From a virus: a stretch of DNA of 64,000 nucleotides. Below are positions 1 to 64,000 of the stretch, in pieces (position 1 is the first letter of the stretch; the number at the start of each line of letters is the position of its first letter). Position numbers and translations under genes: made by a program. The stretch is from positions 1 through 64,000 of the IMG/VR virus record IMGVR_UViG_3300031951_000121. One strand, given 5' to 3'. The notes below the pieces were generated by a model. It was not told the origin of the DNA and made no database searches. It worked only from the letters and a program-made list of their open reading frames with translations.

Positions 1-150
1 AACCAGTATCTAGGGGAGTTGCTTTAGTCGATTTTCCGACTATAACGCTCTCATTTATAGTCGATTTTCCGACTAAACCAGTATCTAGGGGAGTTACTTT
101 AGTCGATTTTCCGACTATAACGCTCTCATTTATAGTCGATTTTCCGACTA
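1..150. repeat. 75-bp tandem repeat carrying four dyads TAGTCG-ATTTTC-CGACTA
   Basis: Bases 1-75 and 76-150 are identical apart from one base (21 versus 96). Each unit holds two 18-bp imperfect dyads, at 25-42, 58-75, 100-117 and 133-150. The unit is 25 codons long, so the repeat stays in frame with the minus-strand initiator-like gene. Three more copies of the dyad lie outside any gene at 46713-46785. Probable protein-binding iterons. The array may continue left of the window. Confidence 0.85.
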
Positions 151-550
151 AACCCGTCTGACGGCTCATCCATTGGGAATAGGATGGGACAGACTCAACT
201 CCGTTGAGCAGTGAAGTACAAAAGTCTTTATATAGTCCGTAGCTAACACTTAATCGCCGTTTAGACAGATCTTTGCTGGCAGAAACAACATCTATCTGCT
301 CTAAATAATGCAGTCGGTTTATAATCTCATCCCGCTTATACGTTCCCACCAGTCCCTTAACAAAGTCCGCGATCGCAATCTTGCCAAGGTCAATCAGGGC
401 GGCATCAGGGGGGTGTCCTTTCAGGATGCTTCCCTGAGCGCGATATTCTAGGTAACTCAAAATTAAGCCCGAACAAGTATCGTTAAATAGCGCGACGTAC
501 TCAGGACGGATTGCAAGAAAATAACCCGAGGTATGTGGTAAAATATTCAT
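1..550 (-). CDS. replication-initiator-like protein with coding tandem repeats (3' end off window)
   Basis: The frame opens at ATG 550-548 behind a GGAG ribosome site and stays open to the window edge, so at least 183 residues are encoded. The N-terminal ~130 residues resemble those of the protein at 45498-46703: a helical stretch (LILSYLEYRAQGS), a winged-helix-like segment (IINRLHYLEQIDVV) and a closing PSYSQW motif (PSYPEW in the other). After that come two identical 25-residue units built on VGKST, encoded by the 75-bp DNA repeats. A phage replisome organiser with origin dyads inside its gene, as in lambda O, is my inference. No family was confirmed. Confidence 0.6.
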   Translation of the reverse strand, partial: MNILPHTSGYFLAIRPEYVALFNDTCSGLILSYLEYRAQGSILKGHPPDAALIDLGKIAIADFVKGLVGTYKRDEIINRLHYLEQIDVVSASKDLSKRRLSVSYGLYKDFCTSLLNGVESVPSYSQWMSRQTGLVGKSTINESVIVGKSTKVTPLDTGLVGKSTINESVIVGKSTKATPLDTG

Positions 551-683
551 ATTGTCACTCCGTTGACAAAAAGAATTACATAAACAAGTGTACCACCGCC
601 CCTAGTTGGATGGTGGTAATTTTTCTATCGTAGCGGAAAAAGGTTAGGCGATCGCAGAATGGGAGCGCGATCGCCGCTAGGGG

Positions 684-2945
684 CTAGGCTTCCGCCGCTA
701 CGCCGAACAAGTCTAACTGATTAGATTTAACGCTTTCTGCTAAAGAAAGGTTCTTAATAGCAGTGTTAAAATAGCTTTCTTTAAGCTCGATTCCGATGTA
801 TTTTCGGTTTAATTCTAGTGCTTTATATCCCGTTGAACCGATGCCATTAAAAGGATCTAAAACCGTTTCACCCGGATTAGTGTAAAGTTTCACCAGTCGC
901 TCGATTACCCCTAACTGGAGGGGGCATAAGTGCCGCTCATCGTCATTATCCCGAGCCGAACGAACGTTGAGGACATCGGTTTCTCGTATCCCTGTCCTTG
1001 TGATGGCATTGTAGCGATGCCAGACAGGATCAGCCCATTCGATCCATTCCTCTTCAGTGATCCACCCGCCAGTAGGATTGTACTTTTTGCTCATCCCCGC
1101 CTGAATCGGCTTAGGGTTGTCGCCTAATTTGCGGAAGTAGAGCACATAGTCAGCTAGTGCCATCCGCATTACAGAGGAATCGGTGGCAAGAGACTTAAAC
1201 AGCAGCCCACGTTCTTTGTTTCTGGTAGCCTGTATTTGAGGATTCTTGCTGATGCAAACCTCCCCAGCATAAGGGAAGTTTAGGCTATCAAAAGCCTCGA
1301 TTACTTTCCCCCGATAATCCTTCACCCCGATGTAGTTATCCCGTCCCTTGGTAGCCAGCAGTTGGCACAAATGGACGCAGCACATCCGCCCAGGCAAAAG
1401 GACTCGGTTTAGTTCAGGGATGAGATATTTAAAGTGTTCAATCATCCTTTCTATGCTCTCAACGTTGCCCATATCTGCCTCTAAATCGGTGTAGGCGTAC
1501 ATGGTCGGGAACGGAGGCGAGAAGATAATACAGTCTACTGACTCACTCTTTAGGTTATCGATTTCCTCTACGCAATCACCCAGGTATAAATCCCAGCCAT
1601 TGCCAGCTTTGTAGCCTGTTTTATGCTCGGTACGGGTAAAGGTATTTTTAGCTTGAAAATCTTTCATCTCAGCCACTAAGTTGTCCATCATCTCGTTAAA
1701 CTCCGTTTCCTTCCTTTTGACGTTTGCAACAATTTTTCCCTCTAGATTAGAGGTAACATAATGAACCTGTACGGGCTTTTCTTGCCCGTATCTCCAGCAC
1801 CGCCGAATAGCCTGATACTGCTGCTCAAAGCTATGGGTCAATCCTAAAAACGCGATTTGATGGCAGTGTTGCCAGTTAAGCCCAAAACCTGCGATCGCAG
1901 GTTTTGACACTAATACCCGTATTTCTCCCTTAGAGAACTTTTCGAGGATGGATTCTTTGACTGATTCCGACTGAGAACCTGTTAGCTCTACCGCGTCAGG
2001 AATAGCCTTAGTAATTACCTGAGACTCTTGATTAAGCTCAGTCCAGATTACCCAGTATCCCTCGGAATTATTGACCAGTTCAGCGCACTTGGCTACACGC
2101 TCTTTTAAAGAATCTCGCTTTGCCTGACGTTGCTCTTGTAGTGTTTCTGCTGCCATAGCGAACAGAGTAGACAGGTTTTCCTTCTGTACCTCTACTTCAT
2201 GCTGATGGTATTCCAGAGGGGGCAATTGATGGCTTGCATCGTCAAAACTGCCCATATCGCTAGGCTTGCGGATGGCACAAGCCCAACTCCCTAGCCATTG
2301 GTAAAAGGGTTTTTTGGCGTGTCCCTTGAGCCGCCACTCTACCGTTGAGTTGCCATCCTGAGTAAAGTACAGGGCGATCACCTCTTTTCCCGAGAGGATA
2401 CCGAGGAACTCGGAGTGATTGGTTATCTCAATAAGATCGTTCGGTGCTGGAGTAGCAGTCCCGCAAAATCGATACGGGATATCTTTCCCGAACTCGAACA
2501 GCGATCGCGTGATAGCTGACTGAAACCCCTTGATACAGGAGGATTCGTCTAGCACTAGACAAGCCCAGTCATTCTCAAACTTATGGAGCTTCTCATAGTT
2601 CGTGATATTTATCCCATCTCGCACATCGGCTTGAGACGCGCATAAAGTGACCTTATAGCCGAACTTGCTGGCTTCGCGTGCCAACTGCTTCGTTACGGCG
2701 ATAGGAGCAAGTATTAGGGCATTGCCGCCCGTAGCCAGACAAACTTGATAGGCAAACTCCAACTCTAGGAATGCCTTGCCCATGCCTGTATCGGCAAAAC
2801 AGGCGAACCGCTTAGCCCTTAGCGCACGGCTCACGATGGCACGTTGGTAGGGAAATAACTTCGGGTTGAGAGACTCTGGGGAAATCTCTATCCCTTGCAA
2901 CTTCGCCCTTTTTTGTTTAGAAATCAGGAAACTTTCGTAGGACAT
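684..2945 (-). CDS. SNF2-type helicase fused to DNA methyltransferase
   Basis: 753 residues in two halves. The N-terminal half has a superfamily-2 helicase layout: FPYQ at 31-34, a Walker A-like ADTGMGKA at 51-58 (alanine where Ser/Thr is usual), DESS at 133-136 and GTATP at 162-166. The C-terminal half is a beta-class N6-adenine/N4-cytosine methyltransferase, with the catalytic SPPF near residue 476 coming before the SAM-binding DPFNGIGST near 695. Such fusions are known from phages and may protect phage DNA from restriction or combine modification with translocation. It is driven by the conserved promoter at 2957-3021. The altered Walker A leaves ATPase activity in doubt. Confidence 0.88.
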   Translation of the reverse strand: MSYESFLISKQKRAKLQGIEISPESLNPKLFPYQRAIVSRALRAKRFACFADTGMGKAFLELEFAYQVCLATGGNALILAPIAVTKQLAREASKFGYKVTLCASQADVRDGINITNYEKLHKFENDWACLVLDESSCIKGFQSAITRSLFEFGKDIPYRFCGTATPAPNDLIEITNHSEFLGILSGKEVIALYFTQDGNSTVEWRLKGHAKKPFYQWLGSWACAIRKPSDMGSFDDASHQLPPLEYHQHEVEVQKENLSTLFAMAAETLQEQRQAKRDSLKERVAKCAELVNNSEGYWVIWTELNQESQVITKAIPDAVELTGSQSESVKESILEKFSKGEIRVLVSKPAIAGFGLNWQHCHQIAFLGLTHSFEQQYQAIRRCWRYGQEKPVQVHYVTSNLEGKIVANVKRKETEFNEMMDNLVAEMKDFQAKNTFTRTEHKTGYKAGNGWDLYLGDCVEEIDNLKSESVDCIIFSPPFPTMYAYTDLEADMGNVESIERMIEHFKYLIPELNRVLLPGRMCCVHLCQLLATKGRDNYIGVKDYRGKVIEAFDSLNFPYAGEVCISKNPQIQATRNKERGLLFKSLATDSSVMRMALADYVLYFRKLGDNPKPIQAGMSKKYNPTGGWITEEEWIEWADPVWHRYNAITRTGIRETDVLNVRSARDNDDERHLCPLQLGVIERLVKLYTNPGETVLDPFNGIGSTGYKALELNRKYIGIELKESYFNTAIKNLSLAESVKSNQLDLFGVAAEA

Positions 2946-2956
2946 AACTCTATTAT

Positions 2957-3021
2957 TGTTTACACTTACATCTTACCATAGGTTTTTTATGCAGAAAGGT
3001 AAATCAGTATAATTACGGAAT
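2957..3021 (-). promoter_or_regulatory. operator-promoter module, copy 1
   Basis: Minus-strand -35 TTTACC (2998-3003), 17-bp spacer and -10 TATGGT (2975-2980). The TTCCGTAATTATACTGA operator half-sites lie directly upstream of the -35, up to 3020. GTAAACAATAATAGAG follows at the presumed transcript start. It matches eight other modules in the window and serves the helicase-methyltransferase gene. Confidence 0.7.
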
Positions 3022-3203
3022 TATTTACCCTGATCGCACTTCGGCTTCCTAGGACGTTTCACCCGCAAGGTTTTTGGGTCAAAGATGCGTGCTGCTAACT
3101 CTGAAAAATCATAGAAGCGATCGCCGCCGCAGGAATGACAGCGCTCTGATTCAGGGGGAATATGGCAATAAACACAAACTAACAGGGGTTCTCTTGCATC
3201 CAT
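3021..3203 (-). CDS. small zinc-ribbon protein
   Basis: 60 residues. CVYC at 10-13 and CHSC at 22-25 form a CxxC-x8-CxxC zinc ribbon, followed by a basic tail (KRPRKPKCDQGK). The start at 3203 lies inside the end of the upstream gene, overlapping it by 25 bases, so translation is probably coupled. Role unknown; zinc ribbons of this size in phages are often DNA- or protein-binding adaptors. Confidence 0.6.
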   Translation of the reverse strand: MDAREPLLVCVYCHIPPESERCHSCGGDRFYDFSELAARIFDPKTLRVKRPRKPKCDQGK

Positions 3204-3427
3204 AAATCAAGTAGAGCGCGATCGCGCTCGTGATAAAGAGAGCTTCCGCCTAATCCCGTAATGCGAGATTCTCCCGAGATGAAGCTTGCACCAGGGATTC
3301 GATAGATTAGCCCAGTAGTGGTGTCCTCGATGCCAGCGCAAAACCGCGCCACCTTGATAACTTTGTACTCCCTGATTTTCCTGCTATCAGTACAGCGCAA
3401 CAAACGATCATTTAGCTTCAACCTCAT
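3179..3427 (-). CDS. small protein, hypothetical
   Basis: 82 residues, not recognised. The N-terminal strand-rich part (LNDRLLRCTD...REYKVIKVARF) resembles the start of the proteins at 25872-26249 and 25118-25384, which have RGDRV followed by a YEIVRV- or YIVRDV-type strand. A small beta-barrel shared by the three is an inference. The gene overlaps its upstream neighbour by four bases (ATGA) and its downstream neighbour by 25, so it is the middle of a three-gene operon. Confidence 0.5.
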   Translation of the reverse strand: MRLKLNDRLLRCTDSRKIREYKVIKVARFCAGIEDTTTGLIYRIPGASFISGESRITGLGGSSLYHERDRALLDLWMQENPC

Positions 3428-3975
3428 CGCCTTAATCTCCGATTTTTTAGAGAGACTTGAGCAGCGGGGACAACCTCATCAACCTCTACCGAGGCAAAGC
3501 ATAGACTAAGTAGCTTTTCGTCAAAATCTAGAGAACCGTAAGCACCCGCGATCGCATCCCTGATTTTGCAGTCTCCCTTGGTATTGGCGGGGAACAAGAA
3601 CGCCGCATTACAGCCCGAGGGAGCGCGATCGCTACTCATCGATACTGCCAACCAGATAATAGCCAAGAAATCCTCCTCAGATAATTTATTTTTGCTGTAG
3701 CCACTAAGCTCGATGACTTCCCTGATTAGCTTGCGGTGGGGGGTATCAAGGTCTTTGACTTTCAGCCAATGCAACTCAACTAAATCGCAATCCTCCTCGG
3801 ATTCCCAGTTGTACTCAACCGAAAACCACTTTACTCGCCCCTTAACCCTTTGCCCAAAGCCTTTATAGTTAAGAGCTTTCCGCTCTATCTTGTGCGATCG
3901 TCGTTTTAATCCTTCTCTCATGTGCAAAAAGCCCGATAGACGGGCTATACCTTTCTTCTCTGCTAATCCTACCAA
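3424..3975 (-). CDS. hypothetical protein
   Basis: 183 residues, first gene of the minus-strand trio ending at 3021. The N-terminus is basic (EGLKRRSHKIERK); the middle is acidic and aromatic (KWFSVEYNWESEEDCDLVELHW). No motif or family was recognised. The short gap to the plus-strand gene beginning near 4036 holds that gene's promoter. Confidence 0.5.
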   Translation of the reverse strand: MVGLAEKKGIARLSGFLHMREGLKRRSHKIERKALNYKGFGQRVKGRVKWFSVEYNWESEEDCDLVELHWLKVKDLDTPHRKLIREVIELSGYSKNKLSEEDFLAIIWLAVSMSSDRAPSGCNAAFLFPANTKGDCKIRDAIAGAYGSLDFDEKLLSLCFASVEVDEVVPAAQVSLKNRRLRR

Positions 3976-4035
3976 AATAGGATTTTTAGCCGATTGTACA
4001 AAAGTTTCTGGAGTGCTAGGCTATATCCAGAAATT

Positions 4036-4353
4036 ATGATTGTCCCTATGGAAAAACCCCGAATAATTCACCTCATACATCCTAGCGATCGCACTCTGAC
4101 CCGTTGCGGTCGGGCTATCGAAGGCAATAAGAGCCAGTTCATAGCCCAAGTGACGTGTCAAAATTGCCTAGATATTATCAACGGCGATCGCGCTAAACTC
4201 TTTCCCACTAAACAACCTACAGGGCGATCGCGTCCTTATGCTGTACGGGTTTATCTATCTCCCGAAGCATATTCCGCTTGGCAGTCCCTGCCGAACAAGA
4301 CCAACGCCGTAAACACTTGGCTAGAAAGTCTTGCAGCAGAATCCCTTAATTAA
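4036..4353 (+). CDS. small zinc-finger-like protein
   Basis: 105 residues from ATG 4036; a TTG 42 bases upstream and an ATG at 4048 are alternatives. A likely promoter (TGTACA 3995-4000, 16 bp, TAGGCT 4017-4022) would start the transcript near 4029, which excludes the TTG. IIHLIHPSDRTLTRCGR followed by VTCQNC is an H...C...CxxC arrangement seen in small phage zinc proteins. The C-terminal half (YAVRVYLSPEAYSAWQSLP...VNTWLESL) looks like a short ribbon-helix-helix-type module. Function unknown. Confidence 0.55.
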   Translation: MIVPMEKPRIIHLIHPSDRTLTRCGRAIEGNKSQFIAQVTCQNCLDIINGDRAKLFPTKQPTGRSRPYAVRVYLSPEAYSAWQSLPNKTNAVNTWLESLAAESLN

Positions 4354-4367
4354 TTTCTGCATAGGTG

Positions 4368-4396
4368 TTGACACTCCAGAAACCATATGTCATTAT
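4368..4396 (+). promoter_or_regulatory. sigma70-like promoter
   Basis: TTGACA (4368-4373), 17-bp spacer, CATTAT (4391-4396). GTAAACAATAATCGAGG follows before the ATG at 4457, the same transcript-start/ribosome-site pattern as in the operator-promoter modules, but here without the palindromic operator. Confidence 0.5.
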
Positions 4397-4456
4397 AAGA
4401 ACATAGCCGAAGTGAAGCGCGGCTACGTAAAAATGTAAACAATAATCGAGGTCAAA

Positions 4457-4807
4457 ATGACTGCTAACAGTCTTCTTTCCCCTAGCTTACCACGAATCAA
4501 GCAGGGCTGGCAAGACAAACGTGTAATAGACGTTCCCACTGTAATGGCGATCGCTATTCTAGAACGATGGATGAGCGTTCAAATGCCTTTGGATCAAGTT
4601 TTCATCTCCAAGCTAGGGAGAAATTATCCCCGTCTCATGGAGGGAATGCGACAATTCTGGGTAGAATGCGTGTTTCATTTAGAGGGGATGGGATGGGTGT
4701 CCGAGTGCATTCCCCTAGAGTTCTGGAGTCAGACTGAAAAAGAAATCCTAGAAGAGTGCGATCGCGCGATCGCTTCTTTAAAATCTAATAATCCGATTGA
4801 TTTCTAG
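4457..4807 (+). CDS. hypothetical protein
   Basis: 116 residues, first of a run of plus-strand genes leading to the SSB-like protein and DnaB. Ribosome site CGAGG five bases before the ATG. Mixed helical composition with many Trp and Met (ERWMSVQMPLDQVF, FWVECVFHLEGMGW). No recognised domain. Its place at the head of the replication gene run suggests an early gene. Confidence 0.5.
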   Translation: MTANSLLSPSLPRIKQGWQDKRVIDVPTVMAIAILERWMSVQMPLDQVFISKLGRNYPRLMEGMRQFWVECVFHLEGMGWVSECIPLEFWSQTEKEILEECDRAIASLKSNNPIDF

Positions 4808-4815
4808 AGGTTATC

Positions 4816-4995
4816 ATGAGTCCCCATGAGATAGCTATGTTTTCCGCTTTTTTAGTATCCGTAGGGGGATTGACCCCATGCCAAGATTTTCGATTTGACG
4901 ATGGGTCTATCAGGATTAACCCAGCAGCATTCCCTAAAATGTCTGCAATCAACCCCGAAATTCTTTCCCTATTAAAGGAGCATTTTTGTGAATAG
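4816..4995 (+). CDS. small hypothetical protein
   Basis: A 59-residue frame from ATG 4816, beginning MSPHEIAMFSAFLVSVGG. It follows the previous gene by eight bases and overlaps the next by eight. The AAAGGAG near its end serves as the next gene's ribosome site. Unrecognised; support is the tight spacing and full reading frame. Confidence 0.45.
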   Translation: MSPHEIAMFSAFLVSVGGLTPCQDFRFDDGSIRINPAAFPKMSAINPEILSLLKEHFCE

Positions 4996-5182
4996 CATAA
5001 TGGGATTTTCTGCGCTTCCCGAAAAGGCTCAGAGTTTTCTCGCCAATTGGGTTAATTCTAATTGCGATCGCATTCATCCCGACTCTATCATTTTGGTAGA
5101 ATCAGGGAGTAATTGCCTTCAGTTGCTTACCTGCGATCGCGAGTTGTCTTTAAACGTTGTTCATTTAGTTGTAGAGGATTAA
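4988..5182 (+). CDS. small hypothetical protein
   Basis: 64 residues. GTG at 4988 is chosen because GGAG stands seven bases before it; the in-frame ATG at 5000 would be 19 bases away. Composition is ordinary (FSALPEKAQSFLANWVNS). No family recognised. It ends seven bases before the SSB-like gene and is probably co-transcribed with it. Confidence 0.45.
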   Translation: MNSIMGFSALPEKAQSFLANWVNSNCDRIHPDSIILVESGSNCLQLLTCDRELSLNVVHLVVED

Positions 5183-5188
5183 TCAATC

Positions 5189-6115
5189 ATGGAGTATAAT
5201 TTTGAGTCTAAGAATTTTCCTAGCTTGTTGTTAAGAGAGTTCAGTTCTCTCTGGACTTCAATAAAGTTAGAATCCTTGCCCTCAGAAGAGAAAGACGGAT
5301 TGATCTTATTGCTTACCTTGTTAGGAGTTGACTGGGAGCAATACGATCCCGTCCTCCTAGTCAAGTCCGAGGGGGGGATACTGACCAGACTATTCGGTCC
5401 CGCTATTTTTGCGGGGGAAGAAAACCAGTTAATCCTAAAAATAGGTGAGTGGGAGATTCCCTGTAAAGAAGAGAAGGGAAAAATTCTAGTAGGCAATTTA
5501 GCAGGGAAAATTCATCTCTTGCCGCTAGAAAATGCCCAAAAGGAAATCTATTATCAAGTTTCCACCAGCCTGTTTGCGATAGATAGCGATCCCGAAGAGG
5601 ATGACGATGCTTTCTTGATTCCTATCATTACCAAGAAAGGTATCAGTCAAGAAAAACTAAAAACAGCAGTCAATAAAGACAAATCCATCTTTGAATTTTT
5701 GCTCCCCGTTCCAGGGAAAGGAGAATCAACCAACTGGGGAGAAACCTTCAAAATGCAAGAATTAACCCCGGGGGAGTACGAGGTTGCCTCTATCACGGGT
5801 CCCCTTGTTTCAGACAAGTTCCCGCGCCCTTCCTATAAATTAAACCTTGCAGACGGGCGATCTGTATGGGCAAGAGGGAACAGTCTTATCACTCTCGAAT
5901 CAGGATGGCAGAAGCCCCCCGACAAACCCCTGACACTGCAAATCTCTCTGATCGAAGAGTACAGCGAGGGCAAGTATAAAGTTGAAAATGCCCTGCGGTT
6001 GAGACATCCCGCGATCGCCGCCCAACCTCATCGCGCCCAACTAGAGGCGGCTAAACCAGATGTTATTGACGTTGAATACTTGCCTGTAGAGGCTCAAGGC
6101 GCGATACCTTTCTAG
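5189..6115 (+). CDS. SSB-like single-stranded DNA-binding protein candidate
   Basis: 308 residues. Two strand-rich regions (about 90-150 and 180-265) are separated by an acidic patch (DSDPEEDDDAF). The C-terminus ends VEAQGAIPF, recalling the IPF tip by which bacterial SSB binds partner proteins. Family membership is not proven; the tip, the strand-rich body and the position upstream of DnaB are the reasons for the call. A general OB-fold replication accessory protein is the alternative. Confidence 0.4.
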   Translation: MEYNFESKNFPSLLLREFSSLWTSIKLESLPSEEKDGLILLLTLLGVDWEQYDPVLLVKSEGGILTRLFGPAIFAGEENQLILKIGEWEIPCKEEKGKILVGNLAGKIHLLPLENAQKEIYYQVSTSLFAIDSDPEEDDDAFLIPIITKKGISQEKLKTAVNKDKSIFEFLLPVPGKGESTNWGETFKMQELTPGEYEVASITGPLVSDKFPRPSYKLNLADGRSVWARGNSLITLESGWQKPPDKPLTLQISLIEEYSEGKYKVENALRLRHPAIAAQPHRAQLEAAKPDVIDVEYLPVEAQGAIPF

Positions 6116-6128
6116 GAGGAATAATCAA

Positions 6129-6374
6129 ATGGACATTTGTTTTGATAAATCCGGGGAATCCATTGAGTCCTGTCTACATGGAAGTTTCATTTCTTGCCTA
6201 GTCAAAATAGGCTTGTTTAGTTACACGATTTTCTACCATATGCAGGACAGGTGTTGGTATGAGACAAAAACTCATCTTTTAACCACTGAACAATATTGGT
6301 ATCGGTTAAATTCGGACGACCATGCCAAGGAACGGATTCAATTTCTTTGTTCCGAGATGGTTACGAGATTTTAA
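6129..6374 (+). CDS. hypothetical protein
   Basis: 81 residues preceded by a strong AGGAGG ribosome site nine bases from the ATG. Rich in aromatic residues and cysteine (FSYTIFYHMQDRCWYE). No known family. It lies 13 bases after the SSB-like gene in the same probable operon. Confidence 0.5.
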   Translation: MDICFDKSGESIESCLHGSFISCLVKIGLFSYTIFYHMQDRCWYETKTHLLTTEQYWYRLNSDDHAKERIQFLCSEMVTRF

Positions 6375-6442
6375 AAACAAAAGCGATCGCAGGGAAGTCA
6401 CCCCGAGCGATCGCCCATACGTAAAGTTATCAAGCTTAAACT

Positions 6443-6580
6443 ATGAAAACAACTCTCTTGATTATATCAAGCCTGTCCATAGGCTTCTTTGGGTTCATTA
6501 ACCCGTCTATCATGATCGGACAGGCGATCGCATTCGTGGTGTCCCTGCCGTTTACCGATGAGTTCAGGGGGCAAGCATGA
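6443..6580 (+). CDS. tiny membrane protein
   Basis: A 45-residue frame, almost entirely hydrophobic (LLIISSLSIGFFGFINPS, IAFVVSLPF), predicting one or two membrane segments. Its stop overlaps the start of the XRE regulator gene by four bases (ATGA), so the two are likely coupled. A HIP1-containing inverted repeat at 6384-6414 precedes it. Confidence 0.5.
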   Translation: MKTTLLIISSLSIGFFGFINPSIMIGQAIAFVVSLPFTDEFRGQA

Positions 6581-6807
6581 GATATCCCTACTCAGACGAA
6601 GACAGGATTCTGTTCAGAGCGATCGCGGCGCGTGTCCGTGAGTATCGCCAACAGGAGGAACTCACCCAAGAGAATATTGCGCGGAAGTTAGGCATTCTGC
6701 CTAGTGCCTATTCTCGATTGGAGCAGGGTAAGGGGGCATTGACCACGGCTCAACTGGTCAAAATCTCCAAATATCTACAGATTCCCATCGCCCGTTTCTT
6801 CCCTTAG
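6577..6807 (+). CDS. XRE-family helix-turn-helix regulator
   Basis: 76 residues forming a single Cro/CI-type HTH: LTQENIARKLGILPSAYSRLEQGKGALTTAQLVKISKYL. No C-terminal dimerisation or cleavage domain, so it is Cro-like in size. It follows a tiny membrane gene by ATGA overlap and is closed by the hairpin at 6822-6850. It is a candidate reader of the repeated palindromic operators, but nothing in the sequence shows that directly. Confidence 0.85.
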   Translation: MRYPYSDEDRILFRAIAARVREYRQQEELTQENIARKLGILPSAYSRLEQGKGALTTAQLVKISKYLQIPIARFFP

Positions 6808-6821
6808 CCGAAAATTGCAAA

Positions 6822-6850
6822 GCCCTAGAATAAGTATTCTAGGGCGTTTT
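6822..6850 (+). terminator. hairpin terminator after XRE gene
   Basis: An 11-bp perfect stem (GCCCTAGAATA / TATTCTAGGGC) followed by GTTTT, 15 bases after the XRE stop codon. Confidence 0.7.
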
Positions 6851-6875
6851 ACCTTGAAAACCTAGGAATCATCCC

Positions 6876-8231
6876 ATGACTATAACATCATTGCCCCCTC
6901 AAGCTGTCGATGCCGAATGTGCAATAATCGGTTCTATATTATTTGACCCGAAAGCGATTGGAATAATAGCAGATAATCTATCCGCATCAGCGTTTTACAG
7001 CAGGGCGAACAACCTAATTTATGGCGTGGTGCTAGAATTGCATCGAAAGAATCAGCCTACTGATTTAATCACGGTATCTCAAGCGTTACGGGACAGGAAG
7101 ATACTAGATTCAGTAGGCGGTGAAAGTTATCTGATTCAAGCCGTAGAAAGTACGGTATCTGCTGTTAACGTTGATCAGTATGCAAAACTGGTTAATCAGA
7201 AATATCTCAGAAGACAATTAATCGATATAGGCTATAAAATCATTGAGATGGGGCATGACCCTATCGTAGAGATAGAGGAATCTCTGGATAAGGCATCCTC
7301 TATGATTTTCGGATTAAAAACCGATAGAGGAGACAGTCAAATCACCCTCGATGAAGGGTGGAATCAATTAATTTATGACATCGAACATCCTGAAGAGTCG
7401 GTTAAACCCATCCTGACGGGGCTTGATTCCTATGATGAAATGACGGGAGGATTACGGGCAGGAGAGTTGTTAATAGTAGCTGGTCGTCCGTCGATGGGAA
7501 AAAGTTGGTTAGGGAATTTCTTCGCCTTAACTGCGGCACGGACTGGCAATCCCGTGCTTTTTTTTAGTGCAGAAATGGCAAAGCGATCGCTAGTAGATCG
7601 CTTTATTTGCACTCTGTCCAAAGTGGATTTATATCGCATTATTAACCGCGATATGACCGATAGGGCATTGCATATGCTATTCGATGCCTACACGGAAAAC
7701 TATGGCAATTTTCCGATAATTATTGACGATACGAATGGATCTGCTTTGACGATGCAGTACATTATTACGCAATGCCAAAAACTGTACATGAATCACACCG
7801 CAATCGGCGGGATAATTATTGATTACATCCAATTAATCGGAGATGCGAATTCAATGAACCGCGCCCAAAGCTTAGGCGCGATCGCGCAGGGATTTAAAGA
7901 GCTTGCGAAGGATTTTGAATGCCCTGTAGTTGCCTTGGCACAAATCAATAGAGGGGTAGAGGGTAGGCAGGATAAACGTCCCTCAATGGCAGATATTAAA
8001 GATTCTGGGGGAATTGAACAGGCGGCGGATGTAGTCGCTGCTCTGTATCGAGATAATTACTATAATCCCGAGTCAGGGAACGATGAATTAGAGATAATAG
8101 TCACCAAGAATCGGAACGGTCCCACGGGGACGGCTAAATGCTTCTTTGTCCCCGAATCGGGGCTATTCTGCAACACCCGCGCCGATCTTAATCGGCTTGA
8201 GGCTGAACTTCTACAAAAATACCCATCCTAA
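6876..8231 (+). CDS. dnaB: replicative DNA helicase DnaB
   Basis: 451 residues. N-terminal DnaB domain (PPQAVDAECAIIGSILFDP, 7-25), linker helix, then the RecA-type core with Walker A GRPSMGKS (203-210), SAEM (231-234) and Walker B IIIDY (313-317). It unwinds the phage fork as a hexamer. The two initiator-like proteins at the left edge and at 45498 could load it. Length is typical of bacterial and phage DnaB. No primase or DNA polymerase is visible in the window, so host enzymes may be used. Confidence 0.95.
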   Translation: MTITSLPPQAVDAECAIIGSILFDPKAIGIIADNLSASAFYSRANNLIYGVVLELHRKNQPTDLITVSQALRDRKILDSVGGESYLIQAVESTVSAVNVDQYAKLVNQKYLRRQLIDIGYKIIEMGHDPIVEIEESLDKASSMIFGLKTDRGDSQITLDEGWNQLIYDIEHPEESVKPILTGLDSYDEMTGGLRAGELLIVAGRPSMGKSWLGNFFALTAARTGNPVLFFSAEMAKRSLVDRFICTLSKVDLYRIINRDMTDRALHMLFDAYTENYGNFPIIIDDTNGSALTMQYIITQCQKLYMNHTAIGGIIIDYIQLIGDANSMNRAQSLGAIAQGFKELAKDFECPVVALAQINRGVEGRQDKRPSMADIKDSGGIEQAADVVAALYRDNYYNPESGNDELEIIVTKNRNGPTGTAKCFFVPESGLFCNTRADLNRLEAELLQKYPS

Positions 8232-8236
8232 AAGCC

Positions 8237-8743
8237 ATGAAAGAAATCGATTTTAATAATTTACCTTGCAACGTTGCGATCGCGCCTGACCCTGAAAGTT
8301 TACGTGCAGCGTATGACAACGTTAGATGGGAGTGCGCGGCTCAATACAGAAGAGGATGCAGATGGTATGGATTAGAAGCCATTCCTACTGCAATCATCAA
8401 TGAAAAGTTAGGGACTAGCTATCAACAATATGAGTATGTGGAGGCTCTTGTTAAGATGCTCTGTTTTTATGTAATAGAAGATTCTTTAGAGTCTTGGGAG
8501 GAGAAAAGGCTTAAGAAGAATCAAATAAAGGTATTAGTCCTGATAACGATTGATGAGCAGCTTTCTACAAAAGAGAAATACTCCCTACTGCATCTGCCTT
8601 ATGTCCTTGAGGATAGGTTTAAATTTAATTCCCTATCTAACCTTGGGGTTTTGATATTTGCAACAGAGCAAGATGTCAAAGAGTCAATCCCTCAAAACCT
8701 AGGGCAGTTTAAGGCATTGCATCGAGACTGGGCAATCTGCTAG
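8237..8743 (+). CDS. hypothetical protein
   Basis: 168 residues, five bases after dnaB, so probably co-transcribed. Contains WECAAQYRRGCRWYG and a hydrophobic strand KVLVLITID. No recognised domain. Its place after DnaB suggests a replication or early role, but that is context only. A strong hairpin at 8746-8785 closes the unit. Confidence 0.45.
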   Translation: MKEIDFNNLPCNVAIAPDPESLRAAYDNVRWECAAQYRRGCRWYGLEAIPTAIINEKLGTSYQQYEYVEALVKMLCFYVIEDSLESWEEKRLKKNQIKVLVLITIDEQLSTKEKYSLLHLPYVLEDRFKFNSLSNLGVLIFATEQDVKESIPQNLGQFKALHRDWAIC

Positions 8744-8745
8744 AG

Positions 8746-8785
8746 TTTAATAGTGGCAAGTCCCCTCTCGCTTGCCACTATTAAA
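8746..8785. terminator. 15-bp perfect hairpin between replication and tail genes
   Basis: TTTAATAGTGGCAAG pairs perfectly with CTTGCCACTATTAAA across a 10-base loop. It ends two bases before the ATG at 8788, which has no other ribosome site, so besides termination it may affect initiation of the next gene. Confidence 0.6.
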
Positions 8786-8787
8786 AG

Positions 8788-9219
8788 ATGGATACCACCC
8801 TATCGCAATTACGGTTAATCCTTCTGTCTATCCTCGGGACGGAAGGAATCAATGTACTAGGACAATACAAGTTAGGTACAACAGCCGTTATTCCCTCAAT
8901 CCAAGTACGCAACACTAACTCTCCCTACATCCTAGTGCCGAAATCGGGGATAGAGTGCATCATTGAGCCTAATCCCGCGATCGCCCAACACAACAATCAA
9001 GGCGGGGTACTCATGGACAGACTTTATCTCGTAACACTAGACCAGCATGATCCCACGAAAACACTCGTAGAGGCGATAGAAACGATAAATAGCCTATCGA
9101 TTATCCGCCCTCTGACAAGTCCTGTCATTCGGGGGAGAACCGAGCTAAACGGCGCGGAATTACCCGCCAGGGCTGTACTCTATATCCCTGCATTCACCTA
9201 TCAGAGAGGGCTAATGTAG
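8788..9219 (+). CDS. phage tail-associated protein
   Basis: 143 residues, not assigned to a family by sequence alone. It has the strand-rich, Pro-poor composition of small tail proteins (AVIPSIQVRNTNSPYILVP). It shares a one-base stop/start overlap (TAGTG) with the tail-tip megatron downstream. A tail-completion or tip-assembly role is inferred from that coupling. Confidence 0.4.
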   Translation: MDTTLSQLRLILLSILGTEGINVLGQYKLGTTAVIPSIQVRNTNSPYILVPKSGIECIIEPNPAIAQHNNQGGVLMDRLYLVTLDQHDPTKTLVEAIETINSLSIIRPLTSPVIRGRTELNGAELPARAVLYIPAFTYQRGLM

Positions 9220-11483
9220 TGGCTGATGGCGGCGCGTCTATTTATATCTCAATCGGTTTGGCGATCGCGTCTAATGCGATCGGCTACGCGCTGGCTCAGG
9301 CAAATCGCCCTAAAGTTCCTGACCCTAACCCTAAACTGGCTGGCAGTGAGTACGGTAGACCTCTTCCGATTGTTTATGGCACGGTACGGGTAGAAGGCAA
9401 TTACATATGGCCTGATGACCCTAAAATTGCTTTTAGGATTAGGAGAAAACGGACAGGAGGGAAGGGATTATTCGGCGGCGGAGCAACTCAAAAGAAGGTT
9501 TACGGAACTTTTCATACTGCTTTCTGCCTAGGAGAATGTACTTTTGAGAAATTAATTGTACAGGGAAAAACCGTTCTAGGCGGGGGTGCTTCGGGGGAGT
9601 TCGGAGCAAAATATATCGATACTTTTAGCGGCTCTGATAGCCAATCCCCTTGGGCGATCGCAGAGGGTAAGCAAGGAGTAGGCAACGTACCAGGCTATCG
9701 GGGGATTGTCGGGGTAGGAATATCAGAGCTTCCGCTAGAAAGATACGGGGATACTTTCCCTACTCAAATCTCGGCAATAGTTACGAATGACAACGGATTT
9801 GATGAAGTTGGGGAAGTATTAGAGGATATTTGCGTAAGGGCTGGCTATAGCGTTGACTTGCTCGATGTAACAGAGGGAAGCGGTACTTTTATCAGGGGGA
9901 TAAGCTTGCCTAACTCAGGAGCAGCTTACAGGGAATTAGTAGAGCAAATCCTCCTTACTTTTCAGTTTTTAGCCGTTAACTTACCTGATGGGAGAACAGC
10001 ATTTAGGAGAGCAGAAAGAGAAGGCGCGATCGCTATCCCCGTTTATGATTTTGGCATCGTTGACGAATCAAGCGAAGGGATAGCCAGCATCCTCAAAAAA
10101 ACGATTTTAGATAGTAGAGAGCTACCATCAAAACTGTTTCTAAAGTACATCAATTTAGACCTAGATTACAATCAGGACACGGTTACAGCTGTCTACAATG
10201 GGTCAGAAGCTAACGAGAATGAACAGACTTTTACTACTAACATAGTTCTTGACGCTCCCACCGCAGCAACTCAAGCCCAACGGCTATTAATGCAGATATG
10301 GAATCAGCAAACTCAATATGAATTTACCCTAGATAGAAAATGGGTAGAAACCTTGACTACAGGGGATGTAATCGTACTCCCTAACGGCGATCGCGCTCAA
10401 CTCATTGAGCTATCGATAGGGAAAAATTTTACCTTGGAATGCAAGGCGGTTTATTATGATGCCAACGCCTTCGCCTTTTCCGTTGACAGGGATATAGAAC
10501 CAAGGGAATCGATTAACTGGATTTATCGGGGCGAAAACCCTGCGGAATTGTTTCTATTAGATACTCATCTAGTTGGAGATACGGATACGGATAACGGGAT
10601 CTATGTAGTCACAAACTACGATGAAACCGAGATTTATTTGAGTGAAGACGGGGGCAGTAATTACGAGATTCTTGGCACAATTCCCTATTACAGCCCATCT
10701 GGAACGTGCGACAACACCCTAGGAGGGGGAGTAGTCGGGCATCTAATTGATAGGAAAAACACTCTTAATGTCACCCTCACTCAAGGCACTTTAGAAAGTG
10801 TTGATGACCTAAGTTTTCTCAAGCTCAAAAACCTAGCATTTGTTGGAAAGAAAGTTAGCGATCGCTGGGTAGGGGAATTTATCGGATTCCAGACACCTAC
10901 CCTGATAGATGAGTTTGAATATACGCTTTCTACCCTAATTAGGGGAGCTTACGGCACGGAATCCTATATCAACTCTCACACTTCAGGAGAGACTTTTATT
11001 CTGCTCTCTGGAGAAGAAGCCTACAAACTCAGGGCAGAGGGGGAATTTAGCGATATAGGGAACGAATTACTAGCCAAGGGGGTACTGGACGATACAGAAG
11101 ATTTTGCGGCTCTAACTGCCTACCCTATCACTCCTCAAGGGAACGGATGGCAACCGTGGACTCCCGCCCTCATCTCGGTAACTCGGGAAGCTAACAACGA
11201 TTTAACGATAGTTTGGGCGCAACGTCCGAGAAAAAATAACCAATGGCTAGATGGGATAGACGCGATCACGGTTGACCCTGACACCTATACCCTAACCATT
11301 GAGGCGACTACTCCTAGGACGGTATCGGTATCAGGCACGAGCTACACCTACACCGAAGCTGACCAGATAACCGACTACGGCGCGATCACCAATAGCTTTA
11401 CCATGACCTTAACTCAATCTAGTAATTATGTTGGGTCAGGAGAGACGGGGACTTATAATGTAGTAGTGAATAGAAGGGTTTAA
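9219..11483 (+). CDS. tail tip / baseplate megatron, GTA-like
   Basis: 754 residues from a GTG overlapping the upstream stop. The N-terminus has a hydrophobic segment (SIGLAIASNAIGYALA), then RPLPIVYGTVRVEGNYIW, the signature of host-specificity/tip-attachment proteins (lambda J and GTA gene-15 type). Middle residues contain receptor-hub-like strand repeats; the C-terminal ~100 residues look like a fibronectin-type or Ig-like domain. It forms the tip of a flexible tail and probably contacts the host. The matching NlpC/P60 protein lies 0.7 kb downstream, but the GTA-type distal proteins sit 37 kb away. Confidence 0.75.
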   Translation: MADGGASIYISIGLAIASNAIGYALAQANRPKVPDPNPKLAGSEYGRPLPIVYGTVRVEGNYIWPDDPKIAFRIRRKRTGGKGLFGGGATQKKVYGTFHTAFCLGECTFEKLIVQGKTVLGGGASGEFGAKYIDTFSGSDSQSPWAIAEGKQGVGNVPGYRGIVGVGISELPLERYGDTFPTQISAIVTNDNGFDEVGEVLEDICVRAGYSVDLLDVTEGSGTFIRGISLPNSGAAYRELVEQILLTFQFLAVNLPDGRTAFRRAEREGAIAIPVYDFGIVDESSEGIASILKKTILDSRELPSKLFLKYINLDLDYNQDTVTAVYNGSEANENEQTFTTNIVLDAPTAATQAQRLLMQIWNQQTQYEFTLDRKWVETLTTGDVIVLPNGDRAQLIELSIGKNFTLECKAVYYDANAFAFSVDRDIEPRESINWIYRGENPAELFLLDTHLVGDTDTDNGIYVVTNYDETEIYLSEDGGSNYEILGTIPYYSPSGTCDNTLGGGVVGHLIDRKNTLNVTLTQGTLESVDDLSFLKLKNLAFVGKKVSDRWVGEFIGFQTPTLIDEFEYTLSTLIRGAYGTESYINSHTSGETFILLSGEEAYKLRAEGEFSDIGNELLAKGVLDDTEDFAALTAYPITPQGNGWQPWTPALISVTREANNDLTIVWAQRPRKNNQWLDGIDAITVDPDTYTLTIEATTPRTVSVSGTSYTYTEADQITDYGAITNSFTMTLTQSSNYVGSGETGTYNVVVNRRV

Positions 11484-11486
11484 GCT

Positions 11487-11738
11487 ATGTTTTTAGAAGA
11501 TTCGATGATTTATGAAATAGGCGATGTAAGCGTTATGTTTCTTGGCATTAATGCGCCTAAAAATGAATATGACACAGACATGATTACCGTTGATTTCCGC
11601 AGTATACGCATTAACATATTTTTTAGCTCATTAATATATATTATGCGGAAATATGAAGCGAGGAGTGTTAAGACATCTATCGGAACAATGCGCAGGTTCA
11701 GATGGTCTATATTAGAGGTTGAACTTTATCGCTTTTAG
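11487..11738 (+). CDS. hypothetical protein
   Basis: 83 residues, three bases after the megatron stop. Contains VSVMFLGINAPKNEYDTDMITVDF and a basic C-terminal part (RKYEARSVKTSIGTMRRF). Base composition is more AT-rich than the tail gene before it. It opens a run of four small genes inserted between the tail-tip genes. Unknown. Confidence 0.45.
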   Translation: MFLEDSMIYEIGDVSVMFLGINAPKNEYDTDMITVDFRSIRINIFFSSLIYIMRKYEARSVKTSIGTMRRFRWSILEVELYRF

Positions 11739-11748
11739 GAGCATTTTT

Positions 11749-11931
11749 ATGCAATTACAGGATTTTCTAGATAATCTTATTCCTTTGCTTAGTGACAATG
11801 GACAATCTATTTTTAACGCTCATTATGATAACATTAATAGCGTTAAAACTCTTCTCGGGCTGTGCGATCGCCTTGACAAAAAAGACAAGGATGCCGTACA
11901 GGAAGAAATATTTAAGATATTAAACTCATGA
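11749..11931 (+). CDS. small hypothetical protein
   Basis: 60 residues from ATG 11749, chosen over an in-frame ATG at 11719 because GGAG stands seven bases before it. Mostly helical (MQLQDFLDNLIPLLSDNG, LDKKDKDAVQEEIFKIL). No family recognised. Its stop overlaps the start of a very short frame by ATGA. Confidence 0.5.
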   Translation: MQLQDFLDNLIPLLSDNGQSIFNAHYDNINSVKTLLGLCDRLDKKDKDAVQEEIFKILNS

Positions 11932-11999
11932 GACGCTATGGTACTTTAACGAGGGAAGATGAGAGATTAGCAAGGTTAGTTAATTATGGTCGAGAATGA
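11928..11999 (+). CDS. possible 23-residue peptide
   Basis: Begins at the ATGA overlap with the previous gene, reads MRRYGTLTREDERLARLVNYGRE and ends inside the next gene. It may be a real coupled peptide or simply a bridge for ribosome re-initiation. No other support. Confidence 0.2.
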   Translation: MRRYGTLTREDERLARLVNYGRE

Positions 12000-12201
12000 A
12001 CTACAAATAAGGATTACCCTCAATAAAATCAAGGCTCTTAATCAAAAGGTTGACTTTCTCTCCCGAGAAATGCCTAGGAATGGGGTTGATCGGATACTGA
12101 TTGAATCAGAGAAACAATTTCTCTTGAGAACAATACTCCTGTACGAGAAAAGATTTTTTAAACTTACTTCCGCTCAAAAGCATTCAGCCCAAAAACATTG
12201 A
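11986..12201 (+). CDS. small helical protein, hypothetical
   Basis: 71 residues, basic and helical (LNKIKALNQKVDFLSREM, FLLRTILLYEKRFFKL), ending in a near-repeat SAQKHSAQKH. Unrecognised. It precedes the NlpC/P60 gene by 15 bases. Confidence 0.4.
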   Translation: MVENELQIRITLNKIKALNQKVDFLSREMPRNGVDRILIESEKQFLLRTILLYEKRFFKLTSAQKHSAQKH

Positions 12202-12216
12202 ATCATTACCCCCCCC

Positions 12217-12657
12217 ATGAGCTATTTAGACTCCATGAAATCATTAGTAGAAGAGGCTAGGGAATGGCTTGGCACACCTTGGCATCACAACCAGAAGGCT
12301 AAGCGCAAGGGAGTAGACTGCATCCGATTTGTTGAGTCTCTGGCAGAATCTCAAGGGATAGAAATTGGCTTTATTCCCGCTCACTACACACGCTCTACTC
12401 AGGACGAACGATTGCTAGAGTTTTTGCGCGATCGCTGTTTAGAAAAACCTTGCAATCTTGACAACATAAAAGATGGGGATATTATCGTTCTGAGATACCT
12501 AGGAGTTCCCCATCATCTAGCGATCGCGTCTACCTTGCCTGATGGACGAAGGGGGATTATTCACGCTTCAGAGGATGGAGTAGTAGAGCAGGGATTCGAG
12601 GGGAGGTTATTATTGATATGGGTAGGTTTATTCTCTCTAAAGGCAAGAATTTTATGA
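12217..12657 (+). CDS. NlpC/P60 family tail-tip peptidase
   Basis: 146 residues. EAREWLGTPWHHN leads to GVDCIRFV with catalytic Cys35, and VPHHLAIAS supplies the histidine (99/100), the NlpC/P60 pattern found in GTA gene 14 and lambda K-type tail proteins. It probably cuts peptidoglycan at the tail tip during entry. It is downstream of the megatron and overlaps the M15 peptidase gene by ATGA. Confidence 0.82.
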   Translation: MSYLDSMKSLVEEAREWLGTPWHHNQKAKRKGVDCIRFVESLAESQGIEIGFIPAHYTRSTQDERLLEFLRDRCLEKPCNLDNIKDGDIIVLRYLGVPHHLAIASTLPDGRRGIIHASEDGVVEQGFEGRLLLIWVGLFSLKARIL

Positions 12658-13085
12658 TTATTAATTGGCACGATCCAAGCCAGAAAATTAGCAAGTATTT
12701 TACAGTGAGGGAAGTTACAAAGGGCGATCCACGCCGTATCCCAACAAATCCCGTTCATATAGCCAACATTCTTAGATTGGCTAAAGAATTAGACAAGATT
12801 CGGGAGGAATGGGGAAGCGCGATCGCGGTCACATCGTGGTATCGCCCTACTGCCGTCAATTCAGCAATAAAAAATGCGGCAAAAAATAGCCAGCATTTAA
12901 CGGGGTCTGCTGCGGATATTAAGCCCGTTAACGGAGAACTATTAAAGATGCAAAAGTGGCTTGATACTCGATGGCAAGGAGCTTTAGGGTATGGAGCTAA
13001 GAAGGGGTTTGTGCATCTAGACCTTAGAGGAATTGACAACCAATCTAAATCAATCAAACCCTCTAAAATCCGTTGGAATTACTAA
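12654..13085 (+). CDS. M15-family peptidase, putative endolysin
   Basis: 143 residues from ATG 12654 (ATGA overlap with the NlpC/P60 stop); a longer TTG/ATG reading is unnecessary. SQHLTGSAADI gives His81 and Asp88, and HLDLRG gives His121, the zinc ligands of M15A D-Ala-D-Ala peptidases. Typical size for a single-domain phage endolysin. It may work with the small membrane proteins near 17.5 kb or 41-42 kb as holins. A virion-associated muralytic role is the alternative, given its tail-gene neighbours. Confidence 0.8.
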   Translation: MIINWHDPSQKISKYFTVREVTKGDPRRIPTNPVHIANILRLAKELDKIREEWGSAIAVTSWYRPTAVNSAIKNAAKNSQHLTGSAADIKPVNGELLKMQKWLDTRWQGALGYGAKKGFVHLDLRGIDNQSKSIKPSKIRWNY

Positions 13086-13444
13086 ATGCGATCGCCCTCG
13101 CTGCTATCTGCTCCAAGCAGTGTTTCTAGATGTTTTATTTGATCTTTGGTGGCAAGGGGTTCATCGTTATTATCAAGAAATTCCGTGTAGGGGAATCCAG
13201 ATATATCTACGTAGTTTAAATCGTCTTTATAGGCTTCCGCGATCGCGTTAAATACTGCTTCGCACTCTTCGAGAGTACCGCGAAAAAAACCTAATAATTC
13301 AGCTTCATCGGGACGGGCATCAACTAGAGGAATACATACAAAATAACAGTCTTTTGTGCCGCTAGGAGCTATTTCTATAGTTGGAAAATGCTCTAGGTTC
13401 ATCATGACAGGAAGGCTATGATTCCCTTTGTATCTAACTATCAT
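13082..13444 (-). CDS. hypothetical protein
   Basis: 120 residues from ATG 13444, which has GAGGA nine bases before it; a TTG 15 bases further out is less likely. Acidic (DARPDEAELLGFF, AEAYKDDLNYVDISGF). No recognised domain. It overlaps the upstream tail-completion gene by 11 bases and is tail-to-tail with the endolysin, overlapping it by four bases. Confidence 0.5.
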   Translation of the reverse strand: MIVRYKGNHSLPVMMNLEHFPTIEIAPSGTKDCYFVCIPLVDARPDEAELLGFFRGTLEECEAVFNAIAEAYKDDLNYVDISGFPYTEFLDNNDEPLATKDQIKHLETLLGADSSEGDRI

Positions 13445-13811
13445 TAAAAGTTTCCTCAAAACTGAAGTTATCTGTACCTATTCTAGTAAAAGGATACGGT
13501 GGTATCTTCGATGTTCCGGCCCAAACTATCGCCGCATGATCCGCGTGCCAAGCATAAATCCCCCTAATTCCATGAGCTAACGGCTTAATAGTCAGTTCGT
13601 AGCTATCCACTAAATCTCCACTATCCACTACATCCCTAGGACTTCCCGCAAGTTTTCCTGTTTTCCCCCGCCCGTACTTCCGCTTAGTCTCTCTAGGATA
13701 ATCCCTGACCTCTTCAGTCAAAGTATCCTGAATCGTTTCCCCTAGCTCCTCCAAGCACGCGATCGCTCTCCTCTCAAAGTCTTTACGCCACTCGCTTAAG
13801 TTTGTCCTCAT
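13434..13811 (-). CDS. HK97 gp10-like tail completion protein
   Basis: 125 residues. The pattern PRDVVDSGDLVDSYELT, then AWHADHAAIVWAGTS and PYPFTRIG fits the HK97-gp10/tail-completion layout (a 'DTG.L..S' strand, a 'YA..vE.Gt' strand, then a 'PF..P' end). It would sit at the head-tail interface. It is separated from the head cluster at 17.6-22.3 kb by about 4 kb of accessory genes. Confidence 0.55.
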   Translation of the reverse strand: MRTNLSEWRKDFERRAIACLEELGETIQDTLTEEVRDYPRETKRKYGRGKTGKLAGSPRDVVDSGDLVDSYELTIKPLAHGIRGIYAWHADHAAIVWAGTSKIPPYPFTRIGTDNFSFEETFNDS

Positions 13812-13888
13812 AGCCTACCCCTAGTAGTTCTGTCCTTATTGTATGCAAGATGGGGCGATTGATGGAATGCGATCGCGTACCCCTAAAA

Positions 13889-13950
13889 GTTCCGTACAAT
13901 TACTGATGTACAGTCAAGATAAATGGGAGTATTATAAAAGAGTAAACAAA
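13889..13950 (+). promoter_or_regulatory. operator-promoter module, copy 2
   Basis: TTCCGTACAATTACTGA operator, -35 TGTACA (13907-13912), 17-bp spacer, -10 TATTAT (13930-13935), then AAAAGAGTAAAC and CGAGG eight bases before the ATG at 13965. Confidence 0.8.
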
Positions 13951-13964
13951 ACGAGGTAACAACC

Positions 13965-14201
13965 ATGAACGCGATCGCTACTGTAGAAAAAATTAATGCT
14001 GCTAAAGCAAAAATGTTAGAGCTTAATCCTGAAGCATACGAGAATATCCGTGCAGAATTAATGGCTAAAGCCGCGCAGTTAGGGAAGATTACAAAAGAGC
14101 AAAAAGCATTGTTTCTCACTACTATGTACTTACATCTCAGTAAAGATCCAGATACCGCGATGGGCGCATTAACCGCTCTCGCTGCTATTGGCGACCTATA
14201 G
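13965..14201 (+). CDS. small helical protein of the promoter regulon
   Basis: 78 residues, Ala/Leu/Lys-rich and helical (KINAAKAKMLELNPEAYENI, AELMAKAAQLGKITKEQKAL). Not recognised. It is a single-gene unit with its own operator-promoter module upstream and a HIP1-type terminator at 14222-14260. The shared promoter with other small genes suggests an early host-interaction or regulatory role. Confidence 0.55.
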   Translation: MNAIATVEKINAAKAKMLELNPEAYENIRAELMAKAAQLGKITKEQKALFLTTMYLHLSKDPDTAMGALTALAAIGDL

Positions 14202-14221
14202 AAACCCCTAAATTTATTCTT

Positions 14222-14260
14222 AAGCGCGATTCCCCTAAGAGGCGATCGCGCTTTTCTTTT
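14222..14260 (+). terminator. terminator containing HIP1
   Basis: AAGCGCGAT pairs perfectly with ATCGCGCTT, the right arm overlapping a GCGATCGC octamer, followed by TTCTTTT. Confidence 0.7.
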
Positions 14261-14346
14261 GCCCCAAGGATACCCGCGATCGCGCTTAAGCTTCCGCCCA
14301 AGTAACTTAGGCAGAGGGATAATAAATTTGTGCTACAGTAGAAAAG

Positions 14347-14387
14347 CCAGTCGCGGCTGAGTGCTGACTACACTCGAAGCCCACTGG
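14347..14387 (+). promoter_or_regulatory. structured RNA leader of antirepressor gene (covarying pair, copy 1)
   Basis: Three stacked helices: CCAGT (14347-14351) with ACTGG (14383-14387); GGCT (14355-14358) with AGCC (14378-14381); GAGTG (14359-14363) with CACTC (14371-14375). A CGC bulge lies on the 5' side, and GA and C bulges on the 3' side. The element at 56365-56404 has the same layout with compensating base changes. It ends 28 bases before the ATG at 14416. Unknown class. Confidence 0.7.
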
Positions 14388-14415
14388 ATGTAACTTTAGA
14401 TTGGATAAAGTCACC

Positions 14416-15147
14416 ATGACTAACTTAACATCATTTGCTTTTGATTCGGCTCAAATTCGAGTTATTTATCAAGATGGAGAGCCTTGGTTTGTACTATCTG
14501 ACATCTTGAATGCTTTACAAACCTCAGCGACTCGTGCTGAGTGGAAAGGCGCAGTAATCGAATACTTTGGAGAGGGGGGTGTTATTTCCCACCCCCTTTG
14601 TACGGCAGGAGGAACACAAAACGTACTACTTATTAGTGAGGCGGCAATGACATTTGTTATCTCTCGCAGTCGTACCGAAGTGGGCAAAAAATTCACCCGT
14701 TGGATTCACTCAGAAGTTATCCCCTCAATCCGTAAAACAGGGAAGTATGAGCTTAAGCCCATGAGCCAATTAGAAATCATCGCAGCTTCTGCTCAAGCAC
14801 TTCTAGAGATCGAGCGCAAACAGAAAGAGATGGAAGCACGGTTATCTGTCATCGAGCGCGATCGCGCTCAGGCAGAAGAAGCGTTAAGCGCATTACCCTT
14901 GGCAGAGGAATCGCCTCAAGAGATTCCGACTCGCGGCAAAATTAACATGATAGTACGGACTAAATGCCAAAGAGATGCCCTTACCTACCACTTGGCGTGG
15001 TCTACCCTCTACCAACAGCTTTACTATCGCTACCGCTACGATGTCAAGGCACGATGCCGCAACTCAGGGTTAAAGCCCCTTGATCAAATTGAAAGAGACA
15101 ACATGATGGATGCTTTACACGCGATCGCGTCTGAGGTTCTCGTTTAA
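14416..15147 (+). CDS. BRO-N domain antirepressor-like protein
   Basis: 243 residues from ATG 14416 (CACCATG, matching the start context of the gene at 56337); a TTG at 14401 is possible. The N-terminal BRO-N domain reads IRVIYQDGEPWFVLSDILNA ... LLISEAAMTFVISRSR ... FTRWIHSEVIPSIRKTGKY. A coiled coil (about 115-160) follows, then a C-terminal domain resembling ORF6C-type modules. Such proteins antagonise phage repressors or bind DNA. The RNA leader upstream implies post-transcriptional control, as with other phage ant genes. Confidence 0.8.
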   Translation: MTNLTSFAFDSAQIRVIYQDGEPWFVLSDILNALQTSATRAEWKGAVIEYFGEGGVISHPLCTAGGTQNVLLISEAAMTFVISRSRTEVGKKFTRWIHSEVIPSIRKTGKYELKPMSQLEIIAASAQALLEIERKQKEMEARLSVIERDRAQAEEALSALPLAEESPQEIPTRGKINMIVRTKCQRDALTYHLAWSTLYQQLYYRYRYDVKARCRNSGLKPLDQIERDNMMDALHAIASEVLV

Positions 15148-15232
15148 TCGGATTTTGACTCTTTTCCTTGCAGCGCGATCGCGATCTGCTTTCTTGTACT
15201 ATCTAAGATAGAAGTTTAAAATGGCTTATTCC

Positions 15233-15260
15233 GCCCCTAGTTTAATTTCTAGGGGTTTTC
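15233..15260 (+). terminator. hairpin terminator
   Basis: CCCCTAG / CTAGGGG stem with an eight-base loop followed by TTTTC, 86 bases after the antirepressor gene. Confidence 0.65.
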
Positions 15261-15336
15261 AGTGAATAGTACATTGCAACTATATAAAAAATTTATGCAA
15301 TAAGTTAAAATGGGTAGGTAAACAACCGAGGCAAAA

Positions 15337-15777
15337 ATGAAAGAACATCCTATTTTGTTTAATCCTGAGATGGTACAAGCTATCTTAGAGAGGAAAAAGA
15401 CTCAAACAAGACGGGTCAGTATTCCCAAGTCATGGGAAGTAGGCGATCGCCTTTGGGTCCGCGAGACGTTTTCTCACAGAGGAGAAGAGTTCCCAACTCT
15501 CTACAGGGCAACTTATCCGTTTGATCTCCCCCCAGTTGATTATCTCAATTGGACTGCATCAATCCATATGCCGCGATCGCTATCTAGAATTACCCTAGAG
15601 ATAATTAATGTTTGGGAACATCGACTAGGGGATATATCGGAGCATGATTGCGTAATGGAAGGATTCCCGATGAGAATGGACTTCGTAAGAGCATGGGATA
15701 AATTAGTTAAGCCCGAGTATCGATGGGACAGAAATCCCTTGGTTTATGCCATTAGCTTTATGGTTTTGCCACAATGA
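15337..15777 (+). CDS. ASCH-like phage protein
   Basis: 146 residues. ILFNPEMVQAILERKKTQTR, then GDRLWVRETF and SIHMPRSLSRITLEI are the conserved blocks of a widespread phage protein assigned to the ASCH (PUA-related) superfamily. RNA or modified-base binding is possible. A CGAGG ribosome site stands five bases before the ATG. The stop overlaps the C5-methyltransferase start by ATGA, so the two are coupled, which may hint at a shared link to modified DNA. Confidence 0.7.
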   Translation: MKEHPILFNPEMVQAILERKKTQTRRVSIPKSWEVGDRLWVRETFSHRGEEFPTLYRATYPFDLPPVDYLNWTASIHMPRSLSRITLEIINVWEHRLGDISEHDCVMEGFPMRMDFVRAWDKLVKPEYRWDRNPLVYAISFMVLPQ

Positions 15778-16664
15778 GAACCGCACTAACAATCTTTTCG
15801 GGCGGCGGTCTAGCAGACGTAGGTATCAAAGCCGCAGGATTTAAAGTTGTCGGGGCGATAGAACGCGATCGCCTGATAGCAGAAACCTATCAAGTTAACC
15901 ACGGGGATAATATCCTGATAGAGGACGCATTAGACGTAGACTACTCCCAGTTTCAGGGAGTAGATTTTATCCATGCTTCTCCCCCTTGTCAGCATTATTC
16001 AAAGGCTCGTTTAAGCAGTCTCCCTGACCATCAGGATAAAGACGCGGGATTGGCTGTTATCGCCGCAGCTAAAGCTATCAAGCCAAGATGGATAACCATA
16101 GAGAATGTCCCTGATTATGGCAAGTCAGAAACCTATCGGGTAATCAGGGAATCGCTATGGGAACTAGGGTATTGGGTATCAGACGCGGTAATTAATTTCG
16201 CTGATCTGGGAGTACCCCAAAACCGAAAACGCCTAATTATGATAGCGGCGCGATCGCTCGTTGGCTTCCCGCTATCCCGCCCTCATCGGTCTTGGTACAG
16301 TGCGATCGCTGATTTAATCCCTACCCTACCAATCACTTCTCTGGCAGACTGGCAAGCCAAAAAACTCCCCCATCCTCCCGAGTCACCTTGCCTCATCCCT
16401 CGGGTAGGATGCCATGAGTTTAGATTGATTGATTGCGATCGCCCCGCCCCTACCATCAGGGCATTAGGGCATGATAGAAACTGGCGGCAGTTTGATATGT
16501 TCTCGGGAGATAGTTACAGGATAATCACCCCGCGCTGTGCTGCTCGTTTCCAGTCCGTTCCTGATAGTTTTACGCTTCCAGATAAAAACCCCCTTGCCTG
16601 GAAAATTATCGGGAATGGCATTCCTTGTCAGGGCATGGAGGCGATCGCAAGGTGCTTAAGTTAG
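15774..16664 (+). CDS. C5-cytosine DNA methyltransferase
   Basis: 296 residues. SAM motif FSGGGLADVGIKAAG, catalytic PCQ with Cys72, ENV at 110-112, QNRKR at 149-153 and a C-terminal IGNGIP motif: a complete C5 enzyme. No cognate nuclease is next to it, so it is an orphan methyltransferase. Target not deducible. Because cyanobacterial orphan C5 enzymes methylate CGATCG, the core of HIP1, that site is a reasonable candidate (inference). Confidence 0.92.
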   Translation: MRTALTIFSGGGLADVGIKAAGFKVVGAIERDRLIAETYQVNHGDNILIEDALDVDYSQFQGVDFIHASPPCQHYSKARLSSLPDHQDKDAGLAVIAAAKAIKPRWITIENVPDYGKSETYRVIRESLWELGYWVSDAVINFADLGVPQNRKRLIMIAARSLVGFPLSRPHRSWYSAIADLIPTLPITSLADWQAKKLPHPPESPCLIPRVGCHEFRLIDCDRPAPTIRALGHDRNWRQFDMFSGDSYRIITPRCAARFQSVPDSFTLPDKNPLAWKIIGNGIPCQGMEAIARCLS

Positions 16665-16870
16665 AACAGCACAGGCTGTTAATAGTAGGGCTTGACCATG
16701 ATAAATGCTCCATCTGTGGTTATATCCCTACTTCTTTTCATGTCAAATACCTGTCTACCCTAATAGAGCGAGAGCAGAAAAAAGATAAGCCATCCCAAAA
16801 AGCGATCGCGGAGCTACAGGAAAAGATTAGGAAAGCTAATAAAATAATTTCTAATCATCAATTTGATTAG
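16625..16870 (+). CDS. small protein with CxxC, hypothetical
   Basis: 81 residues; starts inside the methyltransferase gene (40-base overlap), with a GTG at 16652 as an alternative. CSICG near residue 28 and a C-terminal coiled coil (LIEREQKKDKPSQKAIAELQ). Reading frame and position between the methyltransferase and nblA support it. Function unknown. Confidence 0.4.
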   Translation: MSGHGGDRKVLKLEQHRLLIVGLDHDKCSICGYIPTSFHVKYLSTLIEREQKKDKPSQKAIAELQEKIRKANKIISNHQFD

Positions 16871-16879
16871 GAGAATATT

Positions 16880-17044
16880 ATGCAATTAGAACCAGACCAA
16901 GAGTTCAAAATTTATGAGCTAAAAGAGAATGTTAAGTCAATGAGTGAGGCAGAAATCAAGCAGAGATTAACAGAGGTTTACCGAAGCAATATTCTGCTTG
17001 ACAATAAATACAAACCCCTCATTCAAAAAGCATGGGGATTATAG
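16880..17044 (+). CDS. nblA: NblA, phycobilisome degradation adaptor
   Basis: 54 residues from ATG 16880 with GGAG seven bases upstream. The protein matches the NblA layout along its length: QEFKIYELKENVKSMSEAEI, then a helix ending TEVY, then YKPLIQKAWGL, corresponding to EQQF.I..F...V..MS..., LY and LL...WG of cyanobacterial NblA. NblA brings phycobilisomes to the Clp protease, freeing amino acids and lowering light harvesting. Phage copies are known from Microcystis and Planktothrix phages. It lies behind the methyltransferase genes on the same strand. Confidence 0.85.
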   Translation: MQLEPDQEFKIYELKENVKSMSEAEIKQRLTEVYRSNILLDNKYKPLIQKAWGL

Positions 17045-17212
17045 CCCATTTAGGTGCTGATACATAACAGCAGGAAAGTTTTCTGTAAGGGATTGCTCAA
17101 TATGGAATAATACATTATTACGGTCTACGGGCATCCCCCTTCTTTCCATCTGTCTAGTGGTTTCTGCGATCAAAAACCCGATTAAATCTTTATGTCTCTG
17201 ATTATTATCCAT
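17039..17212 (-). CDS. small hypothetical protein
   Basis: 57 residues from ATG 17212 (MDNNQRHKDLIGFLIAETT). Its start codon overlaps that of the divergent plus-strand gene in a single CATG. It ends tail-to-tail with nblA, overlapping by six bases. Resembles small cyanobacterial proteins of unknown role; no motif recognised. Confidence 0.4.
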   Translation of the reverse strand: MDNNQRHKDLIGFLIAETTRQMERRGMPVDRNNVLFHIEQSLTENFPAVMYQHLNGL

Positions 17213-17420
17213 GACTAGATACAATAAAAAATTAAGAAGTCAGTTATTAGATATTCTAGAGGAAACTCCGCAAACAGCGCGACAACTAAGCGATAAACTC
17301 AAGGTATCTCGCTCCGATATAGTCCGTGAGTTATCCTTGATGGCTCAAGAGAATTTAGTCGTCAGCGATCGCGTGTGCGGGCAGAACCTCAAGGAGTATT
17401 GGATCTTTACTTCTCCCTAA
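17211..17420 (+). CDS. winged-helix DNA-binding protein
   Basis: 69 residues. TARQLSDKLKVSRSDIVREL is a helix-turn-helix, followed by a wing-like strand (LVVSDRV...EYWIF), as in small MarR/ArsR-like or Rrf2-like folds. Start ATG 17211 lies head-to-head with the minus-strand start in one CATG. Could regulate itself or the divergent gene. Confidence 0.6.
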   Translation: MTRYNKKLRSQLLDILEETPQTARQLSDKLKVSRSDIVRELSLMAQENLVVSDRVCGQNLKEYWIFTSP

Positions 17421-17580
17421 AGAAATTACCATTTAATAATGCTAACCCTCCTCCCACCAGCATAGAAACGATGGTGACAGAATGCACTTCATCAAAATAT
17501 TTAGAAGGGAAATAATACGCGATCGCGCCTAGGATTAAACAGAACGCGCCTAGTAAATCACTTTTAGTAATTCTATTCAT
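17407..17580 (-). CDS. small two-helix membrane protein, holin candidate
   Basis: A 57-residue frame from ATG 17580. Two hydrophobic segments (LLGAFCLILGAIAYYF and VTIVSMLVGGGLALL) are separated by a short polar loop, with a charged tail (FFREK): class II holin-like topology. It overlaps the upstream head gene by eight bases, so it is translated with the head genes. Confidence 0.5.
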   Translation of the reverse strand: MNRITKSDLLGAFCLILGAIAYYFPSKYFDEVHSVTIVSMLVGGGLALLNGNFFREK

Positions 17581-18028
17581 TTTCTAATACCTCAAAATAT
17601 CCTGTGATTTTTTGCCCTAATACTGCGTCTATGTCGATGGCTTCATCTAGAGCAGTTGGCAAGCTGTCTAAATTATAAAATCTTCCTTTTCTCCAATTAC
17701 CTTGATAGAGATACTCAGCGTCAGCTTGGCGCGGGAGGGGATTCTCGTAGGTGAATGGGTCAACTAAATACCCCTCAACGTACACCCTGCCGATATTAAG
17801 ACCAGGGTTAACCGTTGTCATGGTGTTAGGGTCTTTTTTCGGGGTGAACTTTACGAACAGGGTAATTTCCTCCTCCTCGCTAGGGATAGGATTCCCCCAT
17901 TGATCTTCTTCTAAATCCCCTGAATAAACGAGAAAGATAATTTTCCCGTTATGCGATTGTAAAGCCCCTCCCGCCAATCCCGCGATCGCTTCCTGAGTCG
18001 CTGTATACAATCCTGATAAGCTATACAT
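17573..18028 (-). CDS. head-tail region protein, hypothetical
   Basis: 151 residues from ATG 18028, chosen because AGAGG stands four bases upstream; the frame extends further to a weak start. Acidic and strand-rich (GKIIFLVYSGDLEEDQWGNP, VGRVYVEGYLVDPF-like run). Its position just after the DUF4054-like connector gene suggests a head-tail joining protein, such as a stopper. Family not recognised. Confidence 0.45.
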   Translation of the reverse strand: MYSLSGLYTATQEAIAGLAGGALQSHNGKIIFLVYSGDLEEDQWGNPIPSEEEEITLFVKFTPKKDPNTMTTVNPGLNIGRVYVEGYLVDPFTYENPLPRQADAEYLYQGNWRKGRFYNLDSLPTALDEAIDIDAVLGQKITGYFEVLENE

Positions 18029-18053
18029 ATAACCTCTTATTTTTGTTAACAAT

Positions 18054-18281
18054 ATGACAGGCAAAGCTAAAGATTTAATCCTTAATCCTGCTAACAATAA
18101 CCCTACTCGTAGCTTGACTATCAGCGCGATCGCTTCTGTAGATGACCCATTTAGTTTGCAGGACAGGAGAGATTTTAAAGCTTCGATTAGGGCTACCTAC
18201 CGAGCTAATAATACTCATATTTCATTTGAGATGTCAGAGAAGGAAATGAAAGCAGAAATAGGTATTAAGAAGGAATGGTGA
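18054..18281 (+). CDS. small hypothetical protein
   Basis: 75 residues on the plus strand, squeezed between two minus-strand head genes; it stops right at the end of the connector gene. Polar, with SLTISAIASVDDPFSL. Divergent by 25 bases from the gene starting at 18028. No family; kept because it fills the gap without overlap. Confidence 0.35.
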   Translation: MTGKAKDLILNPANNNPTRSLTISAIASVDDPFSLQDRRDFKASIRATYRANNTHISFEMSEKEMKAEIGIKKEW

Positions 18282-18623
18282 TTAAACCACGTCAAAGCCG
18301 ATAACCCCTACAGCTTCTTTCCTTAATGCCAGAAATTCCCTCCCGTAGGGCGTAGATTTTAACCATTCGTCTGTATCCTCAAATATGGTGGCATCCTCCC
18401 CTACCTCTATCGATTTAACGCCGCTAGTTAGTCTCAATTGAAGTTGCATATTCACCTGTAACAGATGAGCCGTGTACACCTTGACCGCGCGATCGCGTAG
18501 GTCTAGCCACGTATCTTCAGCAATAACCAATTCGGCATCGTCGATGAACTCGGCTATTTGAGCATCGGCTAATGCTGAAAATTGAGGATACCGATTCCTA
18601 ATATTGTCAGGGGTAATAGCCAT
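18282..18623 (-). CDS. DUF4054-like head-tail connector
   Basis: 113 residues. ITPDNIRNRYPQFSALADAQ, then a helical core (IAEFIDDAELVI, AVKVYTAHLLQVNMQLQ) and a C-terminal loop with YGREFLALR, the layout of DUF4054/gp6-type adaptors that ring the portal. It lies three genes after the capsid gene on the same strand, the usual place for this protein. Confidence 0.7.
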   Translation of the reverse strand: MAITPDNIRNRYPQFSALADAQIAEFIDDAELVIAEDTWLDLRDRAVKVYTAHLLQVNMQLQLRLTSGVKSIEVGEDATIFEDTDEWLKSTPYGREFLALRKEAVGVIGFDVV

Positions 18624-18665
18624 AAAAATAAACCCCTCTAGGAGGGGAATTGCGCAAGGAGTTTC

Positions 18666-19112
18666 TTACAACATACCACGCTCTAAGTTGGCTACCCTTT
18701 CGGATAACGCCTTAACTATCGTGGTATTGGTCGTGTTATCACGCCAACGAGTTAGCAAAGCGCGATCGCTGACGAAATTAATCAGTTCTTTCGCGTCTGC
18801 TAGGGCATAGGTACGGGCTAGGTTATCTTCAGCATAATCTTTTTGGGGGTAGGATACTAACACCCCTTGAGATTGATATTTAGCTGCGCTAGGCATGGTC
18901 AGAGTGGATTCAAATCGTGCTGAATCAACATTCTGATTGATGCCAGGCAGAAGCATTAAAAAATCGTATCTCCCATTATCAGAGTTCCAGCCCTGACACA
19001 ACGACAAAGACGCGATCGCCTTGGTATTGCCGTCATGACGGGCTAGGTTATTGTCTCTTTCTGGGAGATAAAAAACAGTGACTAAGGTTCTAGTTTCTGT
19101 TGTAGTGGTCAT
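18666..19112 (-). CDS. head-region hypothetical protein
   Basis: 148 residues, four bases after the capsid gene's end. Begins TTTTETRTLVTVFYLPERDN. Mixed strand/helix; no family recognised. Placement between capsid and connector genes suggests a capsid accessory protein. Confidence 0.45.
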   Translation of the reverse strand: MTTTTETRTLVTVFYLPERDNNLARHDGNTKAIASLSLCQGWNSDNGRYDFLMLLPGINQNVDSARFESTLTMPSAAKYQSQGVLVSYPQKDYAEDNLARTYALADAKELINFVSDRALLTRWRDNTTNTTIVKALSERVANLERGML

Positions 19113-19116
19113 AGGA

Positions 19117-20184
19117 TTAAGACTTAGAATAAACTAATCTTACAGCAGTGCCACCGCGTTTATAGGCAATTCCTGCGATGTCCCCATGCACATTAATCCG
19201 ATAGCCATCGTTAGTTTGAATCGGATCTTTGTAGGTTAAATCTTTAGGTATTGCTTGCTCTACGCATTCCGCAGATCGGCAGAACATAACCGCAGCATAT
19301 TCAGTAGACGAGTAATCGTCAAGCCTTGCGCTTTCTGCAACCTCAAAATTGCCAATTTTACCCCCGTCAAACATGACAGTACGGCGATTCTCTTGAAACC
19401 ATCCTAGAGTTGATTTGTCACTAGGAGAAGTGCCGAGCCGTTGCATGGACAGGATCTCCATAGTGGCAGTAGGAAGAACCAAGGTAGATGGTCTAAAAGT
19501 ACCCTTGGTACGAGCAACAATTGACTGAGCAGCAGCAGCTAGAGCGGCGATATTCTGATCTGCGGTTCTTGCGGCGTTAATGGGAGCGTCTAGGGTGATA
19601 TGGTCAATGTCAGGATGATTCATAAAGCCGAAAATACCGAGACTTGTTACCCCATTACAGATAATTTCATCTCGTTTCGCTGCCCATGCTCTAATAGCTG
19701 ATTGGCGTTTTTCCTGCATTAAATTGATAGTTCCCGCAACTCCATAGCTTCCAGAAGTAGCAGCAAATCGAGCCAATCTATCTAGCTCTAAATCGCTGAT
19801 CTCAAAGTGTCCTGCGTAGCGTTGTACCTTTACCTCAATGTTTTGAGTGCCAACGTCAAGCCGTCCTTTGTTGTCGCTCGATTCGGCATTCACAGGCACT
19901 AATTCCCCTGTATAGCTAACCCGTTGATACACAAGCTTATCCGTGCCAGCAGCCTTAAAGGGGTTAATGGGAATATAATCTGCCCAAAATTGCCCATACT
20001 GCATATCGTAAATTGTGGGCATCAAACTAATCAGAGAACCTTCGGGAAGCGAGGCACTATCATTAGTTTTTAGGCTGTCCTTTACGAACTTTCTAAACTG
20101 TCCAGATTTGTCGTAGTTGACCATCGCCGCGATCGCCTGATTAATTAGGAGGCGAGGATCGTCACTTTTTCTCAATTGAAACAT
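19117..20184 (-). CDS. major capsid protein, DUF2184 type
   Basis: 355 residues. Fits the HK97-fold DUF2184 capsid family: KLVYQRVSYTGELVPVNAES, VQRYAGHFEISDLELDRLAR, AKRDEIICNGVTSLGIFGFM, and a C-terminal GYRINVHGDIAGIAYKRGG. It assembles the icosahedral shell. Genes for a decoration protein (upstream) and connectors (downstream) flank it on the same strand. Confidence 0.82.
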   Translation of the reverse strand: MFQLRKSDDPRLLINQAIAAMVNYDKSGQFRKFVKDSLKTNDSASLPEGSLISLMPTIYDMQYGQFWADYIPINPFKAAGTDKLVYQRVSYTGELVPVNAESSDNKGRLDVGTQNIEVKVQRYAGHFEISDLELDRLARFAATSGSYGVAGTINLMQEKRQSAIRAWAAKRDEIICNGVTSLGIFGFMNHPDIDHITLDAPINAARTADQNIAALAAAAQSIVARTKGTFRPSTLVLPTATMEILSMQRLGTSPSDKSTLGWFQENRRTVMFDGGKIGNFEVAESARLDDYSSTEYAAVMFCRSAECVEQAIPKDLTYKDPIQTNDGYRINVHGDIAGIAYKRGGTAVRLVYSKS

Positions 20185-20197
20185 TTATCATCACCTC

Positions 20198-21073
20198 CTA
20201 GGCGGGTAAATTAAGAGCTAAATCAGCGACTAGGTAGCCATCAACCGTGTAGTTAATGGATTCAAACCTAGCGCCCGTAACCTGAGCTAATCCCGTACCA
20301 GACGCATTAGAAACCGCGCCTAACTTAGTTAACGCTCCATTAGCGGTATGGCGAACGTAAACAGCATCGCCGTACTTAATAGTTAGTGCAGAGTCTAACT
20401 CAACCGTTCCAACTCCTTGAGCCAGAATATCTACAATGTCACCACGACGATAAGAAGGGACTAGAATCCCGTCCTGATAGGGGACAAATGCCGAACCGCC
20501 AGCCAGCCCGAAGATGCGGGTATTAGCCGAGTTAGGCAGTCTACAGGGAGGAGTATTTCTATCAGTTTGAGCATCGGCGGCGTTAGCTCCGACTAATCGC
20601 CCGTAGGGGATAGCAGCCGTTTCTGTGGCAACCTGAGAGCCACCAGTCCCATCAGTGGTCAGCGTTCCGCCAGTACCAGAGTACGAGATAGAGAAGTTGT
20701 CACCAGGGAACTTACCCGTAATAGTCACGGTGGCACTGCTGACAGTCGCGACAACCCGAGCCGCGATCGCAATCCCTGCTGGGGCTGTGCCACTAGCACC
20801 AGATACCGAGTATTCCGCGTTGATGGCATCGGCGATCGCGGTGGCAGTAGCCGCGTCAGATCCGCCGGTCGCCACGGTTAGGGTTACACCTTCGATGACA
20901 ATTGTGTGATTGCCCGAAGCGGTGTCAAGCTCCAAAACCGCAATCTTAGGCAAATCAGCCGCTACGTTAATCGCGTTCATGGTGCGGACTTTCTGGGAGA
21001 ATAGCCCTACACGGCGAGGCAGGACATCGTAGTAATTGGTTTGGGGTTTACCCGAGTAGTTGAGGATAGCCAT
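20198..21073 (-). CDS. head decoration / structural cement protein
   Basis: 291 residues. An N- and C-terminal cement-like core (LPNSANTRIFGLAGGSAFVP, YRRGDIVDILAQGVG, DAVYVRHTANGALTKLG) is interrupted near residues 45-150 by a Thr/Ala/Gly-rich strand insert (TIVIEGVTLTVATGGSDAAT). Cement proteins stabilise capsids. The position directly before the capsid gene fits. The insert could be a surface-exposed Ig-like domain. Confidence 0.65.
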   Translation of the reverse strand: MAILNYSGKPQTNYYDVLPRRVGLFSQKVRTMNAINVAADLPKIAVLELDTASGNHTIVIEGVTLTVATGGSDAATATAIADAINAEYSVSGASGTAPAGIAIAARVVATVSSATVTITGKFPGDNFSISYSGTGGTLTTDGTGGSQVATETAAIPYGRLVGANAADAQTDRNTPPCRLPNSANTRIFGLAGGSAFVPYQDGILVPSYRRGDIVDILAQGVGTVELDSALTIKYGDAVYVRHTANGALTKLGAVSNASGTGLAQVTGARFESINYTVDGYLVADLALNLPA

Positions 21074-21074
21074 C

Positions 21075-22304
21075 CTAGTTATGTCCTCCGATAGGGTTGA
21101 TCAAACGGTGCTGAGGTAAAGTGCCAAAAGCGTCTAGGGGGTCATCGCCGCGCTCATCCCGAGTTGTGGCAATCCGATAGCTGAGATCGTCATTGGCTGT
21201 AGTCTCGGGCTTGGATGCCTGTACGATTTTCAGGGTAGAGAAAGCAGCGTCAATCGCGTCATCCCCGAAGGAATCGCACACAATCCCATTGGCTTTTAAT
21301 GCTTTCCGCTTCCATTCCACAGGCGCGATCGCCGCAGTAAACGGCTCGTTCCCTAGGAAAGACTTAGCCTCTTCATAAGCTTTAGTCCGCTCGTTGAGCA
21401 TATCGTTAATGCGCTCGGGCTTATTGGCTTCTTGGAGTTGGGAATTGAGGGATGCGATCGCTCTTTCGTGCTGGGAGATTTTCGCTCTTAGCGTAGCATT
21501 CTCATTATCTAGAGCGTTGTAAACACCAGTAGGAACGTAATCAGCAGAATCAGAAACCTTCTTCTCAGATTCCTTCATCGCAACACTTTTAAACATATCA
21601 AGCATGGATTTCATGTCTTTGGGGAAAGAGAATTTACCCATCTCTCCCATATCGACTTCTACCATGTCCTTATATCCACAACCCCCAGCCATATCAGCCA
21701 GAGCCGAGGACATATCTTTAAAGTTGTAGTCCATAACATCTCCAGTTTTAGAATCTAAAATAATGCCCTGTACATCCTCAGAATCGACAATAAAAGTAGC
21801 CCCATCACCCGCCCTAGCCGTACCCGTAGGCACTAAAGCGATGTGATTACCTGCTAATATTTTTTGCCGATATTTGTAGGGGATGCCATCAAAAACTCCT
21901 ACTTCCTGAATCAAATCTACTTTGTAGCCATTGCTAAAGGATTTGTGAGTAGTTCTAGCGGCTTCTTTTGCTGACGGGTCAAAGATATTAATATCAGTCT
22001 CTAGCCATCCATCAACAAAGTTAACCTTAGAACCATACCCTACAGTCAGCTTCTTAGCATTGCCCGAATTAACCTCGCTCCCATCGGATTCGGTCGGATG
22101 GTTAAGAGTCAAAGGGAGATCGTTAAATAATGAGATTGTCTCTGTTACGTCTTCAGGACTTCTGAGAACGTTACAGACCTCCCCATTTATTAGATATTTT
22201 TGTACTCCTATCCTTGCAATCCTAGCTTTACCGATAAGATTGCCGTTATCACCCTCTCGTAAATGATGAGGAGGTAGAAAATCGGTGACAATGTAACTAG
22301 CCAT
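21075..22304 (-). CDS. DUF2213-type prohead protease/scaffold
   Basis: 409 residues. The N-terminal ~175 residues follow DUF2213 (head maturation protease): VQKYLINGEVCNVLRSPEDV, LPLTLNHP, LTVGYGSKV, then NHIALVPTGTARAGDGATF. The rest is helical with a coiled coil (about 270-310), typical of a fused scaffold. It would template and mature the prohead. It lies divergent from the portal, with 80 bases between them. Confidence 0.75.
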   Translation of the reverse strand: MASYIVTDFLPPHHLREGDNGNLIGKARIARIGVQKYLINGEVCNVLRSPEDVTETISLFNDLPLTLNHPTESDGSEVNSGNAKKLTVGYGSKVNFVDGWLETDINIFDPSAKEAARTTHKSFSNGYKVDLIQEVGVFDGIPYKYRQKILAGNHIALVPTGTARAGDGATFIVDSEDVQGIILDSKTGDVMDYNFKDMSSALADMAGGCGYKDMVEVDMGEMGKFSFPKDMKSMLDMFKSVAMKESEKKVSDSADYVPTGVYNALDNENATLRAKISQHERAIASLNSQLQEANKPERINDMLNERTKAYEEAKSFLGNEPFTAAIAPVEWKRKALKANGIVCDSFGDDAIDAAFSTLKIVQASKPETTANDDLSYRIATTRDERGDDPLDAFGTLPQHRLINPIGGHN

Positions 22305-22384
22305 TTTTTTAGCAGGACTCTTACAAAGAAGATACTTCTATATTAGTATAAGTATAGATTAAGTACAATATACGAGAAAAGATT

Positions 22385-24202
22385 ATGAATTGGGCGACTC
22401 TCGGAGCAACCTTTTTTAATGGCAACACAGGATTAGGCGATGCTAACCGAGACGCGATCGCGGGGATGGGGGTATTTTCCCCGAACTATTTAGAGAGAGA
22501 GATTTTATATAATGCGGCTTTCCACTGGGCAATAAAAAAAGCTCTTGAGTTTGTACCTAGCAGTGCTTTTTCTGTAGGGGGAACACTTCAGCTAGGGTCG
22601 GACGACGGGGATAGGGAGATAATAGACGCGGTTAACTACATGGTGAACAGCCGTAACCGTGTAGCCATGCCCGACAAGCCAGCTTTACAGATTGCTAGGT
22701 TTTTCGTCAAAGCTCAGATAGAAGCGAACCGAACAGGGGGCGCAGGTATTTTGATTGATATTGACGACGGGCTTGATTTGGGAGAACCCGTTAACCTGAA
22801 TCGGATTAAATCGGTTCGGGGGTTGAGGCTATTTAACCGATTTTCTATTCATCCTGTATGGCAGTACGGCTATGCGGCGGGAGAGCTAGAGCCAGAATAC
22901 TATCAATTATTGTCTGCCCATTCCCTACGAGCCGTAGGGTCAAAAATCCATAAATCTAGAATCTTGCCTTTTCTGGGAGCAGAACTCCCCCTAGACGACA
23001 TTTCATGGCTGTCTGATGGCTGGTTAGGTGATAGCATCATTCGGCAAATGCTGATCGCGGTAGCCCGATTTGACGGTTCTCTGAGTGCCGTAGCCGATAA
23101 AATGCAAAGGTTTGAAACACCCATTATTAAAATCAAGGGATTGCTTGACAACTTGACCAGCGATCGCAGACGGGCTAGAGCAGGGGATTATGAGGATTTT
23201 ACCTATCAAGAAAAAATCAAAATGCGCGCGCAAACGCTTCAGAAAGGTTGGAGCGCGTTTAGGATGCTGATGGCTGATATGGACAATGAAGAAATCAGCA
23301 CGATAGCCCATACTTTTGCAGGGGTAGCACCTAACCTACAGGCATTTAGGGATGCTCTGATAGGTGCTTCGGGATTGCCTGAGTTCATATTGTTTAATCG
23401 CCACGGGAGCGGCTTAGGGCAAGTGGAAATGGGGGAAAGGGCAGCGATCGCGGCTCTCGCTAATACCTGTCAAACCGACAAGTATCAGGGGAATCTAGAG
23501 ACGCTTCTAACCTATTATTTCCTCTCTCAAAACGGCGTAACCAAGGGGGAATTACCCGACTCTTGGCGATGGGAATGGCTACCTCTCTGGCAACCGACAG
23601 AGGAGGAAAAAGCAAAAACCGCATTAACTCAGGCTCAAACTGTCAAAACCTTGGTTGATTGCGCTGTACAAAATGCTCAACTTTTCGGAGATACTCAACC
23701 CGTACTAACTAATCACGAAATCAGAGAGGCATCTTTTGGCGGTGCTGAGTTCGGGGGTCTGAATATCCAACTATTAGATGAGGATGTAGCGGCGATCGCG
23801 CCTGACCCATTGCAATTACAAGCGGAAGTAATTACGGATGAGGAAAAATTCTACCCGCCTGAAGCCGCGAGGAATAATGCGAAAAAAGCCCTAGAGTGGA
23901 AAGAAAAATACCCCGAGGAGATTCGGGGCGGGACGCAGGTAGGATGGACACGAGCCAGTCAATTAGCCAAGGGAGAGGGAGTGTCCCTAGATATTGTCAA
24001 ACGGATGGCTCAATTTAATAGGCATCGGCAAAATTCCGAAGTAGCAACAGAATTTAAAAATGAGCCTTGGAAAGATGCTGGCTATGTTGCTTGGTTGATT
24101 TGGGGCGGAAGCGCAGGAATAGACTGGGCAAAAAAAGAGCTAGGGAAACTAGACAACAAACTAACCCGCGATTACTACCTTGACCTACTAGCCAAGGAAT
24201 AA
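22385..24202 (+). CDS. portal protein, DUF1073-like, with C-terminal accessory domain
   Basis: 605 residues. The portal core (about 1-480) resembles DUF1073 portals: ALEFVPSSAFSVGG, NRTGGAGILIDIDDG, LRLFNRFSIHP, GASGLPEFILFNRHGSG. The last ~110 residues (PPEAARNNAKKALEWKEKYP ... GWTRASQLAKGE ... PWKDAGYVAWLIWGGSAGI) are a module found attached to various phage head proteins. The portal is the DNA channel and terminase dock. It is on the opposite strand from the other head genes. Confidence 0.82.
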   Translation: MNWATLGATFFNGNTGLGDANRDAIAGMGVFSPNYLEREILYNAAFHWAIKKALEFVPSSAFSVGGTLQLGSDDGDREIIDAVNYMVNSRNRVAMPDKPALQIARFFVKAQIEANRTGGAGILIDIDDGLDLGEPVNLNRIKSVRGLRLFNRFSIHPVWQYGYAAGELEPEYYQLLSAHSLRAVGSKIHKSRILPFLGAELPLDDISWLSDGWLGDSIIRQMLIAVARFDGSLSAVADKMQRFETPIIKIKGLLDNLTSDRRRARAGDYEDFTYQEKIKMRAQTLQKGWSAFRMLMADMDNEEISTIAHTFAGVAPNLQAFRDALIGASGLPEFILFNRHGSGLGQVEMGERAAIAALANTCQTDKYQGNLETLLTYYFLSQNGVTKGELPDSWRWEWLPLWQPTEEEKAKTALTQAQTVKTLVDCAVQNAQLFGDTQPVLTNHEIREASFGGAEFGGLNIQLLDEDVAAIAPDPLQLQAEVITDEEKFYPPEAARNNAKKALEWKEKYPEEIRGGTQVGWTRASQLAKGEGVSLDIVKRMAQFNRHRQNSEVATEFKNEPWKDAGYVAWLIWGGSAGIDWAKKELGKLDNKLTRDYYLDLLAKE

Positions 24203-24835
24203 TCTTAAGTCCTCTGTTAACAATCCCCTCTCCGCAAGAAAAGTCATCAAATGTCTTCTTGGGACTACATGGCTACCCAGTTTGTGGCTGTTTTTTTTAG
24301 ACTTTAATTTTCCTGTTCTGGCAGCGTAACGGAGATTAGAATAATTCAGCCCAGTTAACTTGGCTATCTGCTTTAAGTTGAAGTTATCTATCTCAACCTT
24401 TCCGCTAATGTTGAGTTCAGACAGCTTTCTGCTAATCGCGTTCTTGTCAATGCCAAGTTTTTTCCCCATTATTTTAACGGGGATTATCCCCGCATTATCA
24501 CAGATATATTCTAGCTCCTCTTGAGTAAACAACCTTCTTTTTTTAATGGGGATATTTTTTTTCTTTACTAGCGATCTAATCGTCTCGTAAGGAATGCCCG
24601 TCTTTTCCGCGATCGCAGACATAGTCAAACCCTGTTCACCATAAGCGCGAATCTGCTCGGGAGAAATCCTGTACTCCACCTGACAATAATATCCATTTTT
24701 GTTAAGGATTCTTGCCACGGTATTTACACTTATTCCGTATTTTTGCGCGATTACTTTCCTCGGCATACCGTCTAAGTGCATTTTGATGATCTCGGTGTGC
24801 TGATCAGATGTTATCTTCATTTCTGTAGCGCTCAT
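24188..24835 (-). CDS. multi-helix-turn-helix DNA-binding protein
   Basis: 215 residues from ATG 24835 (an ATG at 24820 is also possible). Several HTH units follow one another: MPRKVIAQKYGISVNTVARIL, a second with LTMSAIAEKTGIPYETI, a third with VKIMGKKLGIDKNAISRKL, and a last segment LKQIAKLTGLNYSNLRYAAR. Tandem HTHs of the resolvase/HTH-23 type suggest a DNA-reading regulator. It overlaps the zinc-ribbon gene upstream by 32 bases and the portal end by 15. Confidence 0.6.
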   Translation of the reverse strand: MSATEMKITSDQHTEIIKMHLDGMPRKVIAQKYGISVNTVARILNKNGYYCQVEYRISPEQIRAYGEQGLTMSAIAEKTGIPYETIRSLVKKKNIPIKKRRLFTQEELEYICDNAGIIPVKIMGKKLGIDKNAISRKLSELNISGKVEIDNFNLKQIAKLTGLNYSNLRYAARTGKLKSKKNSHKLGSHVVPRRHLMTFLAERGLLTEDLRLFLG

Positions 24836-24998
24836 CCTTTTTAGGGTACTCCATGCGATCGCAGTCAGAATAAGAGCAAGTCTCATCATCCGCGAAGTCT
24901 ATAAATTTCTTTTTACACCGAGAACAGACACCATTGCCTATTAACTCATCAAGATAAACTGTTCCGTCTGGGTGTTCCAAGCAAGAAATATCTATCAT
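24804..24998 (-). CDS. small zinc-binding protein
   Basis: 64 residues with CSRCKKKFIDF followed by CSYSDC, four cysteines fitting a zinc ribbon, preceded by LEHPDGTVYLDELIG. Overlaps the multi-HTH gene downstream, so they are translated together. The pair may act as one regulator. Unknown function. Confidence 0.5.
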   Translation of the reverse strand: MIDISCLEHPDGTVYLDELIGNGVCSRCKKKFIDFADDETCSYSDCDRMEYPKKDERYRNEDNI

Positions 24999-25117
24999 TT
25001 TTATCCTTAATAAAGTGTAATCATGCTATCAATAAAATAGTGCAATTGTATTATTGATATTTAACTGATAGCCTAATAAAATTATATTAAAGCATAAATT
25101 AATTGAAGAGGAAATTT

Positions 25118-25384
25118 ATGACCGCGTTACAACAACGAGCTTTAGAATGGACTGAAAAATTAGCACAAGTAGCATCGGGAAAACCCGAGCCTTACAAATG
25201 GCGTAAGGTTCGGGTTTTTACCCTCAGAAGAGGCGATCGCGTCAATATAGAGGGGTTGGTCTATATCGTGCGAGACGTTGAGCCTAATTGTGGAACGGTT
25301 CGGCTGTCCCTCGGGCTAAAGGGGAAAGCCTACCGGGTAACGGTGGCAAGCACCGCATTAATCGACTACGATTCTTTAGTATAG
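25118..25384 (+). CDS. small protein of the RGDRV group, hypothetical
   Basis: 88 residues from ATG 25118 (GAGGAAATTT before it; an upstream TTG is rejected). RRGDRVNIEGLVYIVRDVEP recalls the proteins at 25872-26249 and 3179-3427: a KOW/SH3-like barrel is possible. No known function. It is followed after 11 bases by the next gene. Confidence 0.5.
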   Translation: MTALQQRALEWTEKLAQVASGKPEPYKWRKVRVFTLRRGDRVNIEGLVYIVRDVEPNCGTVRLSLGLKGKAYRVTVASTALIDYDSLV

Positions 25385-25395
25385 AGGGTATTATT

Positions 25396-25779
25396 ATGGT
25401 TGCGTTATCAGACAACGTAGTTGATTTTCAGGAGAAGGTAAATGTTCGGGGTATCCCAACTTACCAAATAACTCCCGACAATCTAAAAAAAATGTATGCG
25501 ATGAAGGCGTTAGACCGCAACAGCTATCTTTATCTAGCCCTAGTCCTTGATCATGGAGATGTTTTCTCCCCTGATGAGGATTTTGACGTTCAGGATTTCT
25601 GCGATCGCTGGAATATCCAAGATATGCCCAATCCTGTAGATATAGCTAAGACGGTTAATCTTCAGCTAGAGATAGCCGATGTGTTGCTGTTCGTTGGTCG
25701 TCTGGCTAAAAAGGGTATTCTAGATGTGGGCAGAATAACTCAGCTGACCCTAGACCTCTGGGGCAGTGCTGATTCCTAA
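25396..25779 (+). CDS. hypothetical protein
   Basis: 127 residues from ATG 25396 (GAGGG upstream); the frame is open earlier but overlaps the previous gene. Reads like a small phage tail-chaperone or accessory protein (TPDNLKKMYAMKALDRNSYL, DFDVQDFCDRWN). Unrecognised. Terminator at 25810-25833 follows. Confidence 0.5.
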   Translation: MVALSDNVVDFQEKVNVRGIPTYQITPDNLKKMYAMKALDRNSYLYLALVLDHGDVFSPDEDFDVQDFCDRWNIQDMPNPVDIAKTVNLQLEIADVLLFVGRLAKKGILDVGRITQLTLDLWGSADS

Positions 25780-25809
25780 TTGCTAGATTTTAAGTTTGTG
25801 TAGAAGAAA

Positions 25810-25833
25810 ACCCCCTGACGGGGGTATTTTTTT
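25810..25833 (+). terminator. hairpin terminator
   Basis: CCCCC-TGAC-GGGGG followed by TATTTTTTT. Confidence 0.8.
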
Positions 25834-25871
25834 GGGATTAATCAGCGCGATCGTCTATTTGTAGCTCTTCC

Positions 25872-26249
25872 TCATGAGTCATCTCCATTGGCTAGAATAA
25901 TCAAGATTTCTTGAAAAAGAGTGTCGATCTTGTCAATCTTTTTCAATGAGAGGCTTTTAAGAATGACAGGTTGATTTATAGCAGAATTGATCTTCACTAA
26001 CTGTTGATAGGCTTTCCTCGCCTTGACGATTTTATCTAGAGCAGGATCATCCCCCGCATAAAGACTGTAACTGTAAAATGCGTGACCGAACGAGTCTCCT
26101 GACTCAAATTCACGGGGGAATTTAACCTCACCGTTATCCCCACGCTGTCCGACTGCGGTAAGTTTAGTCACCCGCACGATTTCGTATTCTTTTAAGACTA
26201 AGTCGCGCTCAGTTATCACGCGATCGCCTCTCTCTAATCTCTTGTGCAT
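25872..26249 (-). CDS. RGDRV-group small protein, hypothetical
   Basis: 125 residues. Begins KRLERGDRVITERDLVLKEY and EIVRVTKLTAV, similar to the gene on the plus strand at 25118 and to 3179-3427. C-terminal helix (IDKIDTLFQEILIILA). Ribosome site GAGG seven bases before the ATG. Three dispersed relatives suggest duplication within the phage. Unknown function. Confidence 0.5.
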   Translation of the reverse strand: MHKRLERGDRVITERDLVLKEYEIVRVTKLTAVGQRGDNGEVKFPREFESGDSFGHAFYSYSLYAGDDPALDKIVKARKAYQQLVKINSAINQPVILKSLSLKKIDKIDTLFQEILIILANGDDS

Positions 26250-26260
26250 TGTGCCTCTTC

Positions 26261-26287
26261 AAAAAACAAAACAGCCCCGTAGGGCTG
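26261..26287 (-). terminator. minus-strand terminator
   Basis: CAGCCC / GGGCTG stem followed on the minus strand by TTTTGTTTTTT; closes the gene at 26339-26737. Confidence 0.75.
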
Positions 26288-26338
26288 GCTGATGACTGGC
26301 TTCTAGAACAGTTTACCGCCTTGCTTAGGGCGATCGCA

Positions 26339-26737
26339 TTACCCTACCGCTAGGCTTAAGCATCCTACGGGACGCAGACCGGGGGGATTATTAATCCCGT
26401 CATACACTATATCCTGCACATTGGCGAGGCGCGAGGTGTCTAGCCCTAGCGCGGCTGCTGCACTTTTAAATAGTGCACTCACGACAACGATATCCTCAGC
26501 GATCGCGCCGTAGTCGTCTACAGCTACAAAAACTTGCCCCCCTTTGAGAAAGGGAACATCGAATGTCACCTCACGGTTTTTCTGGACCGCGTTTAAAAGT
26601 TTCCCGCTAGGGGGGATTTCTAGGATGGGGGTAGCTCCTCCTTTTAAGATTAGCTTCCGCACTTCGGGGACGGCGAGGGAGTCTTCTTCTCGGTAGATAT
26701 AGATGGGGTGGGGAGTTGCGTTAAAGAACGTAAGCAT
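26339..26737 (-). CDS. 'TPH' small phage protein of the promoter regulon
   Basis: 132 residues. FFNATPHPIYIY at the N-terminus, IPPSGKLLNAV in the middle and GINNPPGLRPVGCLSL near the end recall small phage proteins that begin 'NLTPHxI'. Their function is not known. It has its own operator-promoter module (26750-26812) and terminator, as a single-gene unit. Confidence 0.6.
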   Translation of the reverse strand: MLTFFNATPHPIYIYREEDSLAVPEVRKLILKGGATPILEIPPSGKLLNAVQKNREVTFDVPFLKGGQVFVAVDDYGAIAEDIVVVSALFKSAAAALGLDTSRLANVQDIVYDGINNPPGLRPVGCLSLAVG

Positions 26738-26749
26738 TGGTTGACCTCG

Positions 26750-26812
26750 CTTTTGTTTACATCCCTAGCATAAGTTTTTTATGCTATCGCGTAAATCCGT
26801 AGATATACTGAA
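26750..26812 (-). promoter_or_regulatory. operator-promoter module, copy 3
   Basis: Minus strand: operator TTCAGTATATCTACGGA (to 26812), -35 TTTACG (26790-26795), 17-bp spacer, -10 TATGCT (26767-26772), then GATGTAAAC and CGAGG seven bases before the ATG. The spacer and -10 also form an AGCATAA/TTATGCT hairpin. Confidence 0.75.
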
Positions 26813-26814
26813 TT

Positions 26815-27462
26815 TTACCGCGCTTCTATCGGGGGAAATTTTCTTGTTTCTACTGAGCAGCAGCACCGCCCCCCGCAAAGGCAATCTACCCCAGGCGGGA
26901 CAACCTGCGATAGAGGTAGCCAGCCTTGGAGAGAATAGCCAATACATGGCTGGCAGTGATTTTTACAGTTCCCTAATCGCCGCCGCCCGTAATGCTGTCC
27001 AGATTGTTCCCTGAGTGTCAGGTTAGCCTTCTCAAAACTCGCTTTAGTTGCCAAGGCGTACTTACTCATGCGATCGCGGGCTTGCTTTTCTGATAGCTTC
27101 CCTTCCCTCAAGTCACTAGCAAACCGTCTTAGAGCAGGGTACTCGATAGTTCTCAGATGATTACCTACCTGTAAATAGTGATAAGCAAAGGTGTTATCCT
27201 TGCCCCCTCGCCCGAGCCGTGCCATGCCAATATGAGCATCCTTGATCAACAGTGCCGTACTCCTCTGCCAATCCTCTAGGGAGATACTACCCGCGATCGC
27301 TTTCCCTAAATTGTCGTCTAGTCTCTTGGCAAGAGATTGTCTTTCCCTGTCTATTATCTTGAATAGTTCAGGCTGTGAGACTTTTTTGCCAGTGGGGTAT
27401 CGATATGCGATCGCTTCTTTATCCCAAGTCAAATCTTTTTGGGAGTAGGCGTCAAAAATCAT
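26815..27462 (-). CDS. phage head-morphogenesis (Mu F / SPP1 gp7-like) protein
   Basis: 215 residues from ATG 27462. A helical body is followed by a cysteine-rich end: HCQPCIGYSLQGWLPLSQ, PPGVDCLCGGRCCC. The 'C..C' then 'PG..C...CRC' pattern is typical of the C-terminal domain of minor head proteins. It usually sits beside the portal; here it is 3 kb away on the minus strand. The ATG stands a few bases after a hairpin-T tract (27469-27489), with no ribosome site visible. Confidence 0.55.
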   Translation of the reverse strand: MIFDAYSQKDLTWDKEAIAYRYPTGKKVSQPELFKIIDRERQSLAKRLDDNLGKAIAGSISLEDWQRSTALLIKDAHIGMARLGRGGKDNTFAYHYLQVGNHLRTIEYPALRRFASDLREGKLSEKQARDRMSKYALATKASFEKANLTLREQSGQHYGRRRLGNCKNHCQPCIGYSLQGWLPLSQVVPPGVDCLCGGRCCCSVETRKFPPIEAR

Positions 27463-27468
27463 GGCAAC

Positions 27469-27489
27469 AAAAAAGCGGGTAAACCCCGC
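27469..27489 (-). terminator. terminator/attenuator immediately before a gene start
   Basis: Minus strand GCGGG-gttta-CCCGC followed by TTTTTT, ending six bases before the start codon at 27462. It stops transcripts from the tape-measure side, or attenuates expression of the morphogenesis gene. Confidence 0.6.
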
Positions 27490-27639
27490 CCTAGCGATGA
27501 AAAAACTCAACCATTAAGGAGTAGCCCTTATGAGTACATCCTAGCACTACTCCCCTAGGTACATCTGACGATCATCGGTCACATCGTCTTTATCAAGAAT
27601 GCGATCGCGGTTTTATGTAATATAGAGTCAGGAAATCAG

Positions 27640-27885
27640 AGAGACTTACTTGATCTGCGAGGGTAATACCCGGATTAGCTCGGCTAGTACACGGAGTTCC
27701 GATAGTGGATTGTAAGGGTTTCCAGCTCCACAGCTAAGGTATATGCAGTAACAAGGGGCTTTAAGCCGCTAGACCGAAGCTTGGAGGTATTTACGCCAGC
27801 CACTCCTGATTAAGTTACGGGATAGCCGAGAGGCGAAGGGGGGCTACTCTCTCTATCCGCGATCACGTCATGAGTTAGGCAGAAA
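27640..27885. other. non-coding, structured-RNA-like segment
   Basis: About 420 bases (27510-27928) lack a convincing gene. The core holds several hairpins: GGG-TAATA-CCC, CGGA-GT-TCCG, GGCTTTAAGCC, GCC-GAGA-GGC, and an outer GGATAG...CTATCC stem enclosing the last. This suggests a folded RNA, for example a remnant of an IscB-associated (HEARO) or other transposon RNA. No nuclease gene is attached. The class is a guess. Confidence 0.3.
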
Positions 27886-27928
27886 TTATCCCCGATACGG
27901 CATATTTGCAGATTACAAGATACAAGCT

Positions 27929-28238
27929 TAATCAGGTTTTCTGGAATTGCGATCGCAGGTAAACCCTGCCTAGATACGCGAGGCAACCGATCCAATCCCG
28001 AATTGACAAGTGAGATACGGTAATAATCTCAATCCCAACTAAACGGCTATCCTCGGCATAGTAAAAAATCATACAGGTGTGCGGCAAAATCATCTCGGAA
28101 TCCGCGATCGCATCTTCTGAGAACTTAATATATAGAGCGTCCGCACTAGGATCGTAACTCGCTTTGGGCTGTCGCATTCTATCCCCCTTTGACAACATAA
28201 TAATTGTAGCTAATCAGGTTTTCTGGAATTGCGATCGC
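27929..28238. repeat. 28-bp direct repeats flanking the DUF2283 gene
   Basis: Bases 27929-27956 and 28211-28238 are identical over 28 bp. The right copy encodes the end of the tape measure; the left copy encodes the end of the DUF2283 protein in another frame. The starts are 282 bp apart. Confidence 0.9.
27932..28177 (-). CDS. DUF2283 family small protein
   Basis: 81 residues from ATG 28177 (GGGGGA four bases upstream); an ATG at 28198 is possible. ASYDPSADALYIKFSEDA and DSRLVGIEIITVSHLS are the DUF2283 core, a common cyanobacterial small protein of unknown function. The last residues (RSQFQKT) come from the 28-bp segment duplicated from the tape-measure gene end. It may be a host-derived insertion. 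Confidence 0.75.
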   Translation of the reverse strand: MRQPKASYDPSADALYIKFSEDAIADSEMILPHTCMIFYYAEDSRLVGIEIITVSHLSIRDWIGCLAYLGRVYLRSQFQKT

Positions 28239-31200
28239 GTCTTAATTGTTCAGCGCGGTCTATCTGTTTTTGGGACTTGCGGAAGCCATCAGGGTTAGGC
28301 GTGGTGATATTAAATACCGTGGTATTGGTAATAGGCTGAGAGCGATCGCCCCCGCTACGGCGCACGAATTGATTAGCTGACTTCCCTACTGTCCCCCCTG
28401 AGAAGAAATTAGCCACGGAGTAGTTCGGTCTAGCGCGGTTCATCTTCATTTTCTGCCAGTCTCCAGTAGAGCGAAGATGACGGAAAAACCCTGCATCACC
28501 GTTACGGGTTGTCAGGACTTCCTCTCCCCGATGAGCAACTATGGGAGTAGCCCCGACCCCTTCCCGTCTCATGGCATCTGCTACCGAGATACCGAGAGCG
28601 TAAATATCTTGGGGCGATCGCCCGTCTACTTTGCCCCCCATGAAGTAGTTCCGCACTCCATCTTTGGTTACTGTCCCTCCTAGTTTGGCGATACCGAGAT
28701 TAGGAGTAAACCCCATCCCCCCGCCGCCCGATGGTACAGAGCCACCGCCTACTCCAGCAAACATCCCAAAAATACGGAAGACTGCGGCTTGTAGTGCCAT
28801 TTGTAACAGCATTTTCCCGATGCTTTTAAAGAAATTCCCTGCTATCTCCCCTACGTTCTTAAATCCAGTAAAAGCATCCTCGAATAGTTGCCCTAGGGTA
28901 TTAGAAAGCTCTTGAGCGTAGGGATTAGCCTCTACAAAAGCATTGGTTAGGTCAATATCTCGCATCCGTTCAAGGTCATCAGCGATCGCGCTGTAGGTAT
29001 CGGGGGTGATCAGCCCGTCTGCCAACTTCCTATCAAGGTCAAACGTATCCTCTTGGAATCGAGAATCAATCCGTAGCCGCGCCGCCTCATTCCGATTGGC
29101 GATCGCACTAAACGGATCGCCACTAATCCCCGCCTCGGCTTCTAGCCTATCGGCTCTAGAGTTACTGCGATCGCCTGCCTCTTGCAGATTTAGTTCCCGT
29201 CGTCGGTTTCTTTCTGCGAATCCTCTGGCTCGTTGCTCGGTAGCATTCAGGGCATCTAAGGCAGATTTTAGGTCTAATGCTTGCTCCTCTAGCTCCCTGA
29301 ATGCCTGAAGCTCGGTTTTAATTAGGTCGTTGACCAATTTAGCCGATAACCCGCGCTGTACATAGAGGTCGGCTTCCGCCTCTTTCTCTTTAATCAGTTC
29401 GGATTTGTCGCGGGTTTGTCGTTTAATTAGCTCCAGCGATCGCTCTAGCTCTCTCCTCTGAGATTGATATTGTCGCCCTACCTCATCCCCCGCCTGCCTG
29501 ATCAAATCCTGCTTAGTCAAAGATTGAGTTTCTACTGCTACCAATTCCCTCGCGGTTCTTACCTGTTCCTGTAGGGATTCCTTGGTATCTCTCAGGTATT
29601 CAGCGCGATCGCGTATCCTGTCAGCTAGAGCGTTCTCAATCTCTATTAGTGCTTGTTTTTCTTTAAGTTCAGAGTTTTCGAGTTGCGCCTGATTAAGCTG
29701 CTTTTGGGATTCAAACTGCTTATTAATCAAGTCGCTTGCAGGACTAGCAGCAACTCGGGGGAAAGAAGAGGATAGGCTAGGAGATTGAGAATTAGCAGGA
29801 ATATCCCTGATTTCGGTAAATCCCTCCCAATTATCAGCCAAGCCGCTCCGCATGAGCAAGTCGTCAAACTTCTTGTTCCCAGAAGTTTCTACCTGCACTT
29901 TAACCTTGACTGTTTGAGTCTTCGGCGTGGATACTGCTACAGGTTTAGCCTGAGTTGTCCGAGCGATCGCGGTTGACACTGCCAAGGGCATCGCCTTGAT
30001 GGTTTTATCGAAAATGCCGATGACATCTAGCCTTTGAGAGAACCTATCCTGATTGAAAACATGACCACGGTAGCGAGTGCGGCTAAAGTTCTGAGACGGG
30101 TCATTAAACGCGCTAGGGGTTCTAAATCCCGTAGCTCCTAGCAGTTTCCTATTATTGCCTACTGCTTTAGCCAATTCTTCAGTGTTCAGGGCGAGAGCGA
30201 TCGCGGCTTCGGCTTGTTTGAGTTGGGATTGAGTAAGGCGGCGATTGATAGAGCCGTTTGATACGGGTTCAAACTGACCTCGCCCCATGATGATGTCGTT
30301 GAGACTGCCAGAACGAGCGTTATACGTCCCTCCCGTCACCTTCCCTGATTTAATCAGTGCTTGCCGATTCAGAACAGCCCGAGCCACTAAAGCCTGTCCT
30401 ACTAGCCCCTCGCTTTTGGCTTCTGCTATGATCAGCCGCTTAAATAAGTCCATCTCAGAGCCTTTCGCCCCCGAGATGCCCCCTCTCCCTAGCGGCGGGG
30501 GCGGCGGTAGTTGACCACGACCACGAGAGAACGGCATCGCCGCATTAGACGGGACAGGTAAGCGATCGCCGCTAGGGATGCTAAAATTACCCGCCTGATT
30601 AGCCGCCTTGGTCAGGGATACCCCCAACTCTTCCGCCCGTTGCTTCAGGGAGATAAACTGGTCTTTTAGCTGAATCGCGCTCCTTATCTGGTCTTTTCTG
30701 GCGGCTTCCTCCTGTCTCTGTAGGTCTATCGTGGCATTCATCAGCCCTATTCGTTGCTGCTCTAGCGATCGCATCTGTTCAGCGCGGCTTCTCTGGGAAT
30801 CCGCGATCGCTTCCTGTAGATTCCGCAATTCTCGCATTGATTGGGTTAGCTGTTGAGTAGCCTGATTCTGGTCTAGCTTGAGCCGTTCGGTGTTTAGGTT
30901 GGCATCGTCAAGTTTAGAGAATTGCTCATTGAGAAAATCGCTTAAATCCTTGACAAACGAGCCAGATCCGCGCTCTAGCTGAGAATCAAAAGCTATCTTC
31001 TTGGTTAAGCGGTTGTTCTCAGTCTCTACCTCTTTGAGTTGCTGTTTAATCTGGTTAAAAGTAGTCGTTAGAGAGGTAATCATATCGGAATATTGCTCCG
31101 CAAACCCCCTCACTTCCCTTTCTGCCTGTCGGTTAAAATTCTCTATTGCCAGCGCATAATCTATTCTCTGTTGTACCAAGGCATCCCGCGATCGCTGTAG

Positions 31201-34200
31201 GGATATTTGAGATTCCTGCTGTGCAGTATAAAAGTCCTGTGCAGCAAAGGTATAATCTCTCTGCTGATTAGCGAAGTCTCTTAAGTCAGACTTTCTTTGT
31301 TTTTCTAGCAGGAATGATTCTTTCTCTAAGTTTATTCTGTCTAGGATATTTTTATTTATTAGCTCTTGTGTTTCTAAAATATCCCTGAGTGCATCTAACC
31401 CTTTTTGAAGCTGCACAGGTACTTGCCCGTTGGCATCTTTTAAAGTTTCTTGCGCTCTATCGATGTCTCCCGTACTAGCACTATCAAGAGAACTTCCTAG
31501 CCCTGATTCAAGCTCTCGTTTCGTGTTGTTACTAAAGCTAGATATAAATCTCTTCCGTATATTTAGCCTTTCTCTATAGAATAATTCTTCTTGCTTCAAG
31601 ATTTGTTGCTGGCTTGACATACTCTGCTTTGCAGATTTAAACTCCCCTTCTTTATTCCTTAAGGCATCTAATGATGATTTGGCAATCTGTATCTGCGATT
31701 GAATACGCTTAACCTGAAGGGCATAATCTTGATTGGTTATCTGCGTTGTATCCCGCAGAAACTGAGTTGATATAGACTTGACTTCCTTGTTTAAGTCTTC
31801 AGATGCTTTTTTAGCCGCAGCTAATGATCTGGCAAGCAAATTAATATAGTTGGTGACTTCTTGGACTCCTTGCGAATCTCCTATTCTGCCCAACTCATTC
31901 CTAATTTCTTTGGCTCTTTCTATTGACTGTTTAAGTCCGTCCTCTCCTTGCGGAATAAATTCAAATTGCACATCTTCAATCCGAGTAGATAACGCTTGAC
32001 TATTTTGATTCAAAAACTCTATGGCAGCATCTGCATTGCCATTAAACTTTTTATTCAAATCTTTAACTCTCGCGTCATCAGCCGACAAATTTCCTGTTTG
32101 ATTTATAATCCTAATCGTAGTCTTGATGTCGTCTAATTGCTGTTGTAGCTTGCTTATGTCACCAATATAACGCTGAGTCTCCTTCTTGTCAAACAGATTC
32201 TGTGTTTTTAGTCTAATCTCGGTCATCAACTCATTTAATGCCTTTCCTTTATCCTCTAATTCCTTTAAAGTTTTCATCTCTTCAACACTGATTAAATCCG
32301 TATTGAGTCTGCGATCGCCCTGCCTACGATAGTTAAAAGTATTGATGTAATGATCGAGGAATTTCTCCATCAAGGTTTTATCCTGCTCTATTTTTACCTT
32401 AAAAACAGGAGGCTTTAACCTCGCCAATTCGGAATTAATAAAATCTACTGATACTCTGGTAGTTTTCGCTAGGTCTTTTAATGCTTTTGACCCCATAGAG
32501 TTAAAATACTCAAGTGCTTTAACTGCTCCATATATAGATACTCCCAATACGACAAATAGCCCTGTAGTCGCGATCGCTTCTGACAATGCAGCCAAGCTAA
32601 CCACGGAAAATTTAGTGAGCGCAGCTATCATGAGAGAGAATGCTTTCTGTACGATGCCAGAAGTAGCAAGGATAGTTAATCCTAGTGCGCCGACAGAAGA
32701 TCCAATGACAGCGATTATCTCAGGGATTGCTTTACCATTCTTGGCTATCGTCGCCGTCAGTTGATTTAAAGGAGGTAAGACTACATTTAATATATTTGCG
32801 GCGAATTCCCCAAATCCGATACTAATCTGCTCTAAGTTGCTCTCCAACAAGGACATCTGCCCAACAAAGGTATTTTTGTTCTGCTCTGCTCCAATTGAAA
32901 AAGCATCCTTCATTCTCTTGCTTAATTTTGGTAATAGGTCAGAGGCTAAAACCTCCCCGCTTTCAACCATCTTTAAAAATTGTGCCTGACTTATTCCCAT
33001 TGCCTGAGCAGATTGAGATATAGCAGTAGGCAGTCGTTCTCCTAGTTGTAACCGCAATTCTTCTAGTGAGACTACTCCCTTAGATCCCATCTGCTGAACA
33101 GCAAACAAAATCCCGTTAAAGGACTCCTCGTCTAACCCCAAAGCCGCTCCTCCCACTGCGAATCCCTCTAATATTTGCGCGGTCTGCCCTTTTAAATCCG
33201 TGAAATTAAATGCTGCCTGCAATCCCGCAAAGTTTTTCTGCAACACAAGCGCATTAGTCCCTAGGCTGTCTGCTAAGGTTTTAATCCTAGCTAGGGAATC
33301 CTCTGGGGCGGGGAATGACAATGCCTTAAGCGTGTTCAGCGTCTTAGTGACTTCTTTAAATAAAACTAATCCTTTCTTGCCTTCTTCAATTAACCCCTGA
33401 AATATATTAACACTTGTCGCGCTTAATACCGCGCCGACCGCAAGTTTACCGATATTGCTTACAACGTCTTTAAGCTTGCTAACTTGTGCATTTATTTTGT
33501 TGTTGACAGTATCTTTTCCCTTGTTTTCTATGCTGTCAACAAAATCATTGACTCTGTCCTTTGCTTTGTTCATCCCCTCATAAAGGATAGTTAATCCTCC
33601 TACGAACCCCAGTCCTACATTTCGCCCTATTTCCATAAACACACGAGATGGAGACTTAATCCCTAGCGCGTCTTTAACCGTACTGGGCAGTGCTTCCGCG
33701 ATCGCTTTCATCTCGTCCGTGAGATTTCCCTCTTCATCCAAAAGCCCTACCTTAATTCCTTCAATAATATCTTTCCCAATGCCCTTTAAGCTCCCTTTAT
33801 TCTGTGCTATAGGGTCGATAGACGTAAGAAGTTTTTGGAGTGCCTTCTCGATCTCCTGCTTATTGCTTCCTGATATTATCTGCAAAGAAGCTTTTTTGAC
33901 TAACTTCTTGCCCAAGTCAGTTTTCACGTTAAACGCATTTTCTAACTGCGATGCAATGGGTTTAGCCTGCAACTGTTTAATCTTCTCTAACTGCCCTTCA
34001 GCTCGTCCACCTTGCGCGGTCACGAATCCTTTTGCGCTCTGAATAGACGCTCCTGCCCCTCCAGATGCGATACTCGTAGGCTCTCCAGCTGACTGCAATA
34101 CTTTCAGCAATTCGTCTAAATCCGTCTTGGCTTGATTCTTAGCCGCTATCAATTTGAGGGATTCTTGTTTAGCCTGCTCTAAATCCCCTGTATCAACTAA

Positions 34201-36327
34201 TTGCTTGATCTCTTGATATTTGGCAGAAAACCAATCTCGGATAGACTTCGTTTTGTCCTGAACTACTTTAATGTCTTTAAAATTCCTATCCCGTTTAATA
34301 ACATTTTTTAAGTCCCTAGTAGCCGTCATGACAGGAACTGAATCTGATAGTTGTCCATTTGACTGCGCCCTTTGATGGGGGAGAGTATCCCGAGGTAACC
34401 GAGCAGTAGGGAGGATCTGATCGCTTGCATCCAATGGAGATATGAGCTCTATGGGATCAACGGGTATCAATTCCTTGGTAGCTTGAATAGTTGAGTGCAT
34501 TTCTTCCAGCACATCCAGACTATCCTGTAACGCGCCGCCATCAAATATCGCTTCATCTAAATTCTTGGTCACTTCCGCAATATCCTTGATGTTTCCTAGG
34601 ATTATCTCAATGACCTTATCATTTTCAATATAGGCAGAAAAGCTATGCGAGGCAATCCCCTCGATAGGAGTATTAGGCGACGATAACGCGACAGGTTTTA
34701 ACGCGAGTTCCGCCAACCGTAGAGGGTCTTTTTCCCCAATATACGCAGAAAAGTTCGCGGGGGCAGTCTTCCCTATTAGCCCAGGAGTAGCAAGTGCAGT
34801 GCCTGAAACCCGCCCTAGCCCTGCTTGGTTCGCTAGTCTTGTCGCCTCCTCTGATACGAATCCCCCTCCTGAATATCCAACAAACGAAATGTCAGCGTCA
34901 GGATTAATCTTTCTAGCCGCGATCGCATTGGCAAGCATCGTCACAGCGTCTTTGTTCTCGCCCGCTAACCCCTGTCCCGTAGGTTGTGCGATCGCCTCAC
35001 CTGCCCACTGCAAAGGATTTTCCCCTACAGACACAGATAGGTCAGTCTCTTTATTCTCAACGGGAACAACAATAACCCCCTCTTGAGTAATTGCATCCCT
35101 GACAGCGTTGGCAATATCTTTAGAACCTTCTCCTCCTTTCCCTGCGAATCCTCCAGAAACAAAGATAATTTTTTTTGCTTTTTCTAAGTCTGGAGTGTTG
35201 AAACTAATTGATTCTGCCTTCGTCTTGGCTTCCTCAATCGACACTGGCGATCGCAGTTCTTTTCTGGCTTTAACCAAGGCATCCACAGGCAATGTGCCTA
35301 CTTTGGCGTAGGACTCTATTACCTCTAGCATCTGAGACGCTGCTTCTTGCGCGCTAGAAGAGCTCCCCGTAGAATAAAACTCGTCAAGTGTTCTAGTAAG
35401 TCTTTCTAGGGACGCTGAAGCGTCTTGAGATGCTTGCTTAATATCGCTTATCCCTTGCTGTCCTGCGTTTGTTTGCAGATGAGTATTAATATTCTTTTGA
35501 GCAGTAGAAACGGCTTTCCCCGCCATCTTACCTTGAAATGCCCCGAATGTTTCCGTGGCATTCATTCCTGTTTCTTTGTCAAAACTACGGAATGAATTTC
35601 TAACCGAAATGTCTGCTAAGGAATAAGCAGTCCCCGCACTATAGTTTTTCAAAAAAGCCGCGGGTGCAGCGAATGCTTTCGCTAAAAACCCTTCTCTATT
35701 CTGCGCCGATTCTCTAATAGCTGTCAGAATTTGCGATAACAGTTCAATAGCCAGCATAGAAGCAACTCCCCCTACTTGCTTGCTATTGTCAGAGCTACCC
35801 CTCTTATGCTGAGTGTTGATCGCTACTGAGTAATTGCCTGTTACTGAATCCAAATCTTGTTTTAGTTGAGTCAATCCTGATGAATCAATAGACGGAGCTA
35901 TTCTATTAGCTAAAATTTTCTCTTTGGTTTTTGTATGATAGCTAACGACTTCATCATATTGTATCTTTAGCTGATTTAGATTTTTTGTGTTAATCTCGGG
36001 GGCAATCGCATTATCTTGGAGCACGTCGCTGGCTTTATTATGCGCTTGAGTCGTGTTTTTTAGCTCTTGCCGCAAAACACCTAGGTTAGACACATTAACA
36101 GATGGAGTGATTGGAATATTGGCGGCTTTTCTCGTAGCGGCTAAATGGGCAATCTTAACATCAAGCAGCCTATTTAATTGATGTAAACCGCTCAAGTCAA
36201 CAGAAGGCGACATGATCGAGTTGTTTACTGCGTCAATTTGCTTTTCTAGCTTTTTCAGCTTTTCCTCAAATTTAGAGGTAGAAATATCGACACTATAATA
36301 AACACTTCCGACTTCCATAATACCCAC
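28210..36327 (-). CDS. tail tape measure protein with embedded hydrolase domains
   Basis: 2,705 residues from GTG (an ATG three codons in is equally likely). Order: four copies of a ~35-residue motif (PSVDLSGL type, 41-150); an alpha/beta-hydrolase-like insert (about 385-580) with GYSGG Ser486, Asp534 and His561; the tape-measure N-terminal domain (about 985-1185); membrane segments (1205-1265); long coiled coils; a SleB/Hydrolase_2-like muralytic domain (about 1955-2105: RLIIAEAKSEGLVGQALVAR); coiled coil; and a hydrophobic end (LLQMALQAAVFRIFGMFAG). It sets tail length and helps DNA entry. At about 1.5 Å per residue the tail would be roughly 400 nm. Confidence 0.93.
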   Translation of the reverse strand: MGIMEVGSVYYSVDISTSKFEEKLKKLEKQIDAVNNSIMSPSVDLSGLHQLNRLLDVKIAHLAATRKAANIPITPSVNVSNLGVLRQELKNTTQAHNKASDVLQDNAIAPEINTKNLNQLKIQYDEVVSYHTKTKEKILANRIAPSIDSSGLTQLKQDLDSVTGNYSVAINTQHKRGSSDNSKQVGGVASMLAIELLSQILTAIRESAQNREGFLAKAFAAPAAFLKNYSAGTAYSLADISVRNSFRSFDKETGMNATETFGAFQGKMAGKAVSTAQKNINTHLQTNAGQQGISDIKQASQDASASLERLTRTLDEFYSTGSSSSAQEAASQMLEVIESYAKVGTLPVDALVKARKELRSPVSIEEAKTKAESISFNTPDLEKAKKIIFVSGGFAGKGGEGSKDIANAVRDAITQEGVIVVPVENKETDLSVSVGENPLQWAGEAIAQPTGQGLAGENKDAVTMLANAIAARKINPDADISFVGYSGGGFVSEEATRLANQAGLGRVSGTALATPGLIGKTAPANFSAYIGEKDPLRLAELALKPVALSSPNTPIEGIASHSFSAYIENDKVIEIILGNIKDIAEVTKNLDEAIFDGGALQDSLDVLEEMHSTIQATKELIPVDPIELISPLDASDQILPTARLPRDTLPHQRAQSNGQLSDSVPVMTATRDLKNVIKRDRNFKDIKVVQDKTKSIRDWFSAKYQEIKQLVDTGDLEQAKQESLKLIAAKNQAKTDLDELLKVLQSAGEPTSIASGGAGASIQSAKGFVTAQGGRAEGQLEKIKQLQAKPIASQLENAFNVKTDLGKKLVKKASLQIISGSNKQEIEKALQKLLTSIDPIAQNKGSLKGIGKDIIEGIKVGLLDEEGNLTDEMKAIAEALPSTVKDALGIKSPSRVFMEIGRNVGLGFVGGLTILYEGMNKAKDRVNDFVDSIENKGKDTVNNKINAQVSKLKDVVSNIGKLAVGAVLSATSVNIFQGLIEEGKKGLVLFKEVTKTLNTLKALSFPAPEDSLARIKTLADSLGTNALVLQKNFAGLQAAFNFTDLKGQTAQILEGFAVGGAALGLDEESFNGILFAVQQMGSKGVVSLEELRLQLGERLPTAISQSAQAMGISQAQFLKMVESGEVLASDLLPKLSKRMKDAFSIGAEQNKNTFVGQMSLLESNLEQISIGFGEFAANILNVVLPPLNQLTATIAKNGKAIPEIIAVIGSSVGALGLTILATSGIVQKAFSLMIAALTKFSVVSLAALSEAIATTGLFVVLGVSIYGAVKALEYFNSMGSKALKDLAKTTRVSVDFINSELARLKPPVFKVKIEQDKTLMEKFLDHYINTFNYRRQGDRRLNTDLISVEEMKTLKELEDKGKALNELMTEIRLKTQNLFDKKETQRYIGDISKLQQQLDDIKTTIRIINQTGNLSADDARVKDLNKKFNGNADAAIEFLNQNSQALSTRIEDVQFEFIPQGEDGLKQSIERAKEIRNELGRIGDSQGVQEVTNYINLLARSLAAAKKASEDLNKEVKSISTQFLRDTTQITNQDYALQVKRIQSQIQIAKSSLDALRNKEGEFKSAKQSMSSQQQILKQEELFYRERLNIRKRFISSFSNNTKRELESGLGSSLDSASTGDIDRAQETLKDANGQVPVQLQKGLDALRDILETQELINKNILDRINLEKESFLLEKQRKSDLRDFANQQRDYTFAAQDFYTAQQESQISLQRSRDALVQQRIDYALAIENFNRQAEREVRGFAEQYSDMITSLTTTFNQIKQQLKEVETENNRLTKKIAFDSQLERGSGSFVKDLSDFLNEQFSKLDDANLNTERLKLDQNQATQQLTQSMRELRNLQEAIADSQRSRAEQMRSLEQQRIGLMNATIDLQRQEEAARKDQIRSAIQLKDQFISLKQRAEELGVSLTKAANQAGNFSIPSGDRLPVPSNAAMPFSRGRGQLPPPPPLGRGGISGAKGSEMDLFKRLIIAEAKSEGLVGQALVARAVLNRQALIKSGKVTGGTYNARSGSLNDIIMGRGQFEPVSNGSINRRLTQSQLKQAEAAIALALNTEELAKAVGNNRKLLGATGFRTPSAFNDPSQNFSRTRYRGHVFNQDRFSQRLDVIGIFDKTIKAMPLAVSTAIARTTQAKPVAVSTPKTQTVKVKVQVETSGNKKFDDLLMRSGLADNWEGFTEIRDIPANSQSPSLSSSFPRVAASPASDLINKQFESQKQLNQAQLENSELKEKQALIEIENALADRIRDRAEYLRDTKESLQEQVRTARELVAVETQSLTKQDLIRQAGDEVGRQYQSQRRELERSLELIKRQTRDKSELIKEKEAEADLYVQRGLSAKLVNDLIKTELQAFRELEEQALDLKSALDALNATEQRARGFAERNRRRELNLQEAGDRSNSRADRLEAEAGISGDPFSAIANRNEAARLRIDSRFQEDTFDLDRKLADGLITPDTYSAIADDLERMRDIDLTNAFVEANPYAQELSNTLGQLFEDAFTGFKNVGEIAGNFFKSIGKMLLQMALQAAVFRIFGMFAGVGGGSVPSGGGGMGFTPNLGIAKLGGTVTKDGVRNYFMGGKVDGRSPQDIYALGISVADAMRREGVGATPIVAHRGEEVLTTRNGDAGFFRHLRSTGDWQKMKMNRARPNYSVANFFSGGTVGKSANQFVRRSGGDRSQPITNTTVFNITTPNPDGFRKSQKQIDRAEQLRRDRNSRKPD

Positions 36328-36371
36328 GGGGATAAAGAGCTATCCTTATTGTACTATCTTTTTGGTTTTGT

Positions 36372-36659
36372 CTAACTTATGGACAGAATCGCGCCTATAA
36401 TGGCATCCCGCGATCGCTTTTCTACCTGAGCTAAAACATTTATAGCTTCATCTATCGCGGATCGATAGCCATCAGATTGACTATTCACAGGAACTAACAA
36501 TAAATAACCATCTTCAGGATCATCGTCCTGCAAGCAGTCTAAAAACATCCAAGTTTGACGATCTTGGGATATTTTCCCCGCGCGAAACCATCCTGTACTA
36601 GACAAATAGATAGAAACTTGTACGGGATGAATTTGATATACATTCTGCAACTGACTCAT
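36372..36659 (-). CDS. hypothetical protein beside tape measure
   Basis: 95 residues with strand-rich N-terminal half (PVQVSIYLSSTGWFRAGKIS) and helical end. Lies between the frameshifted chaperone and the tape measure on the same strand, where small tail assembly proteins occur. No family recognised. Confidence 0.5.
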   Translation of the reverse strand: MSQLQNVYQIHPVQVSIYLSSTGWFRAGKISQDRQTWMFLDCLQDDDPEDGYLLLVPVNSQSDGYRSAIDEAINVLAQVEKRSRDAIIGAILSIS

Positions 36660-36674
36660 AAAAACGCGATCACG

Positions 36675-37142
36675 CTAGGGATTTTTCTTCATGGATTCTA
36701 AAATTTTGAATAGCTCCTCATTGTGAAGAAAGGCTTTTTCAACCAAGGGAGGTAATTGCCTAGCGGTTCTCATCTCCCAGAAGGTATTTACTGCCAACTG
36801 ACTAACCCCATGAGTGTCTACCTCACTATTATCCTCTAGAGGATAGGGGAGATATTTATCTAGGCTCAAATCAGGCTTGGAATCCCCGAAACTAGCCGCG
36901 ATCGCTTCTATCAAAAGAGCCAATTTAGCGGTAGGAATATTAGCGATGTTGACGGATTGCGATCGCCGTTTGTGTTGTTGATGCCATAATTCTAGGCAGT
37001 AAGTACAGGGGAGCAGGGAGAATTTCTGCCAGTCAGAGGGACTGTAAAGCCCCCATGAGACAAAGTCATTAAAGACATCAAACCACTTAACTAAACCGTT
37101 TCTGATGGCTCTAGCTGTTTCTCTATATTTTGCTTGCCACGC
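36675..37142 (-). CDS. tail assembly chaperone T-domain, reached by -1 frameshift
   Basis: 155 residues in the frame -1 to the upstream gene, open from the slippery site (37142-37148) to TAG at 36675. It begins AWQAKYRETARAIRNG and contains FSLLPCTYCLELWHQ, with no ATG in its first half; the TTG at 36923 would drop half the domain. Fused to the first 195 residues of the G protein it gives a ~350-residue GT protein that loads the tape measure. The position directly before the tape measure fits lambda G/T. Confidence 0.8.
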   Translation of the reverse strand, partial: AWQAKYRETARAIRNGLVKWFDVFNDFVSWGLYSPSDWQKFSLLPCTYCLELWHQQHKRRSQSVNIANIPTAKLALLIEAIAASFGDSKPDLSLDKYLPYPLEDNSEVDTHGVSQLAVNTFWEMRTARQLPPLVEKAFLHNEELFKILESMKKNP

Positions 37143-37726
37143 TTTCCCTTAACCTCAACTTCAATCGTTGGTTCTTCCTCCGCGATCGCTCTCCAGTGAC
37201 TCATCTCACCTTCGATATATTCCACAATCTGATCCGCAATAGAACGGGGCAGGGCGAGTGTCCATTCAATCCGCCAACTAGGAGTTAGACGCTCTTGGAG
37301 GATGGTTGTCATCCGTCTAGCAGGAAGGGATGATTCCCCCGCATCCTCGGCGAAGAAACCTACCATAAACTGTGAGATTTGCCCCTTTAATTCATCGGAT
37401 AATTTGTCCCATTTTTGGGGGTCGGTTAATACCCCTGTGGCTAATTCCTCACTTATTCCTAGCTCATCTCCAATCATCGCCGTTAGCTCTAATCTGCGAG
37501 AGTTGAGAAGGCGATCGCTTCTCATCCCCAAATCTTCTTTGATGGATAGATCATAGAGCTTGGGAAGTTTTATAACTGCGCGATCTTCGGGCATTAAAGC
37601 GATGAGGTTAGCCACCAAGGAATTTTGATGATTTCTTACCAAGAAGACTAAATCATTCTCTTCTATCTGAATCTCAAAGCTGTCATCTACTGCGGCTTTA
37701 GCAAGAATATCTTCAAATTTATACAT
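37091..37726 (-). CDS. tail assembly chaperone G protein
   Basis: 211 residues, read to the in-frame stop at 37091. Helical, with LTPSWRIEWTLALP (about 150-165) and an acidic/basic tail (VEVKGKRGKQ). Residues 194-196 (GKR region) cover the GGGAAAG heptamer. Position between the tail tube and tape measure matches G of lambda-like phages. It overlaps the gene upstream by eight bases. Confidence 0.75.
   Translation of the reverse strand: MYKFEDILAKAAVDDSFEIQIEENDLVFLVRNHQNSLVANLIALMPEDRAVIKLPKLYDLSIKEDLGMRSDRLLNSRRLELTAMIGDELGISEELATGVLTDPQKWDKLSDELKGQISQFMVGFFAEDAGESSLPARRMTTILQERLTPSWRIEWTLALPRSIADQIVEYIEGEMSHWRAIAEEEPTIEVEVKGKRGKQNIEKQLEPSETV
37142..37148 (-). other. programmed -1 frameshift site GGGAAAG
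   Basis: Minus-strand heptamer identical to the lambda G/T site, in the right phase (G GGA AAG in the zero frame). Slippage gives GGG AAA then GCG TGG, opening a 155-codon frame. Confidence 0.85.
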
Positions 37727-37976
37727 AGAGTTCTTTGATTTCTAGTGGGTTATCTTTCATGATACAGGTAATAGGCAAGGGAACTTTTATCACTTGAGAT
37801 GGCAACTCAATAACTCCAATTCTATATCCGTCTCTCGTGACGAGCGATCGCGTGGGGGATTGAATACCAGGGGAAAAATAGGCGAGGTTAGAAAAAAGCT
37901 TTCCCCTGATAATCTGACAATCGAGCAAGAGAACCAAGGGAGCAGCGAAATCATCTGAGAGAACGTTAAAGCGCAT
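37719..37976 (-). CDS. tail-region small protein
   Basis: 85 residues; strand-rich (GYRIGVIELPSQVIKVPLP). Its ATG overlaps the tail-tube stop by one base (TAATG), and its end overlaps the G gene by eight. Translational coupling in the tail operon. No known family. Confidence 0.5.
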   Translation of the reverse strand: MRFNVLSDDFAAPLVLLLDCQIIRGKLFSNLAYFSPGIQSPTRSLVTRDGYRIGVIELPSQVIKVPLPITCIMKDNPLEIKELYV

Positions 37977-38749
37977 TAAGTATTAGGCAAAATAACATAG
38001 TTTTCGGGAGCCCCTACACCGCTTAAAGTTGCGTTAACCATCGCTAAATCGTTAGCGGCGTGGGGCATGGAGAAGTTTTGAACATAGGCAACTCCCTGCT
38101 GCGCTCCTGGACCCGCGCCCTCGCTCAAGGTTGCCCCAGTGTCATCGGTAAAGGAGAGGAAAGGTGCGTATCTAGTCTGCCAGAAAACATTTCTTCTGCC
38201 AGTGCCAATCGTGCGGAAAATGTACAGGGTGGGATCTGTGGACACCATCCGACCATTCAGGGGAATCGTATAATCGCGCTCTACAACAGCCTTAACCCGA
38301 TAAAGCGACTCTCCCGCGTTCCGAGAACCCGCATCCGTTCCAGAAGTCTCAGGAACACCTCCATCAGCACGGAAAAGCACAGGAAGCATCCCATAGGTTT
38401 TGGCAGTATCTCCGTCAGCCAGTGCCTCAATGACGGGGAGAACCGGCACAGTAGTAGCGGATGAGGTAACCTCCGTAGTGGTGGCAATCACAACAGGATC
38501 TTTAGAACCGAACTTAAGCACATCGCCAGCATAAAGCGTAATATCTGCACTAGAACTTACGGAAATACTGGTCGCATCAGCAGCAGCGATCGCCTCAGAA
38601 CTGATAGTTACAGCAGTAGGGCGCGAAGTGCCAGGCAACAAGGTTTTGATCCAAAATTCTAGCTGATCTCCCCTTACCTCTGTCCCGATAGGATTTCTCC
38701 CTAATTCGTATACTGGCAAGGTTGCATATTCAGCCAAAGTAATAGGCAT
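37976..38749 (-). CDS. major tail tube protein
   Basis: 257 residues, rich in Thr/Ser/Val strands (AITISS-like blocks, SSSADITLYAGDVLKFGSKD), with an insert-like region (70-115) and a C-terminal NDLAMVNATLSGVGAP end typical of siphovirus tube proteins. First gene of the minus-strand tail operon that runs to the tape measure. Family not verified; the call rests on composition, size and order (tube, chaperone, tape measure). Confidence 0.65.
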   Translation of the reverse strand: MPITLAEYATLPVYELGRNPIGTEVRGDQLEFWIKTLLPGTSRPTAVTISSEAIAAADATSISVSSSADITLYAGDVLKFGSKDPVVIATTTEVTSSATTVPVLPVIEALADGDTAKTYGMLPVLFRADGGVPETSGTDAGSRNAGESLYRVKAVVERDYTIPLNGRMVSTDPTLYIFRTIGTGRRNVFWQTRYAPFLSFTDDTGATLSEGAGPGAQQGVAYVQNFSMPHAANDLAMVNATLSGVGAPENYVILPNT

Positions 38750-38897
38750 ACGTTTACTCCGTTAATTTAATCCTTTTTCTCTTATTGTACTTATTTCTAT
38801 ACCATTTAAGTAAATATGTTCCCACTATGCATTTAGTACATTTGAGTTAAATCATCAAAAGTGATCGCGGGGATGGGAGCATCTAGGTAGAATAATA

Positions 38898-39593
38898 ATG
38901 TCTTTTCAATCAATAGAATATATGCGTTATATCCGTCAAAGCACAATGGATGAGGGGCTGTGGAATCATGTAGATTTTTATAATAAGTATCAATTGCCTA
39001 CACGATTAGATGATACGGTTGTTATTGACGTGGGATGTCATATAGGTCAATTCGCTAATGCTTGCTTACGGCGGGGCTCTAAGTTTGTCTATGGCTACGA
39101 ACCTCACCCCGAGAATATTGAGTTAGCAGTTAAAAATTTAGGAGAATATCGAGAAAAGATTTGTCTACAGCCTAAAGCAGTCTGGCGGTCTGATGTGGCA
39201 GTAGAAAGCCTAAAGCATACAGGATTCGATTACAACACGGGAAGCGGGGTAGTGTATGACCCCGACGGGTTTCTCCCCGTTGAGGTTATCTCCCTACAAG
39301 ACGCGATCGCATTGGCTCTTAAAACCTATCCTCAAGTAGATATTTTGAAAATATCCTGCAATGGCTCAGAGTATCCTACCCTGCTGACAACTTCCCTAGA
39401 TGGGGTGATTAATGTCATCGGTGAGTACAAAATTTTTAAAGAAGTGCCTCCCCTCCTACAAGAGCTAGGGGAGCTTACTCCCGAGAGTCTCTGGGATTAT
39501 TTCAAAGGTCAGGGATTTAATTTTGAGTACGAGCAGCTAGACGATGGGTGCAATCTAGATACTGCTCGTTTTATCGCCGTAAGAAATATGTAA
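38898..39593 (+). CDS. FkbM-family methyltransferase
   Basis: 231 residues. VVIDVGCHIGQFANACLRRG is the SAM-binding motif I, with YGYEPHPENIE as motif II, a layout of FkbM methyltransferases. Such enzymes methylate sugars or other small groups. In a phage it may modify cell-surface glycans or tail glycans to block superinfection. It is a lone plus-strand gene next to the tail operon and looks acquired. Confidence 0.78.
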   Translation: MSFQSIEYMRYIRQSTMDEGLWNHVDFYNKYQLPTRLDDTVVIDVGCHIGQFANACLRRGSKFVYGYEPHPENIELAVKNLGEYREKICLQPKAVWRSDVAVESLKHTGFDYNTGSGVVYDPDGFLPVEVISLQDAIALALKTYPQVDILKISCNGSEYPTLLTTSLDGVINVIGEYKIFKEVPPLLQELGELTPESLWDYFKGQGFNFEYEQLDDGCNLDTARFIAVRNM

Positions 39594-39621
39594 TGCAGCG
39601 CGATCGCGTCTTTCGAGGCAG

Positions 39622-39680
39622 TTCCGTAAATACACGGATGTACATTTCTAGCAAAGAAGTTATTATAAAAGAGTAAACAA
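39622..39680 (+). promoter_or_regulatory. operator-promoter module, copy 4
   Basis: TTCCGTAAATACACGGA operator, -35 TGTACA (39639-39644), 16-bp spacer, -10 TATTAT (39661-39666), GAGTAAAC and CGAGG eight bases before the ATG at 39695. Confidence 0.82.
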
Positions 39681-39694
39681 GCGAGGTAACAATC

Positions 39695-39883
39695 ATGCTA
39701 CGCACTAACAACCTAACCCAACAAGACGCTCAAGCGATTTGTGACACCTGCTACGAGACAAGATTTGAACTCCCCGAAGGGATGTGGGAAGCGATCGCGG
39801 ATGCCCAATCTCTAAAAGGGGAACAGTTTATAGAAGCCGTTGAAAATGCTTGTGCTGATTACGGATGGGGCTATACAGAATAA
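39695..39883 (+). CDS. small paralogous protein A of the promoter regulon
   Basis: 62 residues. Shares LRTNNLT / MRTNDLT, ETRF and the closing YGWGYTE / YEWGYRE with the protein at 59926-60135, and both sit behind the same promoter module. Acidic (pI low: DAQAICDTC, VENACADYG). Function unknown; the pair shows duplication together with the promoter. A HIP1-type terminator follows. Confidence 0.7.
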   Translation: MLRTNNLTQQDAQAICDTCYETRFELPEGMWEAIADAQSLKGEQFIEAVENACADYGWGYTE

Positions 39884-39904
39884 AAAATAATTAAATCATT
39901 ATTA

Positions 39905-39942
39905 AGAGCGATCGCATATCAGGGCGATCGCTCTTCTTTTAT
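39905..39942 (+). terminator. terminator built from two HIP1 octamers
   Basis: AGAGCGATCGC and GCGATCGCTCT pair over 11 bases, followed by TCTTTTAT. The right end is also at the end of the minus-strand gene at 39939. Confidence 0.75.
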
Positions 39943-40787
39943 AATCCGCAATGTCCCCCGCAGGTTTTGTCAAGCCCAAACCCATAAACCTCACCCAGTG
40001 GCAAGGATAGCTGGTCAATGACCGATGATAGTGGCTGTCCCGATGAATGAACAAAACACGGATTATTAACCTGATTCCGGTTCGATAGATGCCTAATCTT
40101 ATTATCTAACTCAACTGCCCTCAAAAACTCTTGAGGATCTTCCTGCTTCCGTCTCATCCATTCACTAGGGCGTGTAAAGGGGCAAAAATAACACGCACTT
40201 TTGGGGATAGGATAACCAAGCTTGTAAGTGCCATATATTGAGCAATCCACCGCGTTCCAGTTAATAGCTAACAAAGGATATTGATTAACCAGCCACCTAA
40301 CAGGACTGTTTGCCGTTCGGTTGCTCTCATCGGTACTAATGCCCAGCCAGAGATTAGCGGAGTCTGTGACCCTTTCTCCTTTTTTGTACCCAAGCAGTTC
40401 TCTGATTTTTTGATGGATCGGCTGCACTTTAAACTCATTAGTACATTGCCTTTTAAGCATTCCTACAGTCCCATCAATACCCTTCGTAAACCAAGGAACA
40501 GTGGTCACACCCCTTGCCTCGATAGCATCAATAGGTTTAAATTTTTCTCCTTGTTTTGCATTATTTACTATATGAAATTGATATCCTGCGTCAGTCAACT
40601 TTTTCCGCATTGTGTCAACGTGCTTGTACACCTTAGCAGGTTCAGCCCCAGTGTCGGCAAAAATAATATGGTTAGGAAGTGTTAGCCCAGCATCAGTGAA
40701 TTTATCGGGCTGCTCTATTAAGAGCAGCCCGATAGCGGTTGACTGCCTTCCGCCCCCAAAGGAAAAAAAAGTCTTGTCGTCTAACAT
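39939..40787 (-). CDS. PP-loop (PAPS reductase-like) phage protein
   Basis: 282 residues. SFGGGRQSTAI at the N-terminus is a PP-loop ATP-binding motif; IIFADTGAEPAKVYKHVD follows the PAPS reductase/adenine nucleotide alpha-hydrolase pattern. Cysteines occur as QCTNEFK, CYFCPFTRPSEW and CGGHCG, possibly metal ligands. Phages carry such proteins with unknown roles; sulfur-based DNA or tRNA modification is a possibility. The upstream neighbour at 40838 is a tiny membrane protein. Confidence 0.7.
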   Translation of the reverse strand: MLDDKTFFSFGGGRQSTAIGLLLIEQPDKFTDAGLTLPNHIIFADTGAEPAKVYKHVDTMRKKLTDAGYQFHIVNNAKQGEKFKPIDAIEARGVTTVPWFTKGIDGTVGMLKRQCTNEFKVQPIHQKIRELLGYKKGERVTDSANLWLGISTDESNRTANSPVRWLVNQYPLLAINWNAVDCSIYGTYKLGYPIPKSACYFCPFTRPSEWMRRKQEDPQEFLRAVELDNKIRHLSNRNQVNNPCFVHSSGQPLSSVIDQLSLPLGEVYGFGLDKTCGGHCGL

Positions 40788-40837
40788 GGTTGATTTACCT
40801 CCAATTCTGGCTTACGTACAATCCTGCATGATCTCGG

Positions 40838-40945
40838 TTATTTTGATGCGATCGCGGATAGGAGAACAATAATAAGCAAACCCCCAATAATAAGGATTGA
40901 AAATAATCCCAGCGCATTTAAGAATGAGATGGCAAATCTAATCAT
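40838..40945 (-). CDS. 35-residue single-span membrane protein
   Basis: Begins at the ATGA overlap with the upstream membrane gene. Nearly all hydrophobic (LGLFSILIIGGLLIIVLL), one membrane span. Member of a run of four tiny membrane genes (40838-41794), probably for lysis or membrane remodelling. Confidence 0.55.
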   Translation of the reverse strand: MIRFAISFLNALGLFSILIIGGLLIIVLLSAIASK

Positions 40946-41235
40946 TTTTTCTTCTTGTGATGCCTGTTGAATACCGTGCCGACAAACAATAATAGGATTG
41001 TCCCGAGCATCCCTAACAAAACCGCTCCTGTTAGCATAGGGTACTTAGCCACATAGTAGCCGCCTAACAGACACCCTGAAAACTCAAGAGCTAGTTTTAA
41101 GTTTGTAACGATTAAGGCCCCTGCGAATACTCCAAGAGCAAGCGAGATAACGATCATGAAAGGCAATTGCAGATGAAAAAGCCCTACACCAAGACAGACA
41201 AATAAAACAGGCAAAGGGTCTAGTTTCTTAATCAT
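40942..41235 (-). CDS. multi-span membrane protein
   Basis: 97 residues from ATG 41235 (GGGAG ten bases upstream); an ATG at 41256 is also possible. About four hydrophobic segments (LPVLFVCLGVGLFHL, FMIVISLALGVFAGALIV, LEFSGCLLGGYYVA, TGAVLLGMLGTILLLFVG) and a basic HHKKKK tail. Holin or ion-channel-like. A PATE element sits just upstream. Confidence 0.55.
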   Translation of the reverse strand: MIKKLDPLPVLFVCLGVGLFHLQLPFMIVISLALGVFAGALIVTNLKLALEFSGCLLGGYYVAKYPMLTGAVLLGMLGTILLLFVGTVFNRHHKKKK

Positions 41236-41267
41236 TGATGCCGTCTCCCTTCCCATACATGATAAAT

Positions 41268-41640
41268 ATTGACACTCCCCAGCCTAAAGGCGTGGGGATT
41301 CTTGGGCTGAATCTTGCCTCTACTAGCAAAGCTAATTTTGGTCTTACAGTTTCATGCTAGTCCGACTACACCTTTTACAGCAAGCACTCTTATGGACTAC
41401 TCCCCAAGCGTAAATTCGGGTATGCCCTACCCTATTTAATTTTTTTTCTCCCACCTATGCCATATTTTGTGTTAGAGGGCAGTGAGGTATTGGGGCAATC
41501 CTTTTAGGATTGGTGACACTAGCCTTTTAGCAACGGTCAGTTCGCGTGCCACGACTACACATCTGATTTTCCGCTTACCTCTCATCTTACTACAAAGCCG
41601 TGCTAAAAGCACGGGGTTTTTAACCCAATTTTTCGATAAA
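41268..41640 (+). mobile_element. PATE (IS200/IS605-derived non-autonomous element), copy 1
   Basis: Left hairpin CTCCCC-AGCCTAAAGGCG-TGGGGA with the trailing TTCTTGGGCT and right hairpin CCGTGC-taaaa-GCACGG followed by GGTTTTTAACCCA, both typical of cyanobacterial IS605-type ends that contribute to TnpB guide RNAs. No tnpA or tnpB remains inside. It lies in the row of small membrane genes and supplies the stop of the 41620 gene. Confidence 0.75.
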
Positions 41641-41727
41641 TCCGAGGACGACAACACTAGCGATCGCGCCAAAGACGATAGCCTGATAAGCGAACCATAA
41701 AACTACTTGCTTAATTAATAGAATCAT
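41620..41727 (-). CDS. 35-residue membrane protein, C-terminus within PATE
   Basis: Single span (VVLWFAYQAIVFGAIASVVV). Its stop codon (41620-41622) and last residues lie in the PATE's right end, so the original 3' end was probably replaced on insertion. It overlaps the upstream 27-residue gene by 17 bases. Confidence 0.5.
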   Translation of the reverse strand: MILLIKQVVLWFAYQAIVFGAIASVVVLGFIEKLG

Positions 41728-41794
41728 CGATTAGTTTCACCACGTAAACGACAATAACGACACATAAGAAAAGAAGAGATAGCCAATAGAACAT
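41711..41794 (-). CDS. 27-residue membrane peptide
   Basis: MFYWLSLLFLCVVIVVYVV followed by a short polar tail. One membrane span, overlapping the next tiny membrane gene. Real by context of neighbours of the same type; too short for any family call. Confidence 0.4.
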   Translation of the reverse strand: MFYWLSLLFLCVVIVVYVVKLIDDSIN

Positions 41795-41828
41795 AATAAT
41801 AAGCCCCCGAAGGGGCGATCGCATTGCA

Positions 41829-42278
41829 CTAAATAGGAGCGGGTTCTTCCTCTACGGGAGGTTCTGGAGTCGGCTCGGGTTCAGGAACAACATCCGCAGG
41901 AGTTTCAGGGGCGGGAGCTGGCTCAGGTTCTGGAGTCGGCTCGGGTTCAGGAGCATCAGGGATGAAACTTGCCACGGTAGCATTAAATTCCCCTACCTGA
42001 GACTTAATCCCCTCAATATCAGCAACTACACCCGCGATCGCGGTTTTGGCGGCATCAACACCTTCTAGTTGCTCTAACTTTTCCTGGACTTGTGTTAGTT
42101 CGGTGGCTACGGTCTGAGAGAGGGTAGCGATCTCGGTTTTCAGTCCCTCTACAGAGGTTAAAAGAGATTGGACGGATTCAGTTAGCATATCGATTTTATT
42201 GGCTAAGGTTTGAACAAGTAAGAGGATTGAATCGATAACTGGAGAATCCAGATCGACAGGAATCTTTAGGTATCCCAT
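41829..42278 (-). CDS. coiled-coil protein with Pro-Glu repeat tail
   Basis: 149 residues: a coiled coil (about 15-95: VQTLANKIDMLTESVQSLLT) and a PEPEPTPEP-type tail (about 105-149). The DNA repeat of that tail is uneven. Resembles phage spanin-like or tail-fibre-associated scaffolds, but no family is recognised. Overlaps the upstream gene by 13 bases. Confidence 0.55.
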   Translation of the reverse strand: MGYLKIPVDLDSPVIDSILLLVQTLANKIDMLTESVQSLLTSVEGLKTEIATLSQTVATELTQVQEKLEQLEGVDAAKTAIAGVVADIEGIKSQVGEFNATVASFIPDAPEPEPTPEPEPAPAPETPADVVPEPEPTPEPPVEEEPAPI

Positions 42279-42790
42279 AAGTCAACGTTTTGGGTACTCT
42301 TTGATATTACCAAAGGCGACCTCCTCGACTTGCGAAACGGATACTCACGGCGATCGCTTGCGAGATAACCCATAATGTCTGCAATGTCGTCTGATAGCTC
42401 CCCGTTCTTTTTTCCGAGTTCCAGGAGGAGAGCTTCAACCCTCAACTCAAGATTCCTAAATCTCTCATTTACGTACTTCTCAAGCTCAGGGGTAGCCGCC
42501 TCCTGATTATCTATTCTCCTCTCTAGTTTCTCCAACTTTTCCCTAATGTGATCCATCGCCTCCGTATTCCTATCTATTGCGCTGATAAAATGCCCCATTT
42601 TCCGAAAAACCTTCCACAATCCCCCTAACAACCCGCCTCCTACCGTCAGCGTCACCCCCGCCGCGATCGCTACCCAATAATCACTAGGTAGGAACATAAA
42701 GGCGGCTGGCAACTCAGGAGGAGGGCTGGACGATTGTCCCGTAACCGATAATGTCTGCATATCAATACCTATAAATACTTGCATACTCAT
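42266..42790 (-). CDS. membrane-anchored coiled-coil protein
   Basis: 174 residues. One membrane span (YWVAIAAGVTLTVGGGLLGG, about 38-57) and then a coiled coil (MGHFISAIDRNTEAMDHIRE onward to ~135). This topology fits a spanin-like or holin-associated protein. First gene of the minus-strand run of small membrane proteins. Confidence 0.6.
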   Translation of the reverse strand: MSMQVFIGIDMQTLSVTGQSSSPPPELPAAFMFLPSDYWVAIAAGVTLTVGGGLLGGLWKVFRKMGHFISAIDRNTEAMDHIREKLEKLERRIDNQEAATPELEKYVNERFRNLELRVEALLLELGKKNGELSDDIADIMGYLASDRREYPFRKSRRSPLVISKSTQNVDLWDT

Positions 42791-42859
42791 TCTAACGAGA
42801 CTAGCAAGAACTAACTCTGTACTATAGTATATTTGCTCAAAACATCTTCCCCGTTTCTA

Positions 42860-42888
42860 TTGACAGCTACGGGGAATCCTGTTAGATT
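42860..42888 (+). promoter_or_regulatory. sigma70-like promoter
   Basis: TTGACA (42860-42865), 17-bp spacer, TAGATT (42883-42888), followed by AAAGGAG nine bases before the ATG at 42916. Confidence 0.55.
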
Positions 42889-42915
42889 GAGAGTGTAAAG
42901 CAAAGGAGAAAACAA

Positions 42916-43104
42916 ATGGCTACCAAAATTTTTATAGATGACAACACCTTAAATTTTAACGCTGGCAACCTTGCTAGTGTTGCCGACTACGAGACAGCAG
43001 ATCGGTGCATTGCCAGTATTTTTGAAGCCTTGGAAGAGGGCGAGGAAATTGAATTAAAAGAAGGTTTATTTAAAATTGATGATGCGCTAGACATTATCAA
43101 ATAG
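42916..43104 (+). CDS. small acidic protein, hypothetical
   Basis: 62 residues, strongly acidic (FEALEEGEEIELKEGLF, DDALDII). Ribosome site GGAG seven bases before the ATG. DNA-mimic-like acidity may suggest an inhibitor of a host DNA-binding protein; that is speculation. Unknown. Confidence 0.5.
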   Translation: MATKIFIDDNTLNFNAGNLASVADYETADRCIASIFEALEEGEEIELKEGLFKIDDALDIIK

Positions 43105-43118
43105 CCAACCGAAACCTA

Positions 43119-43161
43119 GGGGCATCGCCCCGATGGTCTGCCAGATGGCTCAATGCTGGCA
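43119..43161 (+). promoter_or_regulatory. possible hairpin leader (copy 1 of 3, weak)
   Basis: GGGGC-atc-GCCCC (43119-43131), then CGATGGTC, then TGCCAG...CTGGCA (43139-43161), ahead of ATG 43175. Same order as the two clearer leaders at 43691 and 44834, but with little primary sequence in common. Confidence 0.35.
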
Positions 43162-43174
43162 CTGATGAGGATTT

Positions 43175-43651
43175 ATGTGGATTAAAATCGTTTCCTTGCT
43201 CAACAAGGACATACCTTGGTATAAGCCAGAGTATGCAGTCAATAGAAACTTTGACGAAAGAGCAGATGCAGAAAGATTTATAGCTAAAAAGCTTCTTTCT
43301 TTAAGCGAGAATTTCATCCCTAGAGAGGCGGAGTGCATTTTCTATCTGATGGAAGATAGCCAGCTTTGGGGAGACAAAGGCATCTGCCTAGGAGTGGGGT
43401 TTTTCCCCGAAGACAAAGACCATAAGCTATGTCTGGCACACAAGCCACGACATCTCGCAAAATTGATATCTAAATCGGTATTTGTTGTCAACCCCGCTCG
43501 GGGCAGGCAACAACGGACCTATTACGCGGAGTACCAAGAGGGAAACGTGGAGATCAGAAAAGAAGAGTATGACTCCCTAGATGTTCCCGCCTATTGGTCG
43601 GGAATGGAAACAGGAGGTTCAACCTTCAGATACGGGCGGAAGCCTAACTGA
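43175..43651 (+). CDS. hypothetical protein
   Basis: 158 residues, no recognised domain; contains KPRHLAKLISKSVFVVNPAR and YWSGMETGGSTFRYG. GAGG lies five bases before the ATG. First of three genes (43175, 43754, 44898) with hairpin leaders, thus possibly controlled together. Confidence 0.5.
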   Translation: MWIKIVSLLNKDIPWYKPEYAVNRNFDERADAERFIAKKLLSLSENFIPREAECIFYLMEDSQLWGDKGICLGVGFFPEDKDHKLCLAHKPRHLAKLISKSVFVVNPARGRQQRTYYAEYQEGNVEIRKEEYDSLDVPAYWSGMETGGSTFRYGRKPN

Positions 43652-43690
43652 CTAATCCCCCGCGATCGCGCTCGGTAGCCCTACTAGGTA

Positions 43691-43753
43691 CTAGGTCCGA
43701 CTCCTAGGCGATCCGCTTGCTCCCTAAACTGTTATTCAGGGGAGCTTAATAAA
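43691..43753 (+). promoter_or_regulatory. hairpin leader with shared core (copy 2 of 3)
   Basis: CTAGG...CCTAG (43691-43707), the shared core GCGATCCGCTTGC, then GCTCCC (43719-43724) pairing with GGGAGC (43740-43745), just before the ATG at 43754. The second stem holds the ribosome site. Confidence 0.6.
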
Positions 43754-44425
43754 ATGGAATTAACATTGCGTAACTGTGTAATTATCCCTTCCGCATGGAC
43801 AGAAGGACAAAGCAAATCGTTTCGGACTCGCAAGGGGATAAGTTATGACGAAGTTTGCGCGAACTTCATCAGTGATGAAGTTCTAGAAGAATTTCGGGCG
43901 CAATTAGACCCGCCATGCCCGCCATCTTTGCAGCCCTTTTTGCAAGAAGGAAATTTTAAATTTCCTTCGTGGAAAAAACAAACAGACTTAATAAGTGTCA
44001 CTTGTTACTGGGATGGGAATTTGTCTATCCGTTCAAAACATCCTGATTTAATAATTCATGGGGAAAGCCCTGCTATCTCTCGAAAGGTAAATAAAACACT
44101 TTCTGGTCAATGGTATCAAGAGGAGTGTTTAATGAAGATCGGAAGTGGCAGAGATGCCGCGAATGCCAAAATAGAGCGGTGGTACGCAGAAGAAATAAAG
44201 CGCGTAAATCAAGCCAATGAGGAAAAAGAAAAACTCATAGCTTGTGTAATCCAAGAACGCCAAAAATGGTGTGAGATAATTCTGCCTTTAGCGATCAAGA
44301 AACAAGATTATCCCGATTATTTCAATCGGACGCGAACCCATAAATCAGGAACGAACAGTTACCCATTCGGGACATTCTATCCTCGAAATGCAGGAGGAAA
44401 ATTTTTCTGGGTTATCTTTAACTAG
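43754..44425 (+). CDS. hypothetical protein
   Basis: 223 residues. N-terminal IPSAWTEGQSKSFRTRKG, a helical C-terminal part (RVNQANEEKEKLIACVIQER) and a short tail ending GGKFFWVIF. No family. Its ribosome site is inside the leader hairpin at 43740-43745. The gene after it starts two bases later. Confidence 0.5.
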   Translation: MELTLRNCVIIPSAWTEGQSKSFRTRKGISYDEVCANFISDEVLEEFRAQLDPPCPPSLQPFLQEGNFKFPSWKKQTDLISVTCYWDGNLSIRSKHPDLIIHGESPAISRKVNKTLSGQWYQEECLMKIGSGRDAANAKIERWYAEEIKRVNQANEEKEKLIACVIQERQKWCEIILPLAIKKQDYPDYFNRTRTHKSGTNSYPFGTFYPRNAGGKFFWVIFN

Positions 44426-44427
44426 CG

Positions 44428-44805
44428 ATGGCAGGCTTCAAAATGCAATTCTCCATCATCCTAATCCGCTCCTCCTGCGTAGAGGAGTTTTTTGCTTTCC
44501 TCACCCAGCACAACCTCGCTGCTGAGGATGAGGGACAGCCCCCGTGGGCTGCTAGTGTCGTAGGGCGATTTGATATAGCAGGGATTAGTATCACCCGCCT
44601 TGCCCTAATTTCAACCGCCCCGCCGCCCGAGGAGCTAGAGATTCCTATTGAGTTTTCTATGCCCATTCCTGAATCGCGCTATTGTCCTGAGTGTTTTGGA
44701 GAAGGGAATTTCAACCCATTACATCCTCACAACAAATCAGGATGGTGTAACAAACACCGAGAGAAAAACCCCGAGCGCACTAAACGAAAACTCAAAAAAA
44801 TTTAA
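44428..44805 (+). CDS. small protein with C-terminal zinc motif
   Basis: 125 residues; starts two bases after its neighbour, so co-translated. YCPECFGEGNFNPLHPHNK and WCNKHREKN supply Cys/His ligands for a zinc site, followed by a lysine-rich end. Unknown role, possibly nucleic-acid binding. Confidence 0.5.
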   Translation: MAGFKMQFSIILIRSSCVEEFFAFLTQHNLAAEDEGQPPWAASVVGRFDIAGISITRLALISTAPPPEELEIPIEFSMPIPESRYCPECFGEGNFNPLHPHNKSGWCNKHREKNPERTKRKLKKI

Positions 44806-44833
44806 CCGCGATCGCGCAGGTTCAAAACCTGCT

Positions 44834-44897
44834 CCCTTGGGTAGTGCAAGGGCGATCCGCTTGCCCTCAAAATTGTTGTTCAGGAGGGTTGAATGAA
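44834..44897 (+). promoter_or_regulatory. hairpin leader sequestering ribosome site (copy 3 of 3)
   Basis: CCCTT...AAGGG (44834-44852), the shared core GGCGATCCGCTTGC, then CCCTC (44864-44868) pairing with GAGGG (44884-44888). The second stem buries the AGGAGGG ribosome site (44882-44888) of the ATG at 44898. Layout equals copy 2 with different stem bases. Confidence 0.65.
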
Positions 44898-45365
44898 ATG
44901 AACATTTTACTGCTCAACCAGGTCAAGCTCCTCCTAGAGGATCGTGGAGGAAAGTACGCGCTGTGTTCGCTACACGGCGACAACAACGTTTTAGCTTGGA
45001 TTCCCAAGCAATGCTTTGTCGTTGAAAAGATAGAGAAACTTTTTGCAAAGAATATCGATTCTCTGAGTGGTGTAGTGACAAACACACTCATCCAAATATC
45101 AAACTACTACACGACAGAGAGGGGCGAACATATCGCACGGGAACTATATTTCCCACGCATCAAGGAGACGCTTTTACGCCATCTTGAAACCCAAAAACTC
45201 CTCACCCTGTGGGGAAAATCCCAAGGATGGGATGAAGAAATAAATATACACTTCGGGTACGAAGAAATAAATATACACCAAGGAAATTACAACCGATGGG
45301 GGAAAAGTTACCGCGTGTACTATAACGCGCAGAAACTATTCACAGAGATCACAGATGTCAAATAA
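44898..45365 (+). CDS. hypothetical protein
   Basis: 155 residues from ATG 44898, which follows the AGGAGGG site; an earlier in-frame start would lie within the leader. Has a short internal duplication (EEINIH twice, about 112-122), seen also in DNA. No family recognised. Third of the leader-controlled genes. Confidence 0.5.
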   Translation: MNILLLNQVKLLLEDRGGKYALCSLHGDNNVLAWIPKQCFVVEKIEKLFAKNIDSLSGVVTNTLIQISNYYTTERGEHIARELYFPRIKETLLRHLETQKLLTLWGKSQGWDEEINIHFGYEEINIHQGNYNRWGKSYRVYYNAQKLFTEITDVK

Positions 45366-45446
45366 TTTAATTAATTTAATCCGCGATCGCCTTCGGCACT
45401 GCTACGTGATCGCATTTTCGGCTCTACTCGGGCTAGAATAGAAAAA

Positions 45447-45468
45447 GCCCTAGGGTTACTCCTAGGGC
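45447..45468. terminator. 8-bp hairpin with T tract on minus strand
   Basis: GCCCTAGG-gttact-CCTAGGGC; the five-T tract is on the minus strand side, so it would end minus-strand transcription ahead of the initiator gene, though no minus-strand gene is close. Possibly insulation. Confidence 0.4.
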
Positions 45469-45497
45469 ATTAAATGATTACCAAAAAGGATGGATAG

Positions 45498-46703
45498 ATG
45501 AAACTAATTACATTTAACACTCGTAATACCTTCATCAAACTTGATTGGGAGATTCTAGACAAGTGTAAGGATAATTGTACCGCATTACTCCTAGGGTTTT
45601 TCCAGTTCAAGGCTAATGGACTGATTTTATGCCAACAGCATCAGTACGCTGAACACATCGTCATTGAGGATGTAACGGTACAGTCCCTAGTCTCGCAGTT
45701 CAAAGATACTTTCTGCTACAGAGCGATCGCGCTACGGCTTCAGTACCTGCACGAGATGGGATTAGTCCTCAGAATCAAGAGCGAAGCTTCTAAGCTCGGA
45801 AGCGTCTATAAGGTTTGCGCGAAAAAAGCCGAGGGCATCCTAGCCGATGATATTCCCTCTTACCCTGAATGGTACAACGCCTTAAAGCGATCGCGGTCGG
45901 CGAAATCCCAGAAAAAGACGGCTCAAAATTTTTTACCCGTTTCTTGTGACATAAATCAGAAGAAACGGGATTCAAGTTCTTGTGACATAAGTCAGGAGAT
46001 TTCTTGTGACATAAGTCAGAAGAACGGCGATCGCACTTATATACCTAAGAAGTTACTCTCTCTAGAAGCAAATCAATCCGAGAGAGAGAGCCAAAAACTT
46101 TCTGTTCAAAATTCCGGATCGGATCTAGGGTTGGAATCTCCAAACCTCGATCCAGTTCCAACACTCCTCGCTACGTTTGAGACGATCCCCCCAAACTCAA
46201 ACGCAGGAACAAGAAAAACCGCTTCGCTTGAAACGGATCGTGATCTAAAGTCTTTCGCCGATGAGAATGATTTTCATTCTCAAAAACACTCCCCGAAGAA
46301 ACGGGCTAAAACGGAAGCGATCGCGGTTGATGATGGAATAGACCTAAACGGAAAACAAGGGGGCTTAAAACCTCGCCTAGCCACCTTAGAGGAAAGGGAA
46401 TCAGAGGTAAGGGAAAGGTATCTGGAAGATAACCCGCGATCGCTGTTTGAATCGTTGACTGAGGAGATTGAATTTGTGCGATGGGCTGAGAAGGAATTAA
46501 CGCGGTACGAAGGGAATCGCCTTGGATTGCCTAGTATCAGGGCGATTGTCAAGGCTCTAGCCAAGAATCTCAGAGAAGGGAGCGCAGATGGGGCGGATGC
46601 CTTGCGGCTTGATGACTTCAGAGCATTTAAGCAGAAACGAGCCAACCCAGAGCCAGAACTAGCCACCTCAACTAGAATGCCTCGCAGGAGTTGGCTTGGA
46701 TAG
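45498..46703 (+). CDS. replication initiator-like protein with embedded dyads
   Basis: 401 residues. N-terminal ~125 residues: helical segment (DKCKDNCTALLLGFFQFKAN) and winged-helix-like part (YRAIALRLQYLHEMGLVLRI), then PSYPEW, matching the left-edge gene. A disordered middle starts with three SCDI(S/N)Q peptides encoded by the DNA dyads at 45941-46024. A C-terminal helical domain (SLTEEIEFVRWAEKELTRYE, LPSIRAIVKALAKNLREG) may bind DnaB. The layout equals lambda O: DNA-binding N-terminus, origin in mid-gene, partner-binding C-terminus. A plasmid-type Rep is the alternative. Confidence 0.6.
   Translation: MKLITFNTRNTFIKLDWEILDKCKDNCTALLLGFFQFKANGLILCQQHQYAEHIVIEDVTVQSLVSQFKDTFCYRAIALRLQYLHEMGLVLRIKSEASKLGSVYKVCAKKAEGILADDIPSYPEWYNALKRSRSAKSQKKTAQNFLPVSCDINQKKRDSSSCDISQEISCDISQKNGDRTYIPKKLLSLEANQSERESQKLSVQNSGSDLGLESPNLDPVPTLLATFETIPPNSNAGTRKTASLETDRDLKSFADENDFHSQKHSPKKRAKTEAIAVDDGIDLNGKQGGLKPRLATLEERESEVRERYLEDNPRSLFESLTEEIEFVRWAEKELTRYEGNRLGLPSIRAIVKALAKNLREGSADGADALRLDDFRAFKQKRANPEPELATSTRMPRRSWLG
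45941..46024 (+). repeat. three in-gene dyads, TTCTTnTGAC-ATAA-GTCAnAAGAA
   Basis: Copies at 45941-45964, 45977-45999 and 46001-46024, spaced 36 and 24 bases apart (both multiples of 3). The third has both arms almost complete. Probable initiator-binding sites. Not found elsewhere in the window. Confidence 0.75.
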
Positions 46704-46712
46704 CGATCGCTT

Positions 46713-46785
46713 TAGTCGATTTTCCGACTATAACGGGGTTCTTTTAGACGATTTTCCGACTAAAGTACAGTCGATTTTCCGACTA
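46713..46785. repeat. three intergenic copies of the left-edge dyad
   Basis: TAGTCG/TAGACG/CAGTCG-ATTTTC-CGACTA at 46713-46730, 46745-46762 and 46768-46785, 10 bases after the initiator stop. Neither strand is open here, so these copies are not coding. They are the same 18-mer as the coding array at 1-150. Confidence 0.8.
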
Positions 46786-46849
46786 AAACGAGAGAGCGAT
46801 CACGGTCATGGCGCACGGCTAGGCTGAACAGGAAAGACTAGGAGGAAAA

Positions 46850-47098
46850 ATGTTAGATAAGATTATCGAACGAGAGATTAAAAAATCTTTGATAGATGCC
46901 GACACGAGAATAAACCCAGATTTTGTCAAGGAGACTAAAGACATGATTACTGGACTTATTGACGGGCATGAGATCCCTGCTATTCAAAAAGCCGCCTTTA
47001 TTGATACCGCGATCGCGTTCGCGGTTAAGCATGGGTATGGGGAGATTGTCAGAGAGGAATTACAAAATCTCTTGAATAAGATCATTAATCGCCCATAA
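46850..47098 (+). CDS. small helical protein, hypothetical
   Basis: 82 residues preceded by AGGAGG five bases before ATG. Amphipathic helices (IIEREIKKSLIDADTRI, AIAFAVKHGYGEIVREEL). No known family. It lies between the iteron-like repeats and the tail genes; a replication-copy-control role is possible only by context. Confidence 0.45.
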   Translation: MLDKIIEREIKKSLIDADTRINPDFVKETKDMITGLIDGHEIPAIQKAAFIDTAIAFAVKHGYGEIVREELQNLLNKIINRP

Positions 47099-47171
47099 CA
47101 TCAGGCAAGCGATCGCGCCTTATCCCCTGATACAGTTTTGGTACGATGGGGAAAAGTGACTGCGAGAAAAG

Positions 47172-47831
47172 ATGGCAACACCTAACTACGCTCTCCCTGA
47201 GATAGTGGTAGGGCAAAGAAACAAGGAAATAACCCATAACACAGCCATCCGATTGATTGAGGGCGTGTTAGGGGGGATTGTCGATAAGGATTTAACTACT
47301 CCCCCTACCCTAGTTGAAGGGAATGCCTACCTAATCCCTTCGGGGGCATCAGGGGCATGGTCAGGAAAGACCAATAATATTGCGATCGCGGTTAATGGAG
47401 CGTGGGAATTTATTGAGCCGTCTACTCGGCTCGGGGTAATTTTCGTCAAGGATGAGTCAAGATTTTATCGCTACAGCGGGACGGTATGGGAAGCCGTAGA
47501 GCTTGACTTTACGCTCCCATCGACAATTGATACCATACCAGGATTTATCGAGATTCCTAGTAATAAAACCTACATAATAGACAGAAAGGTTAAACGGGCT
47601 TTTACTATTAATTCCTTTTCGTTTGCTGCTTCCGCAGGAACAGGCACGATCAGCCTTGCTGTTAACGGCTCAACAATATCAACCGTCAATGCTCTTGCGA
47701 TCGCTACATCAGAAACGGTGGTTTCTGCCATTAACGTATCTTGCCCCCTAAATGCCTCATTGACCATCGCGATCAACTCAGTTAGCAGCTTAGCCGATTT
47801 GTCTTTCTCTATGGAGGTTGAGTATGCCTAA
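47172..47831 (+). CDS. DUF2793-like tail protein
   Basis: 219 residues. The N-terminal part (NYALPEIVVGQRNKEITHNT, AYLIPSGASGAWSGKTNNIA, VNGAWEFIEPSTRLGVIF, RFYRYSGTVWEAV) is the DUF2793 pattern, found in phage tail fibre/receptor-region proteins. Strand-rich C-terminus. First of the distal-tail gene run ending at 51760. Confidence 0.75.
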   Translation: MATPNYALPEIVVGQRNKEITHNTAIRLIEGVLGGIVDKDLTTPPTLVEGNAYLIPSGASGAWSGKTNNIAIAVNGAWEFIEPSTRLGVIFVKDESRFYRYSGTVWEAVELDFTLPSTIDTIPGFIEIPSNKTYIIDRKVKRAFTINSFSFAASAGTGTISLAVNGSTISTVNALAIATSETVVSAINVSCPLNASLTIAINSVSSLADLSFSMEVEYA

Positions 47832-48033
47832 ATCTTGGTATTATATTGGAGCTACAGGGCTAGGCACTATTATCAATTACTGCTCATTGGATATTTCTGC
47901 TATGCAGTTTTCTGTCCCGTCAGTAGATGTTAATTACTGCTCATTGGATATTTCTGCTATGCAGTTTTCCGTTACTTCGACAGATATTAACTACTGCCCT
48001 TTAGACACTACATCTATGCAATATCAGGCTTAA
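47824..48033 (+). CDS. small tail-region protein of three 19-residue repeats
   Basis: 69 residues from ATG 47824, overlapping the DUF2793 gene end by eight bases. Three units begin NYC(S/P)LD and contain SAMQFSV-type strands, encoded by 57-bp DNA repeats starting near 47875, 47932 and 47989; the third is diverged. A surface-exposed or adhesin-like element is plausible. Repeat copy number could vary between isolates. Confidence 0.55.
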   Translation: MPKSWYYIGATGLGTIINYCSLDISAMQFSVPSVDVNYCSLDISAMQFSVTSTDINYCPLDTTSMQYQA

Positions 48034-48036
48034 ATT

Positions 48037-48924
48037 ATGCCATTTACTACCGATTCAACGGGAAACATTTTCATAGGGGCATCCTACGATATGTCTGTCG
48101 CAACCTTCGCTGCCGACTTAGATGCCGCGCTAACTCAGGCTTTTGGTGCGGGCAATTATGCGACGCAGAATTTATCTGCTACAAGATCAACGCTGGCAGG
48201 GTTTCGATTAGAATTTCGTCCGCAAGGCGTTGGGGAAACATTATCGGGGACAATTACCCCGAACACCAATCAGGCTCTATATCGAGAAGACCTTGCAGTT
48301 TTGCACGCCAATGCCCGCTTAGGCGTAATCCCCTTTAACTTAAATAGCTCTGGATGTAGTCAACTTGCTATCAGGGCGGGGGCGAACCCTCTATACGTCA
48401 CCGCGTCAACAACAAGAACATTAGACAATAACTACACCAGATTTCTTGCCACGATTACGCCCAAAGAAATCATTTTTCTTGCTGCCCATACAGATTGGTC
48501 GAATAGCATGATTAGCTATATCGGAGTCTTGCAGAATTCATCCACTCCGTTTGGTTTTCCTGTTAATTGTGCAGGTTTCACCAAGCATTTTGTCAGTAAT
48601 TCAAGCCACTTTGAGACGTATCTTGCCCCTTGGGTTGACCAGTCAGCAGGAAGTCTTTTAACACCTAATTACGCCCCCGCTTGCCAAGCAGGGACAGGGA
48701 CGTTCGGAACTGACCTATGGATGAGCGACTTTGTATTCCGCCATAACAGGGTATTAAATAATTATCCGTTTATCGGGCATCCTAATAACCTACGAATTGC
48801 AGTCGGAGCATCCGTAACAGTTGGGAATCTTTACCGATACCCCGAGGGGTCAGCAAGTCCTTACTGGCTCTGTATTGGCACAGCTTCATCTGATAAAAAA
48901 TTGATGATGAGGATTAAAACCTGA
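48037..48924 (+). CDS. tail-associated protein, hypothetical
   Basis: 295 residues, three bases after the repeat protein. Strand-rich, no family recognised (FRLEFRPQGVGETLSGTITP, GFTKHFVSNSSHFETYLAPW). Ends with a one-base overlap with the distal tail-hub fusion. Likely a tail-tip or fibre component by position. Confidence 0.45.
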   Translation: MPFTTDSTGNIFIGASYDMSVATFAADLDAALTQAFGAGNYATQNLSATRSTLAGFRLEFRPQGVGETLSGTITPNTNQALYREDLAVLHANARLGVIPFNLNSSGCSQLAIRAGANPLYVTASTTRTLDNNYTRFLATITPKEIIFLAAHTDWSNSMISYIGVLQNSSTPFGFPVNCAGFTKHFVSNSSHFETYLAPWVDQSAGSLLTPNYAPACQAGTGTFGTDLWMSDFVFRHNRVLNNYPFIGHPNNLRIAVGASVTVGNLYRYPEGSASPYWLCIGTASSDKKLMMRIKT

Positions 48925-51377
48925 TGAGACTAGAAATAAATGAAGAGGTAGGGCAGTCAATATCTCTGACCTTTAAAAACGATATTACAACCCGACCTAA
49001 CGGAGGAGCATCTATTAATGTTCCTACCCGTAATTGTCGTATTGAAATCGACTTTTCTAAAGCTTTGTTCTATAGCTCGATCGCGGACTACCTTTTTACT
49101 TTTCAGCAACAGGTAGGGGGACAAGAGCAGGTATTCCGATTCAGAGATCCGAGTGATAACCGTGCTGAATCGGAGGAGTACGATACCGAACTAGGAATAA
49201 TAACCCAAGGGGTACTTTTACCCGCGCCTGATGGCACTAGGACTGAGTTTCAACTGTTCAAGCTTTATCAATTAGGAGATAACAAATACTATCGCCCTAT
49301 CACCCGCCCAACGGGGGAGGATTTAGAAATATTTAAAGACGCGATCGCTACTACTGGATTCACTCTAGAAGATGAGACGGGGGCAGTCACATTTACCGCC
49401 GCGCCGCTAGAGGATGAGGTTTTAACATGGTCAGGAAGTTTTGATATTCCCTGTAGGTTCGCTGACCCAGTGAATGTCGGAGTAGAAACCTTGGTTTACT
49501 ACGATGAGGGCGATGATTCCGAGTACCTTTACCAGATGCCCAATCTAAAAGTTATCGAGGTTAAAGAAGCGATCGCGGTTGAATACGAGAACACGACTGA
49601 GAGCCGATACGAGCATGATTTTCAGTTGGATTGGTCGTATAATTCGGTAGTTTATCCTGTCCATTCAACCGCTATAGATGAGCTAGATAGTGGTTTTGAG
49701 AATAGGATAAATCAAGGTATTTCCTCGATGGCGAGGGTATCTACCACGTCTCAAGAGTTTTACTACCAAAATCAAATAGAGTACCTAATTGGGCTGTATC
49801 GGCTCTGCTACGGCACGGGGAGCAGCTTTACTTTTGCCGATACCACTGGCTACACAAGGAAGGTAATTAACACGGGATTATCCGATGTCTTTACTAACAA
49901 AATGCTCGTGAGATTTTCCCAGCCCCTGACCATATCGGTACTCAGAGAAGACGAGAGCGATCGCAGTGCTGCTTTATTCCGAGTTGGGTCAATGGAATTA
50001 AGACAAACTAACGTGCCAGAGGTGTACAGGGAGAGTTTTACGCCGATAGATGGCGAAGAATACGCCCTGATAGAGGTATATCATGTCTTTGGCAGGTATT
50101 TCACTAATTTTGGTCCCGCAGTACAACCCGATAACGTTGAACACGCCTACTGGAGAACCTTTTTACCTATTTTAAATTGGGATGGAGGGATTCAAATAAC
50201 GGGGAGAGAGATTGCAGGAGAGCCCCGATTTCTGACTTCTTTTTATGAACAAAGCGTGCAATATATCTCAATATCAGAGGAAGAATTTAACGACAACTCT
50301 TTTTTTCGATATTCTGGTACTCCCTTCGGCGGGTCGTTTTATTGGACTCCTCCCCCTCATCCTCCCGCTAACAGCGCGGGTAATCTTCTTCGGGGCAACA
50401 CCGAAACTATCCACAAAACTGCCAGCCTTACTGATGCCTGTCAAGCTGCTCTAGACGCGATCGCGCCCGAGAATTTTACTGTAACCAACATAAGTACAAT
50501 TCTGACTAATCTCGGTTATTTTGATGCGATCGCGGGACTGGCTACTGAATATAATCATTTAACTCGATTAACACAGTGGTGTCATTGTTGGTTAATAACG
50601 AGAGAAGACGAGACAGAATTAGGCTTTACTGACCACGATATTACCCTGACAATTGACGGAGTGGAGTACGACTGCCAAGCAGGTTTTAATGGAGACGCGA
50701 TCTCTCTTTCTACCAAGGTTGAGGATAAGAATACCGAGGTTAAATCCTTCTTTACTGCTACGGTTAATGAGGAGGATGTTCTCAAGGGGAAATATCGTTA
50801 TGCAAGCATAAAAGTGTTTGCTTACGATTGGCAGAATGGAGAAACTATCAGAGTCTTATTTAATGGCTATATCTCAGATATAAATCTAGAACATGATGTG
50901 AATGGAGCGTTAAGATATACGTTTAGTGCCGTTTCTAATGAGAACCGATTAGAGCAAAAAGCGACTAGGGTAACTACTCGTACCTGCCCTTATAGATTCG
51001 GGGACGCTGACTGTCAAAAAGACTTGACCAATCTAACGGATACCCTAACGGTAACTAACACTTCTAATTTAGTTTCTAGCAGCAAAATTATTTATGCCCC
51101 ATCTTTACGAGACGATGGATTTTATAACAACGGAGTTATGACTTTTGAGACAGGCAACCTAGCAGGAATATCTAGGGATATTGTCAGTTATGCCAATGGA
51201 GTATTCACCCTCTGGCAAGCACTCCCCCTCATACCTTCCGATGGTGATACCTTCACCGCGATCGCGGGTTGTGATAAAACTATTGACGATTGCAAGGGAT
51301 ATAATAACTTTGTTAACTTCGGCGGTCAGCCCTATATACCAGGCACAGATCGCCTTTACAACGGAGCGGATACTTAA
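48924..51377 (+). CDS. fused DUF2460-DUF2163 distal tail/hub protein
   Basis: 817 residues. N-terminal ~230 residues follow DUF2460 (GTA gene 12 distal tail: NCRIEIDFSKALF, FRFRDPSDNRAESEEY). A second, similar strand-rich segment and a ~120-residue insert follow. From ~540, LTQWCHCWLITREDETELGF with TDHDITLTIDGVEYDCQAGF is DUF2163 (gene 13), and the end (CDKTIDDCKGYNNFVNFGGQ) is the BR0599/gene-13 C-terminal block. In GTA-like phages these are usually separate genes. The protein joins the tail tube to the megatron. Confidence 0.8.
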   Translation: MRLEINEEVGQSISLTFKNDITTRPNGGASINVPTRNCRIEIDFSKALFYSSIADYLFTFQQQVGGQEQVFRFRDPSDNRAESEEYDTELGIITQGVLLPAPDGTRTEFQLFKLYQLGDNKYYRPITRPTGEDLEIFKDAIATTGFTLEDETGAVTFTAAPLEDEVLTWSGSFDIPCRFADPVNVGVETLVYYDEGDDSEYLYQMPNLKVIEVKEAIAVEYENTTESRYEHDFQLDWSYNSVVYPVHSTAIDELDSGFENRINQGISSMARVSTTSQEFYYQNQIEYLIGLYRLCYGTGSSFTFADTTGYTRKVINTGLSDVFTNKMLVRFSQPLTISVLREDESDRSAALFRVGSMELRQTNVPEVYRESFTPIDGEEYALIEVYHVFGRYFTNFGPAVQPDNVEHAYWRTFLPILNWDGGIQITGREIAGEPRFLTSFYEQSVQYISISEEEFNDNSFFRYSGTPFGGSFYWTPPPHPPANSAGNLLRGNTETIHKTASLTDACQAALDAIAPENFTVTNISTILTNLGYFDAIAGLATEYNHLTRLTQWCHCWLITREDETELGFTDHDITLTIDGVEYDCQAGFNGDAISLSTKVEDKNTEVKSFFTATVNEEDVLKGKYRYASIKVFAYDWQNGETIRVLFNGYISDINLEHDVNGALRYTFSAVSNENRLEQKATRVTTRTCPYRFGDADCQKDLTNLTDTLTVTNTSNLVSSSKIIYAPSLRDDGFYNNGVMTFETGNLAGISRDIVSYANGVFTLWQALPLIPSDGDTFTAIAGCDKTIDDCKGYNNFVNFGGQPYIPGTDRLYNGADT

Positions 51378-51760
51378 TGGAATTTGGCTTAGATTTACGG
51401 ATTATCACTGCTAGTAATTCGTCTGTGATTAGTGTGGCATTTAATGACTTGATTAATTATCCGTGGTACGTCGAGAATCTTTTATTTGATAGCGTAAAAC
51501 CTTTGGATGCGACCAGGCTACTCACATCAGAGTATATTGCTTCCGTGCCTAATACTGTATCCAAGGAAGATTTAATCGCCCTCCTGCCCAAAATTACAGC
51601 ATTCACCTTTGATTCTGCCAACAATAAGGGAGTTGCCACCATCGTAGTAGCCGAAAGCGAACTCAACGGGTTGGTCAAGGTGCAAGAAACCGACACCGCG
51701 ATCGCGTTAGCGATGCCCAAGGCAGAGGATGTGATAAATTACTTACTAGGAAAAAAATAA
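51377..51760 (+). CDS. hypothetical tail-region protein
   Basis: 127 residues, ATG overlapping the hub stop (TAATG). Ordinary composition (LINYPWYVENLLFDSVKP); unrecognised. Last gene of the plus-strand distal tail run. Terminator follows. Confidence 0.45.
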   Translation: MEFGLDLRIITASNSSVISVAFNDLINYPWYVENLLFDSVKPLDATRLLTSEYIASVPNTVSKEDLIALLPKITAFTFDSANNKGVATIVVAESELNGLVKVQETDTAIALAMPKAEDVINYLLGKK

Positions 51761-51780
51761 CTAGACTCATCAGGTGTACC

Positions 51781-51811
51781 AAACCCAAGGATTAATCCCC
51801 TTGGGTTTTCT
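51781..51811 (+). terminator. hairpin terminator of distal tail operon
   Basis: AACCCAAGG ... CCTTGGGTT with TTTCT after it. Confidence 0.75.
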
Positions 51812-51870
51812 ATGTATAATTAAAGTGTGCGTGATTTGTATAGCTGTTTTGTTTTTTATTTTGAACTACT

Positions 51871-51894
51871 AAAAAAGCGGGTTTTTGCCCGCCT
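51871..51894 (-). terminator. minus-strand terminator
   Basis: GCGGG...CCCGC with TTTTTT on the minus strand side; ends the RebB-like gene unit. Confidence 0.65.
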
Positions 51895-51926
51895 TTTGCA
51901 TTTAAGAGAGTAGTAGAAGGATTGGT

Positions 51927-52238
51927 TTAGTTCCCAGTGGTAGGGGGAGTAGTCTGCGCGGCTTTATTCGCAATTTGAGCGGCGGCAGGATCAACTTGAC
52001 GCATGGCTAAGCCTTCAGTGTAAGAAAACTTTTGAATCCCTGCAATAGTCGCACCTAAAGCAGCTTCAGCGATCGCGTCTACACGGGATGTGGTTTTGTT
52101 GTATTGAATGGAAGCCGCATTATTTACCGCTTCAGAATGAGCCAAGGACTGGAGTAAAAGAGTTGCGGGAGCATCACCGAAAGCCTTGATATTAGCACCA
52201 GCTACGCTGGCTTCTAAATCTTCTAATTTAAAAGGCAT
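51927..52238 (-). CDS. RebB-like (R-body family) protein
   Basis: 103 residues. GANIKAFGDAPATLLLQS and LAHSEAVNNAASIQY, followed by an alanine-rich part, resemble RebB-family proteins ('NxKxxGxAPAxxxxxxY/LxxxAHSxxxxxxNA'). R-body proteins of Caedibacter and relatives polymerise into ribbons. No full reb operon is visible; this could be a small structural or signal protein instead. The gene unit continues upstream into two small genes on the same strand. Confidence 0.45.
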   Translation of the reverse strand: MPFKLEDLEASVAGANIKAFGDAPATLLLQSLAHSEAVNNAASIQYNKTTSRVDAIAEAALGATIAGIQKFSYTEGLAMRQVDPAAAQIANKAAQTTPPTTGN

Positions 52239-52272
52239 AAACCCTCTAGAGTGTTAACAGAGAACATATTTA

Positions 52273-52590
52273 TTATATGGGATTCCCGTGTTCTATCTCA
52301 TAAACTAATGCGATCGCTTTTTTGTAGGTATCGAGAACTTGGCTGTAATCTTTTTCGGGATTACCTGCTATCTCAGAGAGGAGATAATCTAACCCATGAG
52401 AGCTTATGGATTCTTTGAGCAGATCGAGCCTTGCCTCTCGTTTGAGCTGTTGATAATCACGGGCTACCTGTACATTTTGTTTCCGTAGTTCCCTAGACAT
52501 TTTTGCCGCTAGTCTTAGCTTTTGTTCGGCTAATGCCATTGATTCTTTCTCTATTGCCAAGACTTTTTCTTGCAGTTCTAACTCTTCCAT
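52273..52590 (-). CDS. coiled-coil protein
   Basis: 105 residues from ATG 52590 (AAGGA six bases upstream). Helical throughout, mostly coiled coil (LQEKVLAIEKESMALAEQKL and KMSRELRKQNVQVARDYQQ). Eight bases after the neighbouring gene. Unknown; possibly a scaffold with the RebB-like protein. Confidence 0.5.
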   Translation of the reverse strand: MEELELQEKVLAIEKESMALAEQKLRLAAKMSRELRKQNVQVARDYQQLKREARLDLLKESISSHGLDYLLSEIAGNPEKDYSQVLDTYKKAIALVYEIEHGNPI

Positions 52591-52598
52591 TCTTGTCC

Positions 52599-52787
52599 TT
52601 ACTCCCCCTTGCAATCAGGTGTTCTGAAAGGGCTGTCTAGCTCTGCGCTACTATAGTATTGAACAACCCACATTCCTTTAGTAGGGAATATAGAGGCAAC
52701 TTCTCTCGTCACCCCTTTATCGTCTTTTAAAAATAGGCTAAACCCTGACTTCAGGGTTAAAACCATTGGTAGGGCTTGATCTTCCAT
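52599..52787 (-). CDS. small hypothetical protein
   Basis: 62 residues; strand-rich (VLTLKSGFSLFLKDDKGVTR, WVVQYYSSAELDSPF). First gene of the trio ending at 51927. Divergent from the RusA gene by 23 bases. No family. Confidence 0.45.
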   Translation of the reverse strand: MEDQALPMVLTLKSGFSLFLKDDKGVTREVASIFPTKGMWVVQYYSSAELDSPFRTPDCKGE

Positions 52788-52810
52788 GCTATTAATAACC
52801 AGAATGCTTT

Positions 52811-53203
52811 ATGCCAATTTTATCATTTACCCTCTACGGCGATGTTGTTCCTAAAGCCCGTCCTCGGCTTGGGAGCGATCGCGCCTATCTTCCTCCTAAA
52901 TATCGTCACTGGAAAAATAACGCGATCGCAGAACTCACAAAACAAAGGGAAGGAATGGAGGTTAATTTTCCCTTGCATGGAGTCGCGATCGCGATTGTTC
53001 TTAGAGGAAAGCACCATCGAGGTTCAGATATTGATAATATCGCAGGTTCTCTATTGGATGCTTTAGTTCAAGCTCATATCCTCAAAAACGATAATATGAG
53101 CGCGGTAACGGAGCTAAGTATTAGATTGCATCATGGAGAGGATGAGCCGAAGATATTTATTGAAATTCTCTCAGAGATGCCATCTCCTCATACTCAGAAA
53201 TAG
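52811..53203 (+). CDS. rusA: RusA-type Holliday junction resolvase
   Basis: 130 residues. PKARPRLGSDRAYLPPKY opens the fold; HRGSDIDNIAGSLLDAL has Asp73 and Asp75; KNDNMSAVTEL has Asp94, matching the catalytic aspartates of E. coli RusA. It cuts four-way junctions during phage recombination or packaging. The gene stands alone on the plus strand and its end overlaps the next minus gene by 47 bases. Confidence 0.9.
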   Translation: MPILSFTLYGDVVPKARPRLGSDRAYLPPKYRHWKNNAIAELTKQREGMEVNFPLHGVAIAIVLRGKHHRGSDIDNIAGSLLDALVQAHILKNDNMSAVTELSIRLHHGEDEPKIFIEILSEMPSPHTQK

Positions 53204-53438
53204 GCAGTAATTCCCCTTTGATTTGTATCTTTCCTTCGGGGGTAACGTTGCTGGGGTCAGGAGGTTTTAATATTTCTACTTCTGCCATAAGGGCATCTTC
53301 TTTAGTCGGATACCTGCCGATTATTCGCCCTGTTTCTCTGTTCCATAAGATAAAATCATCCTCATTTGGGTCATAATCAATCGCGTCTAATAGGCTATCA
53401 ATTACAATGGAATAATCACTATTTTTAGGTTTTATCAT
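53157..53438 (-). CDS. small hypothetical protein
   Basis: 93 residues from ATG 53438, which shares a CATG with the divergent plus-strand ATG 53437; a longer frame to 53585 exists but would overlap that gene. Sequence VIDSLLDAIDYDPNEDDFILWN and GRYPTKEDALMAEVEIL look like a small ordinary protein. Unknown. Confidence 0.45.
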   Translation of the reverse strand: MIKPKNSDYSIVIDSLLDAIDYDPNEDDFILWNRETGRIIGRYPTKEDALMAEVEILKPPDPSNVTPEGKIQIKGELLPISEYEEMASLREFQ

Positions 53439-53760
53439 GAGTGAATCCACTACGACTAAAAGAAGAACTACTCCTAGTATAGACTCTCCGCCTTCTACCT
53501 CAATCCCTGCCAATATTTCTCCCGCGATCGCTGAACCATCGGAATCGGAAGAAGAGCCTACCCAACTAACCCCGAGCGAAGACAAGACCGTCTGGGTAGT
53601 AAGTCAACGGTATGGCACGGCAGTAGCGATTAATGGAGTCTATGGCTCTGAGGAAAAACTTCTCGCAAAATATCCGCATCTTCGGGAAGAAGGCACTCTA
53701 TATCGAGATTGCGATCTCTCGGGCAATGGGTTGACAGCGCGTAAGTTTATAATCAATTAA
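53437..53760 (+). CDS. small hypothetical protein with disordered N-terminus
   Basis: 107 residues. A Ser/Thr/Pro/Glu-rich first half (TTTKRRTTPSIDSPPSTSIP) then a folded part (VWVVSQRYGTAVAINGVYGS). Starts in the same CATG as its minus-strand neighbour. No family; the disordered half covers the neighbour's upstream region. Confidence 0.45.
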   Translation: MSESTTTKRRTTPSIDSPPSTSIPANISPAIAEPSESEEEPTQLTPSEDKTVWVVSQRYGTAVAINGVYGSEEKLLAKYPHLREEGTLYRDCDLSGNGLTARKFIIN

Positions 53761-53779
53761 AGAGTTTTTCCATTCCCCT

Positions 53780-53803
53780 ATCCCCTCTCGCAGGGGATTT
53801 TTT
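53780..53803 (+). terminator. hairpin terminator
   Basis: TCCCCT-ctcgc-AGGGGA followed by six T. Confidence 0.75.
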
Positions 53804-53975
53804 GTTATGCGATCGCGATCTGCACCTATCTATTCCCTAAGATGGAAAAACAAAAGAATTAAGTACAGACATAAGGTTGCGACAATCAGACTGCCCGTAA
53901 CCTTGTGCTTGTACTATTGTAACGTGCTTTTTTTGCATTAAGATAGTAGCACAAGTTATTTCATGAATACATTAA

Positions 53976-54938
53976 TCAAGTAATGGCATCTCCGAGCAAT
54001 GAAGTCACCTCTCCCTGATAAGAATTTCTGTTGTCGTCATAAATCATTAGTGTGTTTAAGTCCTTATGACGGCTTAGGGATTGTACTTTTCTTACGTTTC
54101 CATTCGTCATGTCTAATGCGGCTGTAATTGCAGAATGCCTCAGTCTTGATGGAGAGACAGCTTTATTTATTCCTGCTTTTTGAGCATAGAAGTTAACGAT
54201 TTTGTATACGCTAGTTCCACTTAGGCGATGCCCCATTGTAGCCCTATCGAGTGAACAAAACAATGGGCGATCGCTATATTGATGGACGGATTTCCACTGA
54301 AGAGACATTTTTGCTGTTAACCATAACTGAATTGAGTCAACGACATGGTTATTTAGCTGAACACGAGTAAGATCATTCCCATTGTTTTTCCCATTGACAT
54401 ACAAACTTTTTTGCTCTGCATTAAAGTGAGGATGAGATAGATTTCTTAGCTCTGCATTTCTTAGCGCATTGTCCCATAACAACCTTAAAATTGCATAATC
54501 TCTAATCCCCAAAATCTTGCTTGTGTCTACTTGGCTTATTAATTGGATAAATTCTTCTACCTTTAACCCTGATGTATCCTTATATCTCGGGACGGTTGAT
54601 TCTTTGATGGAAGACAAGTCAATTGAGCATTTTCTCTTGTCAATAGCGTATTTAACTAGCTCTTTGATAGCAATCATTCTTACAGCTATCGTAGATGCTT
54701 TACGCCCATCTTGAATCATCTGCGCTCTATATTTATCAATGACGATTAATGCTTCTTCTTGCGCGAGAGACAGAAAAAGTTCTATGTTAGAGTCACAAGC
54801 ATCATCTCCTGTGACAGTCCTGCAAAAATGATTTAGTGCTGATTGATAAGTGCGCTTTGTTGTAGGGGATTTTTTGCTCAGCAGAAATCCCGCTAGGATT
54901 GGTTCATGAGCGTAACTAGCAAATGCGTTCATATTCAA
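53976..54938 (-). CDS. tyrosine recombinase (integrase)
   Basis: 320 residues. N-terminal SAM-like core-binding domain (about 12-105), then the catalytic domain with Arg160 (NALRNAELRNL), Lys184 (NGKNNG), Arg267-His268 in SRLRHSAITAALD, His291 (SRHKD) and Tyr300 (LMIYDDNR). The first His of the usual HxLRH is Ser264. It would integrate and excise the phage; no partner excisionase is obvious. The 3' side (53804-53975) is the likely neighbourhood of the attachment site, but no tRNA or duplicated core is visible there. Confidence 0.9.
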   Translation of the reverse strand: MNMNAFASYAHEPILAGFLLSKKSPTTKRTYQSALNHFCRTVTGDDACDSNIELFLSLAQEEALIVIDKYRAQMIQDGRKASTIAVRMIAIKELVKYAIDKRKCSIDLSSIKESTVPRYKDTSGLKVEEFIQLISQVDTSKILGIRDYAILRLLWDNALRNAELRNLSHPHFNAEQKSLYVNGKNNGNDLTRVQLNNHVVDSIQLWLTAKMSLQWKSVHQYSDRPLFCSLDRATMGHRLSGTSVYKIVNFYAQKAGINKAVSPSRLRHSAITAALDMTNGNVRKVQSLSRHKDLNTLMIYDDNRNSYQGEVTSLLGDAIT

Positions 54939-54967
54939 GAGTGCGTTTTTACAGAATTATCTTACTC

Positions 54968-55402
54968 TTAGTCTATCAATTCTCTGCTTGAGAACCTGGG
55001 GATTAATTGTAACGGTTCATCCCCATGCGATCGCGCTACCATTGATAAAGGTTCTCGCCCCTCATCGGCGCATTCTGGACAGATAAAAGCGAATCCGTAT
55101 TTAATTTTCCCGCAGTCTTCTCCTCTGCAATACGACCAATAATAATCATCCATCCCATCAGGGAGCGGAACGTCTAGTTCTACCCTTAAATCAAGCGCGG
55201 GGAAAATATCTCCACAGCAACAACACGGGATAGGAGCACGGGGCGGGCTAGGGGAATCAACGTCAATAACAATTGCTGGGTATTTATTGCCACTGATGGT
55301 GCTGTATTCTACGTTATAGAACAGGAAGTGAAGGCTACCGTCTGGCTGTTCCCACGTTTTCTGCTCTCTCGTCTCGTCTCGGTATTTGTGTTTTCTGATC
55401 AT
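54968..55402 (-). CDS. zinc-binding protein, hypothetical
   Basis: 144 residues with IPCCCCGDIFPALDLRVELD, YCRGEDCGKIKYG and ICPECADEG: three cysteine groups for zinc. Lies directly upstream of the integrase on the same strand (29 bases before). Possibly a regulator of integration; unproven. Confidence 0.55.
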   Translation of the reverse strand: MIRKHKYRDETREQKTWEQPDGSLHFLFYNVEYSTISGNKYPAIVIDVDSPSPPRAPIPCCCCGDIFPALDLRVELDVPLPDGMDDYYWSYCRGEDCGKIKYGFAFICPECADEGREPLSMVARSHGDEPLQLIPRFSSRELID

Positions 55403-55488
55403 GGGTATTTACAAAAAAATCCCCTTGGTAGAGGATAGAAACGGTAGCAGCTAACAACTGATTATTCAAGATAGAAACATCTTACCAT

Positions 55489-56337
55489 TTACTCCGATTC
55501 TCCAATGTACATCTGACGGCTATCAATTAGCAGGGCATGGTCTAACAGGTGCAGGTATTCTCGTTTAAATTCTAGGTTTTCCCGCAAGGATGGAATCGTA
55601 TCCCAATATTCAGGAGCAATTAATCTATGCTCCGTTAGCAACTGATTAAGCCGTCTGTAGTCAGGGCTTCCATTGCGGGTTAAAATCCCGTATCTCTGAC
55701 AAAGTTGCGTCTTGTTAATCGTCTCTCCATTGCGGATTACCGTCTCGCTAGTGTCAAGAATGCGATCGCGGTATTCAATAGTCTTAACTTCCTTATACCC
55801 TAGGATTTTTTGCTGTAGGGGTTCAGGGAGCGCGGTAACGATGTACTGGCGTAATTCTATAGCTTTCTGGTCTGCTTGCGCTCTGATAGCCTCATTTTTG
55901 GATATTTCTACCTTCAGCTTAAGCACCTCGATTTCTTCCGCTACTTCGGGGCGATGAGACTGAACTAATTTCCAAGCTTTTTCCGCCTCGATAAAATACT
56001 GTCGGATTAATTCTCCCTGCTCGGTTTCTGCCATCAGGCAAAAATGCTTAAAAGCATCGGTTGTTAATAGTATCAAATCGCTAGAACGCCCACACAGTCC
56101 TGATTTATCCGATTGGATAAAAACTTCCCCTTTTTGAATCTGGTAATCACGGGACTCTTTTAAGAAAGAATTTCTCATTGTCAACTTTCTTTTGGCATTC
56201 CCTTTGTTGCTATATCCTGCGATTTTCCAAGCATCATCGAAGTTAACAGGGAACTGCTCTCCCTCCTCTTCTGCCTTGAGCCAAGAGTTAACTAGGCTTT
56301 CGTAACGGTTAGGATCAAAATCTGCTAAATTAGACAT
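55489..56337 (-). CDS. AntA/AntB-type antirepressor
   Basis: 282 residues. N-terminal AntA domain: FPVNFDDAWKIAGYSNKGNA, DYQIQKGEVFIQ, LLTTDAFKHFCLMAETEQGE, YFIEAEKAW. Then a coiled coil (about 128-170) and a C-terminal domain (TQLCQRYGILTRNGSPDYRR, LNQLLTEHRLIAPEYW). Antagonises phage repressors. The RNA leader upstream is shared with the BRO-type gene at 14416, so the two antirepressors are likely co-regulated. The last ~25 residues are polar. Confidence 0.82.
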   Translation of the reverse strand: MSNLADFDPNRYESLVNSWLKAEEEGEQFPVNFDDAWKIAGYSNKGNAKRKLTMRNSFLKESRDYQIQKGEVFIQSDKSGLCGRSSDLILLTTDAFKHFCLMAETEQGELIRQYFIEAEKAWKLVQSHRPEVAEEIEVLKLKVEISKNEAIRAQADQKAIELRQYIVTALPEPLQQKILGYKEVKTIEYRDRILDTSETVIRNGETINKTQLCQRYGILTRNGSPDYRRLNQLLTEHRLIAPEYWDTIPSLRENLEFKREYLHLLDHALLIDSRQMYIGESE

Positions 56338-56364
56338 GGTGCTTTACGCTCCAATAAAGTACAG

Positions 56365-56404
56365 CCGATAGGTTTCGAGTGCTTCCACACTCAACCGTGA
56401 TCGG
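56365..56404 (-). promoter_or_regulatory. structured RNA leader of antirepressor gene (covarying pair, copy 2)
   Basis: Minus-strand helices CCGAT/ATCGG, GGTT/AACC and GAGTG/CACTC with CAC, GA and T bulges, the same plan as at 14347-14387. Stem bases differ between copies but pairing is kept. Ends 27 bases before the ATG. Confidence 0.7.
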
Positions 56405-56428
56405 TTTTTCTATACTACCATAAATAAT

Positions 56429-56465
56429 TTATGCCCTAGCCTAAATCGCTTAAGCTAGGGCATAA
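56429..56465. terminator. 12-bp perfect inverted repeat
   Basis: TTATGCCCTAGC / GCTAGGGCATAA around a 13-base loop, between the AntA gene leader and the promoter module at 56550. No strong T tract; a terminator or operator. Confidence 0.35.
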
Positions 56466-56549
56466 CCGCGCCCTAGCCCGCGATCGCTCTCATCGTCTAC
56501 CATGCGATCGCATTTCCTTAACTCTGAGCATTGCCAATAACCCTAAAAG

Positions 56550-56608
56550 TTCCGTATATTTACTGATGTACAATATTGATAGGAAGATTATTATAGAAGA
56601 GTAAACAA
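56550..56608 (+). promoter_or_regulatory. operator-promoter module, copy 5
   Basis: TTCCGTATATTTACTGA operator, -35 TGTACA (56567-56572), 16-bp spacer, -10 TATTAT (56589-56594), GAGTAAAC and later CGAGG nine bases before the ATG at 56630. Confidence 0.82.
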
Positions 56609-56629
56609 AAACAACCGAGGACAAAAAAG

Positions 56630-57013
56630 ATGCCTGCGACAACCGAGCAATACACAAAAGCAGAAAGATACTTAAAAGAGTCCACTGTGATCGAACTGAT
56701 TGCGATCGCGGAATCATGGAATATCGACACAAAGCCTCGTCAAACAAGAAAAGTAACAAGACAATGTGGCAAGGCTAGATTGATAGCCCGTCTTGTAGAG
56801 CATGAAGTAGCTCAAAGACAAGGCGATTTAGACGTTACATATTACAGACAATTCCTTGAGCAAAAAACATTGCGTGAACTTCAGCTAATCTGCAAATACG
56901 AAGTAAAAATCTCTACAACCTATGAAGATTACGCGCTAGTTAAAAAGCTGGCACAAAAATCTTACCTAGTAGAGCAGATTCTTTGGTACACCGAATTTGC
57001 TACTAACTTCTAA
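56630..57013 (+). CDS. promoter-regulon protein, hypothetical
   Basis: 127 residues, helical and basic (KPRQTRKVTRQCGKARLIAR, YALVKKLAQKSYLVEQILWY). No family recognised; two helical repeats resemble SAP-like DNA-binding helices only loosely. Driven by module copy 5. Confidence 0.5.
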   Translation: MPATTEQYTKAERYLKESTVIELIAIAESWNIDTKPRQTRKVTRQCGKARLIARLVEHEVAQRQGDLDVTYYRQFLEQKTLRELQLICKYEVKISTTYEDYALVKKLAQKSYLVEQILWYTEFATNF

Positions 57014-57076
57014 AAACATCCCCCGTCCCCGCAAGGGGGCATCTACCCCATCCCATGTAAACAATAAGAGGTAATT

Positions 57077-57532
57077 ATGCAATTAGTAGAAGTTACGCGG
57101 TACGAGATTCTAGACGATAACGGGAAAGCGATCGCATCCTTTAGCTCCAAGCATGATGCCGTGCAGTTCCTGTCATGGCAGATGCCTAAGAATGAAAATC
57201 AGGAGTTTGTTGATTGGCTGCTAGATGCAGAAGCAACCTCTACCGAGCCTAGCAAGCCCGTTAAACAGTCTCCAGAAGAGGAATTAATAGAAAGCCTCAA
57301 AGACATAGGGATGAAAGTATCAGCCCCAAAAACAGTTGAAGGGGTGGGAAGATACTGGGTACTTACTCAGCACGGATTAAAAGCTCATCTCTGGCACTGC
57401 GGAGCGAGAGGATGGAGTATCTGTCATCCAACCCAACACGAGGAGAGTAAGCGATCGCAAGCATGGCTAGACATCTTTGCCTTTGATGTTGTCGAGTTTG
57501 CTGATTGCAACGGGATTGAATTGGAGGCTTGA
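57077..57532 (+). CDS. hypothetical protein
   Basis: 151 residues. N-terminal strand module (MQLVEVTRYEILDDNGKAIA), acidic linker, and a C-terminal part with HLWHCGARGWSICHP that may bind metal. GTAAACAATAAGAGG precedes the ATG by nine bases. Unknown. Confidence 0.45.
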   Translation: MQLVEVTRYEILDDNGKAIASFSSKHDAVQFLSWQMPKNENQEFVDWLLDAEATSTEPSKPVKQSPEEELIESLKDIGMKVSAPKTVEGVGRYWVLTQHGLKAHLWHCGARGWSICHPTQHEESKRSQAWLDIFAFDVVEFADCNGIELEA

Positions 57533-57573
57533 TAAAATAAAGAAAGCAGAAAAATAGTAATCAAATCTCCCTT

Positions 57574-57600
57574 AAACCCTAGCCCTTGCTAGGGTTTTTC
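57574..57600 (+). terminator. hairpin terminator
   Basis: AAACCCTAGC / GCTAGGGTTT with TTTC after it. Confidence 0.75.
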
Positions 57601-57603
57601 AGT

Positions 57604-57756
57604 ATGAACCAATTAGAAATACTAGAAGAAATTAAACGCCTAACCTTAGAAGTTGACCGCCTCGCTCTGACAGGCCACGAGAACGAAGCGATCGCGGTTC
57701 AAGCCAAACTAGACAACCTACTGGAGCAGTTGCCTAGATTCAAGCGGAAGCGATAG
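57604..57756 (+). CDS. small coiled-coil protein
   Basis: A 50-residue frame (LEILEEIKRLTLEVDRLALT, then a second helix, ending PRFKRKR) immediately after the terminator hairpin. Two helices and a basic tail suggest DNA or RNA binding. No ribosome site except the hairpin T-side. Confidence 0.4.
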   Translation: MNQLEILEEIKRLTLEVDRLALTGHENEAIAVQAKLDNLLEQLPRFKRKR

Positions 57757-57794
57757 TTAGGATAGGAAGCCCGCGATCGCTAGATACACTAAAA

Positions 57795-57822
57795 AGCCCC
57801 CTGTCTGTAGATTTAGGGGGCT
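57795..57822. terminator. bidirectional hairpin
   Basis: AGCCCCCT / AGGGGGCT with five T on the minus strand side and ATTTG on the plus side. Confidence 0.55.
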
Positions 57823-57910
57823 ATTTGTAATACAAAATTTAAAAACTAAAATCTCCTATATAGTAACACAGATGGCGTTAGGAGTTATGCGATCGCGTGT
57901 ATGGTAGACA

Positions 57911-57934
57911 CAAAAAAACTCCCCCGAAGGGGAG
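57911..57934 (-). terminator. minus-strand terminator
   Basis: CTCCCC-ttcg-GGGGAG-type stem followed by seven T on the minus strand; closes the gene at 57945-58271. Confidence 0.75.
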
Positions 57935-57944
57935 CGATCGCGGA

Positions 57945-58271
57945 TTAATGTTTATCAATTAAATCCCAGGCAAACTGGGGAACTTCCCATCCGTCTTTAA
58001 CGTGCTGTCCAATGATTTTCTTAATCTGACTACGGGTAAACTCTTCATTCCCAGTGACATTTACCTCTAAAATGTTATCGGAGGTAGCACTCTCAAGATC
58101 CTCATAAAGCGCGTCTGGAGTAGTAGAGTAAGGGACTAAAAACCCTACTATTTCTCCATCCTGTCCGATGAACTGCCAAGCTTGGCAGGTGTAGGGCTTG
58201 AACTCCTCATCCGGGAAAGTAGGATTAGACTGAAGAGTTACGGATATGATTTGAGCGTTGATAGTTTTCAT
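57945..58271 (-). CDS. promoter-regulon protein, hypothetical
   Basis: 108 residues. Strand-rich front (AQIISVTLQSNPTFPDEEFK, CQAWQFIGQDGEIVGF) and helical end. No known domain. Single-gene unit: own operator-promoter module (58286-58346) and terminator (57911-57934). Confidence 0.5.
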   Translation of the reverse strand: MKTINAQIISVTLQSNPTFPDEEFKPYTCQAWQFIGQDGEIVGFLVPYSTTPDALYEDLESATSDNILEVNVTGNEEFTRSQIKKIIGQHVKDGWEVPQFAWDLIDKH

Positions 58272-58285
58272 TGCTTTTGCCTCGT

Positions 58286-58346
58286 TTGTTGTTTACTCTT
58301 TTATAATAGCGGTGTCTCTCTAGTCGTACATCCGTAAATATACTGA
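58286..58346 (-). promoter_or_regulatory. operator-promoter module, copy 6
   Basis: Minus strand: TTCAGTATATTTACGGA operator, -35 TGTACG (58325-58330), 16-bp spacer, -10 TATTAT (58303-58308), GAGTAAAC, CGAGG eight bases before the ATG. Confidence 0.8.
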
Positions 58347-58348
58347 AT

Positions 58349-59278
58349 CTAGATAAACTCTTGGGAATCTTGAACCTGTTTAAAAACAGCAATCCAGTCA
58401 ACTTGAATTAGTATCCACGCGATCGCCTCGATACTTTGCTGAGGGGTGAAACTGCGCTTTACAGCGTCAGATACTGCGGCGTGTAGGGCTTTATTGCTGG
58501 CACTGCCATAGTGGGAATTGCGGCGGAGGCTGACGTTGTGGCAGTACCCTAGGCAGTAGGTAAATAGCCTCTCAAAAGCGTATCCCCCTGTACGAGTAGC
58601 TAGGAACTCGGTTACTTCCCTGATAATCAGCCCGATGAGCCTTTGATAGTGGGATAGCTCAATACGCTTTTTGACCACCGAAGCGATCGCTCTTTTGGCA
58701 TCTTCTGGCGATCGCCCAAGCACTCCCGATACATAATCCTGCACTCCTTCACAGAAAACGCCTTCAGGGTTTCTGCATACTTCCTCCCACCGATTGCTAA
58801 CCTCCTCCAGATAAAACTCTAGATTCCGCTCTAGCTCTCTTCTAGCGGCGATCGCGCTTGCCTCTACCCATTTCTGCCCATAGAGCTTACGGATTGCCCC
58901 TAGGCTGGTCTTATCGGGCTTAAAAAAGCTGGCTGTAGCGACCAGATCGCCCTTGATTAGCTCCCAGAGACGGGCATTGTAGAGTTTTAGCCGTTGCTCT
59001 CGCGATTCTCCCCTAAGATTGGCTAGATACTGCTTCCCCTCGGGGCGGCGGCTTCTAAGCTCACAGTCTAAAGCCAAAGGATCATCGCTGTGATAGTGAG
59101 CAAAAGAGTCAGAAACTATCACGGGCTTGCCTTTCCGTTCATGGTAGTTCCCTACTCTCAAAAATACCGCCTGACTACAAAAAGGACATACTAGCCCTAG
59201 TTTTCTCGCAGATTCGTAGTCACACGCGATCGCGTCTACTATATCTCCTGCGAGATACATCGATTTAGCATACCGCAC
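58349..59278 (-). CDS. CoiA-like N-terminal zinc protein, hypothetical
   Basis: 309 residues. Starts MRYAKSMYLAGDIVDAIACD; LVCPFCSQAVFLRVGNY and DSFAHYH form a C..C...H...H set like the N-terminus of competence protein CoiA, which processes DNA. The remainder is helical. Third gene of a minus-strand operon (59708 to 58349) headed by module copy 7. A DNA-handling role is possible; function unproven. Confidence 0.45.
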   Translation of the reverse strand: MRYAKSMYLAGDIVDAIACDYESARKLGLVCPFCSQAVFLRVGNYHERKGKPVIVSDSFAHYHSDDPLALDCELRSRRPEGKQYLANLRGESREQRLKLYNARLWELIKGDLVATASFFKPDKTSLGAIRKLYGQKWVEASAIAARRELERNLEFYLEEVSNRWEEVCRNPEGVFCEGVQDYVSGVLGRSPEDAKRAIASVVKKRIELSHYQRLIGLIIREVTEFLATRTGGYAFERLFTYCLGYCHNVSLRRNSHYGSASNKALHAAVSDAVKRSFTPQQSIEAIAWILIQVDWIAVFKQVQDSQEFI

Positions 59279-59281
59279 AAA

Positions 59282-59599
59282 TTACCTCCTGTGCGATCGC
59301 GCTAGATACCGCTTGAGAAGGCTGGCAGCGAGGTCTGCCCCCGAATTGCCAGAGGTTGCCTCAATCTCGTCTATGACGATAGCATCCTCTCGATTGGCTA
59401 GGGATTGCCGCCGCCTGTCCTGAATGGGAGCCCATTTTTTTAGATTACAGACTCTTTGGCGGCTTATCCCGAGTACAGGCGCGATCACTCTTGGAGGATG
59501 ACCTAACGCCGATAGATATACCACCGCCTCGGCTTGAGTAGGGTCAGGGTATAGGCTCAGGAGGTGCTGGTAATCGCGATCGCATTCATCGTTGACCAC
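59282..59599 (-). CDS. HTH protein with ISRQR helix
   Basis: 105 residues from a GTG (AAGGAGGCGGAG upstream). Helix-turn-helix RVIAPVLGISRQRVCNLKKW, like a sigma-70 region 4 or terminase small-subunit HTH. Its recognition helix resembles that of the protein at 60689-60943 (AIGRAMGISRQRAFNYRKRY). It overlaps the 40-residue gene upstream by 14 bases. A regulator candidate for the repeated operators. Confidence 0.65.
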   Translation of the reverse strand: MVNDECDRDYQHLLSLYPDPTQAEAVVYLSALGHPPRVIAPVLGISRQRVCNLKKWAPIQDRRRQSLANREDAIVIDEIEATSGNSGADLAASLLKRYLARSHRR

Positions 59600-59708
59600 G
59601 CTCCGCCTCCTTTTTAATCTGCTCTATTCTCTTTTTCAGCATAGCGGCGATGTACTGATTCCCGCGATCGCTGAAGTATTTTAAATCTTTTTCTAGCTGC
59701 TCCAACAT
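59586..59708 (-). CDS. 40-residue helical protein
   Basis: Frame from ATG 59708 reads LEQLEKDLKYFSDRGNQYIA and a basic helix; ends in the start of the next gene. First gene of the operon; RBS CGAGG five bases before the ATG after GTAAACTAAT. Small, amphipathic; possible transcript leader gene. Confidence 0.5.
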   Translation of the reverse strand: MLEQLEKDLKYFSDRGNQYIAAMLKKRIEQIKKEAERGQR

Positions 59709-59723
59709 AAGCACCTCGATTAG

Positions 59724-59775
59724 TTTACTTCTTAATCCTAGCACTTCCTATCTGGAATGTAAATCAGTATCTGAA
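59724..59775 (-). promoter_or_regulatory. operator-promoter module, copy 7
   Basis: Minus strand: TTCAGATACTGATTTACA (59758-59775) with -35 TTTACA (59758-59763), 17-bp spacer, -10 TAGGAT (59735-59740), then GTAAAC and CGAGG. Confidence 0.7.
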
Positions 59776-59843
59776 ACGAAAATAGCGCGATGCTTAGGAG
59801 CGATCGCGTTCCACAGGAAAACCATCCCTCTTATCCTCTAAAC

Positions 59844-59905
59844 TTCAGTATATTTACGGATGTACACTCCTGACAAGGGGAGTTATTATAAAAGAGTAAA
59901 CAGAA
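59844..59905 (+). promoter_or_regulatory. operator-promoter module, copy 8
   Basis: TTCAGTATATTTACGGA, -35 TGTACA (59861-59866), 17-bp spacer, -10 TATTAT (59884-59889), GAGTAAAC, then CGAGG eight bases before ATG 59926. It is divergent from module copy 7 with only 68 bases between the two. Confidence 0.82.
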
Positions 59906-59925
59906 AACACTCCGAGGCAAAAAAC

Positions 59926-60135
59926 ATGATGCGCACTAACGACCTAACCTACACTGAAGCCAACGCAATCTTCAAATCTATTGAAGAAACTCGATTCATC
60001 CCAGCCAATAAAGAGTTATATGTATCCCTTTGCTCAATTCGCGGACGCTTAAAACGAAAAGAAATGACACGCAAAGAATTTGCGATCGCAGTTAAGGATC
60101 TTTGTTCGCTTTACGAATGGGGCTACAGAGAATAG
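59926..60135 (+). CDS. small paralogous protein B of the promoter regulon
   Basis: 69 residues from ATG 59926, where CGAGG is eight bases away as in the other modules. MRTNDLT, EETRF and YEWGYRE match the protein at 39695-39883 (paralogue A). The middle is basic here (RLKRKEMTRKE) but acidic in A. Unknown function; both copies share the same promoter type. Confidence 0.7.
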   Translation: MMRTNDLTYTEANAIFKSIEETRFIPANKELYVSLCSIRGRLKRKEMTRKEFAIAVKDLCSLYEWGYRE

Positions 60136-60162
60136 AAATCGCACTCCCTCTATCTTTAAAAG

Positions 60163-60225
60163 TTCCGTATATTCACGGATGTACAATCCTGATAGGGAGA
60201 GTTATTATAAAAGAGTAAACAACAA
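60163..60225 (+). promoter_or_regulatory. operator-promoter module, copy 9
   Basis: TTCCGTATATTCACGGA operator, -35 TGTACA (60180-60185), 17-bp spacer, -10 TATTAT (60103 + 100, i.e. 60203-60208), GAGTAAAC, CGAGG eight bases before the ATG at 60240. Confidence 0.82.
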
Positions 60226-60239
60226 CCGAGGACACGACA

Positions 60240-60458
60240 ATGAAAAGCTTACAAGTAACCTTAACCGCAACCAATCCCAAAAACCTAGAAATGGCTCTCT
60301 GCACTGGCATCCGTTACGCATCTAGCGTGAAGGTAAGAGGGTGTCAGGCGATCGCTACTTTCATTTTCGAGGGTGACGCGCAAGAAACCCTGACCGATTG
60401 TGTCAACCCCTCTGCTCTAGAAGAGTGGAGAACCGAATTTAGCTGGACACTAGCCTAA
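60240..60458 (+). CDS. promoter-regulon protein, hypothetical
   Basis: 72 residues; mixed alpha/beta (SLQVTLTATNPKNLEMALCT, AIATFIFEGDAQETL). No family. Terminator follows, so this is a single-gene unit behind module copy 9, 28 bases after paralogue B's unit. Confidence 0.5.
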   Translation: MKSLQVTLTATNPKNLEMALCTGIRYASSVKVRGCQAIATFIFEGDAQETLTDCVNPSALEEWRTEFSWTLA

Positions 60459-60483
60459 AAACCTTTGAGCCAATGCCGATCAT

Positions 60484-60505
60484 GCCTCCATCAGGAGGCT
60501 TTTTT
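60484..60505 (+). terminator. hairpin terminator
   Basis: GCCTCC-atca-GGAGGC followed by six T. Confidence 0.8.
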
Positions 60506-60506
60506 A

Positions 60507-60689
60507 TTAGAAGACGCGGGATGATGCCGCCAAGGCGCGGATCAATGCCATCCTCTCTCTACCGTCTAGGGTTAGATAACCCGTAGCATGATGCACCTTG
60601 GCGATCGCGCCGTCATCCTCCACATAAAGCACGGCTTGAGGGTTTAGCCAAGTAATAGCGCGATCGCCCTGTAGCTTCCAGAAGTCCAT
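60507..60689 (-). CDS. small hypothetical protein
   Basis: 60 residues; starts where the HTH gene upstream ends (one-base overlap). Strand-rich (DFWKLQGDRAITWLNPQAVL). No family. Coupled to the HTH protein. Confidence 0.5.
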   Translation of the reverse strand: MDFWKLQGDRAITWLNPQAVLYVEDDGAIAKVHHATGYLTLDGRERMALIRALAASSRVF

Positions 60690-60943
60690 TAGTATCTATC
60701 CTTAAGCTTGGTTATTTTTTCCATAGCGACTAGGTAACGCTTGCGGTAGTTAAAGGCCCGCTGGCGGCTTATGCCCATCGCCCTGCCTATCGCCGTGTAG
60801 TTGTAGCCGCGATCGCAGAGGTAGTTAATCGCGTCTATGATGCGCCATCGAGGATGCCGTTTAAGCCATTTAAGGAAGGATTGGCGGCATTCCTTTTCGT
60901 TTTTGGCGGGAACATAACGGGGTTCTTGACAACTTTCTCCCAT
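60689..60943 (-). CDS. HTH DNA-binding protein
   Basis: 84 residues. A C-terminal helix-turn-helix, NYTAIGRAMGISRQRAFNYR, with a recognition helix close to that of the protein at 59282-59599. N-terminal part is basic. It lies just before the terminase genes and divergent from them. Could be a regulator or a packaging-related DNA binder. Confidence 0.65.
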   Translation of the reverse strand: MGESCQEPRYVPAKNEKECRQSFLKWLKRHPRWRIIDAINYLCDRGYNYTAIGRAMGISRQRAFNYRKRYLVAMEKITKLKDRY

Positions 60944-61014
60944 AACATCTAGCGATCGCGTGTTATTGTTGGTAATATAAACGTATCCTAATTATTATAT
61001 AAAATGACTTAACA

Positions 61015-61614
61015 ATGTACGGACAAACGGGGTTAAACAGAGTAGAGAAAATATTTATACAGGAGTACATCATTGATCAGCACCCTGCTAGGGCTTATCA
61101 AAGGGTGAACCCTGGTACTACCCTAACCAGTGCGAATACGGCTGCCAAGAAACTTCTAGCCAAGCCAGAGGTTAAAGCGAGAATAGAATTACTTCTCTAT
61201 GAGCGACAAAGAAAGCATCAAAGGGTAATGGAAACAACCATAGAACGGTTAAACCTTTTAGCGGGGGCTAACGTCAGAAGTGTTATCTCTGACATTGAAA
61301 ACGGAGTAGTTAAGCTCAAGAATTATGAGGACTTAACCGAGGACGATTTATACACCATTAAAAAAATCTATCAGAAAACAACCGCTAAGGAGACTACGAC
61401 TCATATTGAGATGAAAGATACCATCCCCGCGTTGAAGGAAATAACGGAAATACTCGGGCTAAAAATGGATCTCAATCAGGTTATGAATGTTCTAAGACGA
61501 CATGGCTATAATTTAAAAATTGACCCAACTGGCAACGAGAAATGGGCTTTAGAGGAGATAGACCCTAATGCGATCGCTGAACCCGATACCACGACCTTTG
61601 ACGCTGAAGAATAG
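61015..61614 (+). CDS. terS: terminase small subunit
   Basis: 199 residues. LNRVEKIFIQEYIIDQHPAR, then YQRVNPGTTLTSANTAAKKL and KPEVKARIELLLYERQR: the DNA-binding and oligomerisation layout of terminase small subunits (Terminase_2 type). It recognises the packaging site for the large subunit. Overlaps the terminase large gene by 47 bases. Confidence 0.85.
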   Translation: MYGQTGLNRVEKIFIQEYIIDQHPARAYQRVNPGTTLTSANTAAKKLLAKPEVKARIELLLYERQRKHQRVMETTIERLNLLAGANVRSVISDIENGVVKLKNYEDLTEDDLYTIKKIYQKTTAKETTTHIEMKDTIPALKEITEILGLKMDLNQVMNVLRRHGYNLKIDPTGNEKWALEEIDPNAIAEPDTTTFDAEE

Positions 61615-63451
61615 GATTAGCTCTACCCCGAAAAAAGAGGTTAAAAAAAGCATATCCCTGAGCTTACAAGAACTGCCATTAGAGTTTTGGCAAGCAATGC
61701 GATCGCGTGGCATCAACTACAGGGGAGAAAAGTTGGTGCTATACCCGTGGCATGAGGAATACTTTAAGTTATTAGCAGAGTTTAGGGTAGCGATCGCCCT
61801 CGTGACGGGAGCAGCACAGACAGGAAAAACGGTAGGATGCACCCTATTGATGGTCTGGCTGTTGACTGAGAAAGGATTAAATACTATCTGGAGTTACGCG
61901 GGGGAACGGGCATTAAACAACTTAGTTCCTAGACAATTTAGACCGATGATTAAGCATTATCTCAAGAGGCTAGGAGAAAAAGAATCGGGGGGAACTCAGA
62001 ATAATACCCTCTACCAGTACAAGCAATCTAACGCTTCCTTCGTCTATACCTCGACTGGAAGAAGTACCGAGTCGGGATTGGCTCAAGCAGGTAGTACCGT
62101 AGTCGGGATGGATGCTGACATCGCTTTCCTTGAGGAGCGATCGCAGTATCCCCCTGGAGCAGATGCCCCCATCGAGCGGCGGCTAGATGCCTCTAGGATT
62201 CCTACCCATCCGATTAGGGCGTTAGGGACACCTGGGAGCGGTTTAGGGATTGAGGCAGAAATAGAAGATGCTGACCATTATTTCTATCCCGCGATCGCTT
62301 GTCCCCATTGCCAAGAGGAGATTTTTCTAGATCCCAAGGGCTGCATTCTCAAGCCGAAAATCAAAACCCTACCCAGTGGGGAGATTAAGACGGTCTACCT
62401 GAGCGACACGGGAAAACCTGACTCGTGGCACTGTAGGGATGAGAGCAACGCGATCGCTACTGCCTACATTGCTTGTCCTGAGTGCGGGGGTGAACTGACA
62501 ACGGAACACCGAAAAACCGCGCTATTTAAGGATCGGTATACGGGGGTATGGCTCAAGGACTTTTTGGCTTCCCTCGATGGCATTCCTACTAAACGGCTTA
62601 AGGCAGGGATTAATCTTAGCCCTCTGCTACGGGTAACGGAGTACAATCTAGCCTCTGAGATTATCCAGTCAGGACTAGGCACGTCTAACCCGTTCGATTG
62701 GTGTCAGCAGATGCTAGGACACCCCTCCGAGACAGCCTCAACCAATATCACCCTAGAGATGATTAAGAACGCGATCGCCGCCCCCATTCCGAGCGGTGAA
62801 CCGAGCTTTACTCTCTGCGGGATTGACCAGGGACGGGCTGAACACTGGATGTGGATATGCTCGTACTATCTACCTCAAGACTGGCTAGAGTTGAGCTTTA
62901 GCGAAGTCTGCGATCGCACTATCAGGGTAGTGGAATGGGCGGGGGATATTGCCAAAGGGGAGATAAGCACTCGATTAGAGGAGTACCGAGTAGATTTTGG
63001 GATTATCGATAATGAGCCCGATATTGATGGGGCATCCCGCTTGTGTGAAGAGTGCAAGGGGATTTTAGAGATGGCAGATCAGAAGGTCGGGCAGCTAGAG
63101 GAATTTAAGGAAGGCTTGGCTCGGGACGGGGGCGATGAGTATCCTTGTTGGAAAATCAGAAGTGAGAAGTACCAAAGGGCTGTACTGAACGGTTTTGTAC
63201 TCTCGGTTGACGATTATCCCCTGTATCGGCTTCCTTCCGAATGGACTCGCTATTACAGCCAGAAGACTGAGCGATCGCCCATTAGACACCTAACAGGGGT
63301 ATCCTATGACCCCGCTAACGGTAAATGGCTACGGGACAAAAACCACATTGACGATCTGTTTTTTGCTGCTCACTTCTGTGAGTTCGCTTTTGCCCTCCAA
63401 CTAGAAGGACACAACACCCGAGCTAAAATTAATAGAGCCTACGGGTATTAG
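61568..63451 (+). CDS. terL: terminase large subunit (GpA-type)
   Basis: 627 residues. ATPase: Walker A GAAQTGKT at 81-88, Walker B region VVGMDADIAFLEE (178-190). Two zinc-like pairs, CPHC (245-248) and CPEC (303-306). Nuclease domain: Asp420 in GIDQG, Asp481 and Asp485 in DNEPD, then HIDDLFFAAHF near the end. Motor and nuclease that package phage DNA; the family of lambda gpA. Start chosen as the only ATG before residue 44. Confidence 0.93.
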   Translation: MRSLNPIPRPLTLKNRISSTPKKEVKKSISLSLQELPLEFWQAMRSRGINYRGEKLVLYPWHEEYFKLLAEFRVAIALVTGAAQTGKTVGCTLLMVWLLTEKGLNTIWSYAGERALNNLVPRQFRPMIKHYLKRLGEKESGGTQNNTLYQYKQSNASFVYTSTGRSTESGLAQAGSTVVGMDADIAFLEERSQYPPGADAPIERRLDASRIPTHPIRALGTPGSGLGIEAEIEDADHYFYPAIACPHCQEEIFLDPKGCILKPKIKTLPSGEIKTVYLSDTGKPDSWHCRDESNAIATAYIACPECGGELTTEHRKTALFKDRYTGVWLKDFLASLDGIPTKRLKAGINLSPLLRVTEYNLASEIIQSGLGTSNPFDWCQQMLGHPSETASTNITLEMIKNAIAAPIPSGEPSFTLCGIDQGRAEHWMWICSYYLPQDWLELSFSEVCDRTIRVVEWAGDIAKGEISTRLEEYRVDFGIIDNEPDIDGASRLCEECKGILEMADQKVGQLEEFKEGLARDGGDEYPCWKIRSEKYQRAVLNGFVLSVDDYPLYRLPSEWTRYYSQKTERSPIRHLTGVSYDPANGKWLRDKNHIDDLFFAAHFCEFAFALQLEGHNTRAKINRAYGY

Positions 63452-63474
63452 TGCCGCGCGATCGCCAGAGGAAT

Positions 63475-63770
63475 CATTCACCAACCCCGCCCTGAAAGAG
63501 ACGGGGATTGACCAAACCAATTTGGTTGACGCAAGAGGTGAATAGCCCATTGAGACACAATTTGGCACAAACTTCCGAATGCTTCCCTAGTTCGGATTCC
63601 CTTTAAACCTAATTGGTTAGGTGCTGTCAGACAGGACATCTTAGTTGTGTTGGGCGAAGGGACTTAAACGAGTTTGCTGGTTCTCGCCTTATCGGGAATA
63701 AAAACCAGTTTCCCTTCGGGGAATGTCAAGCCGTCCTTGTAGGACGGGGTTTCAAACCCAAATTTTCAAT
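63475..63770 (+). mobile_element. PATE (IS200/IS605-derived), copy 2
   Basis: Left hairpin CCCCG...CGGGG (63485-63506) and right hairpin CCGTCC-ttgta-GGACGG followed by GGTTTCAAACCCA (63731-63760), the same right-end layout as the element at 41268. No transposase gene lies between. It directly follows the terminase gene. Its interior contains no convincing gene. Confidence 0.75.
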
Positions 63771-63915
63771 GATTTACCTAAATGAAGATGCCGTTACCGC
63801 GCAGATTAAATCTTGCCAGAGACGACCAGAGGGGGATGTCTACTGCCAATGGTGCAAAAAAAAGCAAGCTCACTTGTGTGAGCTTGCTAAATCTAGAAAT
63901 CAGGTATTAAGCTAG
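63769..63915 (+). CDS. possible small cysteine-rich protein
   Basis: A 48-residue frame starting where the PATE ends. YCQWCKKKQAHLCELAKS could bind zinc. It runs through a hairpin that terminates the opposite strand. It could be real or the remnant of a gene cut by the PATE. Confidence 0.3.
   Translation: MIYLNEDAVTAQIKSCQRRPEGDVYCQWCKKKQAHLCELAKSRNQVLS
63855..63888 (-). terminator. minus-strand terminator
   Basis: An 11-bp stem (AGCAAGCTCAC / GTGAGCTTGCT) with loop TTGT, followed by eight T on the minus strand; ends the gene at 63907-64000. Confidence 0.85.
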
Positions 63916-64000
63916 TTTTTTCCGTGGCTTGACTTTTTTCTCTTCTTTCTTCTCGAAATTCTTGCAATCTACTACTCCGTACTTAGCTGCGATCGCGCTT
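63907..64000 (-). CDS. C-terminal end of unknown protein (5' end off window)
   Basis: The last ~30 residues before TAA at 63907-63909 read AIAAKYGVVDCKNFEKKEEK and a lysine-rich tail. The gene enters from beyond the right edge. Product unknown; the basic tail suggests nucleic-acid contact. Confidence 0.6.
   Translation of the reverse strand, partial: SAIAAKYGVVDCKNFEKKEEKKVKPRKKLA

Follow-up and report, generated by a model that had tools for sequence, protein, structure and literature searches.

The 64,000-nucleotide stretch of DNA analyzed here, hereafter the window, is contained in a 67,356-base IMG/VR virus record and carries genes for a terminase, a portal, a head protease, a major head protein, tail proteins, a replicative helicase, and an integrase. 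Based on this combination of terminase, portal, head, tail, helicase, and integrase genes, the source of the window is probably a temperate tailed phage, and the frequent GCGATCGC sites together with the relatives of the phage point to a cyanobacterial host. Two of its genes encode antirepressor-type proteins, and their mRNAs are the predicted targets of the RNAs described below. The BRO-type gene (14416..15147, plus strand) encodes a protein of 243 amino acids that matches Pfam Bro-N (E 1.4e-11) and the PHROG annotation anti-repressor (E 2.8e-31). The AntA-type gene (55489..56337, minus strand) encodes 282 amino acids with a match to PHROG anti-repressor Ant (E 1e-6); it is co-oriented with and located upstream of one unknown gene and the integrase gene (53976-54938). 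The two leaders are similar to each other from the promoter onward, past the start codon, and for approximately six further codons. Past this point the genes are unrelated, with 26% identity, which is the chance level.

Hairpin elements at the two antirepressor genes

A sequence-only reading of this DNA had placed two structured elements at 14347-14387 (plus strand) and 56404-56365 (minus strand), and both are present there with the stems that it described. One stem pairs CCAGT with ACTGG in the BRO copy and CCGAT with ATCGG in the AntA copy, another pairs GGCT with AGCC and GGTT with AACC, respectively, and the GAGTG/CACTC hairpin is identical in both leaders. The bulge positions also agree, with a 3x1 internal loop (CGC/C, CAC/T) and a GA bulge in each. 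This hairpin, named P1, was recovered by RNA folding at both genes, and the leaders were scored at 68.1 and 48.8 bits (E 8e-16 and 8e-11) by the covariance model described below, in which both of them were included.

The earlier reading contained neither the spread of the element to many phages nor its strand, and it did not mention a second hairpin, P2, which lies between P1 and the start codon. Given as the antisense strand, the BRO copy of P2 (14390..14414, minus strand) reads GUGACUUUA-uccaauc-UAAAGUUAC with a 9-bp stem; in the mRNA, part of this hairpin falls within the ribosome-binding region. The AntA copy (56339..56362, plus strand) reads GUGCUUUA-cgcuccaa-UAAAGUAC and has the anti-Shine–Dalgarno sequence CUCC in its loop. 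Further upstream of each gene, the sequence contains a -10-like hexamer predicted to belong to the gene's own promoter: TACAGT for the BRO-type gene (14334..14339, plus strand), which the consensus promoter scan left unflagged, and TAGTAT for the AntA-type gene (56412..56417, minus strand). The predicted BRO-type transcript would start immediately 5' of the leader hairpin.

On the opposite strand, each leader contains a candidate antisense RNA. The one predicted for the BRO-type gene (14339..14414, minus strand; ~70-76 nt) would have its 5' end near 14414 and its 3' end in a U-rich tail near 14339, with P1 (14347..14387, minus strand) as its 3' hairpin, followed by CTTTTCT. Its counterpart at the AntA-type gene (56339..56412, plus strand; ~66-74 nt) would likewise have P1 (56365..56404, plus strand) as its 3' hairpin, followed by TTTTTCTATA. 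Both P1 copies were flagged as terminator-like on the antisense strand, which is the minus strand for BRO and the plus strand for AntA. Both predicted RNAs lie opposite the mRNA leader and reach to 1 nt short of the start codon. Their predicted extended -10 elements fall into codons 3-5 of the target genes, as a weak TGTTAAGTT in the BRO-type gene (14422..14430, minus strand) and as TGCTAAATT in the AntA-type gene (56323..56331, plus strand).

A widespread RNA family in cyanophages

The window elements belong to an RNA family that is real and widespread and is in no library searched. Upstream regions of AntA-like homologues were examined in the Planktothrix phage PaV-LD, in IMG/VR contigs, and in cyanobacterial genomes. 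They share a common architecture with very different stems, consisting of an outer stem, a CGC/C internal loop, an inner stem, GTA, a second short hairpin, and CAC adjoining the start codon. A covariance model was built from 17 leaders found upstream of homologues, including both window leaders. The search with this model, of a kind that the sequence-only reading had proposed, extended the element well beyond the two window copies, to a total of 39. Of the 47 phage or genome records, 28 contain it, with a maximum of three copies per genome, the number present in PaV-LD. This family leads us to reject both a pair of hairpins that arose by chance and the alternative named in that reading, a recent duplication followed by random drift. 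Among 386 cyanobacterial genomes, four have one match each; two other phyla, searched in 299 and 300 genomes, gave none, although this empty outcome is weak evidence.

A pattern scan of viral contigs, in which the fixed parts were limited to the outer stem, CGC, and GTAA, identified 48 distinct places. These show a clear split, since the inner stem, which was not part of the query, forms four of four pairs in 41 places, three of four in 3, and none or one in the rest. With a looser descriptor that required neither the inner stem nor the P2 arms, 59 places were found, from which 52 distinct leaders were accepted, at least three of four inner pairs being required for acceptance. The accepted leaders come from cyanophages and a few cyanobacterial genomes, with at most three per phage. 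Their internal loop is CGC in 46 of 52, and all 52 have a TATAAT-like hexamer 5-15 nt 5' of the outer stem (31 exact, 16 with one mismatch, and 5 with two). P2 covers the Shine–Dalgarno sequence and its end adjoins the start codon; the length of its loop and the spacing between its arms vary widely.

A scan of viral contigs for the exact core TGAGTG..CACTCGAARCC returned 23 places that lack the leader context and look like chance matches, and the primary sequence is therefore not conserved. At the gathering threshold, Rfam gave no match in the window and 20 loci, and relaxed E-values added nothing relevant near the element, in line with the earlier statement that the motif is unlike any family known to its author. 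Blast searches of the leader DNA against phages and plasmids found PaV-LD only and otherwise chance matches. Among openly readable papers, we found none that deals with antisense RNAs or structured leaders at the antirepressor genes of cyanophages.

Compensatory changes in both hairpins

Compensatory changes are pervasive across the family, which supports the earlier proposal that unrelated antirepressor genes have a covarying structured RNA element in common. In the 17-sequence alignment, 98.9% of the cells pair, and both sides change in 11 of 13 pairs. In an alignment of 40 distinct antisense cores, 96.2% of the pair cells form and both sides change in 13 of 17 pairs, with a covariation score of 0.577 compared with 0.155 after shuffling (0 of 500 shuffles, which ignore kinship). 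These counts were taken from loop-free cores, as plain MAFFT applied to the full antisense RNAs misplaces the 5' arm of P2. Pairing of the outer stem was a search criterion, which makes its covariation score partly circular. For the P2 arms, pairing was not a selection criterion, and native arms form 4.0 of 5 pairs versus 2.4 in swapped ones (0 of 10,000 permutations, kinship ignored). GTA and CAC served as anchors of the looser descriptor and are thus invariant by construction, including the conserved G-U, the third pair. In the pattern scan, where GTAA was fixed and CAC left free, CAC was still present in nearly all true places.

Strand preference and antisense signals

An A-C mismatch on one strand corresponds to a G-U pair on the opposite strand. 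Read as mRNA and outside the anchored ends, P2 contains 103 Watson–Crick pairs, 16 A-C, 1 G-U, and 10 other combinations; A-C thus makes up 0.59 of its non-Watson–Crick pairs versus 0.29 expected from permuted arms (0 of 5000). Folding gives the same preference. The pairing probability of P2 is 0.93 on the antisense and 0.57 on the sense strand and is higher on the antisense strand in 52 of 52 copies, and P2 folded alone reaches -6.2 kcal/mol as antisense versus -2.1 kcal/mol as sense RNA. For the window copies, the antisense folds have z-scores of -4.31 (BRO) and -4.35 (AntA), with 0 of 200 shuffles as good in either case, compared with -2.24 and -2.31 for the sense folds. P1, with 4 G-U versus 1 A-C on the sense side, counts slightly against an antisense reading. 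With P1 folding on both strands and a good promoter on the sense strand too, the mRNA leader could be active in addition to the antisense RNA. The GCG/G internal loop of P1 is conserved and would be unnecessary for a plain terminator.

The first codons of the downstream genes contain a further antisense signal. The extended -10 motif TGnTAnnnT is present on the antisense strand upstream of GUG in 26 of 42 cases (62%) but in only 70 of 1298 control ORFs (5.4%; Fisher p ~4e-21, kinship ignored), most often at a distance of 7-8 nt. One example among the cyanophage copies is TGCTAAATTATTCAT-GTG. When up to one mismatch is allowed, an antisense -10 is found in the first codons of 60% of the downstream genes and 9% of the 1298 control ORFs. 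Protein-level constraint or shared descent appears to contribute to this signal, because some homologous genes without a leader have similar first codons. At the other end, the antisense sequence 3' of P1 is U-rich (T 0.63-0.79 at positions 2-5), with a tail that is short or interrupted in some copies. An anti-Shine–Dalgarno stretch is present in or beside the P2 loop in 40 of 42, and in 17 it has two or more unpaired bases.

A probable cis-encoded antisense RNA and alternative explanations

The architecture, covariation, strand preference, and geometry seen in these sequences are best explained, with good confidence, by a ~70-nt cis-encoded antisense RNA that would be complementary to nearly the whole leader of the antirepressor mRNA. 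We infer its transcription, termination, pairing, and repressive effect as follows. A small RNA gene would lie opposite the translation-initiation region of each antirepressor-type gene and be transcribed from an extended -10 promoter within the first codons of the target. The RNA would begin with the first base of P2, close to the G of GUG and 0-3 nt before the complement of the start codon, and would consist of P2 (GUG...UAC), two linker bases, and P1, which together with the U-rich tail would form an intrinsic terminator. Its 3' end would approximately coincide with the 5' start of the target mRNA, so that it would cover nearly the whole leader including the ribosome-binding site. Produced in the lysogen or early in infection, it would pair with the leader over the Shine–Dalgarno sequence and block translation, keeping the antirepressor low and favoring lysogeny in a sar-like manner. 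Given the A-C/G-U asymmetry, P2 would form a stable hairpin in the antisense RNA but a weak one in the mRNA, which would thus stay open unless paired with the antisense RNA.

One alternative is a sense-strand translational operator or riboswitch, with P1 in the mRNA, a protein or ligand bound at the CGC/C loop, and P2 toggling over the Shine–Dalgarno sequence. Such an operator would agree with a leader that begins at the predicted mRNA 5' end, with the strong sense fold of P1 (outer stem probability 0.99), with the conserved CGC loop, and with the overlap of P2 and the Shine–Dalgarno sequence. Yet P2 covaries while being marginal on the mRNA strand, where it has A-C mismatches in place of the G-U pairs of the antisense strand, and the antisense extended -10 within the codons and the U-rich tail are left unexplained. 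The A-C/G-U count in particular speaks against this model, and we regard it as unlikely. The sequence-only reading had similarly taken the motif to be primarily an mRNA leader that differs from the small RNAs known in P1 and P22. This finds no support, as the G-U versus A-C usage, the antisense folding, the antisense extended -10, and the U-rich tail all indicate a small RNA gene on the opposite strand with a sar-like layout, and the strand assigned in that reading is probably wrong.

It is very improbable that the element acts as DNA, either as an operator for a repressor or for the encoded protein, or as a self-immunity site similar to aba of BstA. The downstream proteins are DNA-binding types, some of them BstA-like, and aba is a short element that functions as DNA, extends into the beginning of bstA, and depends on CCCGCC repeats at its two ends (PMC8585504). 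The cyanophage element is likewise short and, like aba, sits where a KilA-N-related phage gene begins, but it differs in being structured and covarying, and by eye the leaders show no obvious paired CCCGCC repeats. Moreover, its arms vary freely in sequence, its conserved bulges are asymmetric, and a G-U preference on one strand is a property of RNA; the wide variation in P2 loop length and arm spacing likewise suits an RNA rather than a DNA operator. Hardly any weight falls on a plain mRNA 5' stabilizer or a recombination joint, that is, a stretch conserved only through the exchange of antirepressor genes at this point. Unrelated genes that are identical over the promoter, the leader, and their first 5-8 codons but no further would fit a joint of this kind, but exchange alone yields neither compensatory changes in both hairpins nor an antisense promoter.

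Comparison with known systems

Antisense control of antirepressors is known from a few enterobacterial phages. The annotation of P22 places the sar RNA at 15021-15090 (minus strand), with ant beginning directly after it at 15091. Its promoter Psar reads TGCTATACT-ATTCAT-G, also given as TTGCTATACTATTCAT-G, and two hairpins form in the folded RNA, of which the second is a terminator. The predicted cyanophage RNA resembles sar in its position opposite the ribosome-binding region of an antirepressor gene, in its length of ~70 nt, and in its start just 5' of the start codon. In P22, the extended -10 TGCTATACT lies within the first ant codons; in the cyanophages, the promoter motif likewise lies in the first codons of the target, with the RNA start adjoining the start codon, although the motif is weak in the window BRO copy. 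The cyanophage RNA also has two hairpins with the second predicted to be an intrinsic terminator, although the U tail is weak in some copies, and the 5' hairpin of sar contains CUCC near its loop, as does the window AntA copy. On the other hand, the cyanophage covariance model has no match in the P22 region, and P22 Ant is from another protein family (P22_AR_N/C). Furthermore, arc lies between the promoter and ant in P22, whereas in the cyanophages the antisense gene fills the 5' leader, and the cyanophage element is present in several copies per phage and on unrelated genes. By analogy, the cyanophage RNA probably works like sar, and it is grouped with sar on this basis rather than by descent.

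The c4 RNA of P1 and P7 is also a phage antisense RNA that blocks antirepressor translation, with its target-complementary bases in loops, and is listed as trans-acting (PMC12197685). The predicted cyanophage RNA would share this type of target but is encoded exactly opposite to it, and its element lacks an Rfam match (window and 20 loci). The structured cyanobacterial RNA motifs glnA, Downstream-peptide, manA, wcaG, and PhotoRC, some of which are present in cyanophages, are tied to metabolic or photosynthesis genes in a report that does not mention antirepressors (PMC2864571). The leader element differs from these motifs in its location beside antirepressor-type genes and, again, in having no Rfam counterpart.

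Exchange of leaders between unrelated genes

The proteins encoded downstream begin at the ATG of the leader and belong to unrelated families, namely KilA-N, Bro-N, AntA, Rha, P63C, GIY-YIG-like, and the unknown family phrog_32599. Some of the KilA-N members resemble BstA. Certain unrelated genes have the leader and the first 5-8 codons in common and nothing further; because identity stops at this point, leader and gene are clearly exchanged as modules. In one pair of leaders (L206/L211), identity breaks between P1 and P2. In the window, the cognate duplexes, whose complementarity is perfect by construction, are predicted at -148 kcal/mol and the paralogue duplexes at -68 kcal/mol. Copies within one genome may act largely independently, because the cognate duplexes are predicted to be far stronger.

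A broader proposal, which we advance tentatively and consider possible rather than probable, is that the promoter, the antisense RNA gene, and the first codons together form a movable cassette on many unrelated regulators and even nuclease-like genes. Present in several diverged copies per genome, with each RNA silencing its own gene far better than its paralogues, such cassettes would provide parallel, largely independent lysogeny or defense switches, and a factor reading the GCG/G loop may control all of them together.

The family offers a clear case in which the use of A-C versus G-U reveals the strand of origin of an RNA, and it can be entered in annotation libraries. The sar-like layout now emerges as a family from phages whose hosts are bloom-forming and filamentous cyanobacteria, and in which the predicted control cassette would move between unrelated regulators. 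Control of lysogeny in these phages is little understood, and these elements would provide short targets for the decision between lysis and lysogeny.

Structured leaders upstream of AntA-like genes

In the window, a long terminator-like hairpin on the minus strand (56429-56465; 17 pairs with an AT-rich tail) lies just upstream of the promoter of the AntA-type gene. Among the compared loci (L-numbers), the AntA-like genes of L027 (2900-3000), L088, L101, and L102 are preceded by a structured leader that is distinct from the main family. It reads AAGTG-CCTCCAG..CTGGAGG-ACTTTAA-CACTT, followed by a GCCT..AGGC stem that covers the Shine-Dalgarno sequence, and the first codons of the L088, L101, and L102 genes contain an antisense -10-like hexamer, TACAAT. 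This leader may represent a further class of antisense RNA. A third leader class is found upstream of the AntA-like gene in L031 (Aphanizomenon phage CL131), L094, L096, L098, and L113, and has an AACCAG/CTGGTT outer stem and inner stems that covary. At these loci, the antisense strand of the first codons carries TGTTAAAAT or TGATATATT.

Gene contexts of the main leader family

The antirepressor of Planktothrix phage PaV-LD (L030:3004-3798) is annotated as two ORFs (ORF099R/ORF100R) because of an in-frame stop, and the leader copy precedes the first of them. A typical cyanophage leader and antirepressor are also present in L047, a contig labelled as a Flavobacterium sp. MAG; this contig probably comes from a cyanobacterium or a phage and was put in the wrong bin. 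In seven loci (L163, L187, L195, L199, L203, L211, and L213), the element is followed by a member of the family phrog_32599 (about 175 aa), which is probably a phage regulator. One copy in CL131 (L162; MG209611.1, 64479-64544, minus strand) lies immediately 5′ of a TnpB-like “transposase OrfB” gene rather than of an antirepressor gene. Finally, copies at L239:4308-4750 and on the minus strand of L251 precede a GIY-YIG/T5orf172-like gene and an endonuclease-like zinc-finger gene, and the cassette is thus not confined to antirepressors.
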